A stretch of DNA of 64,000 nucleotides from Streptomyces cathayae (GTDB taxonomy: Bacteria > Actinomycetota > Actinomycetes > Streptomycetales > Streptomycetaceae). The notes beneath the pieces were generated by a model, which saw only the letters and a list, made by a program, of their open reading frames with translations, made no database searches and was not told the DNA's origin. The position numbers were made by a program, and so were the translations under genes. How positions within the stretch are numbered: the stretch's first letter is position 1; every line of letters starts with the position of its first letter. The stretch is taken from the NCBI RefSeq assembly GCF_029760955.1, contig NZ_CP121682.1, positions 6,962,501 through 7,026,500 of the forward strand, given 5' to 3'. This document shows, piece by piece, positions 1-64,000 of the stretch.

Positions 1-2
1 TC

Positions 3-152
3 GTGGAGGCACTGACCGACGGTTCCGAGGACGACGCCCTCGCGGCGATGTCCCACCATCTCGACCGCGTCGAGACGACTCTCGCCGCCATCGTCCGCCC
101 GCCGGGCGCGCACCCTCCCACGGACACCACCACGGAAGAACGATCCCGATGA
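3..152 (+). CDS. C-terminal end of a GntR/FadR-type transcriptional regulator (partial)
   Basis: An open frame enters from the left edge and stops at 150-152, giving 49 residues. The visible part reads as acidic helices (DGSEDDALAAMSHHLDRVET) followed by a Pro/Thr-rich tail. This is the kind of ending seen in FCD-domain regulators of the GntR/FadR family, where the last helix carries a conserved HL-x(3)-E pattern. The stop overlaps the asparaginase ATG (ATGA), so the two are probably translationally coupled, and the regulator would control amino-acid use. The family call rests on this short stretch only. Confidence 0.5.
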   Translation: MEALTDGSEDDALAAMSHHLDRVETTLAAIVRPPGAHPPTDTTTEERSR

Positions 153-1165
153 ACCTCCCTTCCCCCGCGGCCGCACCCCCGGTTCGCGAACCCCTCCACG
201 CCCCCGTCGCCCACCTCGTCCGCGGCGGGGTCGTCGAGGGGGTCCACTACGGTTCCGTCGTCGTCCTCGGCGCCGACGGCGAGGCCCGGCTCCGGCTCGG
301 CGACATCGAGGCCGCCTGCTATCCGCGCTCCGCTCTCAAGCCCGTCCAGACCGTCGCCATGGTGCGCGCCGGGCTGCCGCTCGAGGGCGAACTGCTCTCC
401 CTCGCCGCGGCCAGCCACTCCGGGGAGGAACGCCACCTCGCCGGTGTCCGGCGCGTCCTCGCGGGCGCCGGACTCACCGAGGACCACCTGCGCAACGTCC
501 CGGACCTGCCGCTCGGCCCGGCCGTGCGGGACGTCTGGGTGCGTGACGGCCGCCCGCCCTCCCGGCTCGCCCAGAACTGCTCCGGAAAGCACGCCGCCAT
601 GCTGCTCACCGCGAAGCTCAACGGCTGGTCCCTCGAGGACTACCTCGACCCCGCCCACCCCCTCCAGCGGGCGATCGCCGCGAACATCGAGGACCTCACC
701 GGGCAGCGCGTCGCCCGGGTGACCGTCGACGGCTGCGGCGCGCCCCTGTTCGCCGTCTCCCTGCACGGACTCGCCCGTGCCGCCGCCCGCGTCGTCACCG
801 CCGCGCCCGGCACCCCCGAGGCCCGGGTCGCCGACGCGATGCGGGAACACCCCGAGATGGCCTCCGGCTCCGGCCGGGACGTCGCCGCCCTGATGCGGGC
901 CGTCCCCGGGCTGCTCGCCAAGGACGGCTACGAGGGCGTCCAGATCGCCGCCCTGCCCGACGGCCGCGCCGTGGCCGTGAAGATCTCCGACGGGGCCGGC
1001 CGGGCGCGTGTCCCGGTGACCGCCGCCGCCCTCGCCCGGGCCGGGGTCGAGCCGGCCCTGCTCACCGGGTTCGCGGGCGAACCGCTGCTCGGCGGCGGCC
1101 GCCCGGTCGGCGAGGTCCGCCCCGCACCCGCGCTCGCCCCGCTCGACCGGTCCGGTGCGCGGTGA
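149..1165 (+). CDS. L-asparaginase II family protein
   Basis: A 338-residue protein of the bacterial asparaginase II family (PF06089 type), which hydrolyses L-asparagine to aspartate and ammonia, probably in the cytoplasm because no signal peptide is visible. The family pattern is clear: HLVRGGVVEGVHYGS near residues 22-36, YPRSALKPVQ at 58-67, ASHSGE at 88-93 and NCSGKHAAML at 143-152. Length is normal for the family. The ATG overlaps the stop of the preceding GntR-type gene by four bases, so this gene is likely the last of an operon and probably under that regulator. It converges on the carboxypeptidase gene with only about 30 bases between the stops. Confidence 0.9.
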   Translation: MNLPSPAAAPPVREPLHAPVAHLVRGGVVEGVHYGSVVVLGADGEARLRLGDIEAACYPRSALKPVQTVAMVRAGLPLEGELLSLAAASHSGEERHLAGVRRVLAGAGLTEDHLRNVPDLPLGPAVRDVWVRDGRPPSRLAQNCSGKHAAMLLTAKLNGWSLEDYLDPAHPLQRAIAANIEDLTGQRVARVTVDGCGAPLFAVSLHGLARAAARVVTAAPGTPEARVADAMREHPEMASGSGRDVAALMRAVPGLLAKDGYEGVQIAALPDGRAVAVKISDGAGRARVPVTAAALARAGVEPALLTGFAGEPLLGGGRPVGEVRPAPALAPLDRSGAR

Positions 1166-1195
1166 ACGGTCCGCACGGGAGGGGAATCACCCCCC

Positions 1196-2383
1196 TCACG
1201 GCCGGGCCCACCTGAGCCGCAGGAACAGTGCCACGCCCGTCGCGCCCAGCAGCGCGGTGCACGCGACCGTCCACGCCACCGGCCGCTCCGGACCGGTGCC
1301 TCGTGCCGCGGGGGCCGAAGCCGAAGCCGGGGCCGGACCGGTCGCGGACCGGCCCCGGGGCCCCGGCATCGACGTGGCCCGCAGGGCGTCCAGCGACCCC
1401 ACCGGATCGACCCGGCCGGACGCCTCGAACCCCCAGTCCAGCAGCGCGCGTGCCTCCTCGTACACGGGGTGCCCGCCGTCCGGCCGGGGGTTGAGGACCG
1501 TGACCACGAGGGTGCGCCCGTCCCTGCGGGCGGCCGCCACGAGGGTGTTGCCGGCATTGCTGGTGTAGCCGTTCTTGATCCCGAGGAGGCCCGGGTAGCG
1601 ATCCACCCCGTCGGCTCCGGTGAGCAGCCGGTTGGTGTTGAGGATTCCGTACGATCCACCGTCACGGCCGGGGAACATCGCCTCCGCACGGGAGCAGTAC
1701 CGTGCGAAGTCGGGGCTGTGCAGTCCGGCCCGGCCGAAGATTGCCAGGTCGAACGCCGAGGACACCTGGCCGGGAGCGTCGTAGCCGTCGGGTGACTCCA
1801 CCCAGGTGTCGTGGGCGCCCAGGGAGCGGGCCTTCTCCTGCATCTGCTCGGCGGTGGCCTGCCAGCCGCCGTTGAGCGCGGCCAGGACGTGCACGGCGTC
1901 GTTGCCGGAGCTGAGGAAGACCCCGTTCCACAGGTCGGAGATCCGGTAGGTACGGTCCTCGGCGACCCCGACGAGGCTGCTGCCGGGGCTGATGTCCGCG
2001 AGTTCCTCCGCGCTGACGGTGTGCCGGAGGCTGCCCGGCAGGACGGGCAGCACGGTGAGGGCGAACAGGGTCTTCAACGTGCTGGCGGGCGGCAGCCTGC
2101 GGTGCGCGTCGTGCGCCGCGAGCACCTCACCGGAGTCGGCGTCGGCCACCAGCCAGGACCGGGCGGACAGCTCCGGGACCTCGGGTGCCTCGGAGCGGAG
2201 GCGCACCTGGGTGCCGGAGCGGTACAGCAGCGAGTCCGGCGCGGCGCGTGAGGCGGAGCCGGCCGGCGGCGCGGGGTTCGGACGCGTACCGGCAACCGCC
2301 GCGGCGGGCGCGAGCGCCAGCAGGCCCGCCGTGCAGAGGGCACAGGCGGACACGGCAGCCCGCGAAGCAAGTCCGATAGTCAT
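1196..2383 (-). CDS. Serine-type D-alanyl-D-alanine carboxypeptidase (peptidase S11 family)
   Basis: A 395-residue penicillin-binding-protein-5-like enzyme that trims the terminal D-Ala from peptidoglycan stem peptides outside the membrane. The start chosen at 2383 gives a clean signal peptide (ASRAAVSACALCTAGLLALA); an in-frame extension upstream adds an unlikely tail. The catalytic motifs are in order: STLK at 101-104, SGN at 159-161 and KNG at 270-272 (KTG in most S11 enzymes; Asn here is a variation). The C-terminus carries one membrane segment (VACTALLGATGVALFL) followed by RLRWARP, so the protein is probably anchored at both ends or at the C-terminus after signal cleavage. A clear Shine-Dalgarno site is not visible. 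Confidence 0.9.
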   Translation of the reverse strand: MTIGLASRAAVSACALCTAGLLALAPAAAVAGTRPNPAPPAGSASRAAPDSLLYRSGTQVRLRSEAPEVPELSARSWLVADADSGEVLAAHDAHRRLPPASTLKTLFALTVLPVLPGSLRHTVSAEELADISPGSSLVGVAEDRTYRISDLWNGVFLSSGNDAVHVLAALNGGWQATAEQMQEKARSLGAHDTWVESPDGYDAPGQVSSAFDLAIFGRAGLHSPDFARYCSRAEAMFPGRDGGSYGILNTNRLLTGADGVDRYPGLLGIKNGYTSNAGNTLVAAARRDGRTLVVTVLNPRPDGGHPVYEEARALLDWGFEASGRVDPVGSLDALRATSMPGPRGRSATGPAPASASAPAARGTGPERPVAWTVACTALLGATGVALFLRLRWARP

Positions 2384-2466
2384 ATCGCAAACGTAGGAAG
2401 GGAACCCCGGAGGGCCGTGGTGACCGGGCCGGGGGTTCTTCGCCAGCACCCGGATGCCGTACGCCG

Positions 2467-3618
2467 TTACGTCGGTCGGCCATCGGGCAGGGTCGGCCGG
2501 ACACTCCGGAGGAAGGTCGCGTTGTCGGGGGTCTCCCGCATCCGCTCCAACAGGGTCTCCAGGCCCGCCGCCTGCCCGTCCCGGGGCCGGAGAACCCGGC
2601 GCAGACCGCGTACGGCGGCCAACTCCGCGGGGGTGAGCAGCAGTTCCTCGCGACGGGTGCCGGACGGAACGATGTCGACGGCCGGGAACAGCCGGCGGGA
2701 GGCCGCTTCACGGCTCAGCCGGAGCTCCATGTTGCCGGTGCCCTTGAGTTCCTCGAAGTAGAACTCGTCGGCGCGGGAACCGGTCTCCACCAGGGCCGAG
2801 GCGAGAATCGTGAGCGAGCCGCCTTCCTCCGCCTTGCGGGCGGCGCCGAAGAACCGCTTCGGCCCGACCAGCGCGGACGTGTCGACACCGCCGCTCATGG
2901 TGCGGCCACCGGAGGGTGCGGCGTTGTTGTACGCCCGGCAGAGCCGGGTCAGCGAGTCGAGCAGGACGACCACGTCCTCACCCGCCTCGACCAGCCGCTT
3001 GGCCCGCTCGATCACCAGCTCGGCCAGGGCGATGTGCTGTCTCGCGGGCCGGTCGAAGGTCGAGGCGTACACCTCGCCGCGCACCGAGCGCCGCATGTCG
3101 GTGACCTCCTCGGGACGCTCGTCGAGCAGGACGACCATCAGCCTGCACTCGGGGTGGTTGCCCGCCACGGCCGCCGCGAGCTGCTGGATCAGAACGGTCT
3201 TGCCGGTTTTCGGCGGGGCCACGAGCAGACCGCGCTGCCCCTTGCCGACGGGGGCGAGCAGATCGACGAGGCGCCCGGCCGGACCGGACGCGGGGTGCTC
3301 CAGGCGCAGCCGCTCCCGTGGGTGAAGCGGCGTCAGGTCCCCGAAGCGCGGCCGGTGGCGCAGCGTGTCGGGGGTACGGCCGTTGACCCGGACGATCTCG
3401 GTGAGGTTATGCCGGTCACCGTGCAGCCCTTCGACGTGATCGCCCTTGCGCAGGCCGTGCCGGCGGACCAGCGCGGGGGAGACGGCGAGGTCGGACGGGG
3501 AGGGCAGACAGGTGCCGGCCCGCAGCTGCGCCTTCCCGGCCGCATCGATGTCGAGGACACCGCTGACGGGTCGGGGCTGCTGGTGGACGGAGGGGCGGGG
3601 GAGTGCGGTGGTGGTCAC
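2467..3618 (-). CDS. rho: Compact Rho transcription termination factor
   Basis: A 383-residue Rho-family RNA-dependent ATPase. The GTG at 3618 was chosen because it has an AAAGG site ten bases upstream and the family homology starts just after it; the open frame extends to 3888 but that part is low-complexity. An N-terminal OB-like RNA-binding region (residues 18-65, VSGVLDIDAAGKAQLR onward) precedes the ATPase core with Walker A APPKTGKT at 134-141, LLDERPEE at 164-171, Walker B VVVLLDS at 216-222, the Q-loop region VGPKRFFGAARK and the R-loop region EELKGTGNMEL. Typical actinobacterial Rho proteins carry a long charged N-terminal insertion that is absent here. This is therefore probably a second, short Rho paralogue rather than the housekeeping one, but that cannot be settled from this window. 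Confidence 0.88.
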   Translation of the reverse strand: MTTTALPRPSVHQQPRPVSGVLDIDAAGKAQLRAGTCLPSPSDLAVSPALVRRHGLRKGDHVEGLHGDRHNLTEIVRVNGRTPDTLRHRPRFGDLTPLHPRERLRLEHPASGPAGRLVDLLAPVGKGQRGLLVAPPKTGKTVLIQQLAAAVAGNHPECRLMVVLLDERPEEVTDMRRSVRGEVYASTFDRPARQHIALAELVIERAKRLVEAGEDVVVLLDSLTRLCRAYNNAAPSGGRTMSGGVDTSALVGPKRFFGAARKAEEGGSLTILASALVETGSRADEFYFEELKGTGNMELRLSREAASRRLFPAVDIVPSGTRREELLLTPAELAAVRGLRRVLRPRDGQAAGLETLLERMRETPDNATFLRSVRPTLPDGRPT

Positions 3619-3997
3619 GGAGGCCGGACCTTTCGTGGGCGACGGGGGGGAGGGGGGGAAGAACACGCGGTGGAACGGACATGCGAAGGGAAGGAGGGGA
3701 ACCGCGCCGGAGGGCGCGTCCGCGCTCCTGGGCTGCGGGAAACAGCACCTCGGCGGTGGCGATGGAGCCCTGCTCACGAGGTGGTGGGGAACGCCGGACG
3801 GCCGGTCGGAAACGACGGGCGGATCGGTGAACCGATGAACCGGCGAAAAGCGGGAGGAGAACCGGAGAAGAAAGAGAAGAAACGGCACCGAGGCCTGTGA
3901 TGTGCACGGAGGCGCTGAACGAGTGCTGTCACCAAGGTACCACGGGGCGCACGAGCACGGTCGAGGACGACGGCGTGCGAACCGGAGAGCCGCAGAA
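3619..3997 (-). promoter_or_regulatory. Long C/U-rich leader upstream of the compact rho gene
   Basis: About 380 bases without a credible gene precede rho. Read on the rho strand, the region has a pyrimidine-dominated block at 3845-3890 and two seven-cytosine runs split by a single T at 3644-3658, just upstream of the start codon. C-rich, G-poor, unstructured RNA is the known property of Rho utilisation (rut) sites, and rho genes in other bacteria are autoregulated through their leaders. I infer that this leader could serve Rho autoregulation. No promoter hexamers could be assigned with confidence. Confidence 0.4.
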
Positions 3998-4024
3998 GGG
4001 CCCGCCGGGACGGTCGGCGGGCCC
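3998..4024 (-). terminator. Intrinsic-type hairpin downstream of the NTF2-like gene
   Basis: A perfect 10-bp inverted repeat (GGGCCCGCCG / CGGCGGGCCC) with a 7-base loop lies 54 bases past the stop of the NTF2-like gene and before the rho leader. There is no U-run, which is usual for actinobacterial terminators. Confidence 0.7.
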
Positions 4025-4077
4025 TGGGGTCGAACAGGTCGGGCGAGCGGGCGGTGTTCCGCCGTTCCCGAGTGCGG

Positions 4078-4476
4078 TCAGGCCGAGCGGTCCCGCTCCT
4101 CACGCGCGATTTTCTCGAACTGCGCACCCATGGCGGCCGCGAGAGCCTGCGCGCCGGACAAAGGACGCACCATCACGGTGAATTCGTCGATACGGCCGTC
4201 GTCGTCGACATGGATGAAGTCGCAGCCCTCGATCTCGCGGTCACCCACCCGCGCGGAGAAGACCAGCGCGTGGTCACGGCCGTTCACGTCGTTGATCTCC
4301 CGCAGGTACCGGAAGTCCTCGAAGACCTCCGCCACCGCGCGCAGGATCGCCGCCGTGATCGGCTTTCCGGTGTAGGGCTTGAAGACGACCGGGCTGGTGA
4401 AGACGACGTCCTCGGCCAGCAGCGCTTCGGCGGCGTCCATGTCGTGCGCCTCGACGGCCTCGCGGAATGCCCGCAT
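4078..4476 (-). CDS. NTF2/SnoaL-like small protein
   Basis: A 132-residue protein with the cone-shaped alpha+beta NTF2/SnoaL fold pattern: an N-terminal helix with AVEAHDMDAAEALLAEDVVF, then DFRYLREI, HALVFSARVGDREIEGCDFI and the closing strand IDEFTVMVRPLSG. Members bind small hydrophobic ligands or act as steroid-isomerase-like enzymes; nothing here fixes a substrate. The ATG at 4476 is preferred over the adjacent upstream GTG at 4479 because GGAG sits five bases before it. It is divergent from the methyltransferase gene across about 80 bases and is followed by a strong hairpin, so it is probably monocistronic. Confidence 0.8.
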   Translation of the reverse strand: MRAFREAVEAHDMDAAEALLAEDVVFTSPVVFKPYTGKPITAAILRAVAEVFEDFRYLREINDVNGRDHALVFSARVGDREIEGCDFIHVDDDGRIDEFTVMVRPLSGAQALAAAMGAQFEKIAREERDRSA

Positions 4477-4556
4477 CACAGCTCCTCACATCAATGGTTC
4501 GCACAGGAGTGCACGAGGCTAGCCCCTCGGGCGATGCCCGGGTCTAGGCTGATCCG

Positions 4557-5285
4557 ATGTTCAGCCCCGAAGGCCCGCGGCTGCGGGAACTCGCCGTCCA
4601 GGCGCTGTCGTCCGTGGAGCGCGGCTACGACCTCCTCGCGCCGAAGTTCGACCACACCCCCTTCCGTACACCCGGCTCGGTGCTCGACGCCACCGCCGGG
4701 GCGCTGCGGAGGCTGGGGCCGTTCGACACCGGGCTCGATCTGTGCTGCGGCACCGGCGCGGGCGTGGACGTACTGGCGCAGGTGTGCCGCCGAAGCGTCA
4801 CCGGCGTCGACTTCAGCGCGGGCATGCTCGCCGTCGCGCGCGAGCGGACCCGGCCCGGGGGACCGCCGGCCGGTCATGTGCGGGCGGACGCGCGGGCGCT
4901 GCCGTTCGGGCCCGCCTTCGACCTGGTGGTGAGCTTCGGGGCGTTCGGCCACTTCCTGCCGCGCGAGCTGCCGGAGCTGTTCGCCCAGGTCCACCGGGTG
5001 CTGCGGCCGGGAGGACGGTTCGCCTTCCCGGTGGGCGCTCCGTCCCGGCCGGGCTCACTCGTGTACTGGAAGCTGCTGGGCTTCGACACGGTGATGCGGG
5101 TGCGCAACGCGGTGTGGCGCCCGCCGTTCGTCATGTACTACCGCACCCTCCGCTTCGGCGGCCTCCGGCACGAGCTGGACCGGGCCGGGTTCCGGGTCGA
5201 ACTCCACCCGCTGCCCGGATTCGGGCAGCGGCCGGACGGCAGCCCCCGAGCCCGCCTGGTCGTCGCCCGGCGGCCCGAGGAGTAG
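4557..5285 (+). CDS. Class I SAM-dependent methyltransferase
   Basis: A 242-residue methyltransferase. Motif I is LDLCCGTGAGVDVLA at about 60-74, followed by the acidic ribose-binding strand VTGVDFSAGML and the post-motif FDLVVSFGAFGHFLP, then the HRVLRPGGRFAF motif typical of the Methyltransf_11/25 families. The N-terminal helix contains YDLLAPKFDH, which resembles the cap of UbiE-like enzymes, but the acceptor substrate cannot be read from sequence. It is divergent from the NTF2-like gene. The C-terminal part (PPFVMYYRTLRFGGLRHELD) is consistent with a substrate-capping region. Confidence 0.85.
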   Translation: MFSPEGPRLRELAVQALSSVERGYDLLAPKFDHTPFRTPGSVLDATAGALRRLGPFDTGLDLCCGTGAGVDVLAQVCRRSVTGVDFSAGMLAVARERTRPGGPPAGHVRADARALPFGPAFDLVVSFGAFGHFLPRELPELFAQVHRVLRPGGRFAFPVGAPSRPGSLVYWKLLGFDTVMRVRNAVWRPPFVMYYRTLRFGGLRHELDRAGFRVELHPLPGFGQRPDGSPRARLVVARRPEE

Positions 5286-5596
5286 CCGGAGCGCGCCTCC
5301 CCGGCACCCCGGCCGGCCCTCCGTGTGTTCCCCGGTCAACGGCCCGGTGAGGTCGAGGAGAAACGCTACGCCGACCAGGCAGCGGCCGAACCGGTGAAGC
5401 CGAAACCGCGTCACCCTGCTCTGACCAGCGGTTCCGCCCCCCTCGCGCGGCGGGCGAACATCAGATCGTCATAGATGTCGATTCGGGATGTACCGGATGT
5501 TTCGGTGCTGTGCCCCATGCTGGATCGCGCTGCGTCCAACCCCACTCGAGGCCCTTCGGGGCAGGGGTGGGTACGTGTGCGACCGACCGGAGGGCC
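5286..5596. other. Intergenic region upstream of the copper oxidase gene
   Basis: 311 bases without a supported gene. Short overlapping frames are present but show no family pattern. The last 20 bases contain the purine-rich GGAGG ribosome-binding site for the copper oxidase. The stretch around 5460-5510 is locally less GC-rich than its surroundings and is the most likely promoter site; no operator symmetry was seen. Confidence 0.4.
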
Positions 5597-7288
5597 ATGT
5601 TCAGTCAGGAACACAACCGTCAGACTTCTTCTCGACCCCGCCGCGCCGTACTCGGTGCCGGGATCGCCGCCGTGGGATCCGGCCTGCTCGCCGCCTGCTC
5701 GGACGGCGCACCGGACCGCAAGCACGTCGTGGGTGCTCCGGGCCCCGAGCCCGAGCGCTTCACCCCTTCGAGGGACGGCACGCAGACACCGTCCGCAGAG
5801 ACTCCGGGCTCCGAACGGCCGGACCGGGAGCTGACCCTCACGGCGACTGCCGGCACAGTCGACCTGGGGGGTGGGCAGACCGTCAGGACGTGGACGTACA
5901 GTGACGAGCTGCCAGGCCGTGAACTCCGTGTCACCGCGGGTGAGAGACTCAAGGTGACCGTGAACAACCATCTGCCGGAAGCCACCACGGTGCACTGGCA
6001 CGGCATCGCCCTGAACAACGACATGGACGGCGTGCCGTACGTGACGCAGCGGCCGATCGCCACGGGCAAATCGTTCACGTACCAGTTCCGCGCTCCGGAC
6101 CCCGGCACCTACTGGTTCCACCCGCACCTGGGCGTGCAGATCGACCGTGGTCTCTACGGGCCACTGATCGTGGACGACCCCCGTGAGCCCCTCTCCTACG
6201 ACCGGGAGTGGGTCATCGTGCTCGACGACTGGCTCGACGGGGTGAACGGCTCGACCCCGGATGAGGTGTTCGCGCAGCTCCGCAAGGGCAAACCCGCGAT
6301 GGGACACGGCCCGGGGCACGACGGGCATGAGGGTGACGGCTCGCCTACCCGTCCCCGGGGAGGCATCGACGTCGGGCACGGGCCGCCCCTGAACTATGCG
6401 CCGGGGCGCGGGGACGACGACCCTTCGGAGCCGTCGCGCGGCGGTAAGAGCACCTCCCGGGTGCTGAGGGGCGCCTTCAGCAGACTGCTCGGCGGGCACG
6501 CGGCCAGTGTCGACCACCCGTACTACCTGATCAACGGGCGGACTTCGGTCGACCCCACACAGTTCAAGGCCAAGCCCGGCGAACGCATCCGGCTGCGCAT
6601 CATCAACGCGGGCGCTGAGACGGCGTTCAGGGTGGCGCTCGGGGACCACCAGCTCACCGTCACCCACAGCGACGGCTTTCCCGTACGGCACCACAAGGTC
6701 GACTCGCTGCTCCTGGGCATGGCCGAGCGGTACGACGTGCTCATCACCGTGAAGAGCGGGGTCTTCCCGCTCACGGCGCTCGCCGAGGGGAAAGGCGGGT
6801 CGGCGATGGCCGTCCTGCGCGCGGGCAGCGGCGCCACCCCGAAGCCGTCCGCGCGTCCGGCGGAGCTGAACCGGAACGTGCTGACCGCGGCCGGGCGGCT
6901 CCGGCCGCAGGAGTCCGTGGCCCTGGACCGGCGCAAACCCGACCGTCAGATCAAACTCGTCCTGACCGGCAGTATGAAGAAATTCAACTGGGGCATCGAC
7001 CACCGGCCCTATTCGCCACACCGCATCCACAAGGTCGAACGTGGTGAGCGGGTGCGGTTGGTCGTCTTCAACGGCACGGACATGTGGCATCCCGTCCATC
7101 TGCACGGCCACACCTACGGCCTGGCCGGCGGCGACTCCCCCGGTGCCCGCAAGGACACGTCCGTGGTGCTGCCGCACCACAAGCTGGTGGCCGATTTCGA
7201 CGCGGACAATCCAGGGCTGTGGATGCTGCACTGCCACAACATCTACCACTCGGAGTCCGGGATGATGACGACACTCGGCTACGAGTAG
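5597..7288 (+). CDS. Tat-exported multicopper oxidase lipoprotein
   Basis: A 563-residue laccase/CueO-like multicopper oxidase. The ATG at 5597 has GGAGG six bases upstream. The N-terminus is a twin-arginine signal (RPRRAVLG at 13-20) ending in the lipobox LAAC at 31-34, so the protein folds in the cytosol and is then lipid-anchored outside. All four copper-site motifs are present: HWHG at 132-135, WFHPHLG at 172-178, HPVHLHGH at 498-505 and HCHNIYHSESGM at 545-556. A His/Gly-rich insertion (MGHGPGHDGHEGDG) lies near residues 235-250 and may bind extra copper. The enzyme would oxidise phenols or Cu(I). No copper chaperone or repressor gene is adjacent. Confidence 0.93.
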   Translation: MFSQEHNRQTSSRPRRAVLGAGIAAVGSGLLAACSDGAPDRKHVVGAPGPEPERFTPSRDGTQTPSAETPGSERPDRELTLTATAGTVDLGGGQTVRTWTYSDELPGRELRVTAGERLKVTVNNHLPEATTVHWHGIALNNDMDGVPYVTQRPIATGKSFTYQFRAPDPGTYWFHPHLGVQIDRGLYGPLIVDDPREPLSYDREWVIVLDDWLDGVNGSTPDEVFAQLRKGKPAMGHGPGHDGHEGDGSPTRPRGGIDVGHGPPLNYAPGRGDDDPSEPSRGGKSTSRVLRGAFSRLLGGHAASVDHPYYLINGRTSVDPTQFKAKPGERIRLRIINAGAETAFRVALGDHQLTVTHSDGFPVRHHKVDSLLLGMAERYDVLITVKSGVFPLTALAEGKGGSAMAVLRAGSGATPKPSARPAELNRNVLTAAGRLRPQESVALDRRKPDRQIKLVLTGSMKKFNWGIDHRPYSPHRIHKVERGERVRLVVFNGTDMWHPVHLHGHTYGLAGGDSPGARKDTSVVLPHHKLVADFDADNPGLWMLHCHNIYHSESGMMTTLGYE

Positions 7289-7333
7289 CCACGCGGCTGC
7301 CCCGTCGGGGCGGGACCCGCCGACGGCAAAAGG

Positions 7334-7369
7334 GCCGGCTCGGAGGAGGAACCCCTCCTCCGAGCCGGC
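7334..7369. terminator. Strong bidirectional hairpin between convergent genes
   Basis: A perfect 16-bp inverted repeat (GCCGGCTCGGAGGAGG and its complement) with a 4-base loop, flanked by AAAA on the left and CTCTT on the right. It sits between the converging copper oxidase and beta-helix genes and probably terminates both. Confidence 0.9.
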
Positions 7370-7462
7370 TCTTCGCCGTTGCGGGCGCCCTGCCACACAC
7401 CTGCCGTCACGTCCGCCCGACGTGCGGCTCCCCCCGCTGGACGGGAGAGGCCGACCGGCCGG

Positions 7463-8530
7463 TCAGCACGCGCCGGCCGGTTCGGAGACCCGGCAGACGT
7501 TGTCGACGAACTTGTTGTCCTTGCCCTTCTCGTCGCGGGTGACCAGGTCCGCCGGACCGTTGCCCAGGACGAGGTTGTCGCGGACGGTGTTCTGCTCGTT
7601 GGAGACGCCGTCCATGCTGCCGAACACGACGATCCCGCCGGAGTACGGGGAGTCACCCACGTTGTCGCGGACCGCGTTCTGCGTCACCAGCACCTTCTCC
7701 GCGCCGACGAGGACGATGCCGACCCCCTGGAGGTGTGGCAGGCGCTCGGAGGCGGGACAGTACTCGTTGTTCTCGTGGACCGCGTTGCGGCGGACGGTCA
7801 GGTCGCCCGTCGTGCGCGGCAGCACGACGAAGACACCCGCGCAGTTCTCGGTGACGAGGTTGTGCTCGACGGTGAGGTTCCTGAGCCGGCGGGTGGTCAG
7901 GCCGATCCGGTTGCCCGTCAGGAGGTTGCCGCTGATCACCGTGCCACCGGAGTCGAGGGTCTTGCTCTCCGCGTCGGCCTCGAACACGTTGGCGGTGTAG
8001 AGCCCGGCGTCGCCGTTGCCGCTCGCGGTGTTGTAGCGGAACGAGCCACGGGTGGAACGATCCTGCGCGATGCCCCACCGGCCGTTGTCCCGGGCGGTCA
8101 CCCGGCGGACCTCCAGCTGGTCGGTGCGCGTGGCCGTGAGACCGTTCCTCTTGAACCCCTCGACGGTCAGCGACTGGATCCGCGCCCCGGTGACGGGCTG
8201 TTCGTCCGTGCCGGTGACACAGATGCCGTCCCCCGCCTCGGCGCACGCGCTCCCCGCCTCCTCGTCCTCTCCGGGCACGATCACGGTCTGCTCGCCCGCG
8301 CCCCGGAGGGTCAGCGGCTTGGTGAGCGTGACGCTTCCGCGGTAGGTGCCCCGCGTCAGGACGATGGTGGCTCCGGGGGCGGCCGCGTCGACGGCCTCCT
8401 GGAGGGACTGGTCCGGACGGACCACCTGCTCGGACGCACTGCGGGCGGAGGCGGCCGGCGCGAGGGCGCCCATGCCGACGACGAGCGGCGCGATGGCGCA
8501 ACTAATGCACGTGACTTGGTATTTCCTCAT
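7463..8530 (-). CDS. Secreted right-handed parallel beta-helix protein (NosD/pectate-lyase-like)
   Basis: A 355-residue exported protein. The ATG at 8530 gives a signal peptide (KYQVTCISCAIAPLVVGMGA with a cleavage site near ASARSA). The body has a leader fold (QSLQEAVDAAAPGATIVL and GTYRGSVTLTKPLTLRGAG) followed by repeated rungs of about 22-25 residues with NG or GN turns, such as VRRVTARDNGRWGI, YNTASGNGDAGLY, VISGNLLTGNRIGL and VEHNLVTENCAGVF. This is the DUF1565/NosD parallel beta-helix pattern of carbohydrate-active or surface proteins. No catalytic residues could be assigned, so substrate and activity stay open. It ends with the cysteine pair VCRVSEPAGAC. Confidence 0.85.
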   Translation of the reverse strand: MRKYQVTCISCAIAPLVVGMGALAPAASARSASEQVVRPDQSLQEAVDAAAPGATIVLTRGTYRGSVTLTKPLTLRGAGEQTVIVPGEDEEAGSACAEAGDGICVTGTDEQPVTGARIQSLTVEGFKRNGLTATRTDQLEVRRVTARDNGRWGIAQDRSTRGSFRYNTASGNGDAGLYTANVFEADAESKTLDSGGTVISGNLLTGNRIGLTTRRLRNLTVEHNLVTENCAGVFVVLPRTTGDLTVRRNAVHENNEYCPASERLPHLQGVGIVLVGAEKVLVTQNAVRDNVGDSPYSGGIVVFGSMDGVSNEQNTVRDNLVLGNGPADLVTRDEKGKDNKFVDNVCRVSEPAGAC

Positions 8531-8636
8531 GATCCCGACGTTATGGGCGACCCCGCGGCGCCGCCACTCTTGGCAACCATACGGATACAGAAAGGAGCCG
8601 ATCGGGCCTGCCGCCCGGCCCCGCGCCCGCGCGAGG

Positions 8637-9605
8637 TCAGGCGTACGAGCGCAGCCAGCGGAGCTTGGCCGCCTCCTGGAAGGGCCCGCCGCCCTCGTGG
8701 TCGTTGAAGTCGTACACCTCGATGGACTTGTCGTCGTGCGTCCAGGCGTTGAAGGCGGCGAAGACCGTCGAGGGCGGGCAGGTCTGGTCCTCGAGAGCCG
8801 CCGAGAACAGCGCCGGGGCACGGCCGCGGGCGGCGAAGTGCACCCCGTCGAAGTAGGACAGGGTGCGCAGGGCGTCCTCGGTGCGTCCCCGGTGCGTCCT
8901 GAGGAAGAGGCCGATCTCCCGGTACGGGTGCCGGTCGGTGAGCGTCGCGGCACGCGGGAAGTCGCACAGGAACGGCACGTCCGGGGCGACGGCCGCCAGG
9001 TCCGGGACCAGGCCGCCCACCGCGAGGGCGACCCCGCCGCCCTGACTCGCGCCGACGGCCGCGGTACGGGCCGCATCGGCCAGCGGGTGTGCGCGGGCCG
9101 CCTCCACCGCGCGCACCGCGTCCGTGAACACCCGGCGGTAGTAGTAGTTCTCGGGGGCGTCGATGCCACGCGTCATGAACCCGGGGTACGCCGGCGCGCC
9201 GCCCACCGGGTCCGCCGTACCACCGCCGGCGCCCCACCCGCTGCCCTGGCCGCGGGTGTCCATCACGAAGTGCGCCCGGCCCGTGGACGCCCACAGCAGA
9301 TGCTCGTGGGGCAGCCCGCGACCCCCGCCGTAGCCGATGAACTGCACGACCAGCGGCAGTGGCTCCTCGGCCCCGGCGGGCAGCGTCAGCCAGCCCTTGA
9401 CCGGGTGGCCCCCGAAACCGGCGAACGTCACATCGAGGACCCGCACCGTGGACAGGCCCGTGTCGACCGGCTCGAAGCGGACGTCCAGATCGTGCTCGCG
9501 CGCCTCCGCGAGCGTCTTGGACCAGAACGCGTCGAAGTCCTCCGGGGCCGTGGACGCGCTCCGGTACTCGCGCAGTTCGTCGAGCGGCAGGTCGAACAGG
9601 GCCAT
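8637..9605 (-). CDS. Acetyl xylan esterase / cephalosporin-C deacetylase family hydrolase
   Basis: A 322-residue AXE1-family alpha/beta hydrolase (carbohydrate esterase family 7 type) that deacetylates xylo-oligosaccharides or related esters. The start ATG at 9605 follows AAAGGCGG by six bases. Features in order are the N-terminal MALFDLPLDELREY signature of the family, the oxyanion region QFIGYGGGRG, the WGxGGGTAD loop, the nucleophile elbow GASQGG (Ser187) and, near the C-terminus, SAALEDQTCPPS (Asp) and NDHEGGG (His). There is no signal peptide, which fits the usual cytoplasmic location of CE7 enzymes. It is divergent from nothing obvious and is followed by the secreted beta-helix gene. 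Confidence 0.9.
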   Translation of the reverse strand: MALFDLPLDELREYRSASTAPEDFDAFWSKTLAEAREHDLDVRFEPVDTGLSTVRVLDVTFAGFGGHPVKGWLTLPAGAEEPLPLVVQFIGYGGGRGLPHEHLLWASTGRAHFVMDTRGQGSGWGAGGGTADPVGGAPAYPGFMTRGIDAPENYYYRRVFTDAVRAVEAARAHPLADAARTAAVGASQGGGVALAVGGLVPDLAAVAPDVPFLCDFPRAATLTDRHPYREIGLFLRTHRGRTEDALRTLSYFDGVHFAARGRAPALFSAALEDQTCPPSTVFAAFNAWTHDDKSIEVYDFNDHEGGGPFQEAAKLRWLRSYA

Positions 9606-9794
9606 GGGGACCGCCTTTGTACGGAGACAGGACGAAGCGATCACACCGTACGTGGGCCGCGGGAGCGGTCGCCAGAGCGCGTGCGGGACTCCGTCCGCGT
9701 GCGACGCGGGAACAGAGGCACACAGGTGAAGGGCGCGGAAAGCGCTTGTGCCCGGTGGGGCCGGCGTCCTGCGGCGGCCCCGGCGCGGCGCGGG

Positions 9795-10595
9795 TCAGCC
9801 GAAGCGCTCGATACGGATCCGGTCCACGGGCTGGCCGGCCGCGACAAGCAGCCTGGAAGCGTGCTCGGCAAAGGAGTTGGAACCGCACACATAGGCTTCC
9901 CACCCATCCTCGGGAGCCTCGGCCAGGAGCGGCGCCACATGTGCGGCCGCCATACGTCCCACGGCCACACCCTCCGGCGCGCTCCGGGTGAACACGGGCA
10001 GGGTCTCCGCACCGAGCTCACCCCGGTAGATCAGCTCCTCGGGACTGCGCGCCGACACCAGCAGCCGCAGGGGCAGTGACAGGCCCCGGGTCCTGTGGTG
10101 CCGCACCATCGACATCAGCGGGACCACACCCGAGCCGGCCCCCAGCAGCAGCGCGGGCCGGTCGCCCGGCCAGGCGAAGAAGCCGCTCAGCGGGCCGCGC
10201 ACCTCGACCCGGTCACCGGGCCGGGCCACCGAGTGGAACCAGCCGGAGACCTCGCCGCCCGCCACATGGTCCAGGGTCAGCTCGAGGTACCTGGAGTCGT
10301 CCGGTGCGGACGCGATCGAGTAGTGGCGCTGAGCCACATAGCCGTCCTCGGCGGTCAGCCGCAGCAGCAGGTGCTGACCCGGCACATGTCCCGGCCAGCC
10401 GGGCACGGCGAAGCGGAAGGTCGCGGCGCGCGGGGTCTCGCGGCGGATTTCGGTCAGGGTCGCCGTCCGCCACACCGAGGCCGCCTGCCGGCCCACGCCG
10501 ATGCGTCCGGGCACGGCGAACCGTGTCGGCGGGGCGAACCGGGCGGGCGGAGCCGGGTCCCCGGGCCCTCGCGGCAGTGTCACTCGCTCAGTCAC
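9795..10595 (-). CDS. Flavin/NAD(P)H oxidoreductase, partner of the molybdoenzyme
   Basis: A 266-residue ferredoxin-reductase-fold protein. It has the FAD-binding RHYSIAS at 90-96, the pyridine-nucleotide site LLGAGSGVVPLMSM at 150-163 and the terminal CGSNSFAEH region, but no C-terminal 2Fe-2S domain. The GTG start overlaps the stop of the upstream molybdoenzyme gene by eight bases, so the two are co-translated. I infer that it passes electrons from NAD(P)H to the molybdoenzyme, or is reduced by it. The N-terminal 35 residues are Pro-rich and probably disordered. Confidence 0.85.
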   Translation of the reverse strand: MTERVTLPRGPGDPAPPARFAPPTRFAVPGRIGVGRQAASVWRTATLTEIRRETPRAATFRFAVPGWPGHVPGQHLLLRLTAEDGYVAQRHYSIASAPDDSRYLELTLDHVAGGEVSGWFHSVARPGDRVEVRGPLSGFFAWPGDRPALLLGAGSGVVPLMSMVRHHRTRGLSLPLRLLVSARSPEELIYRGELGAETLPVFTRSAPEGVAVGRMAAAHVAPLLAEAPEDGWEAYVCGSNSFAEHASRLLVAAGQPVDRIRIERFG

Positions 10596-11193
10596 CGGAG
10601 TACCGCTGCTCCTCCCAGGGATTGCCGCGTGCGTGGTAGCCGTTGCCCTCCCAGAAACCCGGCTCGTCGTGGTCGAGGATCCGCAGGCCCGCGATCCACT
10701 TGACGCTCTTCCAGAAGTACAGGTGCGGCACGATCAGCCGGGCCGGGCCGCCGTGCTCGGACGGGATCGGCCGGCCGTCGTACTCCCAGACGATCCAGGC
10801 CCGTCCGCCGGTCAGGTCGGCGAGCGGCAGGTTCGCCGTGTAGCCGGTGTGCGAGTAGGCGACGGCATGGGTGGCGGACCCGTCGGGCCGGACCAGATCC
10901 ATGAAGGTGTCCAGACAGACGCCGCCGAAGCGCACCCCGAACTTCGACCAGCCCGTCACACAGTGGATCGCGCCCTCGTACGCCGAGGCCGGCAGGGCGT
11001 GCGCCTGCTCCCAGTCCCAGGTACGGGGATCGGCCACCAGCCCGTCGATCCGGAACGTCCAGTCGGCGGGCGCGAGGTCGGGGGTGACCTCGGCGGACAG
11101 CACGGGCCATTCGTCGCCCGCGTCGTACTGACCGGGCGGCAGACCGGGGTGGTCCACGCGGGGGCGGCCGGTGAAGCCGCGGGTGATGTTCAC
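10588..11193 (-). CDS. Molybdopterin-dependent oxidoreductase of the sulfite oxidase family
   Basis: A 201-residue protein consisting of essentially one sulfite-oxidase-type molybdopterin domain. The Mo ligand is Cys78 in AIHCVTGWSK; other family landmarks are WTFRIDGLVADPRTW at about 45-59, the GGVCLDTFMDLV segment, VWEYDGRPIPSEHGGPARLI and FWKSVKWIAGL. It lacks a dimerisation domain and a signal peptide, like the YedY/MsrP-related cytoplasmic forms, so the native reaction could be sulfoxide reduction or another oxygen-atom transfer. It starts with GTG at 11193 and is coupled to the flavoprotein gene through an eight-base overlap. Confidence 0.88.
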   Translation of the reverse strand: MNITRGFTGRPRVDHPGLPPGQYDAGDEWPVLSAEVTPDLAPADWTFRIDGLVADPRTWDWEQAHALPASAYEGAIHCVTGWSKFGVRFGGVCLDTFMDLVRPDGSATHAVAYSHTGYTANLPLADLTGGRAWIVWEYDGRPIPSEHGGPARLIVPHLYFWKSVKWIAGLRILDHDEPGFWEGNGYHARGNPWEEQRYSGD

Positions 11194-11551
11194 GTGATCG
11201 GCGATTCCGTTACGAGTGGTGCTCAGGTGTTTCCGGTGTTTCCGGCTTCAACCGTACGGGGTGCCGGAGAGCACCCGCACACCGATCTCGCCTGCCGGCC
11301 CACGGCCGTACCGCCGGCCTCGGTCCCGCCCCACCGTGTGCACCGCGCCATACAAAGAACGCCGTACGGCCGGCAGCGTCGTCGGGTAGTGTGGCGGCCC
11401 GGCTGCGGACGGTCCCAGCCGTCGACGGCCCGGGGAGGTGAGACCCATTACCGCTGTGTCAGGTCGGGTGCTCTCACCTCGAAGCGACGCGGATCACCCG
11501 CAGTAGGTGACCGCGGGAGCACCCTTCGGCTCCCGAAAGGCTCTTGCCGCC
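11194..11551. other. Divergent intergenic region, no gene supported
   Basis: 358 bases between the molybdoenzyme start (leftward) and the PrmC-like methyltransferase (rightward). It must contain both promoters. A TAGTGT box near 11387 and an AAAGG ribosome-binding site just before 11552 are visible on the plus strand; no strong operator symmetry was found. Confidence 0.35.
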
Positions 11552-12388
11552 ATGCCGTCCCCCTCGCCCGTCCCCCCGTTCTCTCCCGCCGGGCCGCCGC
11601 ACGCCCCGCCTTCAGCGCCCGCCGCCCGGGACTCCGTCGTCGCCACGCTGCGCACCGCCGGCTGTGTCTTCGCCGAGGACGAGGCCGAGCTGATCCTCGC
11701 CGCCGCGCACACCCCGGACGAAGCGACCGCGATGGTCGCGCGCAGGGTTCGCGGGCTCCCGCTCGAACTCGTCGTCGGCTGGGCCGAGTTCAGGGGTCGG
11801 CGGATCGTCGTGACCCCCGGCGTCTTCGTACCCCGGCGCCGTACCGAGTTCCTCGTGACGCAGGCGCTCGCCCAGGCGCCCGACGCGGCCGTCGTCGTGG
11901 ACCTGTGCTGCGGTTCGGGCGCCGTCGGCGCGGCGCTGGCCGACGGGCTCGGCGCGGCCGAACTGCACGCCGCCGACATCGATCCGGTCGCCGTGCGCTG
12001 TGCCCGCCGCAATGTCGCGGACGCCGGCGGGCAGGTGCACGTCGGAGACCTGTTCGAGGCGTTGCCCGCAGCGTTGCGCGGCCGGATCGACATCCTCGCG
12101 GCCAATGTGCCGTACGTGCCCAGCGACGAGATCGGTCTGCTCCCGCCGGAGGCCCGCGACCACGAGCCGCGCGTCGCACTCGACGGCGGCACGGACGGGC
12201 TCGACGTGCTGCGCCGGGTGGCCGCCGGGGCCCCCGAGTGGCTGGCGCCCGGCGGGTGCCTCCTGGTCGAGACGAGCCGTCGGCAGGCTCCCGCGGCCGC
12301 CGCCGTCCTCACCGGTGCCGGACTGCGGGCCCGCCGGGCCGCCTCCGAGGAGGAGGACGCCCATGTCGTGATCGGCGTCAGACCGTAG
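11552..12388 (+). CDS. PrmC-related protein glutamine methyltransferase
   Basis: A 278-residue protein of the actinobacterial PrmC-related subgroup (TIGR03704 type), related to enzymes that methylate the GGQ glutamine of release factors. The ATG at 11552 follows AAAGG. Family marks are GLPLELVVGWAEFRGRRI at about 68-85, the VTPGVFVPRRRTEFL segment, SAM motif I VVDLCCGSGAVGAAL at 115-129, ADIDPVAV and ILAANVPYVPSDEI at 181-194. The catalytic box is NVPY rather than the NPPY of true PrmC, which is characteristic of this subgroup. Its true substrate is not established. The gene converges on, and overlaps by 11 bases, the phosphatase gene. Confidence 0.85.
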   Translation: MPSPSPVPPFSPAGPPHAPPSAPAARDSVVATLRTAGCVFAEDEAELILAAAHTPDEATAMVARRVRGLPLELVVGWAEFRGRRIVVTPGVFVPRRRTEFLVTQALAQAPDAAVVVDLCCGSGAVGAALADGLGAAELHAADIDPVAVRCARRNVADAGGQVHVGDLFEALPAALRGRIDILAANVPYVPSDEIGLLPPEARDHEPRVALDGGTDGLDVLRRVAAGAPEWLAPGGCLLVETSRRQAPAAAAVLTGAGLRARRAASEEEDAHVVIGVRP

Positions 12389-14492
12389 GAGTGCCCCCGC
12401 GTTCCGTACCGTCGGGAGTCGTCGCGCGGGCGATGAGCAGGGCCACGTCGTCGAAGTTGTCGGGCTCGTGCAGCGTGCGCAGCAGCAGGTCGCACATGTC
12501 CTCGAGGGGGCGGTCGGGGCCCTCCAGCAGGGTGAGCAGGCGGTCGAGACGCTGGTCCAGCGGGTCCCGGCGGGTCTCGACGAGGCCGTCGGTGTAGAGC
12601 ACCAGCCGGTCGCCCGGCTCGATCCCGACGACGGTCGTGGAGAACGTGACGCCGCCCACGCCCAGCGGCACCCCGGTGGGCAGATCGAGCAGTTCCGGGG
12701 TGCCGCCGGCCCGTACCCGTACCGGCGGCAGATGTCCCGCGTTGGCGATCAGGCACTGGCGCTCACGGGGGTCGTGGACGGCGTAGACACAGGTGGCGAT
12801 GGCATCCTCCAGACCGCCGACGATCCGGTCGAGGTGCTCCAGGAGCACCGCCGGATCGAGGCCGAGCGAGGCCAGTGTGTCCGTCGCCGTGCGCAGCCGT
12901 CCCATGGTGGCCGCCGCCTGGATGCCGCTGCCCATCACGTCGCCCACCACGAGGGCCGTCCTGCCGCCGCCGAGCGGTATCACGTCGAACCAGTCACCGC
13001 CCACCTCGCTGGTGCTGCCCGCGGGCTGGTAACGGGAGGCGACCTCGAGCCCGCCCGTGACGGGCGGATGGCTGGGCAGCAGACTGCGCTGCAGGGTGAG
13101 CGCGGCGTCGCGGGCGCTCTGGTACCAGCGGGCGTTGTCGATCTGCACCGCCGCCCGGGCGGCCAGTTCCCGGGCCAGCAGCAGATCGTCCTCGTCGAAC
13201 GGACGCGGATTGCCGGTGCGCTTGAGGTCGAGCGCACCCAGCACCTCGCCGCGCGCGATGAGCGGCACGGCCAGATACGAGTGCACACCCGCCCGGCCCA
13301 GCAGTTCGGCCGCCGGGGCGGAGCGGGCGATGCGGGTGAGGTGTTCGTCCTTCACCCGCGGCAGCATCACGGGCAGGCCGGTGCGTACGCACTCGGTGAC
13401 CAGCCGGTCCGGTCCGTACAGGACCACCTGGCCCGGCGGATCGGCCGCCCGCAGGGCGTCGTCCGAGCCCGCGCCCTCGCCCCGGACCGCCAGCGCCCGG
13501 ATCATCGCCGGTTCGGCCGGGGTGAGGGCGCTGCGGTGGCCCCGGACCACCGCGTCCAGCAGGTCGACGGCCGCCACGTCGGCCAGTTCCGGCACGGCCA
13601 CGTCGGCCAGCTCACGGGCCGTACGCTCCAGGTCCAGGGTGGTGCCGATCCGTACCGAGGCGTCGGCGACGAGGGCCAGCCGGCGCCGGGCCGTCTCGGC
13701 CTCCATGGCCGCCCGGTACTGCTCGGTGACGTCCACCACGGACACGGCCACGCCCAGCACCGAGCCGAGCGCGTTCTCCAGCCGGTAGAGCGAGACCGAC
13801 CAGGCGTGGTCCACCTCGGGATCGGCCGGGGTCCGGCCGATCATGGACTGGTCGACGACCGGTTTCCCGGTGTCCAGGACCCGGAACGCCACGGTCTGGA
13901 TGGCCTCGGCGTCCAGCCGTGGCAGCACCTCGGGGACCGTGCGGCCCAGATGGTCGTCGGCCGGCACGCCGTTGATCTGTGCCAGCGCCGGGTTGACCGA
14001 GACGTACCGCAGACCGGTGTCCAGTACGGCCAGCCCGATCGGGGACTGGGAGACGATCCGGGTGGACAGCGCCACGTCCCGCTCCATCCGGCGCACGGTC
14101 GACTGGTCGACCGCGAGGCCGAGGGCGTAGACGGCGCCGCGGTCGTCCGTCAGCCGCATGTTGCGGAACTCCACCAACCGGGTGCCGCCGTCCTTGCGCC
14201 GGATGGGGAAGGCCCCGGCCCAGCTCTGCCCGGTGCGCATGACGTCGGAGAACAGCTTGATCACCAGGTCCAGGTACCGCTCGTCCACCATGATCCGCGC
14301 GGCGTACCGGCCCAGCGCCTCCTCGGCGCCGTAGCCGAACAGTTCCTCGGCCTGAGGACTCCACAGGACGATCCGTCCCTCGGGGTCCAGCACCACCGAG
14401 GCCACACGCAGCACGTCGAGCAGCCCGCTGGGACGGGTCGGCCCCGGTGCCGTTCCGTCACCCTCGCCCAGGGGTGACTCGGCTGAACTCAT
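12378..14492 (-). CDS. PAS-PAS-GAF-SpoIIE (PP2C-type) serine phosphatase
   Basis: A 704-residue cytoplasmic sensor phosphatase. The ATG at 14492 has a G-rich site upstream. In order it has PAS domain 1 (about 35-150, SVVLDPEGRIVLWSPQAEEL), PAS domain 2 (about 165-280, SPIGLAVLDTGLRYVSVNPA), a GAF domain (about 295-460, DASVRIGTTLDLERTAREL through YLAVPLIARGEVLGALDL) and a C-terminal SpoIIE/RsbU-type phosphatase domain (TSEVGGDWFDVIPLGGGRTA and VVGDVMGSGIQAAATMGRL, which hold the metal-binding Asp residues). No HATPase kinase domain is attached. Proteins of this kind dephosphorylate anti-sigma-factor antagonists in response to signals bound by PAS/GAF. No anti-sigma gene is adjacent. Confidence 0.92.
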   Translation of the reverse strand: MSSAESPLGEGDGTAPGPTRPSGLLDVLRVASVVLDPEGRIVLWSPQAEELFGYGAEEALGRYAARIMVDERYLDLVIKLFSDVMRTGQSWAGAFPIRRKDGGTRLVEFRNMRLTDDRGAVYALGLAVDQSTVRRMERDVALSTRIVSQSPIGLAVLDTGLRYVSVNPALAQINGVPADDHLGRTVPEVLPRLDAEAIQTVAFRVLDTGKPVVDQSMIGRTPADPEVDHAWSVSLYRLENALGSVLGVAVSVVDVTEQYRAAMEAETARRRLALVADASVRIGTTLDLERTARELADVAVPELADVAAVDLLDAVVRGHRSALTPAEPAMIRALAVRGEGAGSDDALRAADPPGQVVLYGPDRLVTECVRTGLPVMLPRVKDEHLTRIARSAPAAELLGRAGVHSYLAVPLIARGEVLGALDLKRTGNPRPFDEDDLLLARELAARAAVQIDNARWYQSARDAALTLQRSLLPSHPPVTGGLEVASRYQPAGSTSEVGGDWFDVIPLGGGRTALVVGDVMGSGIQAAATMGRLRTATDTLASLGLDPAVLLEHLDRIVGGLEDAIATCVYAVHDPRERQCLIANAGHLPPVRVRAGGTPELLDLPTGVPLGVGGVTFSTTVVGIEPGDRLVLYTDGLVETRRDPLDQRLDRLLTLLEGPDRPLEDMCDLLLRTLHEPDNFDDVALLIARATTPDGTERGGTPTV

Positions 14493-14735
14493 CGCACGCC
14501 CCGCCTTCGCCGATTCCCACGGCACACCGTCGCGGTGCCGTCATCCCTTGTTCTACCGCGCGTGGGGGCGATTTTCCGCCGCTCCGACGGTCTCCCGCCA
14601 CCTTCTTCCTCTCATCCGGTGAGTGCCCCGCGATCCCCCGGGCACGCCGGTGGTGCGCGGGTGGTGCTCCCGAGCGTGCGGTGTTTCCCCGGGGAGGGGC
14701 GGGGAAGCCGGGAGGCGACGAGAGGAGCGATCACG

Positions 14736-15107
14736 ATGGGCAGTGAGCGAGCGCACCCGGAATCCGTCTCGGTCGAGATCAGCGGGTGCGACAAACATGA
14801 CGCGCGGATCGTCTTCGACACGCTGTGCGCGTGCTACACGTCCGACCGGTGCTCCGACGACGTACCGGAGAAGTTCCACGAGACCCGCCCGATGGTGTGG
14901 CTGGGCACGTTCGACGTCGCCGCCCCGCGGGAGGGCGGTGCCCGCCCGGCCCGGCTGTCGTCGTCGGTCGACGCCGACGTGCACGGCGGCTACTGGGCCG
15001 TCGACCGGTTCCGCACCACCCTGGACTCCCTGTTCACGGTGCACGATCTGAGCACGGTCTCGGGCGACCAGGAGGAGGAACTGCACATCCGTCTCGAAAG
15101 CCGGTGA
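14736..15107 (+). CDS. Hypothetical protein
   Basis: A 123-residue protein that I do not recognise. The ATG at 14736 is supported by GAGGAG nine bases upstream. The sequence starts SERAHPESVSVEISGCDKHD, continues with a helix DARIVFDTLCACY, then MVWLGTFDVAAP and ADVHGGYWAVDRFRTTLDSL, and ends GDQEEELHIRLES. The alternation suggests a compact alpha/beta fold of a repeating beta-alpha-beta type. It contains three cysteines near residues 14-40 but no metal motif. It stands alone between the phosphatase and the dienoyl-CoA reductase operon. Confidence 0.75.
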   Translation: MGSERAHPESVSVEISGCDKHDARIVFDTLCACYTSDRCSDDVPEKFHETRPMVWLGTFDVAAPREGGARPARLSSSVDADVHGGYWAVDRFRTTLDSLFTVHDLSTVSGDQEEELHIRLESR

Positions 15108-15181
15108 CCCACCGGGGCGCGGCGGCGCGCACAGACGCCCCGACGGTGCTCCGCGTCGCCGGCTCACCGCGCCCTCCGTCA

Positions 15182-17272
<2,091 letters not shown>

Positions 17273-17303
17273 AGCGGCGCGTTCCGTCCCTAGGATCGAT
17301 CCC

Positions 17304-17993
17304 ATGTCACTCCCGCACGCCATCCTCACCGCCCTGCTCGAGAAGCCGTCGTCAGGGCTGGAGCTGACCCGGCGCTTCGACAAGTCGATCGGCTACTTCT
17401 GGTCCGCGACGCATCAGCAGATCTACCGCGAGCTGGGGAAACTGGAGGCCGAGGGGATGATCCGGGCGCTGTCCGCCGAACAGCCCGCCCGCGGGCAGAA
17501 GAAGTCCTACGAGGTCCTGCCGGCGGGCCGGGCCGAACTGGCCCGCTGGACCTCCGCCGCGCAGGACCCCAAACCGCTCCGCGACACGCTGCTGCTGCGG
17601 CTGAGGGCGGCGGCGGTGGTCGGCACCGAGGGGCTCGAGGCCGATTTCCGGCGCCATCTGGAGCTGCATGAAAGGCAGTTGGCGGACTACAAGGACATCG
17701 AGCAGCGCGACTTCCCACCCGGCAGGGGCGGCCGGGAGGACCGGCTCCGGCATCTGGTGCTGCGGGCCGGCATCGACCTGGAGACCTTCTGGACCCGGTG
17801 GCTCGAGCATGCGCTGACGGAGTTCGCGGAGCTGCCGGACACCGAGCGGGTGGGGCGAAACGAGCGGACCGGGCGGGCGGAGCCGGCCGACTCGCCGGAC
17901 CCCGCTCCCACGGACCCGTCCGGCCCCGCTCCCACGGATCCGTCCGACCCCGGGCGTGCGGAACCGGACGGATCGGGCTCCGGAGGGAAGTGA
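17304..17993 (+). CDS. PadR-family transcriptional regulator
   Basis: A 229-residue regulator. The winged helix spans about residues 1-85 and shows the PadR pattern ILTALLEKPSSGLELTRRFD, FWSATHQQIYRELGKLEAEG and the wing GQKKSYEVLPAGRAEL. The central helices (ELHERQLADYKDIEQRDFPP, WLEHALTEFAELPD) match the PadR C-terminal dimerisation domain (Vir_act_alpha_C type). The last 45 residues are a Pro/Asp/Ser-rich tail with two near-identical APTDPS repeats and are probably disordered. It lies 31 bases behind the dienoyl-CoA reductase gene, likely co-transcribed, and is the natural candidate ligand-responsive repressor for the palindrome upstream of that operon. Confidence 0.88.
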   Translation: MSLPHAILTALLEKPSSGLELTRRFDKSIGYFWSATHQQIYRELGKLEAEGMIRALSAEQPARGQKKSYEVLPAGRAELARWTSAAQDPKPLRDTLLLRLRAAAVVGTEGLEADFRRHLELHERQLADYKDIEQRDFPPGRGGREDRLRHLVLRAGIDLETFWTRWLEHALTEFAELPDTERVGRNERTGRAEPADSPDPAPTDPSGPAPTDPSDPGRAEPDGSGSGGK

Positions 17994-18044
17994 CGCCGGC
18001 CGCCCGACCGGAGCGCGTCGGACGTGATGGCGGCCGGCGCCGTC

Positions 18045-18584
18045 TCAGAGGCGGTTCGGCCTGCCGCGCCGCCGCAGGTACCAGGCCGTGGCGACGAGAC
18101 CGGTACCGACCAGCGCGCCGCCTGCCACCAGTGTCACCGTGCCGTAGTCCGTGGAGCCGCCGCCGATGCCGCCCAGCACCCCGAGGGTCGGCGAGGCGGA
18201 GGCCGCCGGGCTGGGAGCGGGAGCGGGATCGGCGGCGACGACGACGGACTGCGTGCCCGCGGTGGTCCCGTTCGAGCACACCACGATCACCGTGTGGGTC
18301 CCCGAACCGACGCCCGACCAGGCGGCGGACTGTCCCGAGCCGGTCCCGGCCAGCGCCACCTGGCGGCCCTGGGAGAAGTTCGACTGGCTGCTGTCGAGCA
18401 GCGAGGCAGTGCCCCAGCTGCCGTTGAGCTGGGCGCACGCGGTGGTGGTGACGGAGACCGTCGAACCGGTGGTGCTCACGGAGATTCCGGGGCCCGAGGC
18501 GGCCGGACCCGCCAGGGTCAGAGGCAGCGCGGCGGCGGCTGCCACGGTCAGACCGGAACGGAGCAGTGGCTTCGAATAGCGCAT
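18045..18584 (-). CDS. Exported cell-surface protein with C-terminal membrane anchor
   Basis: A 179-residue protein without a recognised enzyme family. The ATG at 18584 follows GGAAGG. A signal peptide (RSGLTVAAAAALPLTLAGPA) is followed by a beta-rich, Ser/Thr/Gly-rich ectodomain with two cysteines (TTACAQLNGSWG and VIVVCSNGTTAG) likely forming a disulfide. Then come a Pro/Ala/Ser spacer (APAPSPAASASPTL) and a C-terminal hydrophobic segment (TVTLVAGGALVGTGLVAT) ending YLRRRGRP. There is no LPxTG sortase signal, so a membrane anchor is inferred. It is transcribed opposite to the PadR gene, tail to tail. Confidence 0.75.
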   Translation of the reverse strand: MRYSKPLLRSGLTVAAAAALPLTLAGPAASGPGISVSTTGSTVSVTTTACAQLNGSWGTASLLDSSQSNFSQGRQVALAGTGSGQSAAWSGVGSGTHTVIVVCSNGTTAGTQSVVVAADPAPAPSPAASASPTLGVLGGIGGGSTDYGTVTLVAGGALVGTGLVATAWYLRRRGRPNRL

Positions 18585-18748
18585 GTGAACTGCCTTCCGG
18601 CGGCACGGCCGGCGGTACATCCCTTGCGCCGCCGAGGGTCGGGGAGCGCCCGTGCCGCCACGGGCCCAGCCAATGCGCACCCGGCCCGCGGCGCATTCTG
18701 GCCGCCGCCGGGCAGGTGACGACTGTCGTCGCCCGGACGAGGACGGGC

Positions 18749-19780
18749 TCAGCGGCGCGGGCCCGTCGTCACCGTGCGCTCCGCCGAGAAACCACCCCAG
18801 GTCCCGTCCGGCAGTTTGGCCCGGATCCGTACCCGATGGGTGACCCCCGCGTCCTCGCCCGCGTAGAAGCTGTACGTCGCCCGGTCGCGCGGCGCGTCCC
18901 CTCCGTAGACGAGTGAGGTGGCCGCGCGGCCGTCCAGCCGCACCTCGTACTCGGTGATCACCCCGTCCACGCGCGGCGGCACCCAGCTGAGGTCGATGTG
19001 GTACGCACCCTCGAAGCGGTGACTCGTGGCGCGGAAGCCGGTGGGCGCCGTGGCGCGACCGTCGTCACGGCCCGGTGTGGTGAGGCGGACGGGGCCGCCG
19101 GCGGGGGAGAGGTTGTCGGCGGCGTCCCGGGCCCGGACGGTGAAGACGTAGCGGGTACCCGGCCGCAGCCCCGTCACCACGGTGGCGGTCTGCCCCCCGC
19201 CGACACTGTGGATCTTCGTCTCTCCCTGGTACACCTCGTACGAGAGCACGCCCCGGTCGTCCGTCGAGGCCGACCAGGACAACTGCACCGCCCGGCTGCC
19301 GGCCGCTGTGCCGCGGACGTCCGTGGGGAGGCTGGGCGCGGACCGGTCGGCCGCCGTGGCCGCGGGTGTCGTCGCCCGGACCTCCCGGCTGCGCGGTCCG
19401 AGCCGCCCGTCCGTGTCCCGCGCCCGCACGGTGAAGGCATATGTGGTGGCGGGCCGGAGCCTGGTGACATCCACCATGTGTTCGGAACCGGGTACTTCCT
19501 TGATTTTTGTGGCGCCCCGATACACCTCGTACCGGCTCACCTCGGCGCTCGCGGCGACGACGGTGTTCCACATGACGTGCACGCTGGTGGCGCTTCCGGC
19601 CTCGGCCGTGACACCTGTCGGAGCCCCGGGAGGCCGTTCGCCGTCGTTCCCGCTTCCGTTCCCGGATCCGCTCCCACCGCAGGAGACGAGCAGCAGGAGC
19701 CCACCGCAGAGCGTGCCGCGGAGCATCCCGCGCAGCGCGCCGCGCCGACGCGGGGGCACGGCAACAGGAACGCCTCGCAC
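18749..19780 (-). CDS. Lipoprotein with three fibronectin type III domains
   Basis: A 343-residue exported protein. The GTG at 19780 is chosen because GGGAGG lies seven bases upstream; an internal ATG (19726) would leave a shorter signal. The N-terminal arginine-rich stretch and LCGGLLLLVSC form a lipoprotein signal with Cys in the lipobox. Three consecutive FN3 units follow: GAPTGVTAEAGSATSVHVMW through TYAFTVRARDTDG, LPTDVRGTAAGSRAVQLSWS through RYVFTVRARDAADN, and APTGFRATSHRFEGAYHIDL through the end. FN3 modules in actinobacteria usually accompany carbohydrate-active enzymes, but no catalytic domain is present here, so an adhesive or binding role is inferred. Confidence 0.85.
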   Translation of the reverse strand: MRGVPVAVPPRRRGALRGMLRGTLCGGLLLLVSCGGSGSGNGSGNDGERPPGAPTGVTAEAGSATSVHVMWNTVVAASAEVSRYEVYRGATKIKEVPGSEHMVDVTRLRPATTYAFTVRARDTDGRLGPRSREVRATTPAATAADRSAPSLPTDVRGTAAGSRAVQLSWSASTDDRGVLSYEVYQGETKIHSVGGGQTATVVTGLRPGTRYVFTVRARDAADNLSPAGGPVRLTTPGRDDGRATAPTGFRATSHRFEGAYHIDLSWVPPRVDGVITEYEVRLDGRAATSLVYGGDAPRDRATYSFYAGEDAGVTHRVRIRAKLPDGTWGGFSAERTVTTGPRR

Positions 19781-20011
19781 GGCTCTGCCTCCCGAGGGGC
19801 ACAGGAAACGGTGAAATGGTCCGTACCAATATGACGTGGCTGACGCGGCCACATCAAGAGGGTGCGGCGGGGTCCTTGTGAGGCGGCCGCAGGCGCACCG
19901 CACGGCCCCTGAAAACCGAGACCCCGCCCTGAGGGCCGCCGGGCGGCAGCGACGACGGGGGAGAGGCGCGCCCGGCAGTCCGTGAACGGCGACCGCGCCG
20001 AAACCCGACCC

Positions 20012-20422
20012 TCACACCTTCCGGTACGTGTACGCCTCCGCCGCTGCGGCCTCCACCGCCGCGAGGTCCGCTCCCGTCGCCGCCGTGACCACCGCGGCCA
20101 CCGCCCCCTCCACGAACGGCGCGTCCACCAGCCGGGTGTGCTCCGGGAGTTCGTCGCCCTCGGCGAGCAGCGCCTTCACGGTGAGCACCGCGCTGCCCAG
20201 ATCGGCCAGGACGGCGACCCCGGCGCCGCCGTCGACGGACGCCGCCGCGGTGACGACGAGTGCGGCGCTCGTACCGAGACCTCCGTCCTCCGTGCCGCCC
20301 GCCGGGGCGACGGCCACCGCGGTACCGGCTCCGGCCAGGCCCGTCGCCAGCTCGGCGACCGAGGCCGCCACCTGCGCGCTGTGCGACACCAGGACGATCC
20401 CCACCAGCTTCCCGTCACTCAT
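20012..20422 (-). CDS. dhaM: Dihydroxyacetone kinase phosphotransferase subunit DhaM
   Basis: A 136-residue EIIA-mannose-type domain. The phosphorylated histidine is His14 in GIVLVSHSAQVA. Further signatures are GTSAALVVTAAASVDGGAGV and AVLADLGSAVLTVKALL. DhaM receives phosphate from the PTS and transfers it to ADP bound in DhaL, and unlike the enterobacterial fusion this is the single-domain form. The ATG at 20422 follows GGAGG by seven bases and overlaps the dhaL stop by eight bases, indicating translational coupling. It is the last gene of the dhaK-dhaL-dhaM operon. Confidence 0.93.
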   Translation of the reverse strand: MSDGKLVGIVLVSHSAQVAASVAELATGLAGAGTAVAVAPAGGTEDGGLGTSAALVVTAAASVDGGAGVAVLADLGSAVLTVKALLAEGDELPEHTRLVDAPFVEGAVAAVVTAATGADLAAVEAAAAEAYTYRKV

Positions 20423-21041
20423 CGGCAGCCTCCGCGGCTCCGGTGGGGCCGGAGGCATCGGCGAGGCCGGCGATCAGCAGCGCCGACGAGGTGGCCCCGG
20501 GATCCTGGTGCCCGATGCTCCGCTCGCCCAGGTAACTGGCCCTGCCCTTGCGGGCCCGCAACGGCGTCGTGGCCACCGCACCCTCCTCGGCGGCGGCCCG
20601 CGCCGCGGCGAAGGAATCACCGAGCGCGTCGGCCGCGGGCACCAGGGCGTCGATCATCGTCTTGTCGCCCGGCGCCGCGCCCCCGAGCTGCCGGACCGCG
20701 TCCACTCCGGTGCGCAGCGCCTCGGCCAACTGCTCCCTGCTCACCTCGGTGGCCGCCCCGAGTGCCTTGCCGGTGCGGCGCAGCAGCGTCCCGTACAGGG
20801 GCCCGGACGCGCCGCCCACGCTCGAGATGAGCAGGCGCCCGGACAGGGTCAGGACCGCGCCGGGCGTGGCGGGCGGCTCCTTCTCCAGCGCGGCCCGCAC
20901 CGCGGTGAACCCGCGCTGGAGGTTAGTGCCGTGGTCGGCGTCCCCGATGGGTGAGTCGAGGGCGGTGAGCCGCTCCGCCTCACGGTCGACGGACGCGGCG
21001 GTCACCGTCATCCAACGGCGGAAGAATTCGGCGTCGAGCAC
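20415..21041 (-). CDS. dhaL: Dihydroxyacetone kinase ADP-binding subunit DhaL
   Basis: A 208-residue all-helical DhaL. Metal/ADP-binding residues are in SPIGDADHGTNLQRGF (30-45); SVGGASGPLYGTLLRR and PGDKTMIDALVPAADAL follow, as in the family. The start GTG at 21041 is preferred because AAGGAG lies five to six bases upstream; a second GTG at 21065 lacks a site. DhaL carries the phosphoryl group from DhaM to the dihydroxyacetone held by DhaK. It is coupled to dhaM by overlap and lies 48 bases behind dhaK. Confidence 0.93.
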   Translation of the reverse strand: MLDAEFFRRWMTVTAASVDREAERLTALDSPIGDADHGTNLQRGFTAVRAALEKEPPATPGAVLTLSGRLLISSVGGASGPLYGTLLRRTGKALGAATEVSREQLAEALRTGVDAVRQLGGAAPGDKTMIDALVPAADALGDSFAAARAAAEEGAVATTPLRARKGRASYLGERSIGHQDPGATSSALLIAGLADASGPTGAAEAADE

Positions 21042-21089
21042 TGGAACTCCTTGCGAGATAGGCACTGTGAACCGATACCCCGGTGTCCG

Positions 21090-22082
21090 TCAGACACCCC
21101 AGCGCAGTCCCGGGGTGTTCACCGGCGCGTCCCACAGCCGCAGCAGCTCCTCGTCGATCTGGCACAGGGTGACCGAGGCGCCGGCCATGTCGAGCGACGT
21201 CACGTAGTTGCCGACGAGGACCCGGGCGACGGGGACACCACGCTCGCCGAGCACCCGCTGCACCTCGGCGTTGAAGCCGTACAGCTCCAGCAGCGGGGTC
21301 GCGCCCATGCCGTTGACCAGGACCAGGACCGGATTGCGGGGGGTGAGGTCCTGGAGGATCGCGTCGACGGCGGCCTCGGCGATCTCGCCCGAGGTCATCA
21401 TCGGCCGCCGCTCCCGGCCCGGCTCGCCGTGGATACCGATGCCCAACTCCAGCTCGCCGGACGGCAGATCGAAGGTGGGGCTGCCCTTGGCGGGCGTGGT
21501 GACGGCGCTCAGGGCCACGCCGAAACTGCGGGAGTTCTCGTTGACCTGACGGGCCACGGCCTCCACCCGCTCCAGCGGCTGCCCCTCCTCGGCCGCCGCG
21601 CCCGCGATCTTCTCCACGAACAGCGTCGCCCCGGTACCGCGCCGGCCGGCGGTGTAGAGGCTGTCGGTCACCGCGACATCGTCGTTGACCAGTACTTTCG
21701 CGACCTGGACGCCCTCGTCCTCGGCGAGCTCGGCGGCCATGTCGAAGTTGAGCACGTCACCGGTGTAGTTCTTCACGACGAACAGCACCCCGGCCCCGCT
21801 GTCCACGGCCGCCGCCGCCCGCACCATCTGGTCGGGCACGGGGGAGGTGAACACCTCACCGGGGCAGGCCGCCGAGAGCATCCCGGGCCCCACGAACCCG
21901 CCGTGCAGCGGCTCGTGCCCCGATCCGCCGCCGGAGACCAGACCCACCTTCCCGGCCACGGGGGCGTCCCGCCGGACGATCACCCGGTTCTCCACATCCA
22001 CCGCGAGTTCGGGATGAGCCGCCGCCATCCCCCGCAAGGCGTCCGCGACCACGGTCTCCGGCACATTGATCAACATCTTCAC
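21090..22082 (-). CDS. dhaK: Dihydroxyacetone kinase substrate-binding subunit DhaK
   Basis: A 330-residue DhaK. The substrate is bound as a hemiaminal to His218 in GIGIHGEPG, the same residue number as in the well-studied E. coli protein. The GGGSGHEPLHGGFVGPGML loop (51-69) and VKNYTGDVLNFDMA are also conserved. With DhaL and DhaM it makes dihydroxyacetone phosphate, feeding glycerol or dihydroxyacetone into glycolysis. The GTG at 22082 has GGAGG five bases upstream; the ATG two codons later would be too far. It is the first gene of the operon, and its promoter lies in the region toward 22200 that borders the accessory island. Confidence 0.94.
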   Translation of the reverse strand: MKMLINVPETVVADALRGMAAAHPELAVDVENRVIVRRDAPVAGKVGLVSGGGSGHEPLHGGFVGPGMLSAACPGEVFTSPVPDQMVRAAAAVDSGAGVLFVVKNYTGDVLNFDMAAELAEDEGVQVAKVLVNDDVAVTDSLYTAGRRGTGATLFVEKIAGAAAEEGQPLERVEAVARQVNENSRSFGVALSAVTTPAKGSPTFDLPSGELELGIGIHGEPGRERRPMMTSGEIAEAAVDAILQDLTPRNPVLVLVNGMGATPLLELYGFNAEVQRVLGERGVPVARVLVGNYVTSLDMAGASVTLCQIDEELLRLWDAPVNTPGLRWGV

Positions 22083-22463
22083 GGGTGCCTCCTAGAGTGC
22101 TTGGCAGGTGAGTCTTCGAGCTGTGTTTTTGCTGGTCAGAGCGAATAAGAGAAGCTCTCGACCGTGACGGTCCGTGGCGGTCGCGAGCGGGCTGTGGCGT
22201 TACTGATGCTGACTTGGTGCTGACTTTGACGACGGGCCGTCAGGTCTGCTGGGTGGTCGGATGCGGGTCGGCTGAAGTCCTCTTGTCTGAAGTATTGACC
22301 TTGCGGGAGCGAAGGTCACGTACGCGGGGACTCAGGTGTGCCCGGAAGGTGGGACGGTCCGCGATGCGGACGGGGCCCGCGTGGCCGACGTGGCGGTGAC
22401 GGGGGAGGCTCAGATGATCCCGGTAGCTCATCGGAACCGAAGCGCTTCCCTTACCGGTCCGGC
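22083..22463. other. dhaK upstream region and left border of the accessory island
   Basis: About 380 bases between dhaK and the first recognisable island sequence. It contains a direct repeat of TGCTGACTT at 22207-22215 and 22218-22226 (11-bp period). The same heptamer pair with the same period occurs just upstream of the integrase relic at 39361-39378. Such spaced repeats resemble integrase arm-type sites. No gene is supported here. Confidence 0.4.
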
Positions 22464-22742
22464 ATGTACATCACCAAATTCTTCGCGGGGCTCGGCATGA
22501 ACCGGGTACACGACGGCTCGCCCCGGCACCGTCGGGTGGCCGACGTCCTTGACGCGATGCCGGCCGAGCTTCTCACGCCCGCCGATCGGCGCGGCCTGAC
22601 CCCGCTGTTCTGGTCCCACGTGCGCCCGTACGGCGAGGTCAACCTTGACATGGTCACTCGCCTCAACCTCACCGCGGTCACGGTGCCCAGCCCCCGTAAG
22701 GCGGGCGATCAGGAGCCAGCCGGGGAACGTACGGGCGCGTGA
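22464..22742 (+). pseudogene. Unidentified gene fragment, possibly transposon-derived
   Basis: The frame from ATG 22464 (about 92 codons) reads [33 protein letters not shown], then [18 protein letters not shown] and a final [12 protein letters not shown] segment. The frame is open further upstream without a convincing start. The tail has the look of a conserved protein end that I loosely associate with actinobacterial transposon proteins, but I cannot assign a family. A serine resolvase of Tn3 type lies 2.4 kb downstream, with an ArsR/MFS operon between them, which would fit cargo of a decayed transposon. Confidence 0.35.
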
Positions 22743-22807
22743 GGCTGTCCAGTCCCGTCACCGACGCAGTGCCGGTGACGGGCTACCAGCCAACTTTCCA
22801 AAAGAAA

Positions 22808-22831
22808 TTCTGCAAAAATACTTTTGCAGAA
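22808..22831. promoter_or_regulatory. Operator of the ArsR-type regulator
   Basis: A perfect 10-bp inverted repeat, TTCTGCAAAA and its complement, with spacer ATAC, 27 bases before the ArsR start codon. It is strikingly AT-rich for this DNA. TTGCAG at 22824-22829 within the right arm and TACCCT at 22846-22851 form a promoter with a 16-base spacer; transcription would then begin at or next to the ATG. Autorepression is inferred. Confidence 0.8.
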
Positions 22832-22857
22832 CCTCTGGGCCGCTCTACCCTCCCGTC

Positions 22858-23502
22858 ATGGTCAGCGAAGAGCAGAAACGCGTACTCGATCCCGAGCGAG
22901 ATGCAGCAGCCCTAAAGGCCCTCACGCACCCTCTGCGCATCCGGCTGCTCGGGTTGCTGCGGCAGGACGGCCCGGCCACCGCAAGTGAACTCGCGGTCAG
23001 GACTGGGGAGTCATCCGCTTCCACCAGCTATCACCTGCGGGTTCTGGCGAAGTACGCGTTCGTTGCCGAGGCCGAGCACCGTGACGGACGGGAGCGCCGC
23101 TGGCAGGCGGTGCACTTCGTGACCTCCTGGAGCAACAAGGCAATGGCAGCCGCGCCAGGCAGCCGCGCCTGGGTCAGCCTGTCGCGCAGGGCCCAGATCG
23201 AGCACCTGGAAGCATCTCTCGCCCGGCACGAGGCCGACATCGCCGACGGGCGGCTGGGCCAGGAATGGGTGGAGCCGTCCGGAATCAACGACCTGATGCC
23301 CCGCCTGACCCCCGAGTCGCTCACCGAACTCTGGGAGGTGCTCGACCGGAAGCTGGAGGAACTGACCACCCGCGATGCACAAGATCCGCGCGCCGCACAG
23401 GTCGTGCTCCTCACTGCCGGATTGCCCCTGGCACCGCGCGACCCCGGCGCTGAGGCGGACACCTCTGCCCCTGCAAGGACAGATGCCGAGGACGCGTCAT
23501 GA
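22858..23502 (+). CDS. ArsR-family winged-helix regulator
   Basis: A 214-residue regulator with an N-terminal HTH: LKALTHPLRIRLLGLLRQDG, then ASELAVRTGESSASTSYHLR (recognition helix) and the wing EAEHRDGRERRWQAV. The remaining 120 residues are helical (RRAQIEHLEASLARHEADIA) and probably dimerise or bind ligand; there is no cysteine metal site, so a drug-like ligand is more likely than a metal. The ATG at 22858 has no Shine-Dalgarno site, and the promoter position predicts a leaderless mRNA. The stop overlaps the MFS start by four bases (ATGA), so the regulator and transporter form one unit. Confidence 0.88.
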   Translation: MVSEEQKRVLDPERDAAALKALTHPLRIRLLGLLRQDGPATASELAVRTGESSASTSYHLRVLAKYAFVAEAEHRDGRERRWQAVHFVTSWSNKAMAAAPGSRAWVSLSRRAQIEHLEASLARHEADIADGRLGQEWVEPSGINDLMPRLTPESLTELWEVLDRKLEELTTRDAQDPRAAQVVLLTAGLPLAPRDPGAEADTSAPARTDAEDAS

Positions 23503-24872
23503 CCGGGCCGCTGGACATACGCACCGCACGCCGCCGCTACATCACGGTCTGCGTTCTGTTCTGGCTGCCACTGGGACTGAGCATCGCTCCCCTGATCCTG
23601 CTGTTCACCGAGCGCGGCATGGCCATGGCGGCCATCGCGGGCTTCTTCGCCGCGCACTCCCTCACCGCCGCCGCACTGGAACTGCCCACCGGAGGACTGT
23701 CCGACGTCCTCGGACGCCGCGCTGTTCTGGCCTCTGCCGGCCTGCTGAACCTGGCCGCCTTAACCCTCGTGGGCCTGGGCACTGCTCCCTGGCTGCTCGG
23801 CCTAGGCATGGCCCTGATGGGCGCAGGCCGTGCCCTGTCCAGTGGCCCGGCCGAAGCCTGGTACGTCGACACCGTCCAGGCGCACTCCGGCCCCGACGCC
23901 GAACTGCGCACCGGGCTGGCCCGCGGCGGCTCCGCGACATCCGCCGCGCTCGCCACCGGAACCCTGCTCGGCGGTGCCCTTCCCTGGCTGCTCGGGCTCG
24001 GCCCCGACCTCGGCGCCCGACTCAGCGAGACAACGTCCGGGCTGGTGCTGCCCCTCTCTGTTCCGATGCTGCTGGGCGCAGCGGTCGAGATCGCCTTCGT
24101 GCTGTATGTCCTGATCGCTCTGCGGGAGCCGACCCGGCCGGCAGCCACCCTGCCCGACGTACTCCGCAGCATCCCGGCCACCGTCGTGGGCGGACTGCGC
24201 CTGGGGGGCCGTGACGCGCTGATCCGCCGGGTGCTCCTCAGCGCAGGGGCCGCCGGCGGCGCCCTGGCCGCGATCGAACTGCTCACGCCGGGCCGTGCCG
24301 CGGCCCTCACGGGCGCATCGGAGTCGGGGGCGGTGCTTTTTGCCGCACTCGCCTGCGCCGGATTCATCTGCGCGGGTATCGGCAGCCACCTCGCACCGCT
24401 GACCGCCCGGCTTGCGGGCAGTGGCGAGAGTGCGGTCATGGTCAGCCTCGGCGCGAGCGCGAGCGGCCTGCTTCTGCTCGGCGCCACCGCAGCGTTCACA
24501 GGAGTGGGCTCCATGGTCCTCGCGGCCGTCGGCTACGGCCTGGTCTACCTCGGGCTCGGCGCGGCGGGGCCGAGCGAGAACGACCTCTTGCACCGCCGGG
24601 TCGCAAGTTCGGGCCGGGCCACCGCGTTGTCCGTCCAGTCTCTCGCCCTGCAACTGGTGGCAGCTCTCACCGGCTTGATCATTGGTGTCCTTCCGTCAGG
24701 CCCGCTGCCCTGGCTGCTGGGAGGCACCGTGCTGCTGGCAGGAGCTCTCCTGTGGATTCACCGCAGCGGGACCACACCCCGGACTCCGGTGGCAACGCCT
24801 CAGCCACACACCGTGTCGTCCTCTCCGAGCACCGCTGGCTCCGACCCCCATCAGCAACATGTCGACCAGTAG
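23499..24872 (+). CDS. MFS transporter, probable drug efflux
   Basis: A 457-residue membrane protein with about 12 hydrophobic segments. Segment 2 to 3 carries the MFS signature GGLSDVLGRRAVLASAGLL (loop motif A), followed by GAGRALSSGPAEAWYVD. The C-terminal tail is Ser/Pro/His-rich. It is translationally coupled to the ArsR regulator, an arrangement typical of inducible efflux pumps; the transported compound is not evident. Base composition is somewhat lower in GC than the flanking chromosome, and the pair sits inside the accessory island next to a resolvase, in keeping with transfer as transposon cargo. Confidence 0.85.
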   Translation: MTGPLDIRTARRRYITVCVLFWLPLGLSIAPLILLFTERGMAMAAIAGFFAAHSLTAAALELPTGGLSDVLGRRAVLASAGLLNLAALTLVGLGTAPWLLGLGMALMGAGRALSSGPAEAWYVDTVQAHSGPDAELRTGLARGGSATSAALATGTLLGGALPWLLGLGPDLGARLSETTSGLVLPLSVPMLLGAAVEIAFVLYVLIALREPTRPAATLPDVLRSIPATVVGGLRLGGRDALIRRVLLSAGAAGGALAAIELLTPGRAAALTGASESGAVLFAALACAGFICAGIGSHLAPLTARLAGSGESAVMVSLGASASGLLLLGATAAFTGVGSMVLAAVGYGLVYLGLGAAGPSENDLLHRRVASSGRATALSVQSLALQLVAALTGLIIGVLPSGPLPWLLGGTVLLAGALLWIHRSGTTPRTPVATPQPHTVSSSPSTAGSDPHQQHVDQ

Positions 24873-25092
24873 CGCCGAGACCAACCCGAAGACAGCACAA
24901 ACGTACGGATGACCGCAAAGGGGCCGAGCATGTTCGCGCACACACGGTTCGTTCGCGCGGCGCTCATCTATCGACCGATTCCTGAGCAAGATCCGAACGC
25001 AGCGGTCGGCGGCCGGATCGGCGCCGGATCATGCGCGAGAAACGGTGTCAGAAAGTCAGCGTGCTCAAGAACTCGAACCCCACCGTTTTCTG

Positions 25093-25098
25093 TACGAT
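25093..25098 (+). promoter_or_regulatory. -10 box of the resolvase gene
   Basis: TACGAT lies 8 bases before the GTG at 25106, so transcription would start about at the start codon. No Shine-Dalgarno site precedes the GTG. A leaderless mRNA is inferred. Confidence 0.5.
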
Positions 25099-25105
25099 CT
25101 CGCGG

Positions 25106-25795
25106 GTGCAGACACCTCCCGAGGACGGCGCCGCCGATCTCCTCGCCCCTGTCCCCGCCGGACGGACGGGCGCCCTCGTGGGGTACGCACGCGTATCGAC
25201 GAAGGGACAGCTGCTCGACCGGCAGATCCACGCACTCACCGAAGCGGGCTGCATCCGGATCTTCGCCGACAAGCAGTCAGGCAAGAACGCCGAGCGCGAG
25301 GAACTGTGGAAGACGCTCGACTACCTCCGCGAAGGAGACACCCTCGTCGTCCCCTCCCTGGACCGGCTCGGCCGCTCCATCCAGGACCTCATCGCCATCG
25401 TCTCCGGCCTGCGCAAGCGCGGCGTCGGCTTTACCTCGCTGCACGAGGCGCTCGACACCACCACGCCGGGCGGGCGTCTGGTGTTCCACGTATTCGCCGC
25501 CCTCGCGGAGTTCATCCGGGAACTCATCGTGCAGGGCACCAACAAGGGCCTGGACGCCGCCCGCGCCCGCGGCGCCCGGCTGGGCCGTCCGCCGGCCATG
25601 ACCGAGGAACAGGTGCGTCACGCCCGAGACCTGCTCACCCGCCCGGGGAACACCGTCACGTCCATCGCGAAGCTCCTGGGCGTCAGCAGGAACACGATCT
25701 ACAAGTACGTGCCCGACCTGAAGGGCGAACGGGTCGCGCTCGCGGAGGCGACAGCCACAGCCGAACTGCCCCGACCTGCGAAGTCGTCGGAGTAG
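25106..25795 (+). CDS. Serine recombinase of the Tn3 resolvase/invertase family
   Basis: A 229-residue site-specific recombinase. The catalytic serine is Ser31 in GYARVSTKGQ; Arg29 and the LDRLGRS motif at 85-91 complete the active site. FADKQSGKNAEREELWK and ELIVQGTNKGLDAARARGAR are typical of the resolvase core and the E helix. A C-terminal HTH (TSIAKLLGVSRNTIYKYV) binds DNA. The GTG at 25106 is chosen because the family homology starts shortly after and a -10 box is right upstream; an earlier ATG at 25031 would add an unrelated tail. It probably resolves cointegrates of a Tn3-type transposon. No intact transposase is present nearby. Confidence 0.92.
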   Translation: MQTPPEDGAADLLAPVPAGRTGALVGYARVSTKGQLLDRQIHALTEAGCIRIFADKQSGKNAEREELWKTLDYLREGDTLVVPSLDRLGRSIQDLIAIVSGLRKRGVGFTSLHEALDTTTPGGRLVFHVFAALAEFIRELIVQGTNKGLDAARARGARLGRPPAMTEEQVRHARDLLTRPGNTVTSIAKLLGVSRNTIYKYVPDLKGERVALAEATATAELPRPAKSSE

Positions 25796-25972
25796 TCCAG
25801 CCGTTTGCGGCTGGTGACGATCCTGCTGGCCAATTCAGGTGTGTGTGGCCCGCCTGAAGGGGCCTGCTTGACACCTGGCCGTAGACACCTCGCGATGCCA
25901 AGACGTCAAGTTGTCCGGGCCTTAACCGGGGGCGATCGAACAGTCGCGATCACCGGGCGCGAGAATCACGGC

Positions 25973-26749
25973 ATGGTCATGGCACGCCATTTGTATGCCT
26001 CTACTCCCGTGGTCGACGGTCTGCCGCTGCTGGCGGAGCCGGAGTTCTGGGCCGCCCACCTGATCGACCTGTACGACGATGCACTGGTGGAGTCCTTCGG
26101 TGTTGACCCGGCGGACGTCGAGGGCATGCTGGAGCGCCTGTGTGACAAGGCCGCCTGGCCGATGTTCCGAATTCCGCTGGCGGGCGGACACAGCGTCCTC
26201 GTGCACTACAACAGCGGTGAGGAGTACACCTCCACCGACTACTTCATCGCCCACCCCGACTGGCGGACGAATGACCTGGTCCTCGCCAGCACCGACGAGG
26301 ACCGCATCGGCCCCGGCCTGTGTTGGGCCGAGCTCGCTGCTCTCCTTGACACCCCAGGGGACGGAGAAGGAGTGACCGACCCGCACGCCCGGCTGCTTCT
26401 TCTGCTGCCCGTGCTGGGCGACACGAACATCCCGGCCGAAGCCGTCACCCTGGTGAAGGACGCACTCATCGCCCACGGTGCCCCGGACGACTGCGAGCCC
26501 CTGGCCCGCCTTCTTCTCCAAGGACACCCGATGTGGGGAGTCGCCCCCTGGTCCTACGACGAGGACGAGCGCGCCTGGATCTGCGCCGGCGAACAAAGTC
26601 CCCGCGAAACGCCGCTGGGCGATCACCTCCCTGACACGCAGCGCGCGGCCCTGGAGGACTGCCTCACGCCGGTGGGCAGCTGCTCCGGTCAGGCGGCACT
26701 GGCTTCCGGTACCGGCGCGGCCACGGGGAACGCTCGGAATTCGTCATAG
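25973..26749 (+). CDS. Hypothetical protein of 258 residues
   Basis: No family was recognised. The likely start is ATG 25973 (MVMARHLYASTPVVDGLPLL); a frame extends upstream but has no convincing site. The protein is acidic and mixed alpha/beta: EPEFWAAHLIDLYDDALVES, AWPMFRIPLAGGHSVLVHYN, STDYFIAHPDWRTNDLVLAS, then two helical stretches (DPHARLLLLLPVLGD and EAVTLVKDALIAHGA). It contains no signal peptide, membrane segment or metal motif. Overall character resembles actinobacterial proteins found beside toxins or mobile genes, but that is only context. It stands alone after the resolvase gene. Confidence 0.65.
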   Translation: MVMARHLYASTPVVDGLPLLAEPEFWAAHLIDLYDDALVESFGVDPADVEGMLERLCDKAAWPMFRIPLAGGHSVLVHYNSGEEYTSTDYFIAHPDWRTNDLVLASTDEDRIGPGLCWAELAALLDTPGDGEGVTDPHARLLLLLPVLGDTNIPAEAVTLVKDALIAHGAPDDCEPLARLLLQGHPMWGVAPWSYDEDERAWICAGEQSPRETPLGDHLPDTQRAALEDCLTPVGSCSGQAALASGTGAATGNARNSS

Positions 26750-27045
26750 TTCTCGCCGTGTTGGAGACAGTGGCTTTATCGAGCAGTAGTGACGTCGCTA
26801 GTCGATGAGTTTGGGAGGCACCAGGTCTCTTGCCAGGGCTGTCGGTGGCCAGTTAGATCTCCCCGCCCACGGCCGCCTGACGGGGAACCAAGTGGCCGTG
26901 GCTAGACTCACTGTCAGTGACGAACAGGGTCCCCTCATCTGGGTGGGCCCCGATGTCCACGGTTCTTGTGGTGGCGCCGTCGGCCAAGAGGCCTACTTGG
27001 GTTTGAGTGCTCTGCTATGCGGCGGGACGGTCGCTCGGACGTTCT
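26750..27045. other. Intergenic region, no supported gene
   Basis: 296 bases between the hypothetical protein and the small exported-protein pair. A rightward frame through 26805-27000 contains the phrase PLIWVGPDVHGSCGGAVGQE but has no ribosome-binding site and no family match I can name; it could be a decayed fragment. Confidence 0.3.
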
Positions 27046-27231
27046 TCAGCGGCCGTCACACGGGTCGTCGTCCGCAGACACCGGCTTGGTGTCGGCCGCC
27101 AGGCAGGAGGAGTACACCCGCGGCGGCGTGGGCCGCGGCTTCGGTTCCGACGTGGCGCCCACGGCAATGATCGCCCCGGCACCGACGAAGGTAAGCCCTG
27201 CCATCGCGGCGAGCCAGGTACCGCGGCTCAC
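27046..27231 (-). CDS. Small exported protein, second of a coupled pair
   Basis: A 61-residue protein beginning MSRGTWLAAMAGLTFVGAGA, a signal peptide or single membrane segment, followed by a Pro-rich linker (EPKPRPTPPRVYSSC) and an acidic tail with a second cysteine (ADDDPCDGR). The two cysteines may form a disulfide outside the cell. The ATG overlaps the stop of the upstream gene by four bases. Its N-terminus resembles that of the upstream partner (SRRSWVAAW against SRGTWLAAM), which suggests an old tandem duplication. Function is unknown. Confidence 0.6.
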   Translation of the reverse strand: MSRGTWLAAMAGLTFVGAGAIIAVGATSEPKPRPTPPRVYSSCLAADTKPVSADDDPCDGR

Positions 27232-27521
27232 CGATCGCCACGGAAGTGGTTACGGAGATCGTCACGGCAGTCGCCCTCGGTGCCGACCTGGACTCGCGAG
27301 AAGACCAGCACTCCGTCTTCCTTGCCTTCCTGCTCGGCCTTGGCCCGCTGCGCCTCGATGTCCGCGATGCGCTCGGCGCACTCGGCACTGACGGACTTCT
27401 CGGGCTGCGGCTCCGGTGCTGAGGAGGCGTTCAGTGTGGCGGTGGCGGCGAGGCCAGCCGCGCACAGCACCGCCCACGCGGCAACCCACGAGCGGCGGCT
27501 CATCCGTATCGGCTTAGGCAT
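27228..27521 (-). CDS. Small exported protein, first of a coupled pair
   Basis: A 97-residue protein. After a basic start (MPKPIRMSRRS) a hydrophobic segment (WVAAWAVLCAAGLAATATL) serves as signal peptide or anchor. The ectodomain begins SSAPEPQPEKSVSAECAERI and contains a charged helix (ADIEAQRAKAEQEGKEDGV) and a second cysteine near the C-terminus (TEGDCRDDLRNHF). The layout of signal, Pro-rich linker and Cys-flanked acidic domain is shared with the next gene, to which it is coupled through ATGA. No family is recognised. Confidence 0.65.
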   Translation of the reverse strand: MPKPIRMSRRSWVAAWAVLCAAGLAATATLNASSAPEPQPEKSVSAECAERIADIEAQRAKAEQEGKEDGVLVFSRVQVGTEGDCRDDLRNHFRGDR

Positions 27522-27685
27522 CCAGGCATCCTACGAGGGCCGCGGCGGGCTATCGTCGAATCGCGGCTTCCTCGTCGACGAGACCAACGACGGAGCCAGC
27601 TGGCATCGCCGACGAGGGCGACGGTGTCCGACCGATCGCGCGTCAGCTTTGGCCGGCTGCCATTCAGCCTCGACCGCTCACCACA

Positions 27686-27744
27686 TGTCGGGGTACGGGC
27701 TCATCTGCAGAGCGAAGTACAAGATCACGTACACAGTGCCGACG
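27686..27744 (+). repeat. 59-bp inverted repeat, left copy
   Basis: This copy matches the reverse complement of 28357-28415 at 56 of 59 positions, with differences at 27697, 27719 and 27739. The pair brackets the 181-residue hypothetical gene. Read leftward, this copy encodes TVYVILYFALQMSPYPDMW and a stop. Confidence 0.9.
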
Positions 27745-27760
27745 ACCGGGGCGCGGTATG

Positions 27761-28306
27761 TCAGAGAGTGGTCCGCCAGCGGGGTGCCTCGTCGTCGGGC
27801 CGGTGTGGGCTGGCGAAGTGGAAGGGCACGTTGAAGTGTTCTGCCAGGGCGGTGCCGGTTTCCACGGCTTCCTGCGCCTCCGGCCAGGGCGGTACCTGCC
27901 TGTTGAGGGCCCGCAGATCCGACCCGTGACGGATCCAGGCCAGGTCGACCTCGTGCTGCGGATCGTCGAGGACGGCGATGAGCACCACGAACCAGCCGTC
28001 GGTGTCCCCGTCCCAGACCGCCTCCAGCGCGGCCAAGCGCCCGAGCAACCGACGGATTCTGGCGGCCAGCGTCTCCACATCCCGCGGTAGTGCCGGAGCG
28101 CGGTCGATCCGACCGGCCAGCTCCTGATACCGAGCCATCACCGCACGCTGACAGTCGTACAGGCCAGGTCGCGGCGCCGGGGCCTCCTCCAGGGCCTGCA
28201 CGGCCTCCATCGTGACCCGGATTGCCCGCAGACGGTCATCGCGCAGGACAAGACCGTCCACCCGCTCGCGTACCGACTCCGGCAGCACGTCCCACCATGT
28301 CTCCAT
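27761..28306 (-). CDS. Hypothetical protein between inverted repeats
   Basis: A 181-residue, mostly helical protein. The ATG at 28306 starts METWWDVLPESVRERVDGLV, then come DRLRAIRVTMEAVQALEEAP and RPGLYDCQRAVMARYQELAG. A second half with WDGDTDGWFVVLIAVLDDPQ and VETGTALAEHFNVPFHF follows. No transmembrane segment, signal or metal site is visible. I do not recognise the family. The gene lies exactly between two 59-bp inverted repeats (27686-27744 and 28357-28415), an arrangement that suggests it moved or was duplicated as a cassette. Confidence 0.65.
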   Translation of the reverse strand: METWWDVLPESVRERVDGLVLRDDRLRAIRVTMEAVQALEEAPAPRPGLYDCQRAVMARYQELAGRIDRAPALPRDVETLAARIRRLLGRLAALEAVWDGDTDGWFVVLIAVLDDPQHEVDLAWIRHGSDLRALNRQVPPWPEAQEAVETGTALAEHFNVPFHFASPHRPDDEAPRWRTTL

Positions 28307-28356
28307 CCCGGCATTACAACCCTGCGGGGCACTGTCGACCGCACCGGGGCCACCGC

Positions 28357-28415
28357 CGTCGACACTGTGTACGTGATCTTGCACTTCGCTCTGCAGATGA
28401 GCCTGTACCCCGACA
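28357..28415 (-). repeat. 59-bp inverted repeat, right copy
   Basis: This is the partner of 27686-27744. Read rightward it encodes the related peptide TVYVILHFALQMSLYPD in an open frame that runs on without matching the other copy. The three differences are all non-synonymous in this frame. Confidence 0.9.
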
Positions 28416-28476
28416 CCACAGCTGCGGCGACGGCCGTAGGGCCGAGCCCGCGTGGTGGCCTGCCCCGGCACTGCCG

Positions 28477-28884
28477 TCATTTCTCTTCGACATTCACGAG
28501 CCGGCTGATCGACAACTGACTCCGGAACCGGTCGACAATCGCTGTTCCTTGAGATGCACGAAGCCAGAGACAGTGGTAGAGCTGGCCGATCATGCGGTTG
28601 AAGAGGTTTCTCTGGGCAGCTGCGCGCCAGTCTCCTTGCTCGCGTCGTCGCCGGTAGTGGGTGTTGGCACCGGCGGAGGCCCGGAGCGAGGCGAAGGCCT
28701 AGAGGTAGCCGGCGTGGTTCAGCCGGTCGTTCTTGACCCAGCGTCGGGTGATGGCCGACTTCTTGCCGGAGGCCCTGGTGATGGGTGAGGAGCCGGCGTA
28801 TGCCTTCAGCCGGCGGGCGCCCTCGATCACGCTGACGCGATCGGCCGGGCCCCGCAGTCCGACCTGCAACCTCCCATCAGCCAA
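28477..28884 (-). pseudogene. IS110-family transposase, C-terminal remnant with a nonsense codon
   Basis: The C-terminal transposase_20 region of an IS110 transposase is clear: RRLKAYAGSSPITRASGKKS, then RRWVKNDRLNHAGYL, an in-frame TAG at 28699-28701, and the continuation AFASLRASAGANTHYRRRRE and NLFNRMIGQLYHCLWLRAS down to a TGA at 28477-28479. In intact relatives the interrupted position is Trp, so TGG to TAG is the likely lesion. The N-terminal two thirds of the protein are missing, and the IS1182 remnant abuts the upstream side. Confidence 0.85.
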
Positions 28885-28914
28885 TCCCTTCGAGAGAGCT
28901 GCACCTACTTCGAG

Positions 28915-30140
28915 TTATGCGGTGAGGGAGAGGTCGAGGCGGGCGAGGTGCCCGGTCCGGGTGCGGTCGAGCGGGTGGCCGTTCCACCAGGCGTCGAGAC
29001 GGAGCAGGTTCAGCGCGACCGCGGAGAAGGCGTGTTCGAGGTGTGTCTTGGGCAGGCCGCGGTAGCGAGCGCGTCTCATGCCGGTGACCGCGACGGCCTG
29101 GTGGATGGTGCCTTCGATGCCGGCGCGGGTGCCGTACTTGGTGCGCCACTGCTCGCTGATCTGTTCGGCGCGGGCCTGGTCGAGGGCTTCTTGCCGTTCG
29201 CGAGGCTGGAGGGAGAGCGAGCGGCCTCCGGTCCTGGAGCGGGTGCACCGGTCGCGGACGGGGCAGGCCTGGCAGGTCTGCTTGTCGAACTTGACGACGA
29301 TGGCCGGCGCCCCGCGCTGGCTGGCGGGGCTCCACCAGGTGCTGGTGCTTCCGCGCGGGCAGACGGCCTGGCGCTTGTCCCAGTCGATGGTGAAGGCCGT
29401 CCGATCGAATCCGGCACCGGCGCGGGCCTGGGGCGAGCTGTTCAACAGCACCGGGGTGACCAGGGCGACGCCGAAGTTGCGTTTCACTGCGACGATGAGT
29501 TCGGCCGACGGGTAGCCGGAGTCGAGGAAGTGCTCGGCCGGCAGCAGGTCACGGGCGGCCAGCAGCTGATGGATCGGTTCGGTCATCTCCGCGTCGGTGA
29601 CCGTGGCGTCGGTGGTGGCGATGTTGGTGATGATCCGGGGCGCGGGTTCGCCGTCGGCCGGGTCAGGTACCGGATCGTCGCAGGTCTCGCTGATGTGGAC
29701 CTTGTACCCGGTCCACCAGGAGCCTTGCTTGAGGCCGTAGCGTGCGTCGGTGTCGTAGGGAGAGGCGAGGCGGAGTCTCCCGGGCGGGAGATCCTCGCTC
29801 TCCCGCCGCTTCACCTCCGTCCCCGCCGCGGTGACGGTGCGGTGGTAGTTCTGCATCCACACCGTGCGCAGAACCCGTAGCGCCGGCAGATCGCGCAGCC
29901 ACACCGGTGCGGCCGGCGAGCGGACCGCCTCCAGGAGTGCGAATCCGTCCCGGCCGTAGACCAGGGCCATCTCCGCGCGCTTGGCCTTCGAGGCAGGCGG
30001 GTGCCACGAGTCGGTTCGCTGCCCGTACCGTTCGGCCCACTCCCGAACCGGCACCGCATCGGCCGGCCAGTCCGGGGCGGCACAGGCCAGAGCCTCCAGC
30101 GCGGCCCGCAGCGTCTCCCCGGCCAGCTCCAGCCTGTTCA
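28915..30140 (-). pseudogene. IS1182-family transposase, 5'-truncated
   Basis: The frame carries most of an IS1182 transposase: NRLELAGETLRAALEALA, ERYGQRTDSWHPPASKAKR, LRLASPYDTDARYGLKQGSW with WTGYKVHISETC, HFLDSGYPSAELIVAVKRNF, RQAVCPRGSTSTWW, CQACPVRDRCTRSRTGGRSL and GIEGTIHQAVAVTGMRRARY. Family members have about 130-150 further N-terminal residues, which are absent: at 30141 the sequence switches to the end of an IS5-family element. The open frame continues to 30261 only by chance through that element. The remaining domain lacks its start and is unlikely to be active. Confidence 0.85.
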
Positions 30141-31239
30141 GAGGGCGTTTATGCAGGCCAAGGCACATACGCGCCTTATACGAGTGTCCCGCTTCATTAC
30201 GGATAGCCCGATGCGCGAAGAACGTCGCCCGGCAGGGCGGTAGCCTCGCCACCCGTCTCATCCGCTTCTGGGTTCGGAAACCCGTCTGGCGTAGAGATGC
30301 AGCAGAACCTCCCAGCCATCAGCGGAACGAGAAGTTCCGGCATGCCCATGCTCAGGCTGTGCTGTGAGTGAGCGCAAGCCGTATCCCAGCGACCTGTCGG
30401 ACGCCCGATGGGCCCTGATCGAACCGACGTTGACGGCCTGGCGCAATGCCCGTCTCGAACGTCGCCCCACCGGCCAGCCGGCGAAAGTCGACCTGCGCGA
30501 CGTGTTCAACGCGCTCCTCTACCTCAACCGCACCGGAATCCCCTGGAAATACCTCCCGCACGACTTCCCCGGCCACGGCACCGTCTACTTCTACTACGCC
30601 GCCTGGCGCGACGAGGGAATCTTCACCCAGCTCAATTACGACCTCACCGCCCTGGCCCGCGTCAAGGAAGGCCGGAAGCCCGAGCCGACGGCCTCCGTGA
30701 TCGACACCCAGAGTGTCAAGACCTCCACCAACGTGCCCGTGACCAGCCAGGGAACCGATGCCGCGAAGAAGATCGTGGGCAGGAAGCGAGGCATCCTCAC
30801 CGACACCATCGGCCTGATCCTCGCCGTGACCGTCACCGCCGCCGGCCTCTCCGAAAACGCCCTGGGGATACGCCTCCTCGACCAGGCGAAAAACACCTAT
30901 CCAACCATCGCCAAGAGCTGGGTCGACACCGGCTTCAAGAAGACCGTCGTCGAACACGGCGCGAAACTTGGGATCGATGTCGAAGTCGTCGACAAAAACC
31001 CAGGAACCCGCGGCTTTCACGTCCTGAAAAGACGTTGGGTGGTGGAGCGGAGCATCGGTTGGATCATGATGCACAGACGACTTGCCCGCGACTACGAGAC
31101 CCTCGCCGCCAGCTCCGAAGCCATGATCCACATCGCTTCGATCGACAACCTCGCCAAGCGCATAACGGACGAGGTCACGCCAACCTGGCGAGGAACCTAC
31201 TAGGGCATAAGTGGCAACCCGGTCACATTAAATGCCCTC
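30141..31239 (+). mobile_element. IS5-family insertion sequence (IS1031/IS427-like), about 1.1 kb
   Basis: The element begins GAGGGCGTTTATGC and ends in the imperfect complement (GCATTTAATG-type GAGGGC end). It is flanked on both sides by TCA (30138-30140 and 31240-31242), a 3-bp TNA-type target duplication known for the IS1031 subgroup of IS5. It contains a single transposase gene and interrupts the IS1182 relic. Confidence 0.8.
30364..31203 (+). CDS. IS5-family transposase
   Basis: A 279-residue, apparently complete single-frame transposase. The N-terminal DUF4096-like region (YPSDLSDARWALIEPTL, YLNRTGIPWKYLPHDFPG, FYYAAWRDEGIF) precedes the DDE nuclease: VIDTQSVKTS (first Asp), VDTGFKK (second Asp region) and RRWVVERSIGWIMMHRRLAR with the catalytic Glu. 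The start is GTG 30364. There is no frameshift, so this copy could be active. It lies in the element bounded by 30141 and 31239. Confidence 0.9.
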   Translation: MSERKPYPSDLSDARWALIEPTLTAWRNARLERRPTGQPAKVDLRDVFNALLYLNRTGIPWKYLPHDFPGHGTVYFYYAAWRDEGIFTQLNYDLTALARVKEGRKPEPTASVIDTQSVKTSTNVPVTSQGTDAAKKIVGRKRGILTDTIGLILAVTVTAAGLSENALGIRLLDQAKNTYPTIAKSWVDTGFKKTVVEHGAKLGIDVEVVDKNPGTRGFHVLKRRWVVERSIGWIMMHRRLARDYETLAASSEAMIHIASIDNLAKRITDEVTPTWRGTY

Positions 31240-31272
31240 TCAGGCCAGGGGGCACGTCAAGCCGTCCGTCAA

Positions 31273-31893
31273 TCAGGGGCGCGGCATGCCGTCGAGGACC
31301 GCTTGGAACGCGTCGGTGACCGGACAGAGCGCGTTGTCGAGCTCGTCGATGTTGACCGCCGCTGCGCCCGCTGCGGCCCACTGCCGGAGCACCGCGACGT
31401 AGGCCGCCTGCACGGCTCCGCCGATCGCGGCCGGAACCGGAGCGCTCGCGTCGAGTCCCGTGCGCTCCTCCACGTAGCCGCTTACCACCTCGGCCCATAC
31501 GCGCCAATGCGCAGCAGTCTCCGCGACGAGCGCGGCGTCCCGGTCGAGTACCCGGAAGCGATCGAGCCACGAGGTCGGTGCCGCCGCCTCGGACAGCTGT
31601 GTCGACCGGACGACCGCCGACCGCACGGCAGCCATCACGGGCGCGTCGTCGGCGTCATGGAGCGCTGATCGCAGTCGTTCGACGGCACGATCGAACTCGC
31701 TCCACACGATCCCCGCCTTCGAGCCGAAGTAGCGGAACAGCGTCGAGCGTCCGACGCCGCCCGCGATCATGATGGCTTGCAGTGTCGTTGCCTCATAGCC
31801 ATCACGGAGCAGGAGTTCGAAGGCGATCTCCGTGAGCGCCTCGCGGGACGAGGCCGGGGGTCGTCCGCGGCGAGGACGGGAGGTAGTCATCAT
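31273..31893 (-). CDS. TetR-family transcriptional regulator
   Basis: A 206-residue regulator. The N-terminal HTH reads SREALTEIAFELLLRDGYEA, TTLQAIMIAGGVGRSTLFRY and FGSKAGIVWSEFD. The C-terminal domain is helical with WRVWAEVVSGYVEER and resembles the TetR_C_17 (MftR-like) form. The start is ATG 31893 (a second ATG follows). It is divergent from the alcohol dehydrogenase gene across about 100 bases containing a TATAAT sequence, and is the likely repressor of that gene. GC content and codon use are slightly less extreme than in the core chromosome. Confidence 0.88.
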   Translation of the reverse strand: MMTTSRPRRGRPPASSREALTEIAFELLLRDGYEATTLQAIMIAGGVGRSTLFRYFGSKAGIVWSEFDRAVERLRSALHDADDAPVMAAVRSAVVRSTQLSEAAAPTSWLDRFRVLDRDAALVAETAAHWRVWAEVVSGYVEERTGLDASAPVPAAIGGAVQAAYVAVLRQWAAAGAAAVNIDELDNALCPVTDAFQAVLDGMPRP

Positions 31894-31997
31894 CCGAGCG
31901 TAGGGCAGGGTATTTTTGGGACTGGGTACCATTATAGATTCAGTGGTCGGTCACACACCGGCCATCCGCCGGGAGAAAAGTGCTGAAGGAGCGAATG
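31894..31997. promoter_or_regulatory. Divergent promoter region of the TetR/alcohol dehydrogenase pair
   Basis: The 104-bp spacer is AT-rich for this genome. On the minus strand TATAAT occurs at 31936-31931, facing the regulator gene. The sequence GGTACC is close by. AAGGAG at 31986-31991 serves the dehydrogenase. Sharing of one operator by both genes is inferred, but no clean long palindrome was found. Confidence 0.5.
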
Positions 31998-32936
31998 ATG
32001 CGCGCATGGCAGTTCACCGAAGTCGGAGCACCCCTCACGCTGAACGAGGTGCCGACGCCGACGCCGGCCGCGGACGAACTCGTGGTGCATGTCCGCGCCG
32101 CTGGGCTCTGCCACAGCGACATCGGGTTCCTCGACGGCACACTGACGCCGCTGCTGCCGTTCCGTCCGATCACGCTCGGCCATGAGATCGCGGGCGTCGT
32201 CTCCGCCGTGGGATCCGACGTCACCCAGTTCACCGTCGGTCAGAAGGTCGTCATCCCCGCGGCCATCGAAGGACCGGGCACCTCGAAGAACGGCGGGTTT
32301 GCGGACGAGGTTGTCGTCCTCGAACGACTCGTCGTCCCCCTGCCCGAGGGAGTGCCGTTCGACCAGGCGGCAGCTGCCACGGACGCAGGTCTCACCTCGT
32401 ACCATGCGGTCTCGGTGCAGGGAAAGGTCACTGCTGGCTCCCGGGTCGGGATCATCGGCCTCGGCGGGCTCGGCTCACTCGGCGCGCAGGCTGCGCGCGC
32501 ACTTGGCGCGACGCTGTTCGTCGCCGAGAAGAACGAACGCGTTCACGACTTCGCACGCTCGCTCGGCGCTGAGAGGGTCGCGAACGACATCACCGACTTC
32601 GCCGGCGAGGACCTCGACGTGGTCATCGACTTCGCCGGCTTCGGAACGACCACCGACGGCGCGATCCGCTCCGTCCGCCGGGGCGGCCGGATCGTCCAGG
32701 TGGGCCTCGGCCTCGCCCGAGCCGAGATTGACCTGCAGGCACTCACCCTCAACGAGGTCGAACTTGTCGGCTCGCAGGCCGGAACGAAGGAGGACTGCGC
32801 GGCGGTGCTGGACCTCGTCGCCGAAGGAAAGCTGTCCTCGCGCATCACCGAAATCGGGTTTGAGGAGATCGCCGACGGGATCGGCCGGCTCGAGCGCGGC
32901 GAAGTCATCGGGCGGCTGGTTGCCACGTTCGGATGA
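31998..32936 (+). CDS. Zinc-type medium-chain alcohol dehydrogenase lacking the structural zinc loop
   Basis: A 312-residue NAD(P)-dependent MDR dehydrogenase. The second of two adjacent ATGs (31998) has the better distance from AAGGAG. Catalytic zinc ligands are Cys38 (AAGLCHSDIG), His62-Glu63 (TLGHEIAGVV) and probably Asp129 (ATDAGLTSYH). The dinucleotide fold is GIIGLGGLGSLGAQ at 151-164. The usual structural-zinc lobe with four cysteines is absent: GQKVVIPAAIEGPGTSKNGG runs directly from the catalytic domain into FADEV. This makes it about 25-30 residues shorter than standard enzymes. It is likely controlled by the divergent TetR gene. Confidence 0.88.
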   Translation: MRAWQFTEVGAPLTLNEVPTPTPAADELVVHVRAAGLCHSDIGFLDGTLTPLLPFRPITLGHEIAGVVSAVGSDVTQFTVGQKVVIPAAIEGPGTSKNGGFADEVVVLERLVVPLPEGVPFDQAAAATDAGLTSYHAVSVQGKVTAGSRVGIIGLGGLGSLGAQAARALGATLFVAEKNERVHDFARSLGAERVANDITDFAGEDLDVVIDFAGFGTTTDGAIRSVRRGGRIVQVGLGLARAEIDLQALTLNEVELVGSQAGTKEDCAAVLDLVAEGKLSSRITEIGFEEIADGIGRLERGEVIGRLVATFG

Positions 32937-32953
32937 CATAAAACAGCGTGACT

Positions 32954-33086
32954 GGCGCTGTCACAGTATTGGGTGCGTAAGTTTCTGACGGCCCGCCGGG
33001 GCTTGAGCGCCGGCCCGAAACCCCGGCCCCACCACGCCCCGACGCGCCGTCAGAGACCCACGTAATCAACAACGTGACAGTGCGCC
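32954..33086. mobile_element. Short IS6-related remnant (MITE-like)
   Basis: The left end GGCGCTGTCAC (32954-32964) and the right end GTGACAGTGCGCC (33074-33086) are inverted and match the ends of the complete IS6-family element next to it. The interior around 33018-33070 also resembles the region before the right end of that element. No coding sequence remains. An internally deleted copy or solo right end is inferred. Confidence 0.55.
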
Positions 33087-33124
33087 CCTGGAGCGCTTCG
33101 GTGAGGTCGGCAAACGGTTGGCTG

Positions 33125-33986
33125 GGCGTTGTCACGTTGGTTGACCGGGTGGGATGATCTTCGGGTTGATCAGGCTGCGAGGGGTCGTCTGTGGACAGCG
33201 CACCGTCGTACAGAAGGCACCGGTACCCGGTCGAGATCATTGCCCACTGCGTGTGGTTGTACTTCCGCTTCCCGCTGTCGTTCCGCGAGGTGGAGGAGCT
33301 GATGCTTCAGCGTGGTGTGCTCGTCTCGTATGAGACGGTGCGGCGCTGGTGTGGGAAGTTCGGCCAGGCCTACGCAAACGGACTACGCAGTCGCCGGCCC
33401 CGGCCCCGGCCCGGCGACACATGGCACCTGAACGAGGTCTTCATCAAGGTCAACGGTGAGCTGAAGTACCTGTGGCGGGCCGTCGACGCCGACGGCAACG
33501 TGCTGGACATCCTCGTGCAGAACCGGCGGGACACCGCCGCGGCCAGGCGGTTCTTCCGCCGCCTGATACAGAAGACCTGTTCGGTGCCCCGGGTGGTCGT
33601 CACCGACAAGCTCCGCTCCTACGGCGCCGCCCATCGCGAGGTCATGCCCTCCGTCGAGCACCGCAGTTCGAAGTACCTCAACAACCGGGCGGAGAACAGT
33701 CACCAGCCCACGCGGCAGCGTGAACGCGCTATGAAGGGCTTCCGCTCTGTCGGCGGGGCACAGCGATTCCTGTCCGCGTTCAGCGGCATCTCACCCCACT
33801 TCCGGCCCCGACGCCACCTGATGACAGCCTCCGGCTACCGAGCTGAGATGACCGTCCGCTTCGCCATCTGGGACCAGATCACCGGCGCCGGCCGGCCCAC
33901 CACGGCCTGAACACAGGCCCGAGCCGCAAGCCCCCACGCCCCGACACACCTTCAGGCAACGACCCACCCGACAACGTGACAGCGCC
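33125..33986 (+). mobile_element. IS6-family insertion sequence, about 0.86 kb
   Basis: GGCGTTGTCACGTTG at the left and the complement of GGCGCTGTCACGTTG at the right form terminal inverted repeats around a single transposase gene. Size fits the family. No 8-bp target duplication is visible at the flanks, which suggests rearrangement after insertion. Confidence 0.75.
33191..33910 (+). CDS. IS6-family transposase with an altered catalytic residue
   Basis: A 239-residue transposase starting with GTG 33191. The zinc-ribbon-less N-terminus YPVEIIAHCVWLYFRFPLSF and VSYETVRRWCGKFG is followed by the DDE core. The first catalytic position, normally DE in WHLDEVFIK-type motifs, reads WHLNEVFIKVNGELKYLW here, with Asn81 in place of Asp. 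The second Asp (VVVTDKLRSYG) and the Glu (NNRAENSHQPTR) are intact. The frame is otherwise complete. A single G-to-A change would explain this, and the enzyme is predicted to be inactive. Confidence 0.88.
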   Translation: MDSAPSYRRHRYPVEIIAHCVWLYFRFPLSFREVEELMLQRGVLVSYETVRRWCGKFGQAYANGLRSRRPRPRPGDTWHLNEVFIKVNGELKYLWRAVDADGNVLDILVQNRRDTAAARRFFRRLIQKTCSVPRVVVTDKLRSYGAAHREVMPSVEHRSSKYLNNRAENSHQPTRQRERAMKGFRSVGGAQRFLSAFSGISPHFRPRRHLMTASGYRAEMTVRFAIWDQITGAGRPTTA

Positions 33987-34218
33987 GCCGGTACTCAAGC
34001 CCCTCATCAGCGGTCTGTCGATGCCTTCGGTCCCGGTGACACCACCCCCGGATCATGAACGACAAGGGGGGAGGTCATGCCGGGCCCGAAGGCCGGAGGC
34101 CCCATTGCGGAGCCACGAAGAAGGTAACGGGGGTGGGAGGCCCGCAGTCGGAGTGCGGGAAACGGATGAATGCCCGCCCAGCCGGGAATAGCGGGCCCGG
34201 GTCGCTGTTGATCACACC

Positions 34219-35109
34219 ATGACTTCTGAGACACGCGAGGCATTCGGACGGGTCGGCATCTGGAGCAGTGCCCTGCACGGATCGCGGGCAAACGACGCGG
34301 GCAAAGAGGCGATCGCGGACGCGGTCGCCGAGCTCGAAGAGCTGGGGTACGGCACTCTCTGGATCGGGGGCAGTCCCTCGCCCGACGACGCCGCGGCTGT
34401 CGTCGCCGCCACCCACACGGTCACCGTGGCCACCGGCATCCTCAGCATCTGGGACCACACCGCCGAGGAGGTGGCGGCGCGAATCGCAGCGATCGACGCG
34501 AGCGCGCGCGGGCGATTCGTCCTCGGCCTGGGCGTCAGCCATGGCCCGATGGTGCCGCAGTACGCGAAGCCGTACAGCGCGATGGTGGCCTACCTCGACG
34601 CACTCGACGCCGCCACCCCACCCGTGAACTCCGGACATCGAATCCTCGCGGCGCTCGGCCCGAAGATGCTGAGGCTCGCGACCGGCCGGGCGCTGGGCGC
34701 ACACCCCTATCTCGTCACCACCGAGCACACGGCGGAGGCACGCGAGGTGCTCGGCCCCGACGCGCTGCTCGCCCCGGAGCTGTCGGTAGTGCTCGACACC
34801 GACCTCGACCGGGCCCGCACCACTGCGCGGAACATGCTGGGGATGTACCTTCGACTGCCCAACTACACCGACAACCTGCTGCGCCTGGGGTTCGCGGAGA
34901 GCGACTTCGAGGGCGGCGGCAGCGTCCGTCTTCTCGACGCCCTCTTTGCCCTGGGCGACGCCGAGCACGTGAAGGCCCGGACGCGGGAGTACCTTGACGC
35001 CGGCGCCGACCACGTCGCGCTCCAGGTGCTCACCGCCGACGAGGGCGGCGCCGGCCTGCCGCGGGCCGAATGGCGTCAGCTGGCCGGGGCACTCGCCGAC
35101 GAACTGTAG
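34219..35109 (+). CDS. LLM-class F420-dependent oxidoreductase
   Basis: A 296-residue luciferase-like TIM-barrel protein of the TIGR03620 type found in mycobacteria and streptomycetes. Features are FGRVGIWSSALHGSRANDAG, ELGYGTLWIGGSPSPDDAAA, ATGILSIWDHTAEEVAARI and the coenzyme-contacting FVLGLGVSHGPMV; the C-terminal part includes LPNYTDNLLRLGF and GADHVALQVL. Such enzymes use reduced F420 or FMN to reduce or oxidise diverse substrates. The ATG at 34219 has no strong ribosome-binding site. It stands alone in the island, unlike the three LLM genes in the catabolic cluster further right, and is not closely similar to them. Confidence 0.88.
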   Translation: MTSETREAFGRVGIWSSALHGSRANDAGKEAIADAVAELEELGYGTLWIGGSPSPDDAAAVVAATHTVTVATGILSIWDHTAEEVAARIAAIDASARGRFVLGLGVSHGPMVPQYAKPYSAMVAYLDALDAATPPVNSGHRILAALGPKMLRLATGRALGAHPYLVTTEHTAEAREVLGPDALLAPELSVVLDTDLDRARTTARNMLGMYLRLPNYTDNLLRLGFAESDFEGGGSVRLLDALFALGDAEHVKARTREYLDAGADHVALQVLTADEGGAGLPRAEWRQLAGALADEL

Positions 35110-35306
35110 AGGACGGCACGCACGGGCAGCCGGAGATGGGGGTGCTGCCACTGTTGACTCTCATCTCGTTGAGCTGGTCAATCTCACGAGGCGGACGAAT
35201 GCTTCTCAACCAACGCCAGTAAAGTACCAGCTCAGCACCGCTCAGGCCCGACACCAAAGTGACCCAGCAGCACGGCAACGGAGCGAAAGCCAGCACGTGA
35301 AAAAGA

Positions 35307-35609
35307 CTACGGATACGCCGGATGACGAGGAATTCGCTTCCGCCTGCGGCCGGGCGTGGGACATTCTGATCCCCGCCCGCTCCCGCCGAAATCCCAGTTT
35401 TTCTGATGCGTTCGGGATGTTCGAACTGGCAGCCTGCGGACAGGTGGGCGGGGTACCGAAGCTCGGAGGGCCTCAGCGCGCGACGCGTGACCGCCCATGC
35501 CGATGTTCGGGACAACAAGGACCAACTGCACCTCGCCGGTGGCGAACAGCTCGAGGTGCCCGCACTTGGGGCAGCGGAACGCCTCTATCTGTCGCCGGGG
35601 CCGACTCAT
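35307..35609 (-). CDS. Possible small zinc-ribbon protein
   Basis: A candidate gene of 100 residues from ATG 35609. The N-terminal part MSRPRRQIEAFRCPKCGHLE contains one CPxCG knuckle followed by FATGEVQLVLVVPN, then a basic, low-complexity C-terminal half. A second knuckle is missing, so a full zinc ribbon would need dimerisation or the gene is degraded. The ribosome-binding site is a G-run only. Nearby sequence gives no context. Confidence 0.4.
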   Translation of the reverse strand: MSRPRRQIEAFRCPKCGHLELFATGEVQLVLVVPNIGMGGHASRAEALRASVPRPPVRRLPVRTSRTHQKNWDFGGSGRGSECPTPGRRRKRIPRHPAYP

Positions 35610-35752
35610 CCGCTTGGCACCCCCCCGAAAATCTCCCGCTCCAATGCGCCCTCGATCCAGCGCGAGTACCTGCGCGAGTGCAGTGGTTGAGTCCGATGTC
35701 CCGGTCCGCGGGGAGCGCCACGGACCGGGACTCCGGGCCGGAGCCGGCGGGA

Positions 35753-36799
35753 TCACCAGCATCCCTGTCCCGCGGGGTCCGCGGACGGCCCCGCGGGTGA
35801 GAGGTGGCATCCGGGCCCGTACGAGGAGTCGGCGCTGAGCAGGGCCGCCCCCAGCGGGGTGAGGACATGGGTCACCGTGTTCGCTGTCCGCAGGGATGCG
35901 ATCAGCCCGGCTTCCCGGAGGGCCGTCGCGTTGCGACTGGCCGTGGGCGCGGCGAGGCCGGTCCGCCGGGCCAGTTCACCCGTCGTGCAGCCCTCCTCGA
36001 CCATGCGGAGGGTCAGCGCACGACCCGGGCCGAGCACGCGGGCCAGGGCGCGGTCCGCGGCCTGGCCGGTGCGGGCGACCGTCCACCATCCCGCCCCTCG
36101 GGAGACGGGATAGACGAGCGTCGGGTCGAGGGTCGGATCGATGAGGGCGACCGGGGTGCGCCAGCAGAAGACCGACGGGATCAGGAGCAAGCCCCGGCCG
36201 TCGAGGTGGACGTCACGCTCGACCGGGTAGTCGGCTTCCAGCACGGGCGAGTTCCAGCGGAGGGTCGGTCGCATGCTGTGCAGCAGGCCATCAGCTCCCC
36301 CGTCGAGCAGGGAGCGTGCGCGCACCGCCCGGTCTGCTTCGACGAGGGCCCGGATCCGGGGCCAGTACGGGGCGATCGCCACGCGGTGGTAGCCGAGCAG
36401 CGCGTGGCCGAGGTTGGTGACGGCAGCCAGGTCGCCTTCGGCCAGGGGGCGTATCCATGCCGGCAGGGCGGGAAGGACCGCCAGCTCCGCGCGTAATCGC
36501 TGGGCCGGGGTGGCGAGAACGGCGTCGACTCCTACCTCCGGGCCATGCATCCCTTCCGGCGGGGTGAGGAAGTCCGGGAAGTCACTGCGAGGCGGGGCGA
36601 GGCAGCGGATCAACTGAGCGTGTCCGGGGGCGAGGTGGCGGAGTCGAGCCCGGGTCCGCGCGCGCCAGGGGTCGAAAACCGCCTGCCCGTCGCGGTTGCC
36701 GAGCAGGTTGGCGCTGAGTACCGCCTCCCATAGGGGGTCCGGCCCCGGCGCCACCTTCGTACGGAGCAGGTCCTCAGTGGTGAAGTGGACTCTCAACAT
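35753..36799 (-). CDS. Winged-helix transcriptional regulator (ArsR-like, large form)
   Basis: A 348-residue protein of an actinobacterial family with a large N-terminal domain and a C-terminal winged helix. The start is ATG 36799 (MLRVHFTTEDLLRTKVAPGP). The N-terminal 240 residues contain DPLWEAVLSANLLGNRDG, DFPDFLTPPEG, YWPRIRALVEADRAVRARSL and LLLIPSVFCWRTPVALI. The C-terminal HTH reads LARVLGPGRALTLRMVEEG, TTGELARRTGLAAPTASRNA and AGLIASLRTANTVTHVLTPL. The architecture matches regulators annotated as DUF5937/ArsR in Streptomyces. It is divergent from the secreted peptidoglycan-binding protein across about 170 bases and may control it. Confidence 0.82.
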   Translation of the reverse strand: MLRVHFTTEDLLRTKVAPGPDPLWEAVLSANLLGNRDGQAVFDPWRARTRARLRHLAPGHAQLIRCLAPPRSDFPDFLTPPEGMHGPEVGVDAVLATPAQRLRAELAVLPALPAWIRPLAEGDLAAVTNLGHALLGYHRVAIAPYWPRIRALVEADRAVRARSLLDGGADGLLHSMRPTLRWNSPVLEADYPVERDVHLDGRGLLLIPSVFCWRTPVALIDPTLDPTLVYPVSRGAGWWTVARTGQAADRALARVLGPGRALTLRMVEEGCTTGELARRTGLAAPTASRNATALREAGLIASLRTANTVTHVLTPLGAALLSADSSYGPGCHLSPAGPSADPAGQGCW

Positions 36800-36971
36800 G
36801 CGACGTCCCGTCCCCTCGTCTCCTCTCGGCCCGGCAGAATTCTGCATGCCGTGCGCCGTACTGACCATGGTTATTGCAGCCAGAGGGAAAGTCGTGGCCC
36901 AAGGCTCCTCCTCCCGACACTCTGGGCGCACGACAGGGTCCCCGAACCCGACCCCCTTCGGAGGAGAGTTC

Positions 36972-37376
36972 ATGCGCAAGGTAAAGGCTGCGGTTGCCGC
37001 GGCCACGACGTTCGCGGCAGGCATGATCGCACTGGCGCCCGCGAGTCCCGCTGCGGCCGCGACCCCCACATGCGACTGGGTGGCCTCGTACAGCGGAGCC
37101 TGGGTTCCCGTCTATCGGACGGGTACCAACGTCAACTGCAACCTGGTGCAGGGCACATACGGCGAAGCCGTCCGGCAACTGCAGACGACGCTCAACAAGT
37201 GCTACAAAGCGGGTCTGACGGTGGACAAGTCGTTCGGCCCCGCCACCCGGAACGCGCTCATCAAGGCCCAGCAAGCGGCCGGTACGCCGGCGGACGGGGA
37301 ATATGGCCCGAACACCCGCAAGGCGATCAAGCACGAGCCGCTCAGCGGCAGCACGAACTGCGTCCGCGTTCCCTGA
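36972..37376 (+). CDS. Secreted peptidoglycan-binding domain protein
   Basis: A 134-residue exported protein. GGAGGAG seven bases upstream of ATG 36972 is a strong site. The signal peptide (MRKVKAAVAAATTFAAGMIA) ends near PAAAATP. The mature part is one PG_binding_1 domain: TYGEAVRQLQTTLNKCYKAG, TVDKSFGPATRNALIKAQQA and DGEYGPNTRKAIKHE. Three cysteines (PTCDWVAS, NVNCNLVQG, NKCYKAG) plus one at the C-terminus (GSTNCVRVP) likely form two disulfides. No catalytic domain is attached. It probably binds the cell wall, possibly as a hydrolase inhibitor or wall-associated factor. A strong hairpin follows. Confidence 0.88.
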   Translation: MRKVKAAVAAATTFAAGMIALAPASPAAAATPTCDWVASYSGAWVPVYRTGTNVNCNLVQGTYGEAVRQLQTTLNKCYKAGLTVDKSFGPATRNALIKAQQAAGTPADGEYGPNTRKAIKHEPLSGSTNCVRVP

Positions 37377-37443
37377 GGAACCTGACCGACCCCATGTGAG
37401 CCCCGGAGGCCTCGTCACCCGGCTCCACGCAGAGGCGATGCCC

Positions 37444-37479
37444 GGCGCCTCCGGCATCCGAAGCGGTGCCGGAGGCGCC
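37444..37479 (+). terminator. Hairpin terminator after the peptidoglycan-binding protein
   Basis: A perfect 13-bp inverted repeat (GGCGCCTCCGGCA and its complement) with a 10-base loop, 67 bases beyond the stop codon. Confidence 0.85.
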
Positions 37480-37557
37480 TCGGCCTGTCCGGCGACAGCA
37501 GCACCGGGCACCTGGCCCCGGAGACCAGTTGCTCCGGGGTCCGGGAGAACCATGCCG

Positions 37558-37635
37558 GGGCCGTGCGGTCCTGGCCCGGCTCGGGGTCGGCTTCCGCAGT
37601 GTCGGCCTGGTCTGGGCGGACGCCGGATACACCAA
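37558..37635 (+). pseudogene. IS5-type transposase fragment
   Basis: A short reading VLARLGVGFRSVGLVWADAG followed by YTN matches the catalytic VWADxGYxG segment of IS5-family transposases. Neither side continues the homology, and there is no start. It is a tiny remnant. Confidence 0.5.
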
Positions 37636-37770
37636 CTCCGTTGCCTCCAGGACCGTTACTCAGCGCTACACGCCACTGGCCGTAGCTATGCAAGCACAGG
37701 GCCGTGATCCCCGTGGGTTCAGGGAAACCGAGGACTCTTCAGCTCGACCCCCCGGGCCCAACGGTGTGCT

Positions 37771-38280
37771 TCAGGTCTGTGCATCCGTGGGTTCGGTCGG
37801 AACACGAGAGTGCTGAGCGAGCAGGAGGGCTTCGGCCGTGACATCGGCGTCGACCTGCGCCGGTGTTCTGTCGCTGTATTCGAGGGTGTCGTACTCGTCA
37901 TCGAGTTCCGCGAGCCGTTCGGTCAGCGGCAGCTCGTGTCCGAAGCGCTGGTGGATCCGGAAGGCCAACTCTCGTGGGGTCAGCTCGCCGGTCAGCATCC
38001 GGGCGGCAAGTGCTCGTGCGGCGGCTTCCTGGCCGCCAACGCTGCCAGGCGGACAGAAAGCGAGTCCCAGTTCGCCGAGTGCTGGGGGAAGGAGCTCGGG
38101 GACGTCGTAATCCGCCTCCGCGCGTGTGCAAGCGGCAAGGATCCGCAGGGCGGGACCGTCGAGGCCGGCAACGAGTGCATCACAGGCGGCGTTGACGACG
38201 TCAATGGCACGGCTCTCGCCGGTGCTCCAGAGAACGGCATGGTCCTGAAGCGCGCGGGCTGCTGATTCGGTCGACGGCAT
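37771..38280 (-). CDS. Hypothetical helical protein of 169 residues
   Basis: A protein of unknown family from ATG 38280. It is strongly acidic and helical: ESAARALQDHAVLWSTGES, DVVNAACDALVAGLDGPALR, ILAACTRAEADYDVPELLPP, EAAARALAARMLTGELTPRE and LTERLAELDDEYDTLEYSD. It ends in a helix and a Thr/Pro tail. It has no signal peptide or membrane segment. The pattern recalls small actinobacterial proteins next to integrated elements. It lies tail to head with the integrase relic, 46 bases apart, on the same strand. Confidence 0.65.
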   Translation of the reverse strand: MPSTESAARALQDHAVLWSTGESRAIDVVNAACDALVAGLDGPALRILAACTRAEADYDVPELLPPALGELGLAFCPPGSVGGQEAAARALAARMLTGELTPRELAFRIHQRFGHELPLTERLAELDDEYDTLEYSDRTPAQVDADVTAEALLLAQHSRVPTEPTDAQT

Positions 38281-38326
38281 CTGTCCATGATCTCGTCACA
38301 AGGTGGACCAGGGCGAACGCATTTCG

Positions 38327-39336
38327 TCACTGTGATGCCTGCTCGGCGGCCTCTCCCAGAAGTGCGCGAGCCGAGTCCGCGTAGCGGATGGCGGTCTTCT
38401 CGTCGATGCCGAAGGCGAGGTGGAGTGGGTCGGCGCCATGGGTGAGGGCCTCTTCGAGCTGGCGGTCGACGCGGAGCCGTTCGAGGGTGGCGGTGAGGTT
38501 GCGGGTGGCCCGGGTGGTCCAGAGCTTGCCGGCCGGGCCGAGTTCGACGGCGGTCTTCTGGGGGATCAGCAGGTGAGGGCTGGCCGTGGTCGGCCAGCGG
38601 CTGCGCCGGTAGTCGAGCCAGTCCAGGAGAGCACGGCGGGTGAGGTCGTCGAGCGGGCGGATGTGACCGCCGACGGTGATGCGCCGGTTGCCGATGTCCA
38701 CATCGTCCAGCAACATCGTGCGGATCGTCTTGAGCCGTGCCGCGTGGACGGCGGCCAGGGCGATGATGAGCTGGAGGTCCGGGGTGGTGGCGGTGGCAAT
38801 GACCTGGTCGAGGGCCTGGATCACGCGGCCGGCCTGCCGGGGGACACGGATCCGGATCGTGGGGTCGCGGAAGATCCACCCGTTCTTCTTCGCCTGCCGG
38901 AACAACGCCCTGGGTAGCCAGGCCGACGCCGTTGCGTTCCATGGTCTGGATGAAGTCCTCAACGACCTTGTGGTCGAAGGTGTTCATCCGCCGACTGCCC
39001 AGCAGCGAGTCCAGATGCACCACCGACGCCGGCCCCGGATCCCGCTGCCCGGCCTTCCACTCCGCGGTGTACTCCTCGAACCGCATCGCCCCGCACTTTG
39101 CCGATCCGGTCCACCCTCGCCTGAGCACGTGGCGCCGCCTTCATCGCGTTGTAGACCTTCGTCAAACGCGCGACGGCCTCGTCCTGGGTCGCAAAACCAG
39201 ACTCCTTCACCTGCTTCCCGGCCGCAGACCGATACCGGATCTTGTAGGAGTGCGGGCACTCCGACCACCGCGACCGCGGATGCTCACACTCCTTGAAGAA
39301 CGACCCCGTCCCGCGAACCAACGCAGCGGAAATCAC
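38327..39336 (-). pseudogene. Tyrosine-type integrase, frameshifted
   Basis: Three frames together spell one actinobacterial site-specific integrase. From about 39336 the N-terminal arm-binding part reads FFKECEHPRSRWSECPHSYK, YRSAAGKQVKESGFATQDEA and AVARLTKVYNAMKAAPRAQ. Near 39100 it shifts to FEEYTAEWKAGQRDPGPASV and NTFDHKVVEDFIQTMERNGV. Near 38930 it shifts again to FRQAKKNGWIFRDPTIRIRV and the degenerate catalytic part AAVHAARLKTIRTMLLDDVD, GGHIRPLDDLTRRALLDWLD, ending at 38327. Part of the core domain between the second and third pieces is also missing. The protein cannot be made, so the island cannot excise by its own integrase. It would be read leftward. Confidence 0.8.
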
Positions 39337-39424
39337 GGTTGCTGATTCTTCCAGGACCGATGCTGACAGTTTGCTGACCGTCAGCAGTTCAGAAAGCCGC
39401 TGACCTGCACTGATGCGTGCAGCA

Positions 39425-39595
39425 TTCGCTATGTTCTGGAACGGGATCGGCCGCACCCAGGAAGAGATCGAACAGGCACGCCAGGACTGGATGACCGGCA
39501 CCCGCTTCGGCGAGGTGAAGGGTTACGACGGCGCCCCACTGCCCGCCCCCGAGCTGTCGTCGGTGCCGCTGAAGCCGCAGGGAAGGGTGCGTTGA
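39425..39595 (+). pseudogene. Pirin family protein, C-terminal fragment
   Basis: The frame reads FWNGIGRTQEEIEQARQDWM, then RFGEVKGYDGAPLPAPELSS and VPLKPQGRVR before the stop. This is the typical end of pirin-type cupin proteins (FVGRSxEE, FGxVxGYDGxxxPAPPLP, LKPRGR). The N-terminal 250 or so residues are absent; upstream sequence belongs to the integrase border. I infer that the island or a deletion removed the 5' part of the gene. A hairpin follows at 39629-39659. Confidence 0.7.
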
Positions 39596-39952
39596 CCTGC
39601 GGGAACGCCTGAGTCCTGGTGGCTGGTGGGCGGGAGGTGGTCGGGCGCTGCCTCCCGCCTTCCGGTCGCTCGCGGGAGGACGGCTGAGCGGGGTGCGGAC
39701 CGGAGCCGGGATGGCAGGCGGTTCCCCGGTGTGGCCGTCTGTGAGCAGCTGTGGCCGGGCTCTTGCCGACCTGATGCTGACTTCACTGACGCCTCGTCAG
39801 CTGAGATCGAGGCACTCTTCTCGCAGCTCCCTCGCGCGCGGTGGCCTTTGCGGATTCGGTGCCGGCCGGACGAATGCCGACCCGGTGGGATCCGGTGACG
39901 AGCGTGGCCAGGCGCTCCTCTTTCGGGGAATCCGCTGTGACTGCCCGGGTGT
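39596..39952. other. Right border region of the island
   Basis: 357 bases without a supported gene. It contains an inverted repeat GGCGGGAGG / CCTCCCGCC at 39629-39637 and 39651-39659 (probable terminator of the pirin fragment) and a TGCTGACTTCACTGAC sequence at 39775-39790 resembling the repeat at the left border. Confidence 0.4.
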
Positions 39953-40993
39953 TCACGAGATGTTCCCTTCCGCCAGTGCGCGCAGTCCCGCCGCCGCGAG
40001 CAGGGGCACCGCGTCGCCGACCGTTTCGAATCCGTGGCCGATGGTCATTCCGGCCTGGTGGCGGGCGTGGATGCCTTCGGCGATCACGGCGATCTTGAAG
40101 TAGCCGAGGCCGAGGTAGAAGGCGAGCCGTCCCAGATCCCGGCCGGAGACGCGGGCGTAGTGCTCGGCGAGGTCGCGGGGGGAGGGGAGCCGGTTGCTGG
40201 TGGAGGCGGCGGAGCCGCCCAGCACCGGGTCGAACGCGGGGTCCCGGTAGGCCAGGGTCATGCCCAGGTCGGCGAGCGGGTCGCCGATGGTGGCCATCTC
40301 CCAGTCGACGAGGGCGCGGATCGTACCCGGGTCGGCCGGATCCAGGATGGCGTTGTCGATGCGGTAGTCGCCGTGGACGACGGCCGCGCCGCTCTCGGCG
40401 GGCGCCTCGGCGGCCAGGCGCCGGTGGAGGGTGTCGATGTCGGGCAGGTCGCGGGTGGCGACGCGTGACCACTGGTCGCGCCAGCGCCGGACCTGCCGGG
40501 TCAGGTAGCCCTCGGGCCGGCCGAAGCCGGTGAGCCCGGCCTCCTCGTACGGCACGGCGTGCAGCCGTGCGAGCACCTCGACGAGGGCGCCGGCGCAGTG
40601 GTCGATGTCCCTCTGGGAGAGGGCGTGGAGGTCGTCGTGGGTGCGCAGCACCGTGCCCGCCACGTGGGAGACGACGCAGAACGGCGCGCCGAGCACCCCG
40701 GGGTCCTCGCACAGCGCCACCGTCCGGGCGACCGGTATGCCGGTGCCCTGCAGCGCGGCGACGATCCGGTACTCGCGCCCCACGTCGTGCGCAGACGGCG
40801 TCAGGACGCCGAGCGGGGGGCGGCGCACGACCCACCGGGAGCGGCCGTCGGTGACCAGGTAGGTCAGGTTGGAGCGGCCGCCGTGCAGCAGTTCGGCCCG
40901 CAGCGGCCCCGCGGTCTCCGGCACACGGGCTTCGAAGTACTGCTGGAGGGCCGCCAGGTCCAGGCCCTGGGGGCTCGTCGCCTCGGAGCTCAC
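39953..40993 (-). CDS. Aminoglycoside-phosphotransferase-fold protein (ACAD10/11-like phosphotransferase)
   Basis: A 346-residue APH-family kinase-like protein. Kinase landmarks are LLHGGRSNLTYLVTDGRSRW and VVRRPPLGVLTPSAHDVGRE at the N-lobe, the catalytic loop VVHGDYRIDNAILDP and the metal-binding VDWEMATIGDPLADLGMTLA. Members of this subfamily are regularly encoded beside acyl-CoA dehydrogenases and correspond to the kinase domain of vertebrate ACAD10/11, which phosphorylates 4-hydroxy acyl-CoA before dehydration. The GTG start overlaps the stop of the acyl-CoA dehydrogenase by four bases, so the pair is coupled. I infer that the two act together on a hydroxyacyl-CoA. Confidence 0.88.
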   Translation of the reverse strand: MSSEATSPQGLDLAALQQYFEARVPETAGPLRAELLHGGRSNLTYLVTDGRSRWVVRRPPLGVLTPSAHDVGREYRIVAALQGTGIPVARTVALCEDPGVLGAPFCVVSHVAGTVLRTHDDLHALSQRDIDHCAGALVEVLARLHAVPYEEAGLTGFGRPEGYLTRQVRRWRDQWSRVATRDLPDIDTLHRRLAAEAPAESGAAVVHGDYRIDNAILDPADPGTIRALVDWEMATIGDPLADLGMTLAYRDPAFDPVLGGSAASTSNRLPSPRDLAEHYARVSGRDLGRLAFYLGLGYFKIAVIAEGIHARHQAGMTIGHGFETVGDAVPLLAAAGLRALAEGNIS

Positions 40994-42195
40994 GGCTGCG
41001 CTCCCGCGGTCCGGCCGTCCAGGTGGCGTCGGACGACCCGGCGGGCGATCGCCCAGCGGTGGGTCTCGGAGGGGCCGTCGTAGATGCGGAACGGGCGCAC
41101 CTCGCGCAGGAAGCGGGAGAGCAGGATGTCCCCGGAGACGCCCAGCGCGCCGCAGATCTGCAGCGACCGGTCGACGACGCGCCACACCGCCTCGGCGGTG
41201 AACGTCTTGGCGATCGCGGTGGACTGCGCCCCGGAGCGGCCCTGGTCCAGCTCCCGGCAGGCCTGCAGGATCAGTCCGCGCGAGGCGGCGACGTCGATCT
41301 CGTTGTCGGCGATCATCTGCTGGACCATGCCGAGTTCCGCGAGCCGGGAGCCGAACAGTTGCCGGTCGGCGGCGCGGGCCACCGCGATGTCCTGGGCGCG
41401 GCGGGCGATGCCCAGCCAGCGCATGCAGTGCGTCATCCGGGCGGGGCCGAGCCGGACCTGCGCGTACTCGAAGCCCTTGTCGACCTCGCCGAGCACCGCC
41501 TCGTCCGGCACGACGCAGTTGTCGAAGAGCACCTCGCAGTGTCCGCCGAAGAAGGCCTCGTCCAGGGTGTCGATGTGCCGCACGATCTTCATCCCGGGGT
41601 TGTCGGCGTCGACGAGAAACATCGTCGCCCCGCCCCGGGCCCCGGGTTCGCCGGAGGTGCGGGCCATGCAGATCGCGTACGCCGCGCCGTCCGCGCCGGT
41701 GATGAACCACTTGCGGCCGTCGATCCGCCAGCCTTCGGGCACCTTCTCGGCGCGGGTGGTCAGTGCCGAGGGGTCCGAGCCGGCGCCGGGCGCCGGCTCG
41801 GTCATCGCGAAGCACGACCGCACCCGCCCCTCGGCGAGTGGGCGCAGGTAGCGCTCCTTCTGTTCCGGGGTGGCGATCGCCTCCAGCATGTGCATGTTGC
41901 CCTCGTCGGGGGCCGCGATGTTCAGGGCGAGTGGACCGAACAGCGAGTAGCCGGCCTCTTCGAACACCAGCGCGCGACCGCGCATGTCCAGACCGTGGCC
42001 GCCGTATTCCGAGGGGACGTGCGGGGCGAAGACCCCGGCCCCGCGTGCGGCCTCCTGAAGGCGCGTCCGCAGTACCTCCCCTCCGGTGGCGGGGACCCCG
42101 CCGTGCTCCTCCTCGGCCGGGATCACCACCTCGCGGACGAACTTGGCCGTCCGGCGGGCGAGATCTACGACCTCGGGGCTGTGGTCCGGGTTCAC
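40990..42195 (-). CDS. Acyl-CoA dehydrogenase (ACAD11-like)
   Basis: A 401-residue FAD-dependent acyl-CoA dehydrogenase. Signatures are SCFAMTEPAPGAGSDPSAL, WRIDGRKWFITGADGAAYAI, GGHCEVLFDNCVVPDEAVLG and the C-terminal VVDRSLQICGALGVSGDILL plus FRIYDGPSETHRWAIARRVV. Start choice is uncertain: GTG 42195 is used here because homology starts there, but a longer form from GTG 42234 or a TTG at 42201 with better spacing from AGGAGG is possible. It is coupled to the phosphotransferase gene and divergent from a TetR regulator. With these it forms the beta-oxidation module nearest to the island. Confidence 0.9.
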   Translation of the reverse strand: MNPDHSPEVVDLARRTAKFVREVVIPAEEEHGGVPATGGEVLRTRLQEAARGAGVFAPHVPSEYGGHGLDMRGRALVFEEAGYSLFGPLALNIAAPDEGNMHMLEAIATPEQKERYLRPLAEGRVRSCFAMTEPAPGAGSDPSALTTRAEKVPEGWRIDGRKWFITGADGAAYAICMARTSGEPGARGGATMFLVDADNPGMKIVRHIDTLDEAFFGGHCEVLFDNCVVPDEAVLGEVDKGFEYAQVRLGPARMTHCMRWLGIARRAQDIAVARAADRQLFGSRLAELGMVQQMIADNEIDVAASRGLILQACRELDQGRSGAQSTAIAKTFTAEAVWRVVDRSLQICGALGVSGDILLSRFLREVRPFRIYDGPSETHRWAIARRVVRRHLDGRTAGAQP

Positions 42196-42251
42196 GGGCA
42201 ACGGTGCCTCCTGACGCCAGGCAGGTTCGTGCACTGCGCGACCCGGCAGCC

Positions 42252-42271
42252 TGGCTAATAGACGTTAGCCA
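42252..42271. promoter_or_regulatory. TetR operator, first copy
   Basis: TGGCTAA and its complement TTAGCCA with a 6-base spacer lie between the divergent acyl-CoA dehydrogenase and TetR genes. A TTGACA -35 box on the minus strand at 42302-42297 lies just upstream, so the operator sits at about the transcription start of the dehydrogenase operon. Confidence 0.75.
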
Positions 42272-42342
42272 CATGAGAGCGGGCTATTGCGCTGCTTGTC
42301 AAGGGCAGCAGGGATTCACCCCCCTGGTTGTCTTCAGATCCC

Positions 42343-42358
42343 GCTAACATGTACTAGC
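42343..42358. promoter_or_regulatory. TetR operator, second possible copy
   Basis: GCTAACATGTACTAGC contains GCTA and TAGC half-sites 12 bp apart centre to centre, 33 bases before the TetR start. It resembles the first copy in half-site but not in spacing. Autoregulation is inferred. Confidence 0.45.
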
Positions 42359-42390
42359 CGAATCTCGCAGCCCACGCCGAGGAGTCTTCC

Positions 42391-43008
42391 GTGCCGCAGC
42401 CCCGTATCCATCGAGACACTGCTGCGAACCGGCCCGACGGCACCTCGCGCGCCCACGCGATCCGCGCCGCAGCCCTGGAACTGTTCACCCAGCGCGGGTA
42501 CCAGGCCACCACCATGGCCGACATCGGTGCGGCCGTCGGTGTCCGCGGGCCGAGCCTGTACAAACACGTCAGTTCCAAACAGGCGCTGCTCGCGCAGATC
42601 ATGATCGGCACGATGGACGCGCTGCTCACCGCCCACCGGACCGCCGTCGCCGGGACCGAGGACCCCGCCGAACGGCTCAGGCGCGCCACCGAGGCCCACG
42701 TCCGCTACCACGCGCGGCACCGACTCGAGGCATTCGTCGGCAACCGGGAGATCCGCAGCCTCGAGGAACCGCACAGCACCGCGGTCCTGGACCGGCGCGA
42801 CACGTACGAGAAGGCGTTCCGCGAGCTGGTCGAGGCCGGGGTCGCCGCGGGACGCTTCCACGTCGCCTCGGCCCGCCTGGCCTCGTACGCGATCCTGGAC
42901 CTCGGGATGGGCGTGGCCGTCTGGTACCGCGAGGACGGAGAGCTGACGGAAGATCAAATCGTGTACCAGTACGGAGACTTCGCCCTCCTCCTGGTGGGCT
43001 CCGGGTGA
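42391..43008 (+). CDS. TetR-family transcriptional regulator
   Basis: A 205-residue regulator. The HTH reads RAHAIRAAALELFTQRGYQA, TTMADIGAAVGVRGPSLYKH and VSSKQALLAQIMIG. The C-terminal domain (KstR2/FadR-type, TetR_C_17-like) has AERLRRATEAHVRYHARHRL and EAFVGNREIRSLEE. Several members with this HNREIRxL pattern control CoA-ester catabolism and respond to acyl-CoA. GTG 42391 has GAGGAG seven bases upstream. It is divergent from the acyl-CoA dehydrogenase/phosphotransferase operon and most likely represses it and itself through the operators in the spacer. Whether it also controls the operons to the right is open. Confidence 0.88.
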   Translation: MPQPRIHRDTAANRPDGTSRAHAIRAAALELFTQRGYQATTMADIGAAVGVRGPSLYKHVSSKQALLAQIMIGTMDALLTAHRTAVAGTEDPAERLRRATEAHVRYHARHRLEAFVGNREIRSLEEPHSTAVLDRRDTYEKAFRELVEAGVAAGRFHVASARLASYAILDLGMGVAVWYREDGELTEDQIVYQYGDFALLLVGSG

Positions 43009-43267
43009 CCTGTTCGCGCCGGCTTTTGGGTGCGGGCCCGGGCCGGGAACGGGAAGGGCACGTCCGCCGGGACGGCGGAACCGTCCTGCGCCCCACGGCT
43101 CCCACCCGTGCCCGGGCGGGGAAGACGAACGGTTGACCCAAGGTCACTCGACGACGGCGTCCGACCGCCGTGAGGCTGATCGTCCGCGAGGTCGCGTCGC
43201 CGGGGACAGTGGACGGCGAGCCGTTCCCCTCGGCCCCGGTGCGGGCGGTGGCCGGGCGGCTGGCATG

Positions 43268-43705
43268 ATCACGGCTTTGCTGGGCCTGCCCGGCGTCGAG
43301 CAGGCGTGCAAGGACCTGGCCGGGCTGACGGTGGCGGCGCACGGCCCGATGGCCGGCTGAAGCCGCGCCGAGTTCCCCCACTGGGCCGCGCAGAGCGAGT
43401 CCTGCGGCACCCGGGAGACGGCGCTGGAACGCTACGGCACCAGCGTCGTGCGGGACTTGATGGGCCGTGACGGCTGCCGGAACGCGGTCCGTGTCGGGGT
43501 CGGCGGGGACTTGAGTGCCGACATGAAGGTCACCGATCCCTATGGACGGCACCGGGTGATCCAGTGCGAGCACCGGCGCAGCGGCTTGGCCGGCTCTGCC
43601 GGGGGCACGCCGGACCTCTAGGTCCTCAACGGCACCGCCCGCTCCGTCCGTGGCGCCGACATTGAGGTGATCGTGACGAAGATTGGGTTCCCGCACCAGC
43701 CGTAA
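43268..43705 (+). pseudogene. Restriction endonuclease-like (Mrr/PF04471) gene relic
   Basis: A reading across in-frame stops spells the conserved core of an actinobacterial restriction endonuclease-like protein: LERYGTSVVRDLMGRDGCRN, VGVGGDLSADMKVTDPYGRH, RVIQCEHRRSGLAGSAGGTP and then VLNGTARSVRGADIEVIVTK. The D and QCxH elements (usually QCKH) form the PD-(D/E)xK site. A TGA near 43358, a TAG at 43619-43621 and a TAA at 43703-43705 interrupt it, so it is decayed. Confidence 0.6.
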
Positions 43706-44352
43706 CCTTCGCCCCACAGCAGTGCCTCCACGTGGTCGACCGCGCTGTCGTGAACATCCTGCGGCCGCATCCGGCCGCACCGGATGGCGTCCCGCCGGGT
43801 GGTGCAGCCGCTCAAGGCGCCGGAATCCGCAGGTCGGGGACGGTGGCTCCGCCGGGCCGGGCGTTCGACTCGCCTCAGCAGGGCGCTTCATGGACTGCCG
43901 CCTCTCCGGAGATCGTCAGGGGCCTCGTACCGGAACGCGTAACGCTTGATCCCCTGCACCACGATGCGGGACACGACCCCGCACCGGCGACGCCGGGTTC
44001 ACCGGACGTCGGTTTCCGGTGCGGCCCCGCCCGTTCGGGTGCTCTCCGGGCTGCCGTACGCGTGCCGACCGCGGCCGGGCCTACGTCTGCCTGGACGTCG
44101 AGTGGCGCCCCGTATGCCGGGCTGCGACACCGTGCCCGGGTCGGCCTGTCCCCGTCGTGACCGGGAGTCGGGCAGGCTCTGCCGCTTTTTCCCCGGCCGG
44201 CCCCGTCTTTGGGGCCGGCCCCCGCGCTCCGCCGCCTCGCGATGGTTCCGTGAGCCTCCCCGCCCCCGGGCCGGTGCGTCCCGGCTCCGAAGACGCCCGG
44301 ACGGGGGGGAACCGTCTTCTTCGCGGAGGGGGTGGCGGTGGACGAGGGGGAG
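43706..44352. other. Degenerate region without a supported gene
   Basis: About 650 bases with overlapping short frames and no family signal. A perfect 10-bp hairpin (GGCCGGCCCC and complement, loop GTCTTT) lies at 44195-44220; it has no U-run on either side. The stretch probably consists of old gene debris between the restriction-endonuclease relic and the catabolic operon. Confidence 0.4.
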
Positions 44353-44354
44353 AG

Positions 44355-44376
44355 TTAATCTACAGCCATAAGGTTA
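44355..44376. promoter_or_regulatory. AT-rich shared motif, copy A
   Basis: TTAATCTACAGCCATAAGGT followed by TA lies 50 bases upstream of the reductase gene. It shares 12 of 22 positions with both other copies at 48051 and 59974 (pattern CTA....CAT.AG.TT) and has imperfect dyad symmetry. It is a candidate operator. Confidence 0.55.
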
Positions 44377-44425
44377 TTTGGTTGCGGCGGACGGAAGGTC
44401 CGCGACTGCTTGAGAGGTGAGAGCG

Positions 44426-45382
44426 GTGCCGGCGAACGAGAGTGTGCACGAACTGGTCGTCCGACGGCGTGACCGGGTGGCCCAGGACGTGGTGCGTCTG
44501 ACCCTGGCGCGGCCCGACGGCGGCGACGTGCCGACGTGGGAGCCGGGCGCGCACCTCGACCTGCTGCTCGACGACGACCTGGTCCGTCAGTACTCCCTGT
44601 GCGGCGACGAGTCGGACCGGTCGCAACTCCAGGTGGCGGTCCTGCGTGAGCCGGCCGGTCGCGGCGGCTCGGCGCACGTGCACGACCGGCTGGCCGAAGG
44701 GGACGTGGTGCGGGTGCGCGGCCCCCGCAACAACTTCGCCCTCGTGGACAGCCCGGAGTACCTCTTCGTCGCCGGCGGCATCGGGATCACCCCGCTGCTG
44801 CCCATGATCCGCCGCGCGGAGGCGGCCGGAGCCCGCTGGACCCTGCTGTACGGCGGGCGGACGCGCTCCAGCATGGCCTTCCTCGACGTGCTCGCCGAGC
44901 AGCCCGGCGACCAGGTGCGCGTCCAGCCGCAGGACGAGTGCGGACTGCTGGACCTGGAGTCGGTGCTGGGGGAGCAGCGGGACGACGTCGCGGTGTACTG
45001 CTGCGGACCGGAACCGCTGCTGGCGGCGGTGGAGAAGCTCACCGCGTCCTGGCCGGAGGGGAGCCTGCACCTGGAGCGCTTCGCCCCCAAGGAGTTCGAG
45101 GACGCCCCCGAGCCGGGGAGCTTCGTGGTGAAGTTGGCCCGCTCCGGCACCACGCTGACCGTGCCCGCCGACCGCTCCCTCGCCGACGTGCTGGACGACG
45201 CGGGGGCCGCGCTGACCACCTCCTGTCGCGAGGGCACCTGCGGCACCTGCGAGACCCCGGTGCTGGAGGGGCGTCCCGACCACCGTGACTCCCTGCTCTC
45301 CGAGAAGGAGCGGCAGGAGGGCAGGACGATGATGCCGTGCGTCTCCCGCTGCCTCTCCGCGACCCTGGTGCTCGACCTGTGA
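44426..45382 (+). CDS. Phthalate dioxygenase reductase-type protein (FMN, NAD, 2Fe-2S)
   Basis: A 318-residue class IA Rieske-oxygenase reductase. In order it has a flavin domain (PTWEPGAHLDLLL, VRQYSLCGDESDRSQLQVAV), a nucleotide domain (FVAGGIGITPLLPMIRRAEA, YCCGPEPLLAAVE) and a C-terminal plant-type ferredoxin with Cys in CREGTCGTC and a fourth in MMPCVSRC. It passes electrons from NADH to an oxygenase. The GTG at 44426 has AGAGG eight bases upstream and is preferred over the GTG at 44417. No Rieske oxygenase or P450 lies in the window, so its partner is encoded elsewhere or it serves another acceptor. It is the first gene after motif A. Confidence 0.9.
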   Translation: MPANESVHELVVRRRDRVAQDVVRLTLARPDGGDVPTWEPGAHLDLLLDDDLVRQYSLCGDESDRSQLQVAVLREPAGRGGSAHVHDRLAEGDVVRVRGPRNNFALVDSPEYLFVAGGIGITPLLPMIRRAEAAGARWTLLYGGRTRSSMAFLDVLAEQPGDQVRVQPQDECGLLDLESVLGEQRDDVAVYCCGPEPLLAAVEKLTASWPEGSLHLERFAPKEFEDAPEPGSFVVKLARSGTTLTVPADRSLADVLDDAGAALTTSCREGTCGTCETPVLEGRPDHRDSLLSEKERQEGRTMMPCVSRCLSATLVLDL

Positions 45383-45589
45383 GCGGCGGGGTGGTCCGGC
45401 GCCCGGCGACCCCCGTGGGCGCCGAGGGACCCACCGGCCGTCCGACGCCGTCCCCACGTCCGGGACCTTCCGCCCGGACGGCCCGTCCCCTTCCGCCGCG
45501 ACACCGCGGTCGTCCTTCCCCGCCCACGCGGACCGAGGTCGCTCGGTCGATCCGCGCGGTGCCCACCTTGCCCCGAACGAGGAGAACCG

Positions 45590-46744
45590 ATGGACACTGA
45601 CCTTTTCGAGCCCGACCACGAGGCGTACCGCGAGACCGCGCGGTCCTTCGTCCATCGGGAGGTCGTGCCGAACATGCAGCGCTGGGACGAGGAGCGCTGC
45701 GTGGACCGGGAGACCTGGAAGAAGGCGGGTCGCGCCGGACTGGTGGGCCTCTCGGTGCCGGAGCGCTTCGGCGGCGCGGGAGAGCCCGACTTCCGCTACC
45801 GCGTGGTGCTGTGCGAGGAGATCGCCCGCGTCGGCGCTTCCTCGCTGCAGTCCTCCTTCAGCACCAACGACGACATCGTCCTCGGATACCTGCTGAACCT
45901 CGCGACGGAGGAGCAGCAGGAGCGGTGGCTGCCCGGCTTCGTCACCGGGGAGACCGTCGGGGCGATCGCGATGAGCGAACCCGCGGCCGGAAGCGACCTG
46001 CGGGGCATCACCACCACCGCCGTCCGCGACGGCGACCACTGGGTGCTCAACGGCTCCAAGACCTTCATCACCAACGGCATCCTGGCCGACCTGATCGTGC
46101 TCGTGGCGCGGACCGACCCGGACGCCGGCAGCAAGGGCTACAGCCTCTTCGTGGTGGAGCGCGACACCCCCGGCTTCACCCGCGGGCGCAAGCTGGACAA
46201 GGTCGGCCTGCAGGCGCAGGACACCGCGGAGCTGTTCTTCGAGAGCGCCCGCGTCCCGGCCGCCAACCTGCTCGGCCCGGTCGGCAGCGGCCTGGCCTCC
46301 CTGATGCAGAACCTGCCCCGCGAGCGCCTGGGCATCGCGGTGGCCGCGCAGAGCTCGGCGGAGGCGGCGTTCCGCTGGACCCTCGACTACGTCCGTGAGC
46401 GGCAGGCGTTCGGCAAGGCGATCGCGGAGTTTCAGAGCGTCGGCTTCACCCTGGCCGAGCTGCGCACCAGCATCGAGGTGAGCCGCGCCTACCTGGACCG
46501 CTGCGTCAGGGCCGTCAACGCCGGAACGCTGAGCGCGGTGGACGCCGCCAAGGCCAAGTGGTGGGCCACCGACATGCAGTGGAAGGTCATCGACGCCGGT
46601 GTCCAACTGCACGGCGGCTACGGCTACATGAAGGAGTACCCGATCGCCCAGGCGTTCATGGACGCCCGCATCCAGCGGATCTACGGCGGCACGAACGAGA
46701 TCATGAAGGAGATCATCAGCCGCGATCTGGTGCGCAACTCCTGA
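45590..46744 (+). CDS. Acyl-CoA dehydrogenase
   Basis: A 384-residue acyl-CoA dehydrogenase of the long-chain/isovaleryl type. The ATG at 45590 has AGGAG seven bases upstream. Typical motifs are AIAMSEPAAGSDLRGITTTA, WVLNGSKTFITNGILADLI, LGIAVAAQSSAEAAFRWTLD, FGKAIAEFQSVGFTLAELRT and QLHGGYGYMKEYPIAQAFMD with the C-terminal IQRIYGGTNEIMKEII. The electron acceptor is presumably ETF. It is about as long as, and clearly similar to, the acyl-CoA dehydrogenase at the end of the next operon. It probably catalyses an alpha,beta-dehydrogenation in the pathway. Confidence 0.94.
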   Translation: MDTDLFEPDHEAYRETARSFVHREVVPNMQRWDEERCVDRETWKKAGRAGLVGLSVPERFGGAGEPDFRYRVVLCEEIARVGASSLQSSFSTNDDIVLGYLLNLATEEQQERWLPGFVTGETVGAIAMSEPAAGSDLRGITTTAVRDGDHWVLNGSKTFITNGILADLIVLVARTDPDAGSKGYSLFVVERDTPGFTRGRKLDKVGLQAQDTAELFFESARVPAANLLGPVGSGLASLMQNLPRERLGIAVAAQSSAEAAFRWTLDYVRERQAFGKAIAEFQSVGFTLAELRTSIEVSRAYLDRCVRAVNAGTLSAVDAAKAKWWATDMQWKVIDAGVQLHGGYGYMKEYPIAQAFMDARIQRIYGGTNEIMKEIISRDLVRNS

Positions 46745-47005
46745 CCATCGGCGCGACCGCGGGCCACAACCCCTCGCCGTCCGCGCGCGAACGATCCGAT
46801 CGCGCGCGGACGGGGGCCCGCGGTACGGCGTCGAGGAACCTCCGGCGGGCACGTGCGGGTGCCCGCCGGAGCCGGACCGGGCGGGACGGCGCAAGGGGCG
46901 CCGTCCGCCGGACGGACGACACGCGGCGGCAAGGCGACGGCCGGGCGCGGTGACGGGCGAAGGCCCGCACCGACGGCCGGGGCGACGAGACACGACGGAG
47001 CGGGC

Positions 47006-47971
47006 ATGACGAAGCGTTGGGGCATCACACTCCCGGTGGCGGGACTCTCGATCGCGGACCAGAAGGAGTTGGTCGCCTCCCTGCCCGACCTGGGCTACAC
47101 CGATGTCTGGTCGGCGGAGGCGGACGAGACCGACGCCTTCACCCCGTTGGCGCTGGCCTCCGCCTGGGCGCCCCGGCTCCGGCTGGGCACCGCGATCGTG
47201 CCGGTCTTCACCCGGGGGCCCGCCACGCTGGCGATGAGCGCCGCGACCCTGGCCGCGGCCGCGCCGGGACGGTTCGCCCTGGGCGTGGGCACCTCCTCCG
47301 ACGTCATCGTCGAACACTGGAACGACATCCCCTTCGAGGAGCCCTACAAGCGGGTCCGGGACACCGTGCGCTTCCTGCGCGCCGCCCTGCGCGGAGAGCG
47401 GGTGGACGAGACCTACGAGACCTTCGCGGTCCGGGGCTTCACCGCCCGGCTCGTCCCCGAGGAGCCGCCGCCGGTGCTGATCGCCGCGCTGCGCCCCGGC
47501 ATGCTGCGGCTGGCCGGCCGGGAGGGGGACGGGGCGATCGTCAACTGGCTCTCCGCGCGCGACGTGCGCACGATCGCGCCTTACGTGCGCGAGCGCGACC
47601 CGGCCAAGGAGATCGTCGCGCGGATCTTCGTGATGCCCGGCGCGGACCCCGAGACGGCCCGCGCCCTGGGCCGAAGGATGATCACCGCCTACCTCAACGT
47701 CCCGGTCTACCGGGCCTTCCACGAGTGGCTGGGCCGCGATGATGCCCTGGGACCGATGTGGCGGGCCTGGGGTGAGGGGGACCGCCGGGCGGCGCTGCGC
47801 GCGGTGCCCGACGAGGTGGTGGACGAACTGGTGATCCACGGCCCCGCCGAGCACTGCCGGGAGCGGATCGGTGAGTACGTCGACAACGGGGTCACCACGC
47901 CCGTGATCCACCTCGTGGGGGACCCGCAGGACCCCGTGCGCGCCGTGCGTGACCTGGCTCCCGACGGCTGA
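47006..47971 (+). CDS. LLM-class F420-dependent oxidoreductase
   Basis: A 321-residue luciferase-like monooxygenase-fold protein. The start ATG 47006 follows GGAG by six bases. The TIM barrel reads WGITLPVAGLSIADQKELVA, DLGYTDVWSAEADETDAFTP, LRLGTAIVPVFTRGPATLAM and FALGVGTSSDVIVEHWNDIP, followed by the FTARLVPEEPPPVLIAALRP segment and CRERIGEYVDNGVTTPVIHL. This matches the TIGR03617-type F420 family of actinobacteria. The cofactor could be F420 or FMN. It is one of three LLM genes in the cluster and sits behind an acyl-CoA dehydrogenase, so a redox step on a CoA ester is inferred. Confidence 0.9.
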   Translation: MTKRWGITLPVAGLSIADQKELVASLPDLGYTDVWSAEADETDAFTPLALASAWAPRLRLGTAIVPVFTRGPATLAMSAATLAAAAPGRFALGVGTSSDVIVEHWNDIPFEEPYKRVRDTVRFLRAALRGERVDETYETFAVRGFTARLVPEEPPPVLIAALRPGMLRLAGREGDGAIVNWLSARDVRTIAPYVRERDPAKEIVARIFVMPGADPETARALGRRMITAYLNVPVYRAFHEWLGRDDALGPMWRAWGEGDRRAALRAVPDEVVDELVIHGPAEHCRERIGEYVDNGVTTPVIHLVGDPQDPVRAVRDLAPDG

Positions 47972-48050
47972 GCGGGTGCGGGTGCCGGGCCGGGCCTCGC
48001 GGGCGACGGACCTGCGCAGGGGCTGGCACCGGAACCCCCGCGCCCCTATG

Positions 48051-48072
48051 ATTATCTATAGTCATTAGTTTA
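48051..48072. promoter_or_regulatory. AT-rich shared motif, copy B
   Basis: ATTATCTATAGTCATTAGTT followed by TA, in a spacer of otherwise extreme GC content, upstream of the aldehyde dehydrogenase operon. TATGAT at 48047-48052 with CTGGCA 18 bases upstream could be the promoter, so the motif would overlap the -10 box and transcription start. Confidence 0.55.
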
Positions 48073-48240
48073 ATGAAGGCAGGCTGCCCTCGCGCTTCGG
48101 CGCCCGTCGCCGTTCTCGCGAGCCTGCCGCGCACCCGCGCCGCCGCGCGCCCCTGGAGCCTGTCACCCCTGCCCGTCAGGGAGCCGGCACGTCCCGGCGG
48201 AACGGCCCACCCAGCGAGGCGGAAGAAACGAGGGAACTCC

Positions 48241-49695
48241 ATGGAACTGGACCGACGGCAACTCTTCATCGGCGGACGGTGGACCGAGCCGGCCGACGCG
48301 AGCGGCCAGGACGTCATCGAGGCCGCCACCGGCAAGGTGCTCGGCCGGACCGCGATGGCCTCCGCCGCGGACGTGGACGCCGCCGTGGCGGCCGCCCGCA
48401 CCGCGCTCGCCGGCCCCTGGGGGAGCATGCCCGCCCAGGAGCGGGCGGACCTGCTGGACCGCTTCGCCGCCGCGCTGAAGGCCCGCGGACGCGAGATCGC
48501 CCCGCTGGTCAGCCGCGAGAACGGGATGCCCCTGTCGCTCTCGATCCCGGTCAACGGGTTCAGCGCCTCGATGACCGTCGCCTACTACGCGCGACTGCTG
48601 CGCGAACTGCCCGAGACGGACGTGCGGCCGAGCCTCATCGGAGAGACCGTCGTGCGCCGCGAGCCGGTGGGCGTCGTCGGCGCCATCACGCCCTGGAACT
48701 ACCCGCAGTCACTGGCCGCCATGAAGATCGGACCCGCGCTGGCGGCCGGCTGCACGGTGGTCCTCAAGCCGGCCCCCGAGACCGCGCTGGACGCCTTCTA
48801 CTTCGCCGACGCCGCACAGGAGGCCGGACTCCCGCCCGGCGTCCTGAACGTCCTGCCGGGCGGCCGCGAGGCCGGGGAACAGCTCGTCTCCCACCCGGGC
48901 GTCGACAAGATCGCCTTCACCGGCTCCACGGCGGCGGGCCGCGCCATCGGCGAACAGTGCGGACGACTGCTGCGCCCGGTCACCCTCGAACTGGGCGGCA
49001 AGTCCGCCGCGATCCTCGCCGAGGACGCCGACCTGGCCGCCTTCACCGCCGCACTGCTGGACGTCAGCCTCACCAACAACGGCCAGACCTGCCACGCCAG
49101 CACCCGCATCCTGGCCCCCGCCGCCCGCTACGAGGAGATCGTCGACGCGGTCACCGACACCGTCCGCGCCCTGCGCGTCGGCGACCCGCTCGACAGGGCG
49201 ACCGAGGTCGGCCCGCTCGTCAGCGCCGCCCAGCGGGACCGCGTGCGCGGCTACGTCGACCTCGGCGTGCGCGAGGGCGCCCGACTCACCACCGGCGGCT
49301 CGGCACCCGTCGACGGCCTGACGGACGGCTGGTTCGTACGGCCCACCGTCCTGGCCGACGTGGACAACGACTGGCGGGTGGCGCGCGAGGAGATCTTCGG
49401 CCCCGTGCTGTGCGTGATCCGCTACGAGGACGAGGACCACGCCGTCGCCCTCACCAACGACTCCGACTACGGACTCGGCGGCACGGTCTGGACGGCCGAC
49501 CTGGACCACGGCATGGACCTCGCGGCCCGCATCCGCACCGGCACCATCGGCGTCAACCAGTACGGCGTCGACCTCCAGGCCCCCTTCGGCGGCGTGAAGG
49601 CCAGCGGCCTGGGACGCGAGATGGGACCGGAGGGGCTGGCCCCCTACCACTCCCTGAAGTCGGTCTACCGACCCGCGCAGGCCGCGACCGCCTGA
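48241..49695 (+). CDS. NAD(P)-dependent aldehyde dehydrogenase
   Basis: A 484-residue member of the ALDH superfamily. GAGGGA precedes ATG 48241. Catalytic residues are visible: Asn153 in TPWNYPQ, Lys176 in VVLKPAPET, Glu250 in LELGGKSA and the nucleophile Cys284 in NGQTCHAST. AFTGSTAAGRAIGE is the cofactor-binding turn. It oxidises an aldehyde to a carboxylic acid. As first gene after motif B, with enoyl-CoA hydratase and thiolase behind it, it may handle the aldehyde released by the retro-aldol reaction of the DUF35/thiolase pair; that connection is inference. Confidence 0.93.
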   Translation: MELDRRQLFIGGRWTEPADASGQDVIEAATGKVLGRTAMASAADVDAAVAAARTALAGPWGSMPAQERADLLDRFAAALKARGREIAPLVSRENGMPLSLSIPVNGFSASMTVAYYARLLRELPETDVRPSLIGETVVRREPVGVVGAITPWNYPQSLAAMKIGPALAAGCTVVLKPAPETALDAFYFADAAQEAGLPPGVLNVLPGGREAGEQLVSHPGVDKIAFTGSTAAGRAIGEQCGRLLRPVTLELGGKSAAILAEDADLAAFTAALLDVSLTNNGQTCHASTRILAPAARYEEIVDAVTDTVRALRVGDPLDRATEVGPLVSAAQRDRVRGYVDLGVREGARLTTGGSAPVDGLTDGWFVRPTVLADVDNDWRVAREEIFGPVLCVIRYEDEDHAVALTNDSDYGLGGTVWTADLDHGMDLAARIRTGTIGVNQYGVDLQAPFGGVKASGLGREMGPEGLAPYHSLKSVYRPAQAATA

Positions 49696-49765
49696 GCCCG
49701 GCGCACGGGCCGCACCGGCGACAGCCGACCGGCCCCACCCGTACACCACAGGAGACAGGACACCC

Positions 49766-50569
49766 ATGAGCAACTCGAAGGAGACGGCCGCGGCGGCCGC
49801 GACGCTGGAGCGGCGCGGCCACGTGGGCATCATCACCCTGAACCGGCCGCAGGCCATGAACGCGGTGAACGCCGCCCTCTCCGCCGCCGTCGGCGCGGCA
49901 CTGGAGGAGATCGCCGCCGACCCCGACCTGCGCGTCGGCGTGATCACGGGCGCGGGCCGGGCGTTCTGCGCGGGCGCCGACCTGAAGGAACTCGCCGCCG
50001 GACGGCCGGTGTCGGCCGAGGACCACGAGGAGTGGGGCTTCGCCGGACTGGTGCAGCACCCCATCGACAAGCCCCTGATCGCCGCCGTCAACGGATTCGC
50101 GCTCGGCGGCGGCACCGAGATCGTCCTCGCCTGCGACCTCGTGGTCGCCGCCGAGGAGGCCCGCCTGGGCCTGCCGGAGGTCAAGCGCGGCCTCATGGCG
50201 GCCGCCGGCGGCGTGTTCCGCATGCCCCGACAGGTCCCCGCCAAGGTGGCCGCCGAACTCCTCTACACCGGCGAGCCGATGACCGCCCAGACCGCCCTGG
50301 AATGGGGACTGGTCAACCGCGTCGTGCCCGGCGAGCACGTGCTGGCGAGCGCGCTGGAACTGGCCGAGTCCATCGCCGCCAACGCGCCCCTGTCCGTGCA
50401 GAGCACCAAGCGGCTCCTGCGCGAGAGCCACGCCTACGGCTCGGACCTGGACCCGCAGCTGTGGACGCTCAACAACAAGGAGATGGGCGCCCTCATGGCC
50501 AGCGAGGACGCCAAGGAAGGCCCGCGCGCCTTCGCCGAGAAGCGCGCACCCCGCTGGACCGGCCGCTGA
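49766..50569 (+). CDS. Enoyl-CoA hydratase/isomerase family protein
   Basis: A 267-residue crotonase-fold protein. The oxyanion-hole motifs are GRAFCAGADLKELAAG and VNGFALGGGTEIVLACDLVV; AEEARLGLPEVKRGLMAAAG and GEPMTAQTALEWGLVNRVVP follow. Hydratase residues corresponding to the two catalytic Glu are plausible in LGLPEVKRG, while the first is not certain. The ATG at 49766 follows AGGAGACAGGA. It is the second gene of the operon starting at 48241. It probably hydrates the product of the acyl-CoA dehydrogenases. Confidence 0.92.
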   Translation: MSNSKETAAAAATLERRGHVGIITLNRPQAMNAVNAALSAAVGAALEEIAADPDLRVGVITGAGRAFCAGADLKELAAGRPVSAEDHEEWGFAGLVQHPIDKPLIAAVNGFALGGGTEIVLACDLVVAAEEARLGLPEVKRGLMAAAGGVFRMPRQVPAKVAAELLYTGEPMTAQTALEWGLVNRVVPGEHVLASALELAESIAANAPLSVQSTKRLLRESHAYGSDLDPQLWTLNNKEMGALMASEDAKEGPRAFAEKRAPRWTGR

Positions 50570-50665
50570 CCTACGGTCCTTGACCACCCCGGACGCCCGC
50601 ACAGCGACCCCGCGGACGTCCGCACCCCACCCCCGTCCGCACCTCTCCCAGGAAAAGGAAGTCCC

Positions 50666-51859
50666 ATGAACGACGCCGTGATCGTGGATGTGATCCGTAC
50701 CCCCTCGGGCAAGGGCAAGCCCGGCGGGCAGCTGTCGGGCATCCACCCGGCCGACCTCCTCTCCCGGGTGCTGCGCGCCCTGGTGGAGCGCAACGACCTC
50801 GACCCCGCACTGATCGAGGACGTCATCGCCGGCTGCGTCTCCCAGTCGGGCCAGCAGACGATGAACATCGCCCGCAACGCGATCCTCGGCGCGGGCCTGC
50901 CCGAGTCCGTCCCCGGCACCACCATCGACCGCCAGTGCGGCTCCAGCCAGCAGGCCGCGCACTTCGCCGCGCAGGGCGTCATGTCGGGCGCCTACGACAT
51001 CGCCATCGCCTGCGGCGTGGAGTCGATGAGCCGGGTGCCGATGTTCAGCAGCTCGCAGGGCCAGGACCCGGCCGGCCCCGCGGTCGCCGCCCGCTACCCC
51101 GAGGGCCTGGTCAACCAGGGCATCTCCGCGGAGCTCATCGCCGCCCGCTGGAAGCTGGACCGCGACGCCCTGGACTCCTTCTCCGCCCGCTCGCACGCCC
51201 GGGCCGCCGCCGCTACCGCCTCCGGCGCCTTCGACAGCGAGATCCTGCCGATCACCGTCACCGACGCCGACGGCACCGAGCGCACCCTGACCACCGACGA
51301 GACCGTGCGCGCCACGACCACCGTCGAGGGACTGGGCGGCCTCAAGCCCTCGTTCCGCGACGAGGCCATGGGCGCGCGCTTCCCGGAGATCGACTGGTCC
51401 ATCACCCCGGGCAACTCCTCCCCGCTGACCGACGGCGCCTCCGCCGCCCTGATCATGAGCGCGGCCAAGGCCGAGGCGCTGGGGCTGCGTCCCCGGGCCC
51501 GCTTCCACTCCTTCTCGGTGACCGGCTCCGACCCGCTGCTCATGCTCACCGGCGTCATCCCCGCCACCGAGAAGGTCCTGGCCCGCGCCGGCCTCGGCAT
51601 CGACGACATCGACGCCTACGAGGTCAACGAGGCGTTCGCCCCGGTCCCCATGGTCTGGCAGCAGGAACTGGGCGCCGACCCCGAGCGCCTGAACCCGCGC
51701 GGCGGCGCCATCGCCCTGGGCCACCCGCTGGGCGGCTCCGGCACCCGCCTGCTGACCACCCTGCTCAACCACCTCGAGGCCACCGGCGGCCGCTACGGCC
51801 TGCAGACCATGTGCGAGGGCGGCGGCATGGCCAACGCCACCGTCATCGAGCGCCTCTGA
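50666..51859 (+). CDS. Acetyl-CoA acetyltransferase (thiolase II)
   Basis: A 397-residue thiolase with all catalytic elements: nucleophile Cys91 in TTIDRQCGSSQQAA, the NEAFAPVPMVW segment (NEAF), GGAIALGHPLGGSGTR with the catalytic His, and the second Cys near the end in MCEGGGMANATV. It cleaves a 3-oxoacyl-CoA to acetyl- or propionyl-CoA and a shortened acyl-CoA. A ribosome-binding site (AGGAAAAGGA) precedes ATG 50666. With the neighbouring hydratase and SDR it completes a beta-oxidation turn. Confidence 0.94.
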   Translation: MNDAVIVDVIRTPSGKGKPGGQLSGIHPADLLSRVLRALVERNDLDPALIEDVIAGCVSQSGQQTMNIARNAILGAGLPESVPGTTIDRQCGSSQQAAHFAAQGVMSGAYDIAIACGVESMSRVPMFSSSQGQDPAGPAVAARYPEGLVNQGISAELIAARWKLDRDALDSFSARSHARAAAATASGAFDSEILPITVTDADGTERTLTTDETVRATTTVEGLGGLKPSFRDEAMGARFPEIDWSITPGNSSPLTDGASAALIMSAAKAEALGLRPRARFHSFSVTGSDPLLMLTGVIPATEKVLARAGLGIDDIDAYEVNEAFAPVPMVWQQELGADPERLNPRGGAIALGHPLGGSGTRLLTTLLNHLEATGGRYGLQTMCEGGGMANATVIERL

Positions 51860-51901
51860 CCCTCCCCCTTTCACCCACCTCGTAAGAAGAAGGGAACAGC
51901 C

Positions 51902-52663
51902 GTGGACATCAACGGCAGCGTCGCCCTGGTCACCGGCGGAGCCTCGGGCCTGGGCCTGGCCACCGTCGAGAAGCTGGTCGCCTCCGGAGCCAAGGTCGTC
52001 ATCGTCGACCTGCCCTCCTCGCCCGGCAAGGAAGTCGCGGAAAGGCTCGGCGACGGCGTCGCCTTCGCCCCCGCCGACGTCACCAGCGAGCAGGACATCA
52101 CCGCCGCGCTGGACGTCGCCCAGGAACTGGGCACCCTGCGGGTGGCCGTCAACTGCGCCGGCATCGGCAACGCGATCAGGACCGTCGGCAAGCAGGGGGC
52201 CTTCCCGCTGGCCGACTTCACCAAGGTCCTCCAGGTCAACCTGATCGGCACGTTCAACGTGATCCGCCTGGCCGCCGAGCGCATCAGCCGCGCCGAGGAG
52301 ATCGACGGCGAGCGCGGCGTCATCGTCAACACCGCCTCCGTCGCCGCCTTCGACGGCCAGATCGGCCAGGCCGCCTACTCCGCCTCCAAGGGCGGCGTCG
52401 TCGGGCTCACCCTGCCCGTCGCCCGCGACCTCGCCTCGCTGAAGATCCGCGTGGTCACCATCGCGCCCGGCCTGTTCGAGACGCCGATCCTGTCCGGACT
52501 GAGCGACGACGCCAAGGCCTCGCTCGGCGCGCAGATCCCGCACCCCGCCCGCCTCGGCAACCCCGTCGAGTACGCGGCGCTGGCCGCGCACATCGTGGAG
52601 AACCCGATGCTCAACGGCGAGACCATCCGCCTGGACGGCGCCATCCGGATGGGTCCGCGCTGA
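51902..52663 (+). CDS. SDR-family 3-hydroxyacyl-CoA dehydrogenase (HSD10-like)
   Basis: A 253-residue short-chain dehydrogenase. NAD-binding [10 protein letters not shown] is at 11-20, NCAGIGNA at 84-91, catalytic Ser146 in VNTASVAAF, Tyr159 and Lys163 in AAYSASKGG. The insertion [16 protein letters not shown] and the [15 protein letters not shown] loop are hallmarks of the type II 3-hydroxyacyl-CoA dehydrogenase/HSD10 group, which oxidises branched or steroid-like hydroxyacyl-CoA. The GTG at 51902 follows AAGAAGGGA. It lies between thiolase and LLM genes and provides the second oxidation in the turn. Confidence 0.92.
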
Positions 52664-52778
52664 CCTCCCGTCCCCCTGGCGTCCACGGCTCCGCACCTGC
52701 GTCGCGGACCCGTGGACGCCGTCCCCGCCCGGCACCGCCGGTGCACCCACCCGGCTCCCCACGGAAGGGAACCCCGTC

Positions 52779-53831
52779 ATGCGCATCGGCATGAAACTGG
52801 ACTACAGCGGCGGCTTCGTCGAGGCCGTCGAGGAACTGCGCGACCTGGAGCGCGTGGGGCTGGACGTCGTCTACGTCGCGGAGGCGTACAGCTTCGACGC
52901 CGTCAGCCAGCTCGGCTACATCGCCGCCAAGACCGAACGGCTGCGGATCGCCTCCGGCATCCTGCCGATCTACTCCCGCACCCCCACGCTGATGGCCATG
53001 ACGGCCGCCGGACTCGACTACGTCTCCGGCGGGCGCTTCACCCTCGGCCTGGGCGCCTCCGGCCCGCAGGTCATCGAGGGCTTCCACGGCCTGCCCTACC
53101 AGGCGCCGCTCGGCCGCACCCGCGAACTGGTCGAGATCTGCCGCAAGGTCTGGCGCCGCGAGGCCGTCGTCCACGAGGGCAAGCACTACCGCATCCCGCT
53201 GCCCGCGGAGCAGGGCACCGGTCTCGGCAAGCCGCTCAAGCTGATCAACCACCCGCTGCGCGCCCGCATCCCGGTGCTGCTCGCCGCCATCGGCCCCAAG
53301 AACGTGTCGCTGGCCGCCGAGATCGCCGAGGAGTGGGAGCCGATCTTCTTCCACCCCGGCAAGGCGGCCGAGGTCTTCGGCCCCGCGCTGGACGAGGGCC
53401 GGGCCCGACGCGACCCGGAACTGGGCGAGTTGGGGATCAGCATCGGAGTACCCGCCGCCGTCGGCACCGACACCGAACAGGCGCTGCACGCGGTCCGCGC
53501 CCAACTCGCTCTCTACATCGGCGGGATGGGTGCCAAGGGCAAGAACTTCTACAACGACCTGGCCTGCCGCTACGGCTACGAGGAGGAGGCCGGGCGTACC
53601 CAGGACCTCTACCTGGCCGGGCGCAAGGAGGAGGCAGCCGCGGTGCTGCCCGAGGAACTGGTACGCGCCCTGTGCCTGGTGGGCACGGAGGACGAGGTCG
53701 CCGAGCGGCTCGCCGCCTACGCCGCGGCCGGCGTCACCACCCTGTCCCTGCAGCCGGTGGGCCCCGACGCGAGCGACCGGGCCGCGCGCATCGCGCTCGT
53801 CGAGCGGGTCGCCGCACTCGCCGCCGGCTGA
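52779..53831 (+). CDS. LLM-class F420-dependent oxidoreductase
   Basis: A 350-residue luciferase-like protein. [60 protein letters not shown] and [20 protein letters not shown] are the coenzyme-binding strands of the TIGR03559-type F420 enzymes. The C-terminal part contains [20 protein letters not shown]. It is clearly related to the LLM protein at 57959-58996, which shares the GLGASGPQV and GGMGAK motifs. GGAAGGGA precedes ATG 52779. The reaction is unknown; F420-dependent reduction of an enoyl or carbonyl CoA intermediate is plausible. Confidence 0.9.
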
Positions 53832-53901
53832 CCGGCTCCCCCCCCCCGCACGTAACGTCGACAAACCCGCCCCGCACGCCGCGGGGCTCGAGGAGGACAT
53901 G

Positions 53902-55005
53902 ATGCCCGGACCTTTGGACGGCCTGCGGGTGGTGGAGTTGGGGGGTCTCGGGCCGGGTCCGCACGCGGCGATGCTGCTCGCGGACCTGGGTGCGGACGTG
54001 GTGCGGGTGGAGCGCCCGCGCGGGGGTCTGCGCACGGTGCCCGAGGGCGCGGCGGACTGGCTGCTGCGGGGCAGGCGTTCGGTGGCGGCCGACCTGAAGG
54101 ACCCGGCGGGTCTGGAGGTGGTGCGGGCGCTGGTGGAGCGGGCCGACGTGCTGGTGGAGTGTTTCCGCCCGCAGGTGGCCGAGCGTCTCGGGATCGGGCC
54201 GGAGGCGTTCGTGGAGCGCAATCCCGGTCTGATCTACGCCCGGATGACCGGGTGGGGGCAGGACGGGCCGTGGGCGCAGCGGGCCGGGCACGACATCAAC
54301 TACCTGTCGGTGACCGGTGTCCTGCACGCCATCGGCACCTCCGGCGCCCGCCCCACCGTCCCCCTCAACCTGTTGGGCGACTTCGGTGGCGGTTCCCTCT
54401 ACCTGGTGATGGGCATCCTGGCGGCCCTGCACGAGCGGCACCGTTCGGGCACCGGCCAGGTCGTGGACGCCGCGATCGTGGACGGCACCACCTCGCTGGC
54501 CCAGATGATCTGGGCGTTCCGCGGCACCGGCGTGTGGGACGACACCCCCGCCTACAACCTCCTCGACTCCGGCGCCCCCTTCTACGACACCTACGCCTGC
54601 GCCGACGGCCGGCACGTCGCCGTCGGCGCCCTGGAACCCCAGTTCTACGCCCGTCTGCTGCAAGGGCTGGGCCTGGAGGCGGCCGACCTGCCCGATCCCC
54701 AGGACCGGGCGGGCTGGCCCCGACTGCGCGAGACGTTCACCCGTGTCTTCGCCACCCGCACCCGCGACCAGTGGGCCGAGGCCTTCGCCGACACCGACGC
54801 CTGCGTCACCCCCGTGCTGACCTTCGCCGAAGCCACCACCCACCCCCACCTCACCGCCCGCACCACCCACATCACCCCCGACGGCATCCCCCAGGCCGCC
54901 CCCGCACCCCGCTTCTCCCGCACCACCCCCACCCCACCCACCACCCCACCCACCCCCGGCGCCGACACCCACGCCGTACTCACCGACTGGGGCATTACCC
55001 CATGA
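53902..55005 (+). CDS. CaiB/BaiF family protein, alpha-methylacyl-CoA racemase type
   Basis: A 367-residue family III CoA-transferase-fold enzyme. The second of two ATGs (53902) lies five bases after [26 protein letters not shown] at the N-terminus, [20 protein letters not shown] with the catalytic His, and the [20 protein letters not shown] segment with the catalytic Asp are those of alpha-methylacyl-CoA racemase rather than of formyl-CoA transferase. It would interconvert 2R and 2S methyl-branched acyl-CoA so that S-specific dehydrogenases can act. Codon use changes within the gene from G-rich (to about 54330) to C-rich afterwards, and the C-terminus is Pro/Thr-rich. Confidence 0.88.
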
Positions 55006-55042
55006 CGCCGGACGCACCCGCACCACGCCCCGAGGAGCCACG

Positions 55043-56197
55043 ATGAGACGAGGCCTGTACACCGCCGACCACGAGGAGTTCCGCGAGGTCGTCGCCGAGT
55101 TCGTCCGAAGAGAGGTCGCCCCGAACCTGGAGCGCTGGGACGAGCAGCGTCTCATCGACCGGGACGTCTGGCTCGCTGCGGGCGAACAGGGCCTGCTCGG
55201 CCTCGCCGCACCCGAGGAGCACGGCGGGGCCGCCCTGAGCGACTACCGCTACCGCAACGTCGTCCAGGAGGAACTGGCCAAGGTCTTCGCCTCCTCGCTG
55301 GCGTCCGGCTTCTCCCTCCAGGACGACATCGCCATCCCGTACCTCACCTCGCTCGGCACCGAGGAGCAGAAGAAGCGCTGGCTGCCCGGGATGGCCGCCG
55401 GCAAGCTCATCGGCGCCATCGCGATGACCGAGCCGGGCACCGGCAGCGACCTGCGCGGCATCAAGACCTCCGGCACCCGCGTGGACGGCGGCTGGCTGGT
55501 CAACGGCAGCAAGACCTTCATCACCAACGGCATCCAGTCCGACGTGGTCATCGTCGTGGTGCGCACCGACCCGGAGGGCGGCTCGCAGGGCTTCAGCCTG
55601 CTGGTGGTCGAGCGCGACATGCCCGGCTTCACCCGCGGCCGCAAGCTCGCCAAGGTCGGCCTGCACGCACAGGACACCGCCGAGCTGTTCTTCGACGACG
55701 TGTTCGTCCCGGACTCCCACGTGCTGGGCACCGTCGGCGGCGGCTTCGGCCAGCTGGTCTCGCACCTGCCGCTGGAGCGCCTGTCGATCGCCGCGCACGC
55801 CCTCGCGCTCGCCGACGCGGTCCTCGCCGACACCATCGAATACACCCAGCAGCGCGTCGCCTTCGGACAGCCCATCGCGGACTTCCAGAACACCCGCTTC
55901 GAACTGGCCGAGCTGAGCACCGAACTCGACGTCACCCGGGCCTTCGTGGACCGGGCCGTTCTGGCCCACGGCGAGGACGACCTCACCGTGGTCGACGCCG
56001 CCAAGGCCAAGTGGTGGGCCACCGAGGTGCAGAACCGGGTCGTCGACCGCTGTCTGCAACTGCACGGCGGCTACGGCTACATGCTGGAGTACCCGGTGGC
56101 GCGCGCCTTCCAGGACTCCCGTATCCAGAAGATCTTCGGTGGGACCAACGAGATCATGAAGCAGATCATCGGTCGGGACCTCATCGGCCGCAAGTGA
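55043..56197 (+). CDS. Acyl-CoA dehydrogenase
   Basis: A 384-residue acyl-CoA dehydrogenase starting at ATG 55043 behind GAGGAG. Motifs are AIAMTEPGTGSDLRGIKTSG, WLVNGSKTFITNGIQSDVVI, VGLHAQDTAELFFDDVFVPD, FGQPIADFQNTRFELAELST and QLHGGYGYMLEYPVARAFQD, ending KIFGGTNEIMKQIIGRDLIG. It is homologous along its whole length to the dehydrogenase at 45590 and has the same length, which suggests duplication with specialisation for successive intermediates. It is the last gene of the operon, followed by a very strong terminator. Confidence 0.94.
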   Translation: MRRGLYTADHEEFREVVAEFVRREVAPNLERWDEQRLIDRDVWLAAGEQGLLGLAAPEEHGGAALSDYRYRNVVQEELAKVFASSLASGFSLQDDIAIPYLTSLGTEEQKKRWLPGMAAGKLIGAIAMTEPGTGSDLRGIKTSGTRVDGGWLVNGSKTFITNGIQSDVVIVVVRTDPEGGSQGFSLLVVERDMPGFTRGRKLAKVGLHAQDTAELFFDDVFVPDSHVLGTVGGGFGQLVSHLPLERLSIAAHALALADAVLADTIEYTQQRVAFGQPIADFQNTRFELAELSTELDVTRAFVDRAVLAHGEDDLTVVDAAKAKWWATEVQNRVVDRCLQLHGGYGYMLEYPVARAFQDSRIQKIFGGTNEIMKQIIGRDLIGRK

Positions 56198-56377
56198 CCC
56201 GCCCGAGCCCCTCGGTGCCCGCGCCACGCCCCTCGGGCGGCGCGGGCACCGGTGCGTGACGAAGGCGTGCGACGACGACGCGTCCTGTCCCGGTGCGGGG
56301 TCGGTTCCGCACCGGTGCGTGACGTCGTCGCACACGTACGACCGGGCCCTCGCGCACGCGCGACCGCGGGAACGGAC

Positions 56378-56440
56378 GACGCCCCGGTCGGTTCCGCCCT
56401 CTCCTCTTGCCTTGGAGGGTGCGGAACCGACCGGGGCGTC
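56378..56440. terminator. Very long bidirectional hairpin between convergent operons
   Basis: A perfect 20-bp inverted repeat (GACGCCCCGGTCGGTTCCGC and its complement, 56378-56397 and 56421-56440) with a 23-base loop lies between the rightward dehydrogenase operon and the leftward thiolase-like operon. The surrounding spacer also has the direct repeat GCACCGGTGCGTGACG at 56246-56261 and 56309-56324. Confidence 0.9.
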
Positions 56441-56456
56441 CTGCACGCGGACCGGT

Positions 56457-57962
56457 TCAGGGACCGGCTGCGTCCTCGGCGTCCGCCAGCCGGGCGGTGC
56501 CGTCCAGGGCCACCCGCACCGGGACGCCGGCCAGCTCCCGTCCGGTCATCTCGGCCAGGTCGTCCGCCTCCTGGCACACCGCCAGGGTCCGTCCGCCCTG
56601 CGGGGTGCGCACGCTCAGGAACGCCCGCTCGGGGCGGCCCTCCCGGTCGTGGAGCACCGTCCACGCCTCCAGCGCACCGGTGCCCTCCCACTGCACCAGC
56701 GCCCGGGTGCGCGGCTCGCGGTCCACCTCCGCCTGCACGTTCTGCGCCCGGAAACCGGCCTGCGGCGGCCGCGTCCCGTACACGCCCATCGCGTGCTTGG
56801 TCAGGTAGCCGCCGTTCGCGGTCACCAGTCCCACCGCCCCCGGCGCGTCCCGCAGCCGGGCGGCCATGGCGGCGATGGAGTGGCTGACGTAGTTGTTCCA
56901 GGGGCCGCCCGCGAAGGTCAGCCCCCCGGTCACGGTCAGCGGACGGGAGGCGTCGTCCAGCGCCAGCCCCAGTTCCCGGGCCGCGATCTGCACCGCGGAG
57001 GGGAAACACGAGTAGACGTCGACCAGATCCACGGAACCGGCGTCCGTGCCCGCCAGTTCCAGCGCCCGTCGCCCGGAGATCCGGATCGCCGGGGAGCGGT
57101 GCAGCTCCCCGCGCGCGCCCAGTTCGAGGGTGTCGTTCGCCTCCGCGCCGGACTGCGGGAAGATCCAGCGGTCGGACGGCACCCCGTGACGGCGGGCGGC
57201 CTCCACGGAGCACAGCAGCAGCGCCGCCCCCTGCTCCACCATGTTGTTGGAGTTCATCAGCTTCGGATAGGGCCAGGCGATCCAACGGTTGTCCGGCGAG
57301 GGCGTCAGGATCTCCTCCGCCGTGTGCGCCCGCCGGATCCAGGCGTGCGGGTTGTCCGCGGCCACCCGGCTGAAGTCCGCCCACAGCCGTGCGCCGACCC
57401 GCAGTTGCTCCTCGACGGTGCGGCCCGCGTCGATCCGGTGCGCCTGCTCGAACAGCGGGTACACCCAGGACGGCGGCTCCAGCCCGATCCGCTTCTCGCC
57501 CTGGCCCAGCAGCGGACCGGAGCCGCCCAGCAGCGGTGCGGCCGGCACCGTCTCGTCCTGCACGGTCCAGGCGGGGCGCTCGCCCCGGGCCCGCAGCCGC
57601 ATCCGGGTCCGCCACGTCTCCGCCCCGCCGATCAGCACGACGTCGGCGCGTCCGGCGGCGATGTCCGACGCGGCACCGTTCAGCAGCGCCTGCGGGTTGT
57701 TGCCGCCGTCGGCGGTGTACGCGGTGTCCCGGGGGGAGGCACCGACCCGCTCCGCGAGCAGGGCGCCGGGGTCGCGGTAGCGCCAGGACAGCATGCGTAC
57801 CAGGCGGACGGCGTCCAGCGACTTCAGCAGCGAGGTGCCGCCCGAGTCGCGCTCGGCCTCGCGGGCCGCCGCGGCCAGCAGGCCGACCGGTTCGAGGGCG
57901 TCGTCCCGCTGGTTGAGCTGCCCGGTGCCGACCAGGACGGGGGTACGGGGGTCGAGGTTCAT
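56457..57962 (-). CDS. Thiolase-like acetyl-CoA acetyltransferase family protein
   Basis: A 501-residue protein of the long thiolase-like group annotated as acetyl-CoA acetyltransferase in actinobacteria, longer than true thiolases by about 100 residues. Features are PVLVGTGQLNQRDDALEP at the N-terminus, TADGGNNPQALLNGAASDIA in place of a classic Cys loop, ADVVLIGGAETWRTR, VDVYSCFPSAVQIAARELGL and FAGGPWNNYVSHSIAAMAAR. A nucleophilic Cys corresponding to thiolase Cys89 is not obvious; CFPSAVQ is the usual second site. The C-terminal 110 residues form an OB-like extension. The ATG overlaps the upstream LLM stop by four bases. It may be a retro-aldolase or condensing-type enzyme. Confidence 0.85.
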   Translation of the reverse strand: MNLDPRTPVLVGTGQLNQRDDALEPVGLLAAAAREAERDSGGTSLLKSLDAVRLVRMLSWRYRDPGALLAERVGASPRDTAYTADGGNNPQALLNGAASDIAAGRADVVLIGGAETWRTRMRLRARGERPAWTVQDETVPAAPLLGGSGPLLGQGEKRIGLEPPSWVYPLFEQAHRIDAGRTVEEQLRVGARLWADFSRVAADNPHAWIRRAHTAEEILTPSPDNRWIAWPYPKLMNSNNMVEQGAALLLCSVEAARRHGVPSDRWIFPQSGAEANDTLELGARGELHRSPAIRISGRRALELAGTDAGSVDLVDVYSCFPSAVQIAARELGLALDDASRPLTVTGGLTFAGGPWNNYVSHSIAAMAARLRDAPGAVGLVTANGGYLTKHAMGVYGTRPPQAGFRAQNVQAEVDREPRTRALVQWEGTGALEAWTVLHDREGRPERAFLSVRTPQGGRTLAVCQEADDLAEMTGRELAGVPVRVALDGTARLADAEDAAGP

Positions 57963-58996
57963 CCGCGCACCGCCTCCAGGATGCGCCCGCGCGCCTCTGA
58001 CCGGGGCCAGCCGGCAAGGATCATCGTGGTGACACAGGTGGGACGCCACGCGCGGGCGATCTCCTCGCAGATCTTGTCGACCGGTCCCACCAGTGCCACG
58101 TCCTCCACCATCGCCGTCGGTACGGCCTCCACCGCTGCCTCCTTGCGTCCCGCCAGATACAGGCCCTGAATCTCCGCGCACACCTCGCCCCAGCCCATCC
58201 GGGCGAAGACCTCGGTGTGGAAGTTGGCGTCCTTGGCGCCCATCCCGCCCGCGTACAGCGCGATCATCGGTTTGATCCTCCTCGCCGCGACCTCGACGTC
58301 GTCGTGCTCGACGATCGGGCAGACCGCGGCGACCTCGAAGTCCTCCGGTCCGCGCCGGGCACCGGGGCGGGTGAACCCCTCGTGCAACGCGTCCCGGTAG
58401 AACGCGTCGCTCCGGGGCGAGAACCACAGCGGGATCCAGCCGTCGGCGATCTCCGCCGCCAGCGCCACGTTCTTGGGACCCTCCGCTCCCAGCAGCACCG
58501 GGATGTCGGGCCGCAGCGGGTGGACCGTGGACCGCAGCGGCTTACCCAGCCCGGTGCCGCCCGGATGCGGCAGCCGGTAGTGGCGGCCCTCGTAGGTCAC
58601 GGGCTCACGGCGCTCCCAGACGCTGCGCAGGATCTCCACGTACTCCCGGGTGCGCTCCAACGGCCGCGGGTAGGGCTGCCCGTACCAGCCCTCGACGACC
58701 TGGGGTCCGGAGGCGCCCAGGCCGAGCATCACCCGGCCCCCGCTGAGGTGGTCCAGGGTCAGTGCCGCCATCGCCGTCGCGGTCGGGGTGCGGGCCGAGA
58801 TCTGGGCCACCGAGGTGCCCAGCCGGATCCGCGAGGTCCGCGCCCCCCACCAGGCCAGGGGGGTGAAGGCGTCGGAGCCGTAGGCCTCGGCGGTCCAGAA
58901 GCTGTCCACGCCCAGCGCCTCGGCCTCGTGCAGGCGCTGCTCGACCTTCGCCGGTGGGCCGGAGCCCCAGTAGCCGGCCTGGAATCCGACCTTCAT
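57959..58996 (-). CDS. LLM-class F420-dependent oxidoreductase
   Basis: A 345-residue luciferase-like enzyme. MKVGFQAGYWGSGPPAKVEQ, LGVDSFWTAEAYGSDAFTPL, IRLGTSVAQISARTPTATAM and [20 protein letters not shown] form the coenzyme site of the TIGR03559 group. YAGGMGAKDANFHTEVFARM near the C-terminus parallels the LLM protein at 52779. GGAGG seven bases before ATG 58996 supports the start. The stop overlaps the thiolase-like gene by four bases, coupling the two. The pairing with a thiolase-like partner suggests that both act on adjacent steps. Confidence 0.9.
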   Translation of the reverse strand: MKVGFQAGYWGSGPPAKVEQRLHEAEALGVDSFWTAEAYGSDAFTPLAWWGARTSRIRLGTSVAQISARTPTATAMAALTLDHLSGGRVMLGLGASGPQVVEGWYGQPYPRPLERTREYVEILRSVWERREPVTYEGRHYRLPHPGGTGLGKPLRSTVHPLRPDIPVLLGAEGPKNVALAAEIADGWIPLWFSPRSDAFYRDALHEGFTRPGARRGPEDFEVAAVCPIVEHDDVEVAARRIKPMIALYAGGMGAKDANFHTEVFARMGWGEVCAEIQGLYLAGRKEAAVEAVPTAMVEDVALVGPVDKICEEIARAWRPTCVTTMILAGWPRSEARGRILEAVRG

Positions 58997-59071
58997 GCGC
59001 GTGCCTCCGCGGTGTGTGGGAGCGACCGGGGGCGGCCGGCGCGCTCCGTGTCGGGTGCGTCCACGAGGGCC

Positions 59072-59884
59072 TCAGCGGTTGCGGTAGACGGGCGGGCGCT
59101 TCTCCAGGAACGCCTCGACCGCCTCCTGGTGGTCCTTGGTCATCGTGCTCAGGATCTGGGTGCGGTTCTCCAGCTGGACGGCCGAACGGAAGCTCGGGTT
59201 CTCCAGGTTGGCCCACAGCACGCTCTTGGTCATCCACACCCCGAACGGGCTGTTCTCGGCGATCGCCGACGCCCGGTCCAGCGCCGCCTCCAGCAGTTCC
59301 CCGTCCGGGACCACGGTCGACACCAGGCCGATGCGCTCGGCCTCGGCGGCGTCCAGGGTGCCGCCGGTGAGCAGCAGTTCGGAGGCGCGCGAGAAACCGA
59401 TCAGACGCGGCAGCAGCCAGCTGACCCCGATGTCGCCGCCGCCCAGGCCGCGCTTGATGAACGAGGCGTGGAAGGCGGCCGAGGAGGCCATCACCCGGAT
59501 GTCGCAGAACAGCGACAGGGCCATGCCGCCTCCGGCCGCGGCCCCGTTGACGGCGGCGATGATCGGCGCGCGCACCCGGCGGAAGGCCTCGCCCAGGTCG
59601 ACGATGTGCTCCTGCACCCGCAGACCGGCCTGCGGGCGTCCCTCGTCCGGCACCGCGCCGGGCGCGTCGCCGTAGCCGCGGAAGTCGAAGCCGGCGCAGA
59701 ACGCCCGGCCCGCCCCGGTGAGCACCACGGCCCGCACCCGCGAGTCGTCCCGGACGCGGTCGAGGACCTCGTGCAACCCCTGGATGAGCTCGGAGGTCAT
59801 GGCGTTGAGTTTGTCCGGCCGGTTCAGCCGCACGAGCAGGATGCCCGGACGGGGCTCCTCCGTCTCGATCACTGTGCTGGTCAT
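59072..59884 (-). CDS. Enoyl-CoA hydratase/isomerase family protein
   Basis: A 270-residue crotonase-fold enzyme. The ATG at 59884 follows AAGGAG by six bases; an extension to 60004 runs through the operator region and is excluded. Family motifs are GILLVRLNRPDKLNAMTSEL, GAGRAFCAGFDFRGYGDAPG, AAVNGAAAGGGMALSLFCDI and FIKRGLGGGDIGVSWLLPRL. The latter resembles crotonase members acting on bulky CoA esters. It is the first gene of the leftward operon read from the motif C region and differs enough from the hydratase at 49766 to suggest a separate step. Confidence 0.92.
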   Translation of the reverse strand: MTSTVIETEEPRPGILLVRLNRPDKLNAMTSELIQGLHEVLDRVRDDSRVRAVVLTGAGRAFCAGFDFRGYGDAPGAVPDEGRPQAGLRVQEHIVDLGEAFRRVRAPIIAAVNGAAAGGGMALSLFCDIRVMASSAAFHASFIKRGLGGGDIGVSWLLPRLIGFSRASELLLTGGTLDAAEAERIGLVSTVVPDGELLEAALDRASAIAENSPFGVWMTKSVLWANLENPSFRSAVQLENRTQILSTMTKDHQEAVEAFLEKRPPVYRNR

Positions 59885-60268
59885 CGGTGCTCCTTGTCCC
59901 GTCACGATGAGATCGGCCCGGCCCGGCCGAGGCTGCCGCGGTGGTCGGCACGGCGGCGGGAAGGGCCGTCGAATTAACCTAATAGCATAAGATTCAACAG
60001 GCAAGGGTTGCGCTGGTGTCGCGGTTCAGTGCATGCGCTTGTCGTGGATAACCAGAAGGCTTTAGGTTGGTGTGGGGGAGTGGGCCGCCGAGGACCACCG
60101 GACCCGCCGACGACCACCCCGGACCGGACCGGCGCCGCCCCGTGGGCGCGGGCCCGCCGGTTCGGACCCGCACCGCGCCCGGCCCGGCCGCGGGGGCCCG
60201 ACGGCCCCCGCGCGACCGCCCGACATCGAGGACCCGCCCCACCGCACGACGGAGGAAGGCCGACACCC
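59885..60268. other. Divergent promoter region of the hydratase and DUF35 operons
   Basis: 384 bases between divergent operons. The left part carries AT-rich motif C with TTGAAT on the minus strand as a possible -35 box. The right part, from about 60090 to 60240, is extremely GC-rich and codes for nothing I can support, leaving a long leader for the DUF35 gene. Confidence 0.5.
59974..59995. promoter_or_regulatory. AT-rich shared motif, copy C
   Basis: TTAACCTAATAGCATAAGAT followed by TC, about 90 bases upstream of the hydratase start and 270 upstream of the DUF35 gene. It has imperfect dyad symmetry (AACCTAAT / ATAAGATT). It shares CTA....CAT.AG.TT with copies A and B. Confidence 0.6.
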
Positions 60269-60706
60269 GTGAAACTCTCCGAGGCACCCACCGCCGGACC
60301 GATCACCCCGGACCCCGACGGCCCCGACCGCCCCTACTGGGACGGACTGCGCCGGGGCGAACTGCGCATCCCCCGCTGCCGGGACTGCGGCCGCCACGTC
60401 TGGGCCCCGCAACGCATCTGCCCCGGCTGCCGAGGCGCCGCGTTCGACTGGCCGGTCGTCGCCCCGACCGCCACCGTCTTCTCCTGGACCCGCACCTGGC
60501 ACCCCTTCCTGCCCGAACTCGCCGACCACGTCCCCTACACCGTGGTCCTGGCCCGACTCGACGAGGTCCCCTCGGTACGCCTGCTGGGCATGCTCGTCGA
60601 CGACGAGAGCACCCTGCGGATCGGAGCCGCCCTGCACGGCGTGATCCAGCCCGCGGGCCCGCTCACCCATGACACCCCCGTCCTGCGCTGGAGGCTCTCG
60701 GCATGA
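60269..60706 (+). CDS. DUF35 OB-fold protein with zinc ribbon
   Basis: A 145-residue protein. The rubredoxin-like zinc ribbon is IPRCRDCGRHVWAP and CPGCRGAAF (four Cys), followed by the OB-fold: APTATVFSWTRTWHPF and VPYTVVLARLDEVPSVRLLG. The N-terminal YWDGLRRGELRI helix is typical. DUF35 proteins pair with thiolase-like lipid-transfer proteins; the Ltp2-DUF35 complex of steroid side-chain breakdown is a retro-aldolase. The GTG at 60269 follows GGAGGAAGG, and the stop overlaps the next gene by four bases, so the pair is made together. Confidence 0.92.
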   Translation: MKLSEAPTAGPITPDPDGPDRPYWDGLRRGELRIPRCRDCGRHVWAPQRICPGCRGAAFDWPVVAPTATVFSWTRTWHPFLPELADHVPYTVVLARLDEVPSVRLLGMLVDDESTLRIGAALHGVIQPAGPLTHDTPVLRWRLSA

Positions 60707-61869
60707 CGTTCCCACTGCGCGGCGCGACGGCCGTGGTCGGCATCGGGGAGACCCCGTACCACAAGCGCGGCAAGGCGCCGCTGGACGAGGACGGCCTGCG
60801 GTTGCAGGCCATCGTCGAGGCCTGCGAGGACGCGGGCGTGGACCCGGCCGACGTCGACGGCTTCTCCACCTACGGCCACGACGCCGACGCCACCGCGCTC
60901 GCCCCCGCACTCGGCACCCGCCGCCTGCGCTGGGCCTCCCAGGTGGCCGGCGGCGGAGGCGGCGGCCTGGGCGCCGCGCTCCTCCAGGGCGCCGCCGCCC
61001 TGGCCATGGGACAGGCCCGGTACGTGATCGTCTACCGCGCCCTGGCCCAGCAGCAGAGCGGACGACTGTCCGCCGCCGTCTCCAGCTACTTCTTCGACGA
61101 GCACTACCGCGCGCACGGACTGGTCTCGCCCGCCCAGGTCTGCGCCCTGCGCACCCAGCGCATGATCGAGCACGACGGCGTCCCGGCCGAGGCGCTGCGG
61201 GCGTTCGCCCAGGCCTGCTACGTCCACGCCGGGCGCAACCCGCTGGCCGCCGGACGGGACGTACGGCTGACCGACGAGACCTACCTGTCCTCGCGCATGA
61301 TCTCCGAGCCGCTGCGGCTGTTCGACTCCTCCCGGGAGAACGACGGCGCCGGGGCCGTGCTGCTCACCACCGCCGAACGCGCCCGGGACCTGCGGCAGAC
61401 CCCCGCCTACGTCCTGTCCGGGGCCCAGGGCGCGGGGGAGGACTGGGGCGAGCTGCACGAGAACGACCGTGACTACTCCTCGGCCGGCCTCGCCCCGCTG
61501 GCCGACGAGCTCTGGGCGGACGCGGGCATCCGCCCCGAACAGGTCGACGTCGCCCAGATCTACGAGAACTTCACCGGCCCCGCCGTCGCCGTCATGCTCG
61601 ACCTGGGACTGGTGACCAGGGAGAACATCGGGGAGCTGCTCACCGTCGAGAGCCTCACCGCCCCCGGCGGCCGCCTCCCGGTCAACACCGCCGGCGGCAA
61701 CATCGCGGGCGGGTTCGTGCACGGCATCGGTCTGGCCGCCGAGGCCGTCCGGCAACTGCGCGGCACCTCCTCCAACCAGGTCCCCGGGGCCCGCGTCTCG
61801 CTGCTCACCGGCGGCCCCGCGGCCCCCCTGGTCAGCGCCGTGGTGCTGGGCGGCGAGGACACCCTCTGA
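60703..61869 (+). CDS. Thiolase-like lipid-transfer protein (Ltp/retro-aldolase type)
   Basis: A 388-residue thiolase-fold protein. It reads GATAVVGIGETPYHKRGKAP at the N-terminus, EDAGVDPADVDGFSTYGHDA, RWASQVAGGGGGGLGAALLQ and ends with VNTAGGNIAGGFVHGIGLAA plus the GGPAAPLVSAVVLGG terminal strand. The catalytic thiolase Cys and the GHPxGxSG loop are replaced, as in Ltp-type aldolases. Coupled translation with the DUF35 protein predicts a heteromeric complex that cleaves a beta-hydroxyacyl-CoA by a retro-aldol reaction. Steroid-type side chains are the known substrates of such complexes, but the substrate here is unknown. Confidence 0.9.
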   Translation: MTFPLRGATAVVGIGETPYHKRGKAPLDEDGLRLQAIVEACEDAGVDPADVDGFSTYGHDADATALAPALGTRRLRWASQVAGGGGGGLGAALLQGAAALAMGQARYVIVYRALAQQQSGRLSAAVSSYFFDEHYRAHGLVSPAQVCALRTQRMIEHDGVPAEALRAFAQACYVHAGRNPLAAGRDVRLTDETYLSSRMISEPLRLFDSSRENDGAGAVLLTTAERARDLRQTPAYVLSGAQGAGEDWGELHENDRDYSSAGLAPLADELWADAGIRPEQVDVAQIYENFTGPAVAVMLDLGLVTRENIGELLTVESLTAPGGRLPVNTAGGNIAGGFVHGIGLAAEAVRQLRGTSSNQVPGARVSLLTGGPAAPLVSAVVLGGEDTL

Positions 61870-61908
61870 TTCGTGGGGGCGGAGGTCACCGGGCGCGCCC
61901 GGTGACGT

Positions 61909-62473
61909 TCACGCGGGGTGATCCGGTCGGACGGGGTCGCGGGACCACTCCAGCCGGTCCGTCGTGGTGCCGCCCGTGCGGGTGGGACGCGGTTCGGTGT
62001 GCAGCACGAGCCGCGGACCTTCCCACGAGATCCGCCGGGTCAGGACGTCACCGACGTGTTCGACGTACAGCGACATCTCCACGTGGTGCAGGACCAGGTC
62101 GCCGCGGAGCGTGTACCGGCCCGCGTAGCCGACGAAGCCCAGGGCGGCCGCGCCCCGCTGCTCGTCGGTGGCCCGGGTGAAGGAGAGGCCGTCGGGCCAG
62201 GGGCGGTCGCGACGCATCAGCAGCGCGCTCATCCGCCCGTCGGGCCGGTACTCCAGCCGTCCCAGCGGCCCCGGCCCCAGCGGGTGCCCGATGACCTGTC
62301 CGTCGACCAGCCGGGTGTGGTCGACCAGGTTCCAGCCGCCGAGCAGCGAGGCGGCGAGGCCCTGGGCGGTGTGCTCGTCGGGGGCGTCCTCCTCGGGAGC
62401 CGGTGCCGAGGGGGAGGGGACGCGGCTGTCGGGCGGCGTCCGCCCGTCGGGGGTGTGTGCGGCAGGGGGGCAT
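61909..62473 (-). CDS. Lipocalin-like domain protein with a probable frameshift near its start
   Basis: The frame from 62232 downward and its open upstream continuation spell a Lipocalin_5-type domain: SLLGGWNLVDHTRLVDGQVI, GPGPLGRLEYRPDGRMSALL, FVGYAGRYTLRGDLVLHHVE and TRRISWEGPRLVLHTEP. Upstream of residue SLLGGW the frame has no ATG, GTG or TTG before the stop of the MFS gene. An ATG at 62473 is in frame only if the six-G run at 62465-62470 (C6 on the coding strand) is read as five. So there is either a frameshift or a sequencing error in the homopolymer. Such small lipocalin-like proteins bind hydrophobic ligands and often accompany catabolic clusters. Confidence 0.65.
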
Positions 62474-62569
62474 GACGGTCCGATCGTTCGGCGGCGGACG
62501 GCCGCTCCCGGCGGTCGGCGGGTGGCCGACCGCCGGGAGGGCGGAGCTGGGTCGCGCGCGGGACGTGGG

Positions 62570-63913
62570 TCAGGCGGCGGGGGCGACCTCCTGCGGTTCG
62601 GTGGACGGGGCGGTGCGGTCGTGCATGCCGGTCCGCGGCACCAGCACGATCAGCAGCGCGGCCAGCAGCGCCGCCGCGGCGAAGAAGTAGAACACCCACG
62701 AGGTACCGAGCGAGGAACCCATGATCAGACCCACCAGGATCGGCCCGAAGACGGCTCCCAGCCGGCCCAGGCCCAGCGAGGCACCCAGAGCGGTGCCGCG
62801 CGCCGCGGCCGGGTAGTAGACGCCCACGAACCCGGCGACCGCGGCCTGCGAGGAGGCGCAGAACCCGACCACCAGCACCATGGCGAAGACGACGGCCTGC
62901 GGGGGATGCATCGTCAGGGAGGTCACCGCCAGGGCTCCGCACAGGAAGCCGCCCGCGATCACCGGGCGCGATCCCCAGCGGTCGGCGAGGCCGGCCAGGA
63001 CCAGCATGCCGATCGTGCTGCCCAGGTAGAAGGCGACCAGGAAGGTCAGCGCGGAGCCCAGGTCGTAGCCGGAGGCGCGCAGCAGCTGCGGGATCCAGGT
63101 GTTCATGCCGTAGCCCAGCAGCAGACCGCAGAAGCCGATCACCGGGAACAGCAGCGTCGCGACCCGGAACCCGGGGGCGAACATCAGCTTCAGCGAGGAG
63201 GACCAGTTCGGCTTCTCCGTCACGGTACCGACCGCCGGCTCCGGAGGCAGCTCGACCCCGTAGCGCTCGGCGAGGGCGCGCGCCTCCTCGTGGCGTCCCC
63301 GGCTGCTGAGGAAGGCGAGTGATTCGGGGATCTGCCGGTAGACGATCGCGAACAGTGCCAGTCCGATGGCACCGCCGAGGACGAACAGGGAGACCCAGCC
63401 GAAGTTCGGCAGCATGAAGATGGCCAGGAAGGCGACCAGACATCCACCGATGGGGAAGCCGGTCTGGACGACGCCGTTGTAGAACTGCCGCCTCTCCACC
63501 GGCACGTACTCCATGGTCAGGGCGATGACCGAGGGCAGGGCACCGCCGAAGCCCAGGCCCGCGAGCAGGCGGAACAGTCCGAAGACCTCCACGCTGGGGG
63601 CCACCGCGCACAGCAGGGTGAACACGCTGAAGCTCGCCACGCAGGCGAGCACGGTCGGGCGCCGTCCGATGAGGTCGGCCACGTAACCGGACAGCATGGC
63701 ACCCACCATCATCCCGATCAGGGAGAGGCTGCCGATGACACCGGCCGAGGCGAGGGTGATGCCCCACTGCTTGTCCTGGAGCAGCGTCGGCAGCACCGCG
63801 CCGTACATGCCGCTGTCCAGTCCGTCGATGAGCGTGATCGACAGACAGGCGAAGACCACCGACCGGGCACCCGCCGAGATTCTCGGACGCACTGCCGAGC
63901 TGGGTCGAGTCAA
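62570..63913 (-). CDS. MFS transporter of the aromatic acid/H+ symporter type
   Basis: A 447-residue membrane protein with 12 predicted segments. The AAHS-type signature is VFACLSITLIDGLDSGMYGA with the acidic DGLDSG in helix 1, MMVGAMLSGYVADLIGRRPT (motif A) and RLLAGLGFGGALPSVIALTM. A cytoplasmic loop (SSRGRHEEARALAERYGVEL) separates the halves. Start: TTG 63913 lies six bases after AAGGAG and gives the usual N-terminus; no ATG is available nearby. It probably imports the carboxylic acid that the cluster degrades. It is transcribed toward the lipocalin-like gene, 96 bases away, and is probably co-transcribed with it. Confidence 0.9.
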   Translation of the reverse strand: MTRPSSAVRPRISAGARSVVFACLSITLIDGLDSGMYGAVLPTLLQDKQWGITLASAGVIGSLSLIGMMVGAMLSGYVADLIGRRPTVLACVASFSVFTLLCAVAPSVEVFGLFRLLAGLGFGGALPSVIALTMEYVPVERRQFYNGVVQTGFPIGGCLVAFLAIFMLPNFGWVSLFVLGGAIGLALFAIVYRQIPESLAFLSSRGRHEEARALAERYGVELPPEPAVGTVTEKPNWSSSLKLMFAPGFRVATLLFPVIGFCGLLLGYGMNTWIPQLLRASGYDLGSALTFLVAFYLGSTIGMLVLAGLADRWGSRPVIAGGFLCGALAVTSLTMHPPQAVVFAMVLVVGFCASSQAAVAGFVGVYYPAAARGTALGASLGLGRLGAVFGPILVGLIMGSSLGTSWVFYFFAAAALLAALLIVLVPRTGMHDRTAPSTEPQEVAPAA

Positions 63914-64000
63914 GGGAAACTCCTTGTCGTGGAGCAGACGTCCGCCGATCCGGGGGTCTGCGGACGGTTCTGGGTGGTGGAGCTCCCCTTCCGCGGGCAC

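Follow-up and report, generated by a model that had tools for sequence, protein, structure and literature searches.

A Streptomyces gene island combining F420-dependent families with a DUF35-partnered aldolase of a distinct type probably serves catabolism of an imported organic acid

DUF35-dependent aldolases are known mainly from steroid work. In the ibuprofen pathway, the side chain is removed by retro-aldol cleavage (PMC9195938, in the part available to us). In the iad (indole-3-acetate) system of Variovorax paradoxus CL014, a Rieske oxygenase acts first, after which the acetyl side chain is taken off by an acyl-CoA synthetase together with an acetyltransferase-like enzyme (PMC12633357, likewise in part). 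The locus compared here with such systems, positions 44426..63913 of a 64,000-nucleotide window of Streptomyces cathayae DNA, makes up the left-hand 20 kb of a ~36-kb Streptomyces island; the window ends inside the island, which runs about 16 kb past position 64000. The interval and its immediate upstream region contain the following features:

44355..44377, + strand: operator-like palindrome, first spotted by eye; 1 mismatch, 49 bp before the reductase start
44426..45382, + strand: FdR, FAD/NAD/[2Fe-2S] reductase (Fer2, FAD_binding_6, NAD_binding_1), first gene of the interval
45590..46744, + strand: ACAD1, acyl-CoA dehydrogenase 1, full-length, with PDB relatives
47006..47971, + strand: LLM1, F420-dependent family (TIGR03841); start uncertain, the ORF opening at 46853
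48051..48073, + strand: operator-like site upstream of the ALDH gene, weaker (4 mismatches)
48241..49695, + strand: ALDH, aldehyde dehydrogenase, by family match
49766..50569, + strand: ECH1, crotonase-type enoyl-CoA hydratase, by family match
50666..51859, + strand: THL, classical thiolase, by family match
51902..52663, + strand: SDR, HSD10-type 3-hydroxyacyl-CoA dehydrogenase (PDB matches 6ujk and 1u7t)
52779..53831, + strand: LLM2, F420-dependent family (TIGR03559, Rv3520c)
53902..55005, + strand: RAC, alpha-methylacyl-CoA racemase (PDB match 1x74)
55043..56197, + strand: ACAD2, acyl-CoA dehydrogenase 2, full-length, 58% identical to ACAD1
56457..57962, - strand: TLP1, thiolase-like protein type 1, motif YSCF
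57959..58996, - strand: LLM3, F420-dependent family (TIGR03559)
59072..59884, - strand: ECH2, crotonase-type hydratase, by family match
59974..59996, no strand: operator-like palindrome between the divergent genes for ECH2 and DUF35
60269..60706, + strand: DUF35 zinc-ribbon/OB partner (zf-ChsH2, OB_ChsH2_C); start picked by eye
60703..61869, + strand: ALD, Ltp2-like aldolase, motif Y287-E-N-F
61909..62232, - strand: lipocalin-like protein; in Pseudonocardia and Amycolatopsis it also neighbours aldolase and MFS genes
62570..63808, - strand: MFS importer, a relative of the aromatic acid/H+ symporters; start uncertain

Protein comparisons upheld the enzyme families named in a preliminary description of the interval. 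All three LLM oxidoreductases exceed curated F420-family cut-offs (311.9 versus 213.65 for LLM1; 503.9 and 478.1 versus 335 for LLM2 and LLM3), and the genome has the F420 biosynthesis gene cofD (423.3 versus 257.45). The two acyl-CoA dehydrogenases are indeed similar, and the second-best PDB relative of ACAD1 is a mitochondrial long-chain enzyme. RAC matches Mycobacterium tuberculosis MCR (E 4e-141) and is closest to racemases, not CoA-transferases: MCR scores 473.7 bits and the racemase FAR 423.1 bits, and the CaiB-family entry that follows reaches 127.7 bits. Its residues His126, Asp156, and Glu241 are aligned. SDR resembles type II 3-hydroxyacyl-CoA dehydrogenases (6ujk, 344 bits; 1u7t, human HSD10, 299 bits), the DUF35/OB gene overlaps the aldolase gene by a few bases, the extra thiolase-like protein is of the TLP1 type, and the aldehyde dehydrogenase family was confirmed. 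FdR, the two crotonase-type hydratases, and the classical thiolase had been left off the earlier list. AAHS, the family to which the importer had been assigned, is its best family, but the TIGR00895 score (269.4) falls under the cut-off of 418.55. The postulated F420-linked steps and a retro-aldolase are likely.

The statement that neither a CoA ligase nor a ring-cleavage enzyme is present holds inside the window but not for the island, whose next 16 kb encode two AMP-forming CoA ligases (LIG1, Pfam AMP-binding, 274.9 bits; LIG2, NF005863, 554.4 versus a cut-off of 543), a Rieske ring-hydroxylating-type oxygenase, a molybdopterin oxidoreductase, and an NADPH-F420 reductase, which is the island's own npdG copy. 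FdR is the probable electron donor of the Rieske enzyme, judging from its domains. No ring-cleaving dioxygenase was found among the proteins scanned, which represent part of the island ORFs, and an Rfam scan of the window gave 0 matches. IS elements are suggestive of the island edges.

A 23-bp imperfect palindrome occurs at ≤3 mismatches in five places of the 7.6-Mb genome, all of them inside a single 31-kb stretch of the island, whereas the reversed pattern is found 0 times in the genome and 100 shuffles of the window yielded 0 occurrences. Since the pattern was derived from the island's own sites, only this confinement and the recurrence of the palindrome elsewhere count as independent. Of 21 related neighbourhoods in actinobacteria, 17 carry it at the same threshold (28 sites) and 4 do not. 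For 26 of the 28 sites, the centre is 22 to 96 bp upstream of where a relative of an island gene is estimated to begin; 30 shuffle rounds gave 0 sites, as did 39 control loci of unmatched composition (the Streptomyces paralogue loci L037-L064 and the plasmid stretches L076-L086). In the island itself, sites precede FdR, ECH2, and LIG2 by 49 to 80 bp but, less favourably for this reading, the Rieske start by about 250 bp and the importer start by 300 to 500 bp. The confinement of the palindrome and its recurrence before island-gene relatives thus suggest that the island is probably a single TetR-type regulon, in line with the earlier proposal of one catabolic unit, which the shared presence of many of the same genes in related clusters also favours. 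The island TetR is predicted to act at the palindrome. The string GVRAPSLYHHF of its DNA-binding region occurs in 21 of 34 TetR rows (own and near-identical copies included), but among the relatives this region shows scarcely more conservation than the remainder of the protein.

ALD has PDB entry 6ok1 as its best match (E 3e-49). Its Tyr287 aligns with the base Tyr294 of TcLtp2, the Tyr of the YDHF/YDCY motif, but Phe338 occupies the site of Ltp2 Tyr344, and Asn stands in place of Ltp2 His296. Both motif and tree place ALD outside the YDHF, YDCY, and YDAF types, in a clade of its own (43 rows with the YEN motif; support, 100/100), outside which fall two distant YENF proteins (L033 and L034).

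Of 26 island genes, each of the 21 related 20-kb neighbourhoods has between 2 and 12 (identity, ≥40%; median, 7), and 60- to 80-kb stretches of four genomes contain 14, 17, 15, and 12 of them. ACAD1 has 68 to 74% identical relatives in 18/22 neighbourhoods, and FdR (55 to 61%) and ALDH (67 to 73%) have relatives in 12/22 each; a second ALDH type (40 to 46%) appears in 7 more. LLM3 has relatives at 64 to 80% in L012 and in 4/22 neighbourhoods, three of these four being incomplete. In the 21 neighbourhoods, no protein reaches 40% identity to RAC, ACAD2, LLM1, LLM2, or the lipocalin, and LIG2 and the island npdG are matched at that level in a single place, the near-identical Streptomyces locus L112. 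The importer has 64% relatives in Pseudonocardia and, among the related loci read, relatives of at least 40% only in L127 and a wide stretch of G1030. Given their poor conservation, these eight genes might constitute an added module. Among 351 genomes sampled from a single actinobacterial family, 38 have the Rieske protein type, to which named Rhodococcus, Nocardia, Mycobacterium, and Gordonia proteins also belong. The search for orthologous clusters that the preliminary description had proposed as a check uncovered none of known substrate in the sequences covered, nor a described one in the literature searched (ibuprofen, IAA, steroid, and general Rhodococcus papers, judged by titles and abstract starts). 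The gene combination is not unique, and the lack of a ligase and an oxygenase loses weight as an argument since it was an artefact of the window edge. The methyl-branched side chain is retained as a possibility only: RAC is present, but the 21 related neighbourhoods, which lack the racemase, offer CaiB-type matches of 27 to 37% or none.

We propose, with a probability of roughly 0.6, that the island enables Streptomyces to grow on an organic acid, imported and probably cyclic, through activation, oxidation, and side-chain removal. The order of steps and the substrate class are inferred from the gene content. The MFS protein would import the acid, the two AMP ligases would activate it to the CoA thioester, and RAC would epimerise an alpha-methyl group if the chain is 2-methyl-branched. 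A beta-hydroxyacyl-CoA could then arise by alpha,beta-dehydrogenation (ACAD1/2) and hydration (ECH1/2) or, alternatively, by hydroxylation through the Rieske oxygenase and reductase. Retro-aldol C-C cleavage by ALD/DUF35 would release acetyl- or propionyl-CoA, ALDH would oxidise a released aldehyde, and SDR and thiolase would take off remaining carbons. In its logic the scheme is akin to side-chain removal from ibuprofen (ipf) and steroids. The LLM proteins may catalyse hydride transfers linked to F420, and the island's NADPH-F420 reductase would regenerate F420H2. At somewhat under even odds, this is an undescribed actinobacterial pathway in which a TetR regulon supplies CoA ligases and a Rieske enzyme that make an acid, cyclic and perhaps methyl-branched, ready for cleavage by a DUF35-dependent retro-aldolase of a new class (YEN motif and, in this branch, Phe for the Ltp2 acid Tyr344), while F420 hydride steps and a dedicated NADPH-F420 reductase replace part of the NAD/flavin chemistry usual in side-chain removal. 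If so, a pathway for which we found no description would be present in those 38 of 351 genomes, ALD would add another catalytic layout to its enzyme group, and the known roles of F420 would be extended to steps of an aerobic CoA pathway in which an F420 reductase is embedded. The operator would offer a direct route to the inducer.

An ibuprofen-like route, in which a 2-arylpropionic acid is converted to its CoA thioester, epimerised by RAC, hydroxylated by the Rieske enzyme at the chain-bearing ring carbon, and cleaved by the aldolase to propionyl-CoA and a catechol, appears unlikely. The island shares with ipfABDEF (pIBU218, NZ_CP059320) a CoA ligase, a Rieske oxygenase, and an SCP-x-type aldolase with its DUF35 partner (PMC9195938, as far as the part available goes). 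Besides, all five betaproteobacterial plasmid loci read (5 of the 9 best matches) combine a RAC relative (50 to 57%), beside the aldolase, with Rieske, reductase, and DUF35 genes; a 52% relative accompanies the aldolase in one sphingomonad. However, IpfA, IpfD, IpfE, and IpfF are only 28 to 30% identical to island proteins (IpfA over 198 residues), two LIG2-IpfF pieces reach 32 to 34%, and IpfB had no match among the island proteins compared. IpfD carries YDAF instead of YENF and groups apart from ALD in the tree, and pIBU218 encodes a two-subunit dioxygenase, whereas no beta subunit was found among the island proteins scanned. The ipf stretch read has no annotated LLM or F420 gene, and its CaiB is 33% identical to RAC. 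The scheme, moreover, does not need many ACAD, ECH, and thiolase genes, the Variovorax Rieske protein belongs to another, LigXa-type subfamily, and the racemase is missing from the related actinobacterial neighbourhoods.

The left part could instead be an operon for beta-oxidation of methyl-branched (isoprenoid) acyl-CoAs that merely adjoins an unrelated aromatic-acid island. A racemase, LCAD-like ACADs, an HSD10-type SDR, and a thiolase are the classic branched-chain set, all are present, and RAC, ACAD2, LLM1, and LLM2 do not recur together with the Rieske/aldolase core. We nonetheless regard this as improbable, given that ACAD1, ALDH, ECH1, THL (72%), and SDR (75%) have 63 to 75% relatives in the G1106 cluster and that operator-like sites precede both FdR and, with 4 mismatches, ALDH. 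A variant of steroid or bile-acid side-chain degradation, to which the Ltp2-like aldolase with DUF35, the racemase, and the naming of TIGR03559 after Rv3520c (which sits near ltp3/ltp4) might point, is very improbable. The preliminary description noted a lack of steroid hallmark genes; here, the DUF35 gene has no MaoC domain, no MaoC-type ChsH1/ChsH2 hydratase occurs among the scanned proteins, the aldolase is outside the known types, and 0 of 34 PDB relatives of the Rieske enzyme are named ketosteroid hydroxylase. A secondary-metabolite cluster would suit a Streptomyces host, and LLM and ACAD enzymes can be biosynthetic, but this is hardly credible in view of the importer, thiolases, ligases, and racemase, the protein scan, in which no polyketide or peptide synthase turned up, and the recurrence of island parts in other actinobacterial families and proteobacterial loci.

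Our preferred reading, catabolism of an imported acid, resembles the iad system by description in its Rieske oxygenase and CoA-dependent side-chain removal, whereas iad has a two-subunit oxygenase, an amidase, and MarR regulators (PMC9613470, in the part available). Indole-3-acetate, considered as substrate from the Variovorax matches, was rejected: the annotated Variovorax Rieske gene has no adjoining acyl-CoA synthetase or formamidase, unlike the iad locus (PMC12633357, in the part available). Abscisic acid was dropped because no gene evidence pointed to it. The Ltp2-ChsH2 and Sal-Shy systems likewise join a thiolase-fold-family aldolase to a DUF35 partner, with the YDHF/YDCY Tyr aligned, but the island differs in its YENF motif, in the Phe at the Tyr344 site, and in having crotonase-type instead of MaoC hydratases. 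The f6-family Rieske/ACAD/TLP1/aldolase clusters depart from the island in that many have a CaiB pair in place of the racemase, further molybdopterin oxidoreductases occur, the MFS relative is limited to two loci read, and no lipocalin or npdG relative was found; they nevertheless share with it the same operator and, in a 60-kb stretch, up to 17 of the 26 island genes at 44 to 78% identity.

Family and structure-relative searches confirmed the gene list that the preliminary description gave for the part of the predicted catabolic island inside the window; this interval stops close to the edge of the window, which spans 6962501-7026500 of a host genome of 7.6 Mb. The interval also has a flavin/[2Fe-2S] reductase (FdR; 44426-45382), two crotonase-type hydratases (ECH1 and ECH2), and one thiolase (THL). 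The F420-family proteins LLM1 to LLM3 exceeded curated F420 cut-offs in a profile search, and CofD above cut-off was found in the host genome. By sequence, the putative racemase RAC is nearest to known racemases, scoring 473.7 bits against MCR and 423.1 bits against FAR, with the next CaiB-family entry at 127.7. The thiolase-like protein TLP1 (window 56457-57962) has the motif YSCF. Since this resembles the YDCF of SLPs, which PMC12329534 discusses as possible aldolases, TLP1 could be an aldolase too.

The earlier claim that a CoA ligase is lacking did not hold for the locus. Two AMP-forming ligases, LIG1 and LIG2, are encoded downstream of the importer (MFS), and their apparent absence was an artefact of the window edge, just past which they sit. 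The genes read in the continuation stretch L065, where position p corresponds to window 60499+p, are as follows.

Genes beyond the window edge (L065 positions)
4258-5058, SDR, downstream of the importer
5215-6393, Rieske oxygenase
6933-7886, GNAT protein of ~317 aa
8368-9018, TetR regulator
9378-9713, small protein, SnoaL-like by eye, without a Pfam match at 1e-5
10194-11717, CoA ligase LIG1, followed by an SDR
12781-15000, molybdopterin oxidoreductase
15099-16700, CoA ligase LIG2, followed by an SDR
18979-19695, NADPH-F420 reductase (npdG; TIGR01915 score 256.6 vs cut-off 149.8)

The host genome encodes three NADPH-F420 reductases above cut-off, one of them in the island. A DDE_Tnp_IS240 transposase lies well upstream of the island (window 33191-33910), and a transposase-like fragment, read by eye, directly follows the F420 reductase (L065 19682-19987); these traces are perhaps remnants of horizontal transfer.

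In the proposed route, an acid would be imported and ligated to CoA, and a beta-hydroxyacyl-CoA would be made either by dehydrogenation and hydration or by Rieske hydroxylation. Retro-aldol cleavage of this intermediate is assigned to the pair formed by DUF35 and the Ltp2-like aldolase ALD. The aldehyde dehydrogenase (ALDH) would take away the aldehyde product, while SDR and thiolase would complete beta-oxidation. F420-linked steps within the route are probable.

AT-rich intergenic stretches of the island have in common an imperfect palindrome, TTAAyCTA-n5-ATAAGrTTAA, a candidate operator. It gave three match rows at two places in the window (none in 100 shuffles) and, at ≤3 mismatches, six rows at five places in the whole genome, all within 7006855-7038018, for a pattern derived from these very sites; the reversed-pattern control yielded no match genome-wide. 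What stands independently of that derivation is that the pattern keeps to the island and recurs in other genomes.

Candidate operator sites
49 bp before FdR
about 90 bp before ECH2, with DUF35 on the opposite side
300-500 bp before the importer, whose start is uncertain
about 250 bp before the Rieske gene
80 bp before LIG2
weaker sites (4-5 mismatches): before ALDH (48051), before TetR (68655), and at 64627 and 70316

No site at ≤5 mismatches was found at the upstream acyl-CoA dehydrogenase and TetR genes (window 40990-43008), which probably lie outside the proposed regulon. Among the alignment rows of TetR relatives, the DNA-binding region was not clearly better conserved than the remainder.

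The closest named relatives of the aldolase are those of Streptomyces sp. NWU339 (98% identity) and S. viridosporus (87%). At E ≤ 1e-60, a sample of 392 genomes from the genus had the Rieske protein in two (the host and G181), and so did the phylum sample of 396 (the host and G459). A different family, f6, has it at E ≤ 1e-100 in 38 of its 351 sampled genomes. Named proteins, one of them from Rhodococcus sp. NCIMB 12038, suggest Rhodococcus, Nocardia, Mycobacterium, Gordonia, Amycolatopsis, and Pseudonocardia as carriers of this Rieske type. We read 22 neighbourhoods (L111-L132), from 20 of the 38 f6 genomes plus G087 and G181, the latter with a near-identical Streptomyces locus (L112). ALDH relatives at ≥40% identity occurred in 19 of the 22 loci (≥60% in 12), followed at ≥40% by ACAD1 (18), TetR (16), LIG1 and SDR1 (13 each), ALD and FdR (12 each), DUF35, TLP1, and SnoaL (9 each), ECH1 (7), and LLM3 (4). 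Each of the 21 others carried 2 to 12 of 26 island genes (median 7), counts that are incomplete where clusters run past the ends of the 20-kb stretches, as many do. Stretches of 60-80 kb held 14 (G1072), 17 (G1106), 15 (G1030), and 12 (G874) of the 26; those in G1106 include relatives of THL and ECH2 (72% each), SDR (75%), LLM3 (78%), and the molybdopterin enzyme (60%).

The operator recurred at ≤3 mismatches in 17 of the 21 related neighbourhoods. There it has 28 sites, and in 26 of them the centre falls 22-96 bp ahead of the start estimated for a relative of an island gene. The same search gave none in 30 shuffle rounds and none in 39 control loci (471 kb) unmatched for composition.

Other features of these clusters were noted. 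A GNAT-type protein gene adjoins the Rieske gene in many of them, mostly at 28-38% identity and therefore under the 40% counting threshold. Related clusters in L114, L136, L139, and L133 have at least two molybdopterin oxidoreductase genes each; in G1030, read by eye, a ferredoxin-type protein gene lies between two such genes. Mce-, YrbE-, and ABC-ATPase-looking genes, also read by eye, lie close to the G874 cluster (L140), which suggests a different importer there.

RAC, ACAD2, LLM1, LLM2, and the lipocalin had no relative at ≥40% in the 21 neighbourhoods, where LIG2 and npdG relatives were confined to L112 and those of MFS to L127 (65%); among the wide stretches, MFS recurred in G1030 (63%). 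Importer and lipocalin occur together in Pseudonocardia and Amycolatopsis as well (MFS 48-64%). Across 26 named loci (L009-L034), a racemase at ≥50% was found in L017 only; in L009 and L010 the gene would fall beyond the stretch read. Racemases at 50-57% were present in all five betaproteobacterial plasmid loci read (five of the nine best matches: L076, L077, L078, L080, and L081), which also carry Rieske, reductase, CaiB, OB-fold, and aldolase genes, the last with the motif YENF. Their Rieske protein is LigXa-type by Pfam in L076 and a 62-93% relative of the L076 or Delftia copy in the other four; the Variovorax protein belongs to another subfamily than the island Rieske. A FAD_binding_2 enzyme and a nitroreductase were each seen in three of the five. 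In this Streptomyces, the racemase points to a chain with a 2-methyl branch; the wider family of clusters may have no need for the enzyme. In the first named set, no proteobacterial locus showed a close LLM3 relative (27-29% in L022-L024), so not every user of this aldolase shares F420.

ALD is related to TcLtp2 (6ok1), whose base Tyr294 it keeps, with His296 replaced by Asn and Tyr344 by Phe. We surveyed 43 rows at ≥42% identity and >200 residues, some being duplicate copies of one gene, and excluded three shorter rows. YEN was present in all 43, with F, M, A, or T as the next residue; the Tyr344 position held Phe in 31 (rows at about ≥49% identity) and Tyr in 12 (43-48%). In a tree of 59 rows, rooted for drawing only and with long branches flagged, 43 rows, each with YEN, formed one clade (support 100/100), whereas IpfD, the Streptomyces YDAF paralogues, and the pIBU218 protein with YDHF fell elsewhere. 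Two distant actinobacterial proteins (L033 and L034; 33-34%) have YENF yet branch outside the clade, with the YDHF protein; the motif alone therefore does not define it, and YENF may be an ancestral motif or one that evolved twice.

No published description of this cluster was found in the literature searched, outside which most subscription journals lie. The ibuprofen plasmid pIBU218 (L086 5939-9557) encodes, besides ipfDE, a second lipid-transfer-type aldolase with an Ltp2-like YDHF motif, beside OB-fold, hydratase, and CaiB genes. Compared with the ipf pathway described in PMC9195938, the island would work in like manner, although its proteins stand apart from ipf at the sequence level. Similarly, the island aldolase differs in sequence from the steroid side-chain aldolases, whereas the working principle (PMC12329534, PMC12502768) appears alike.
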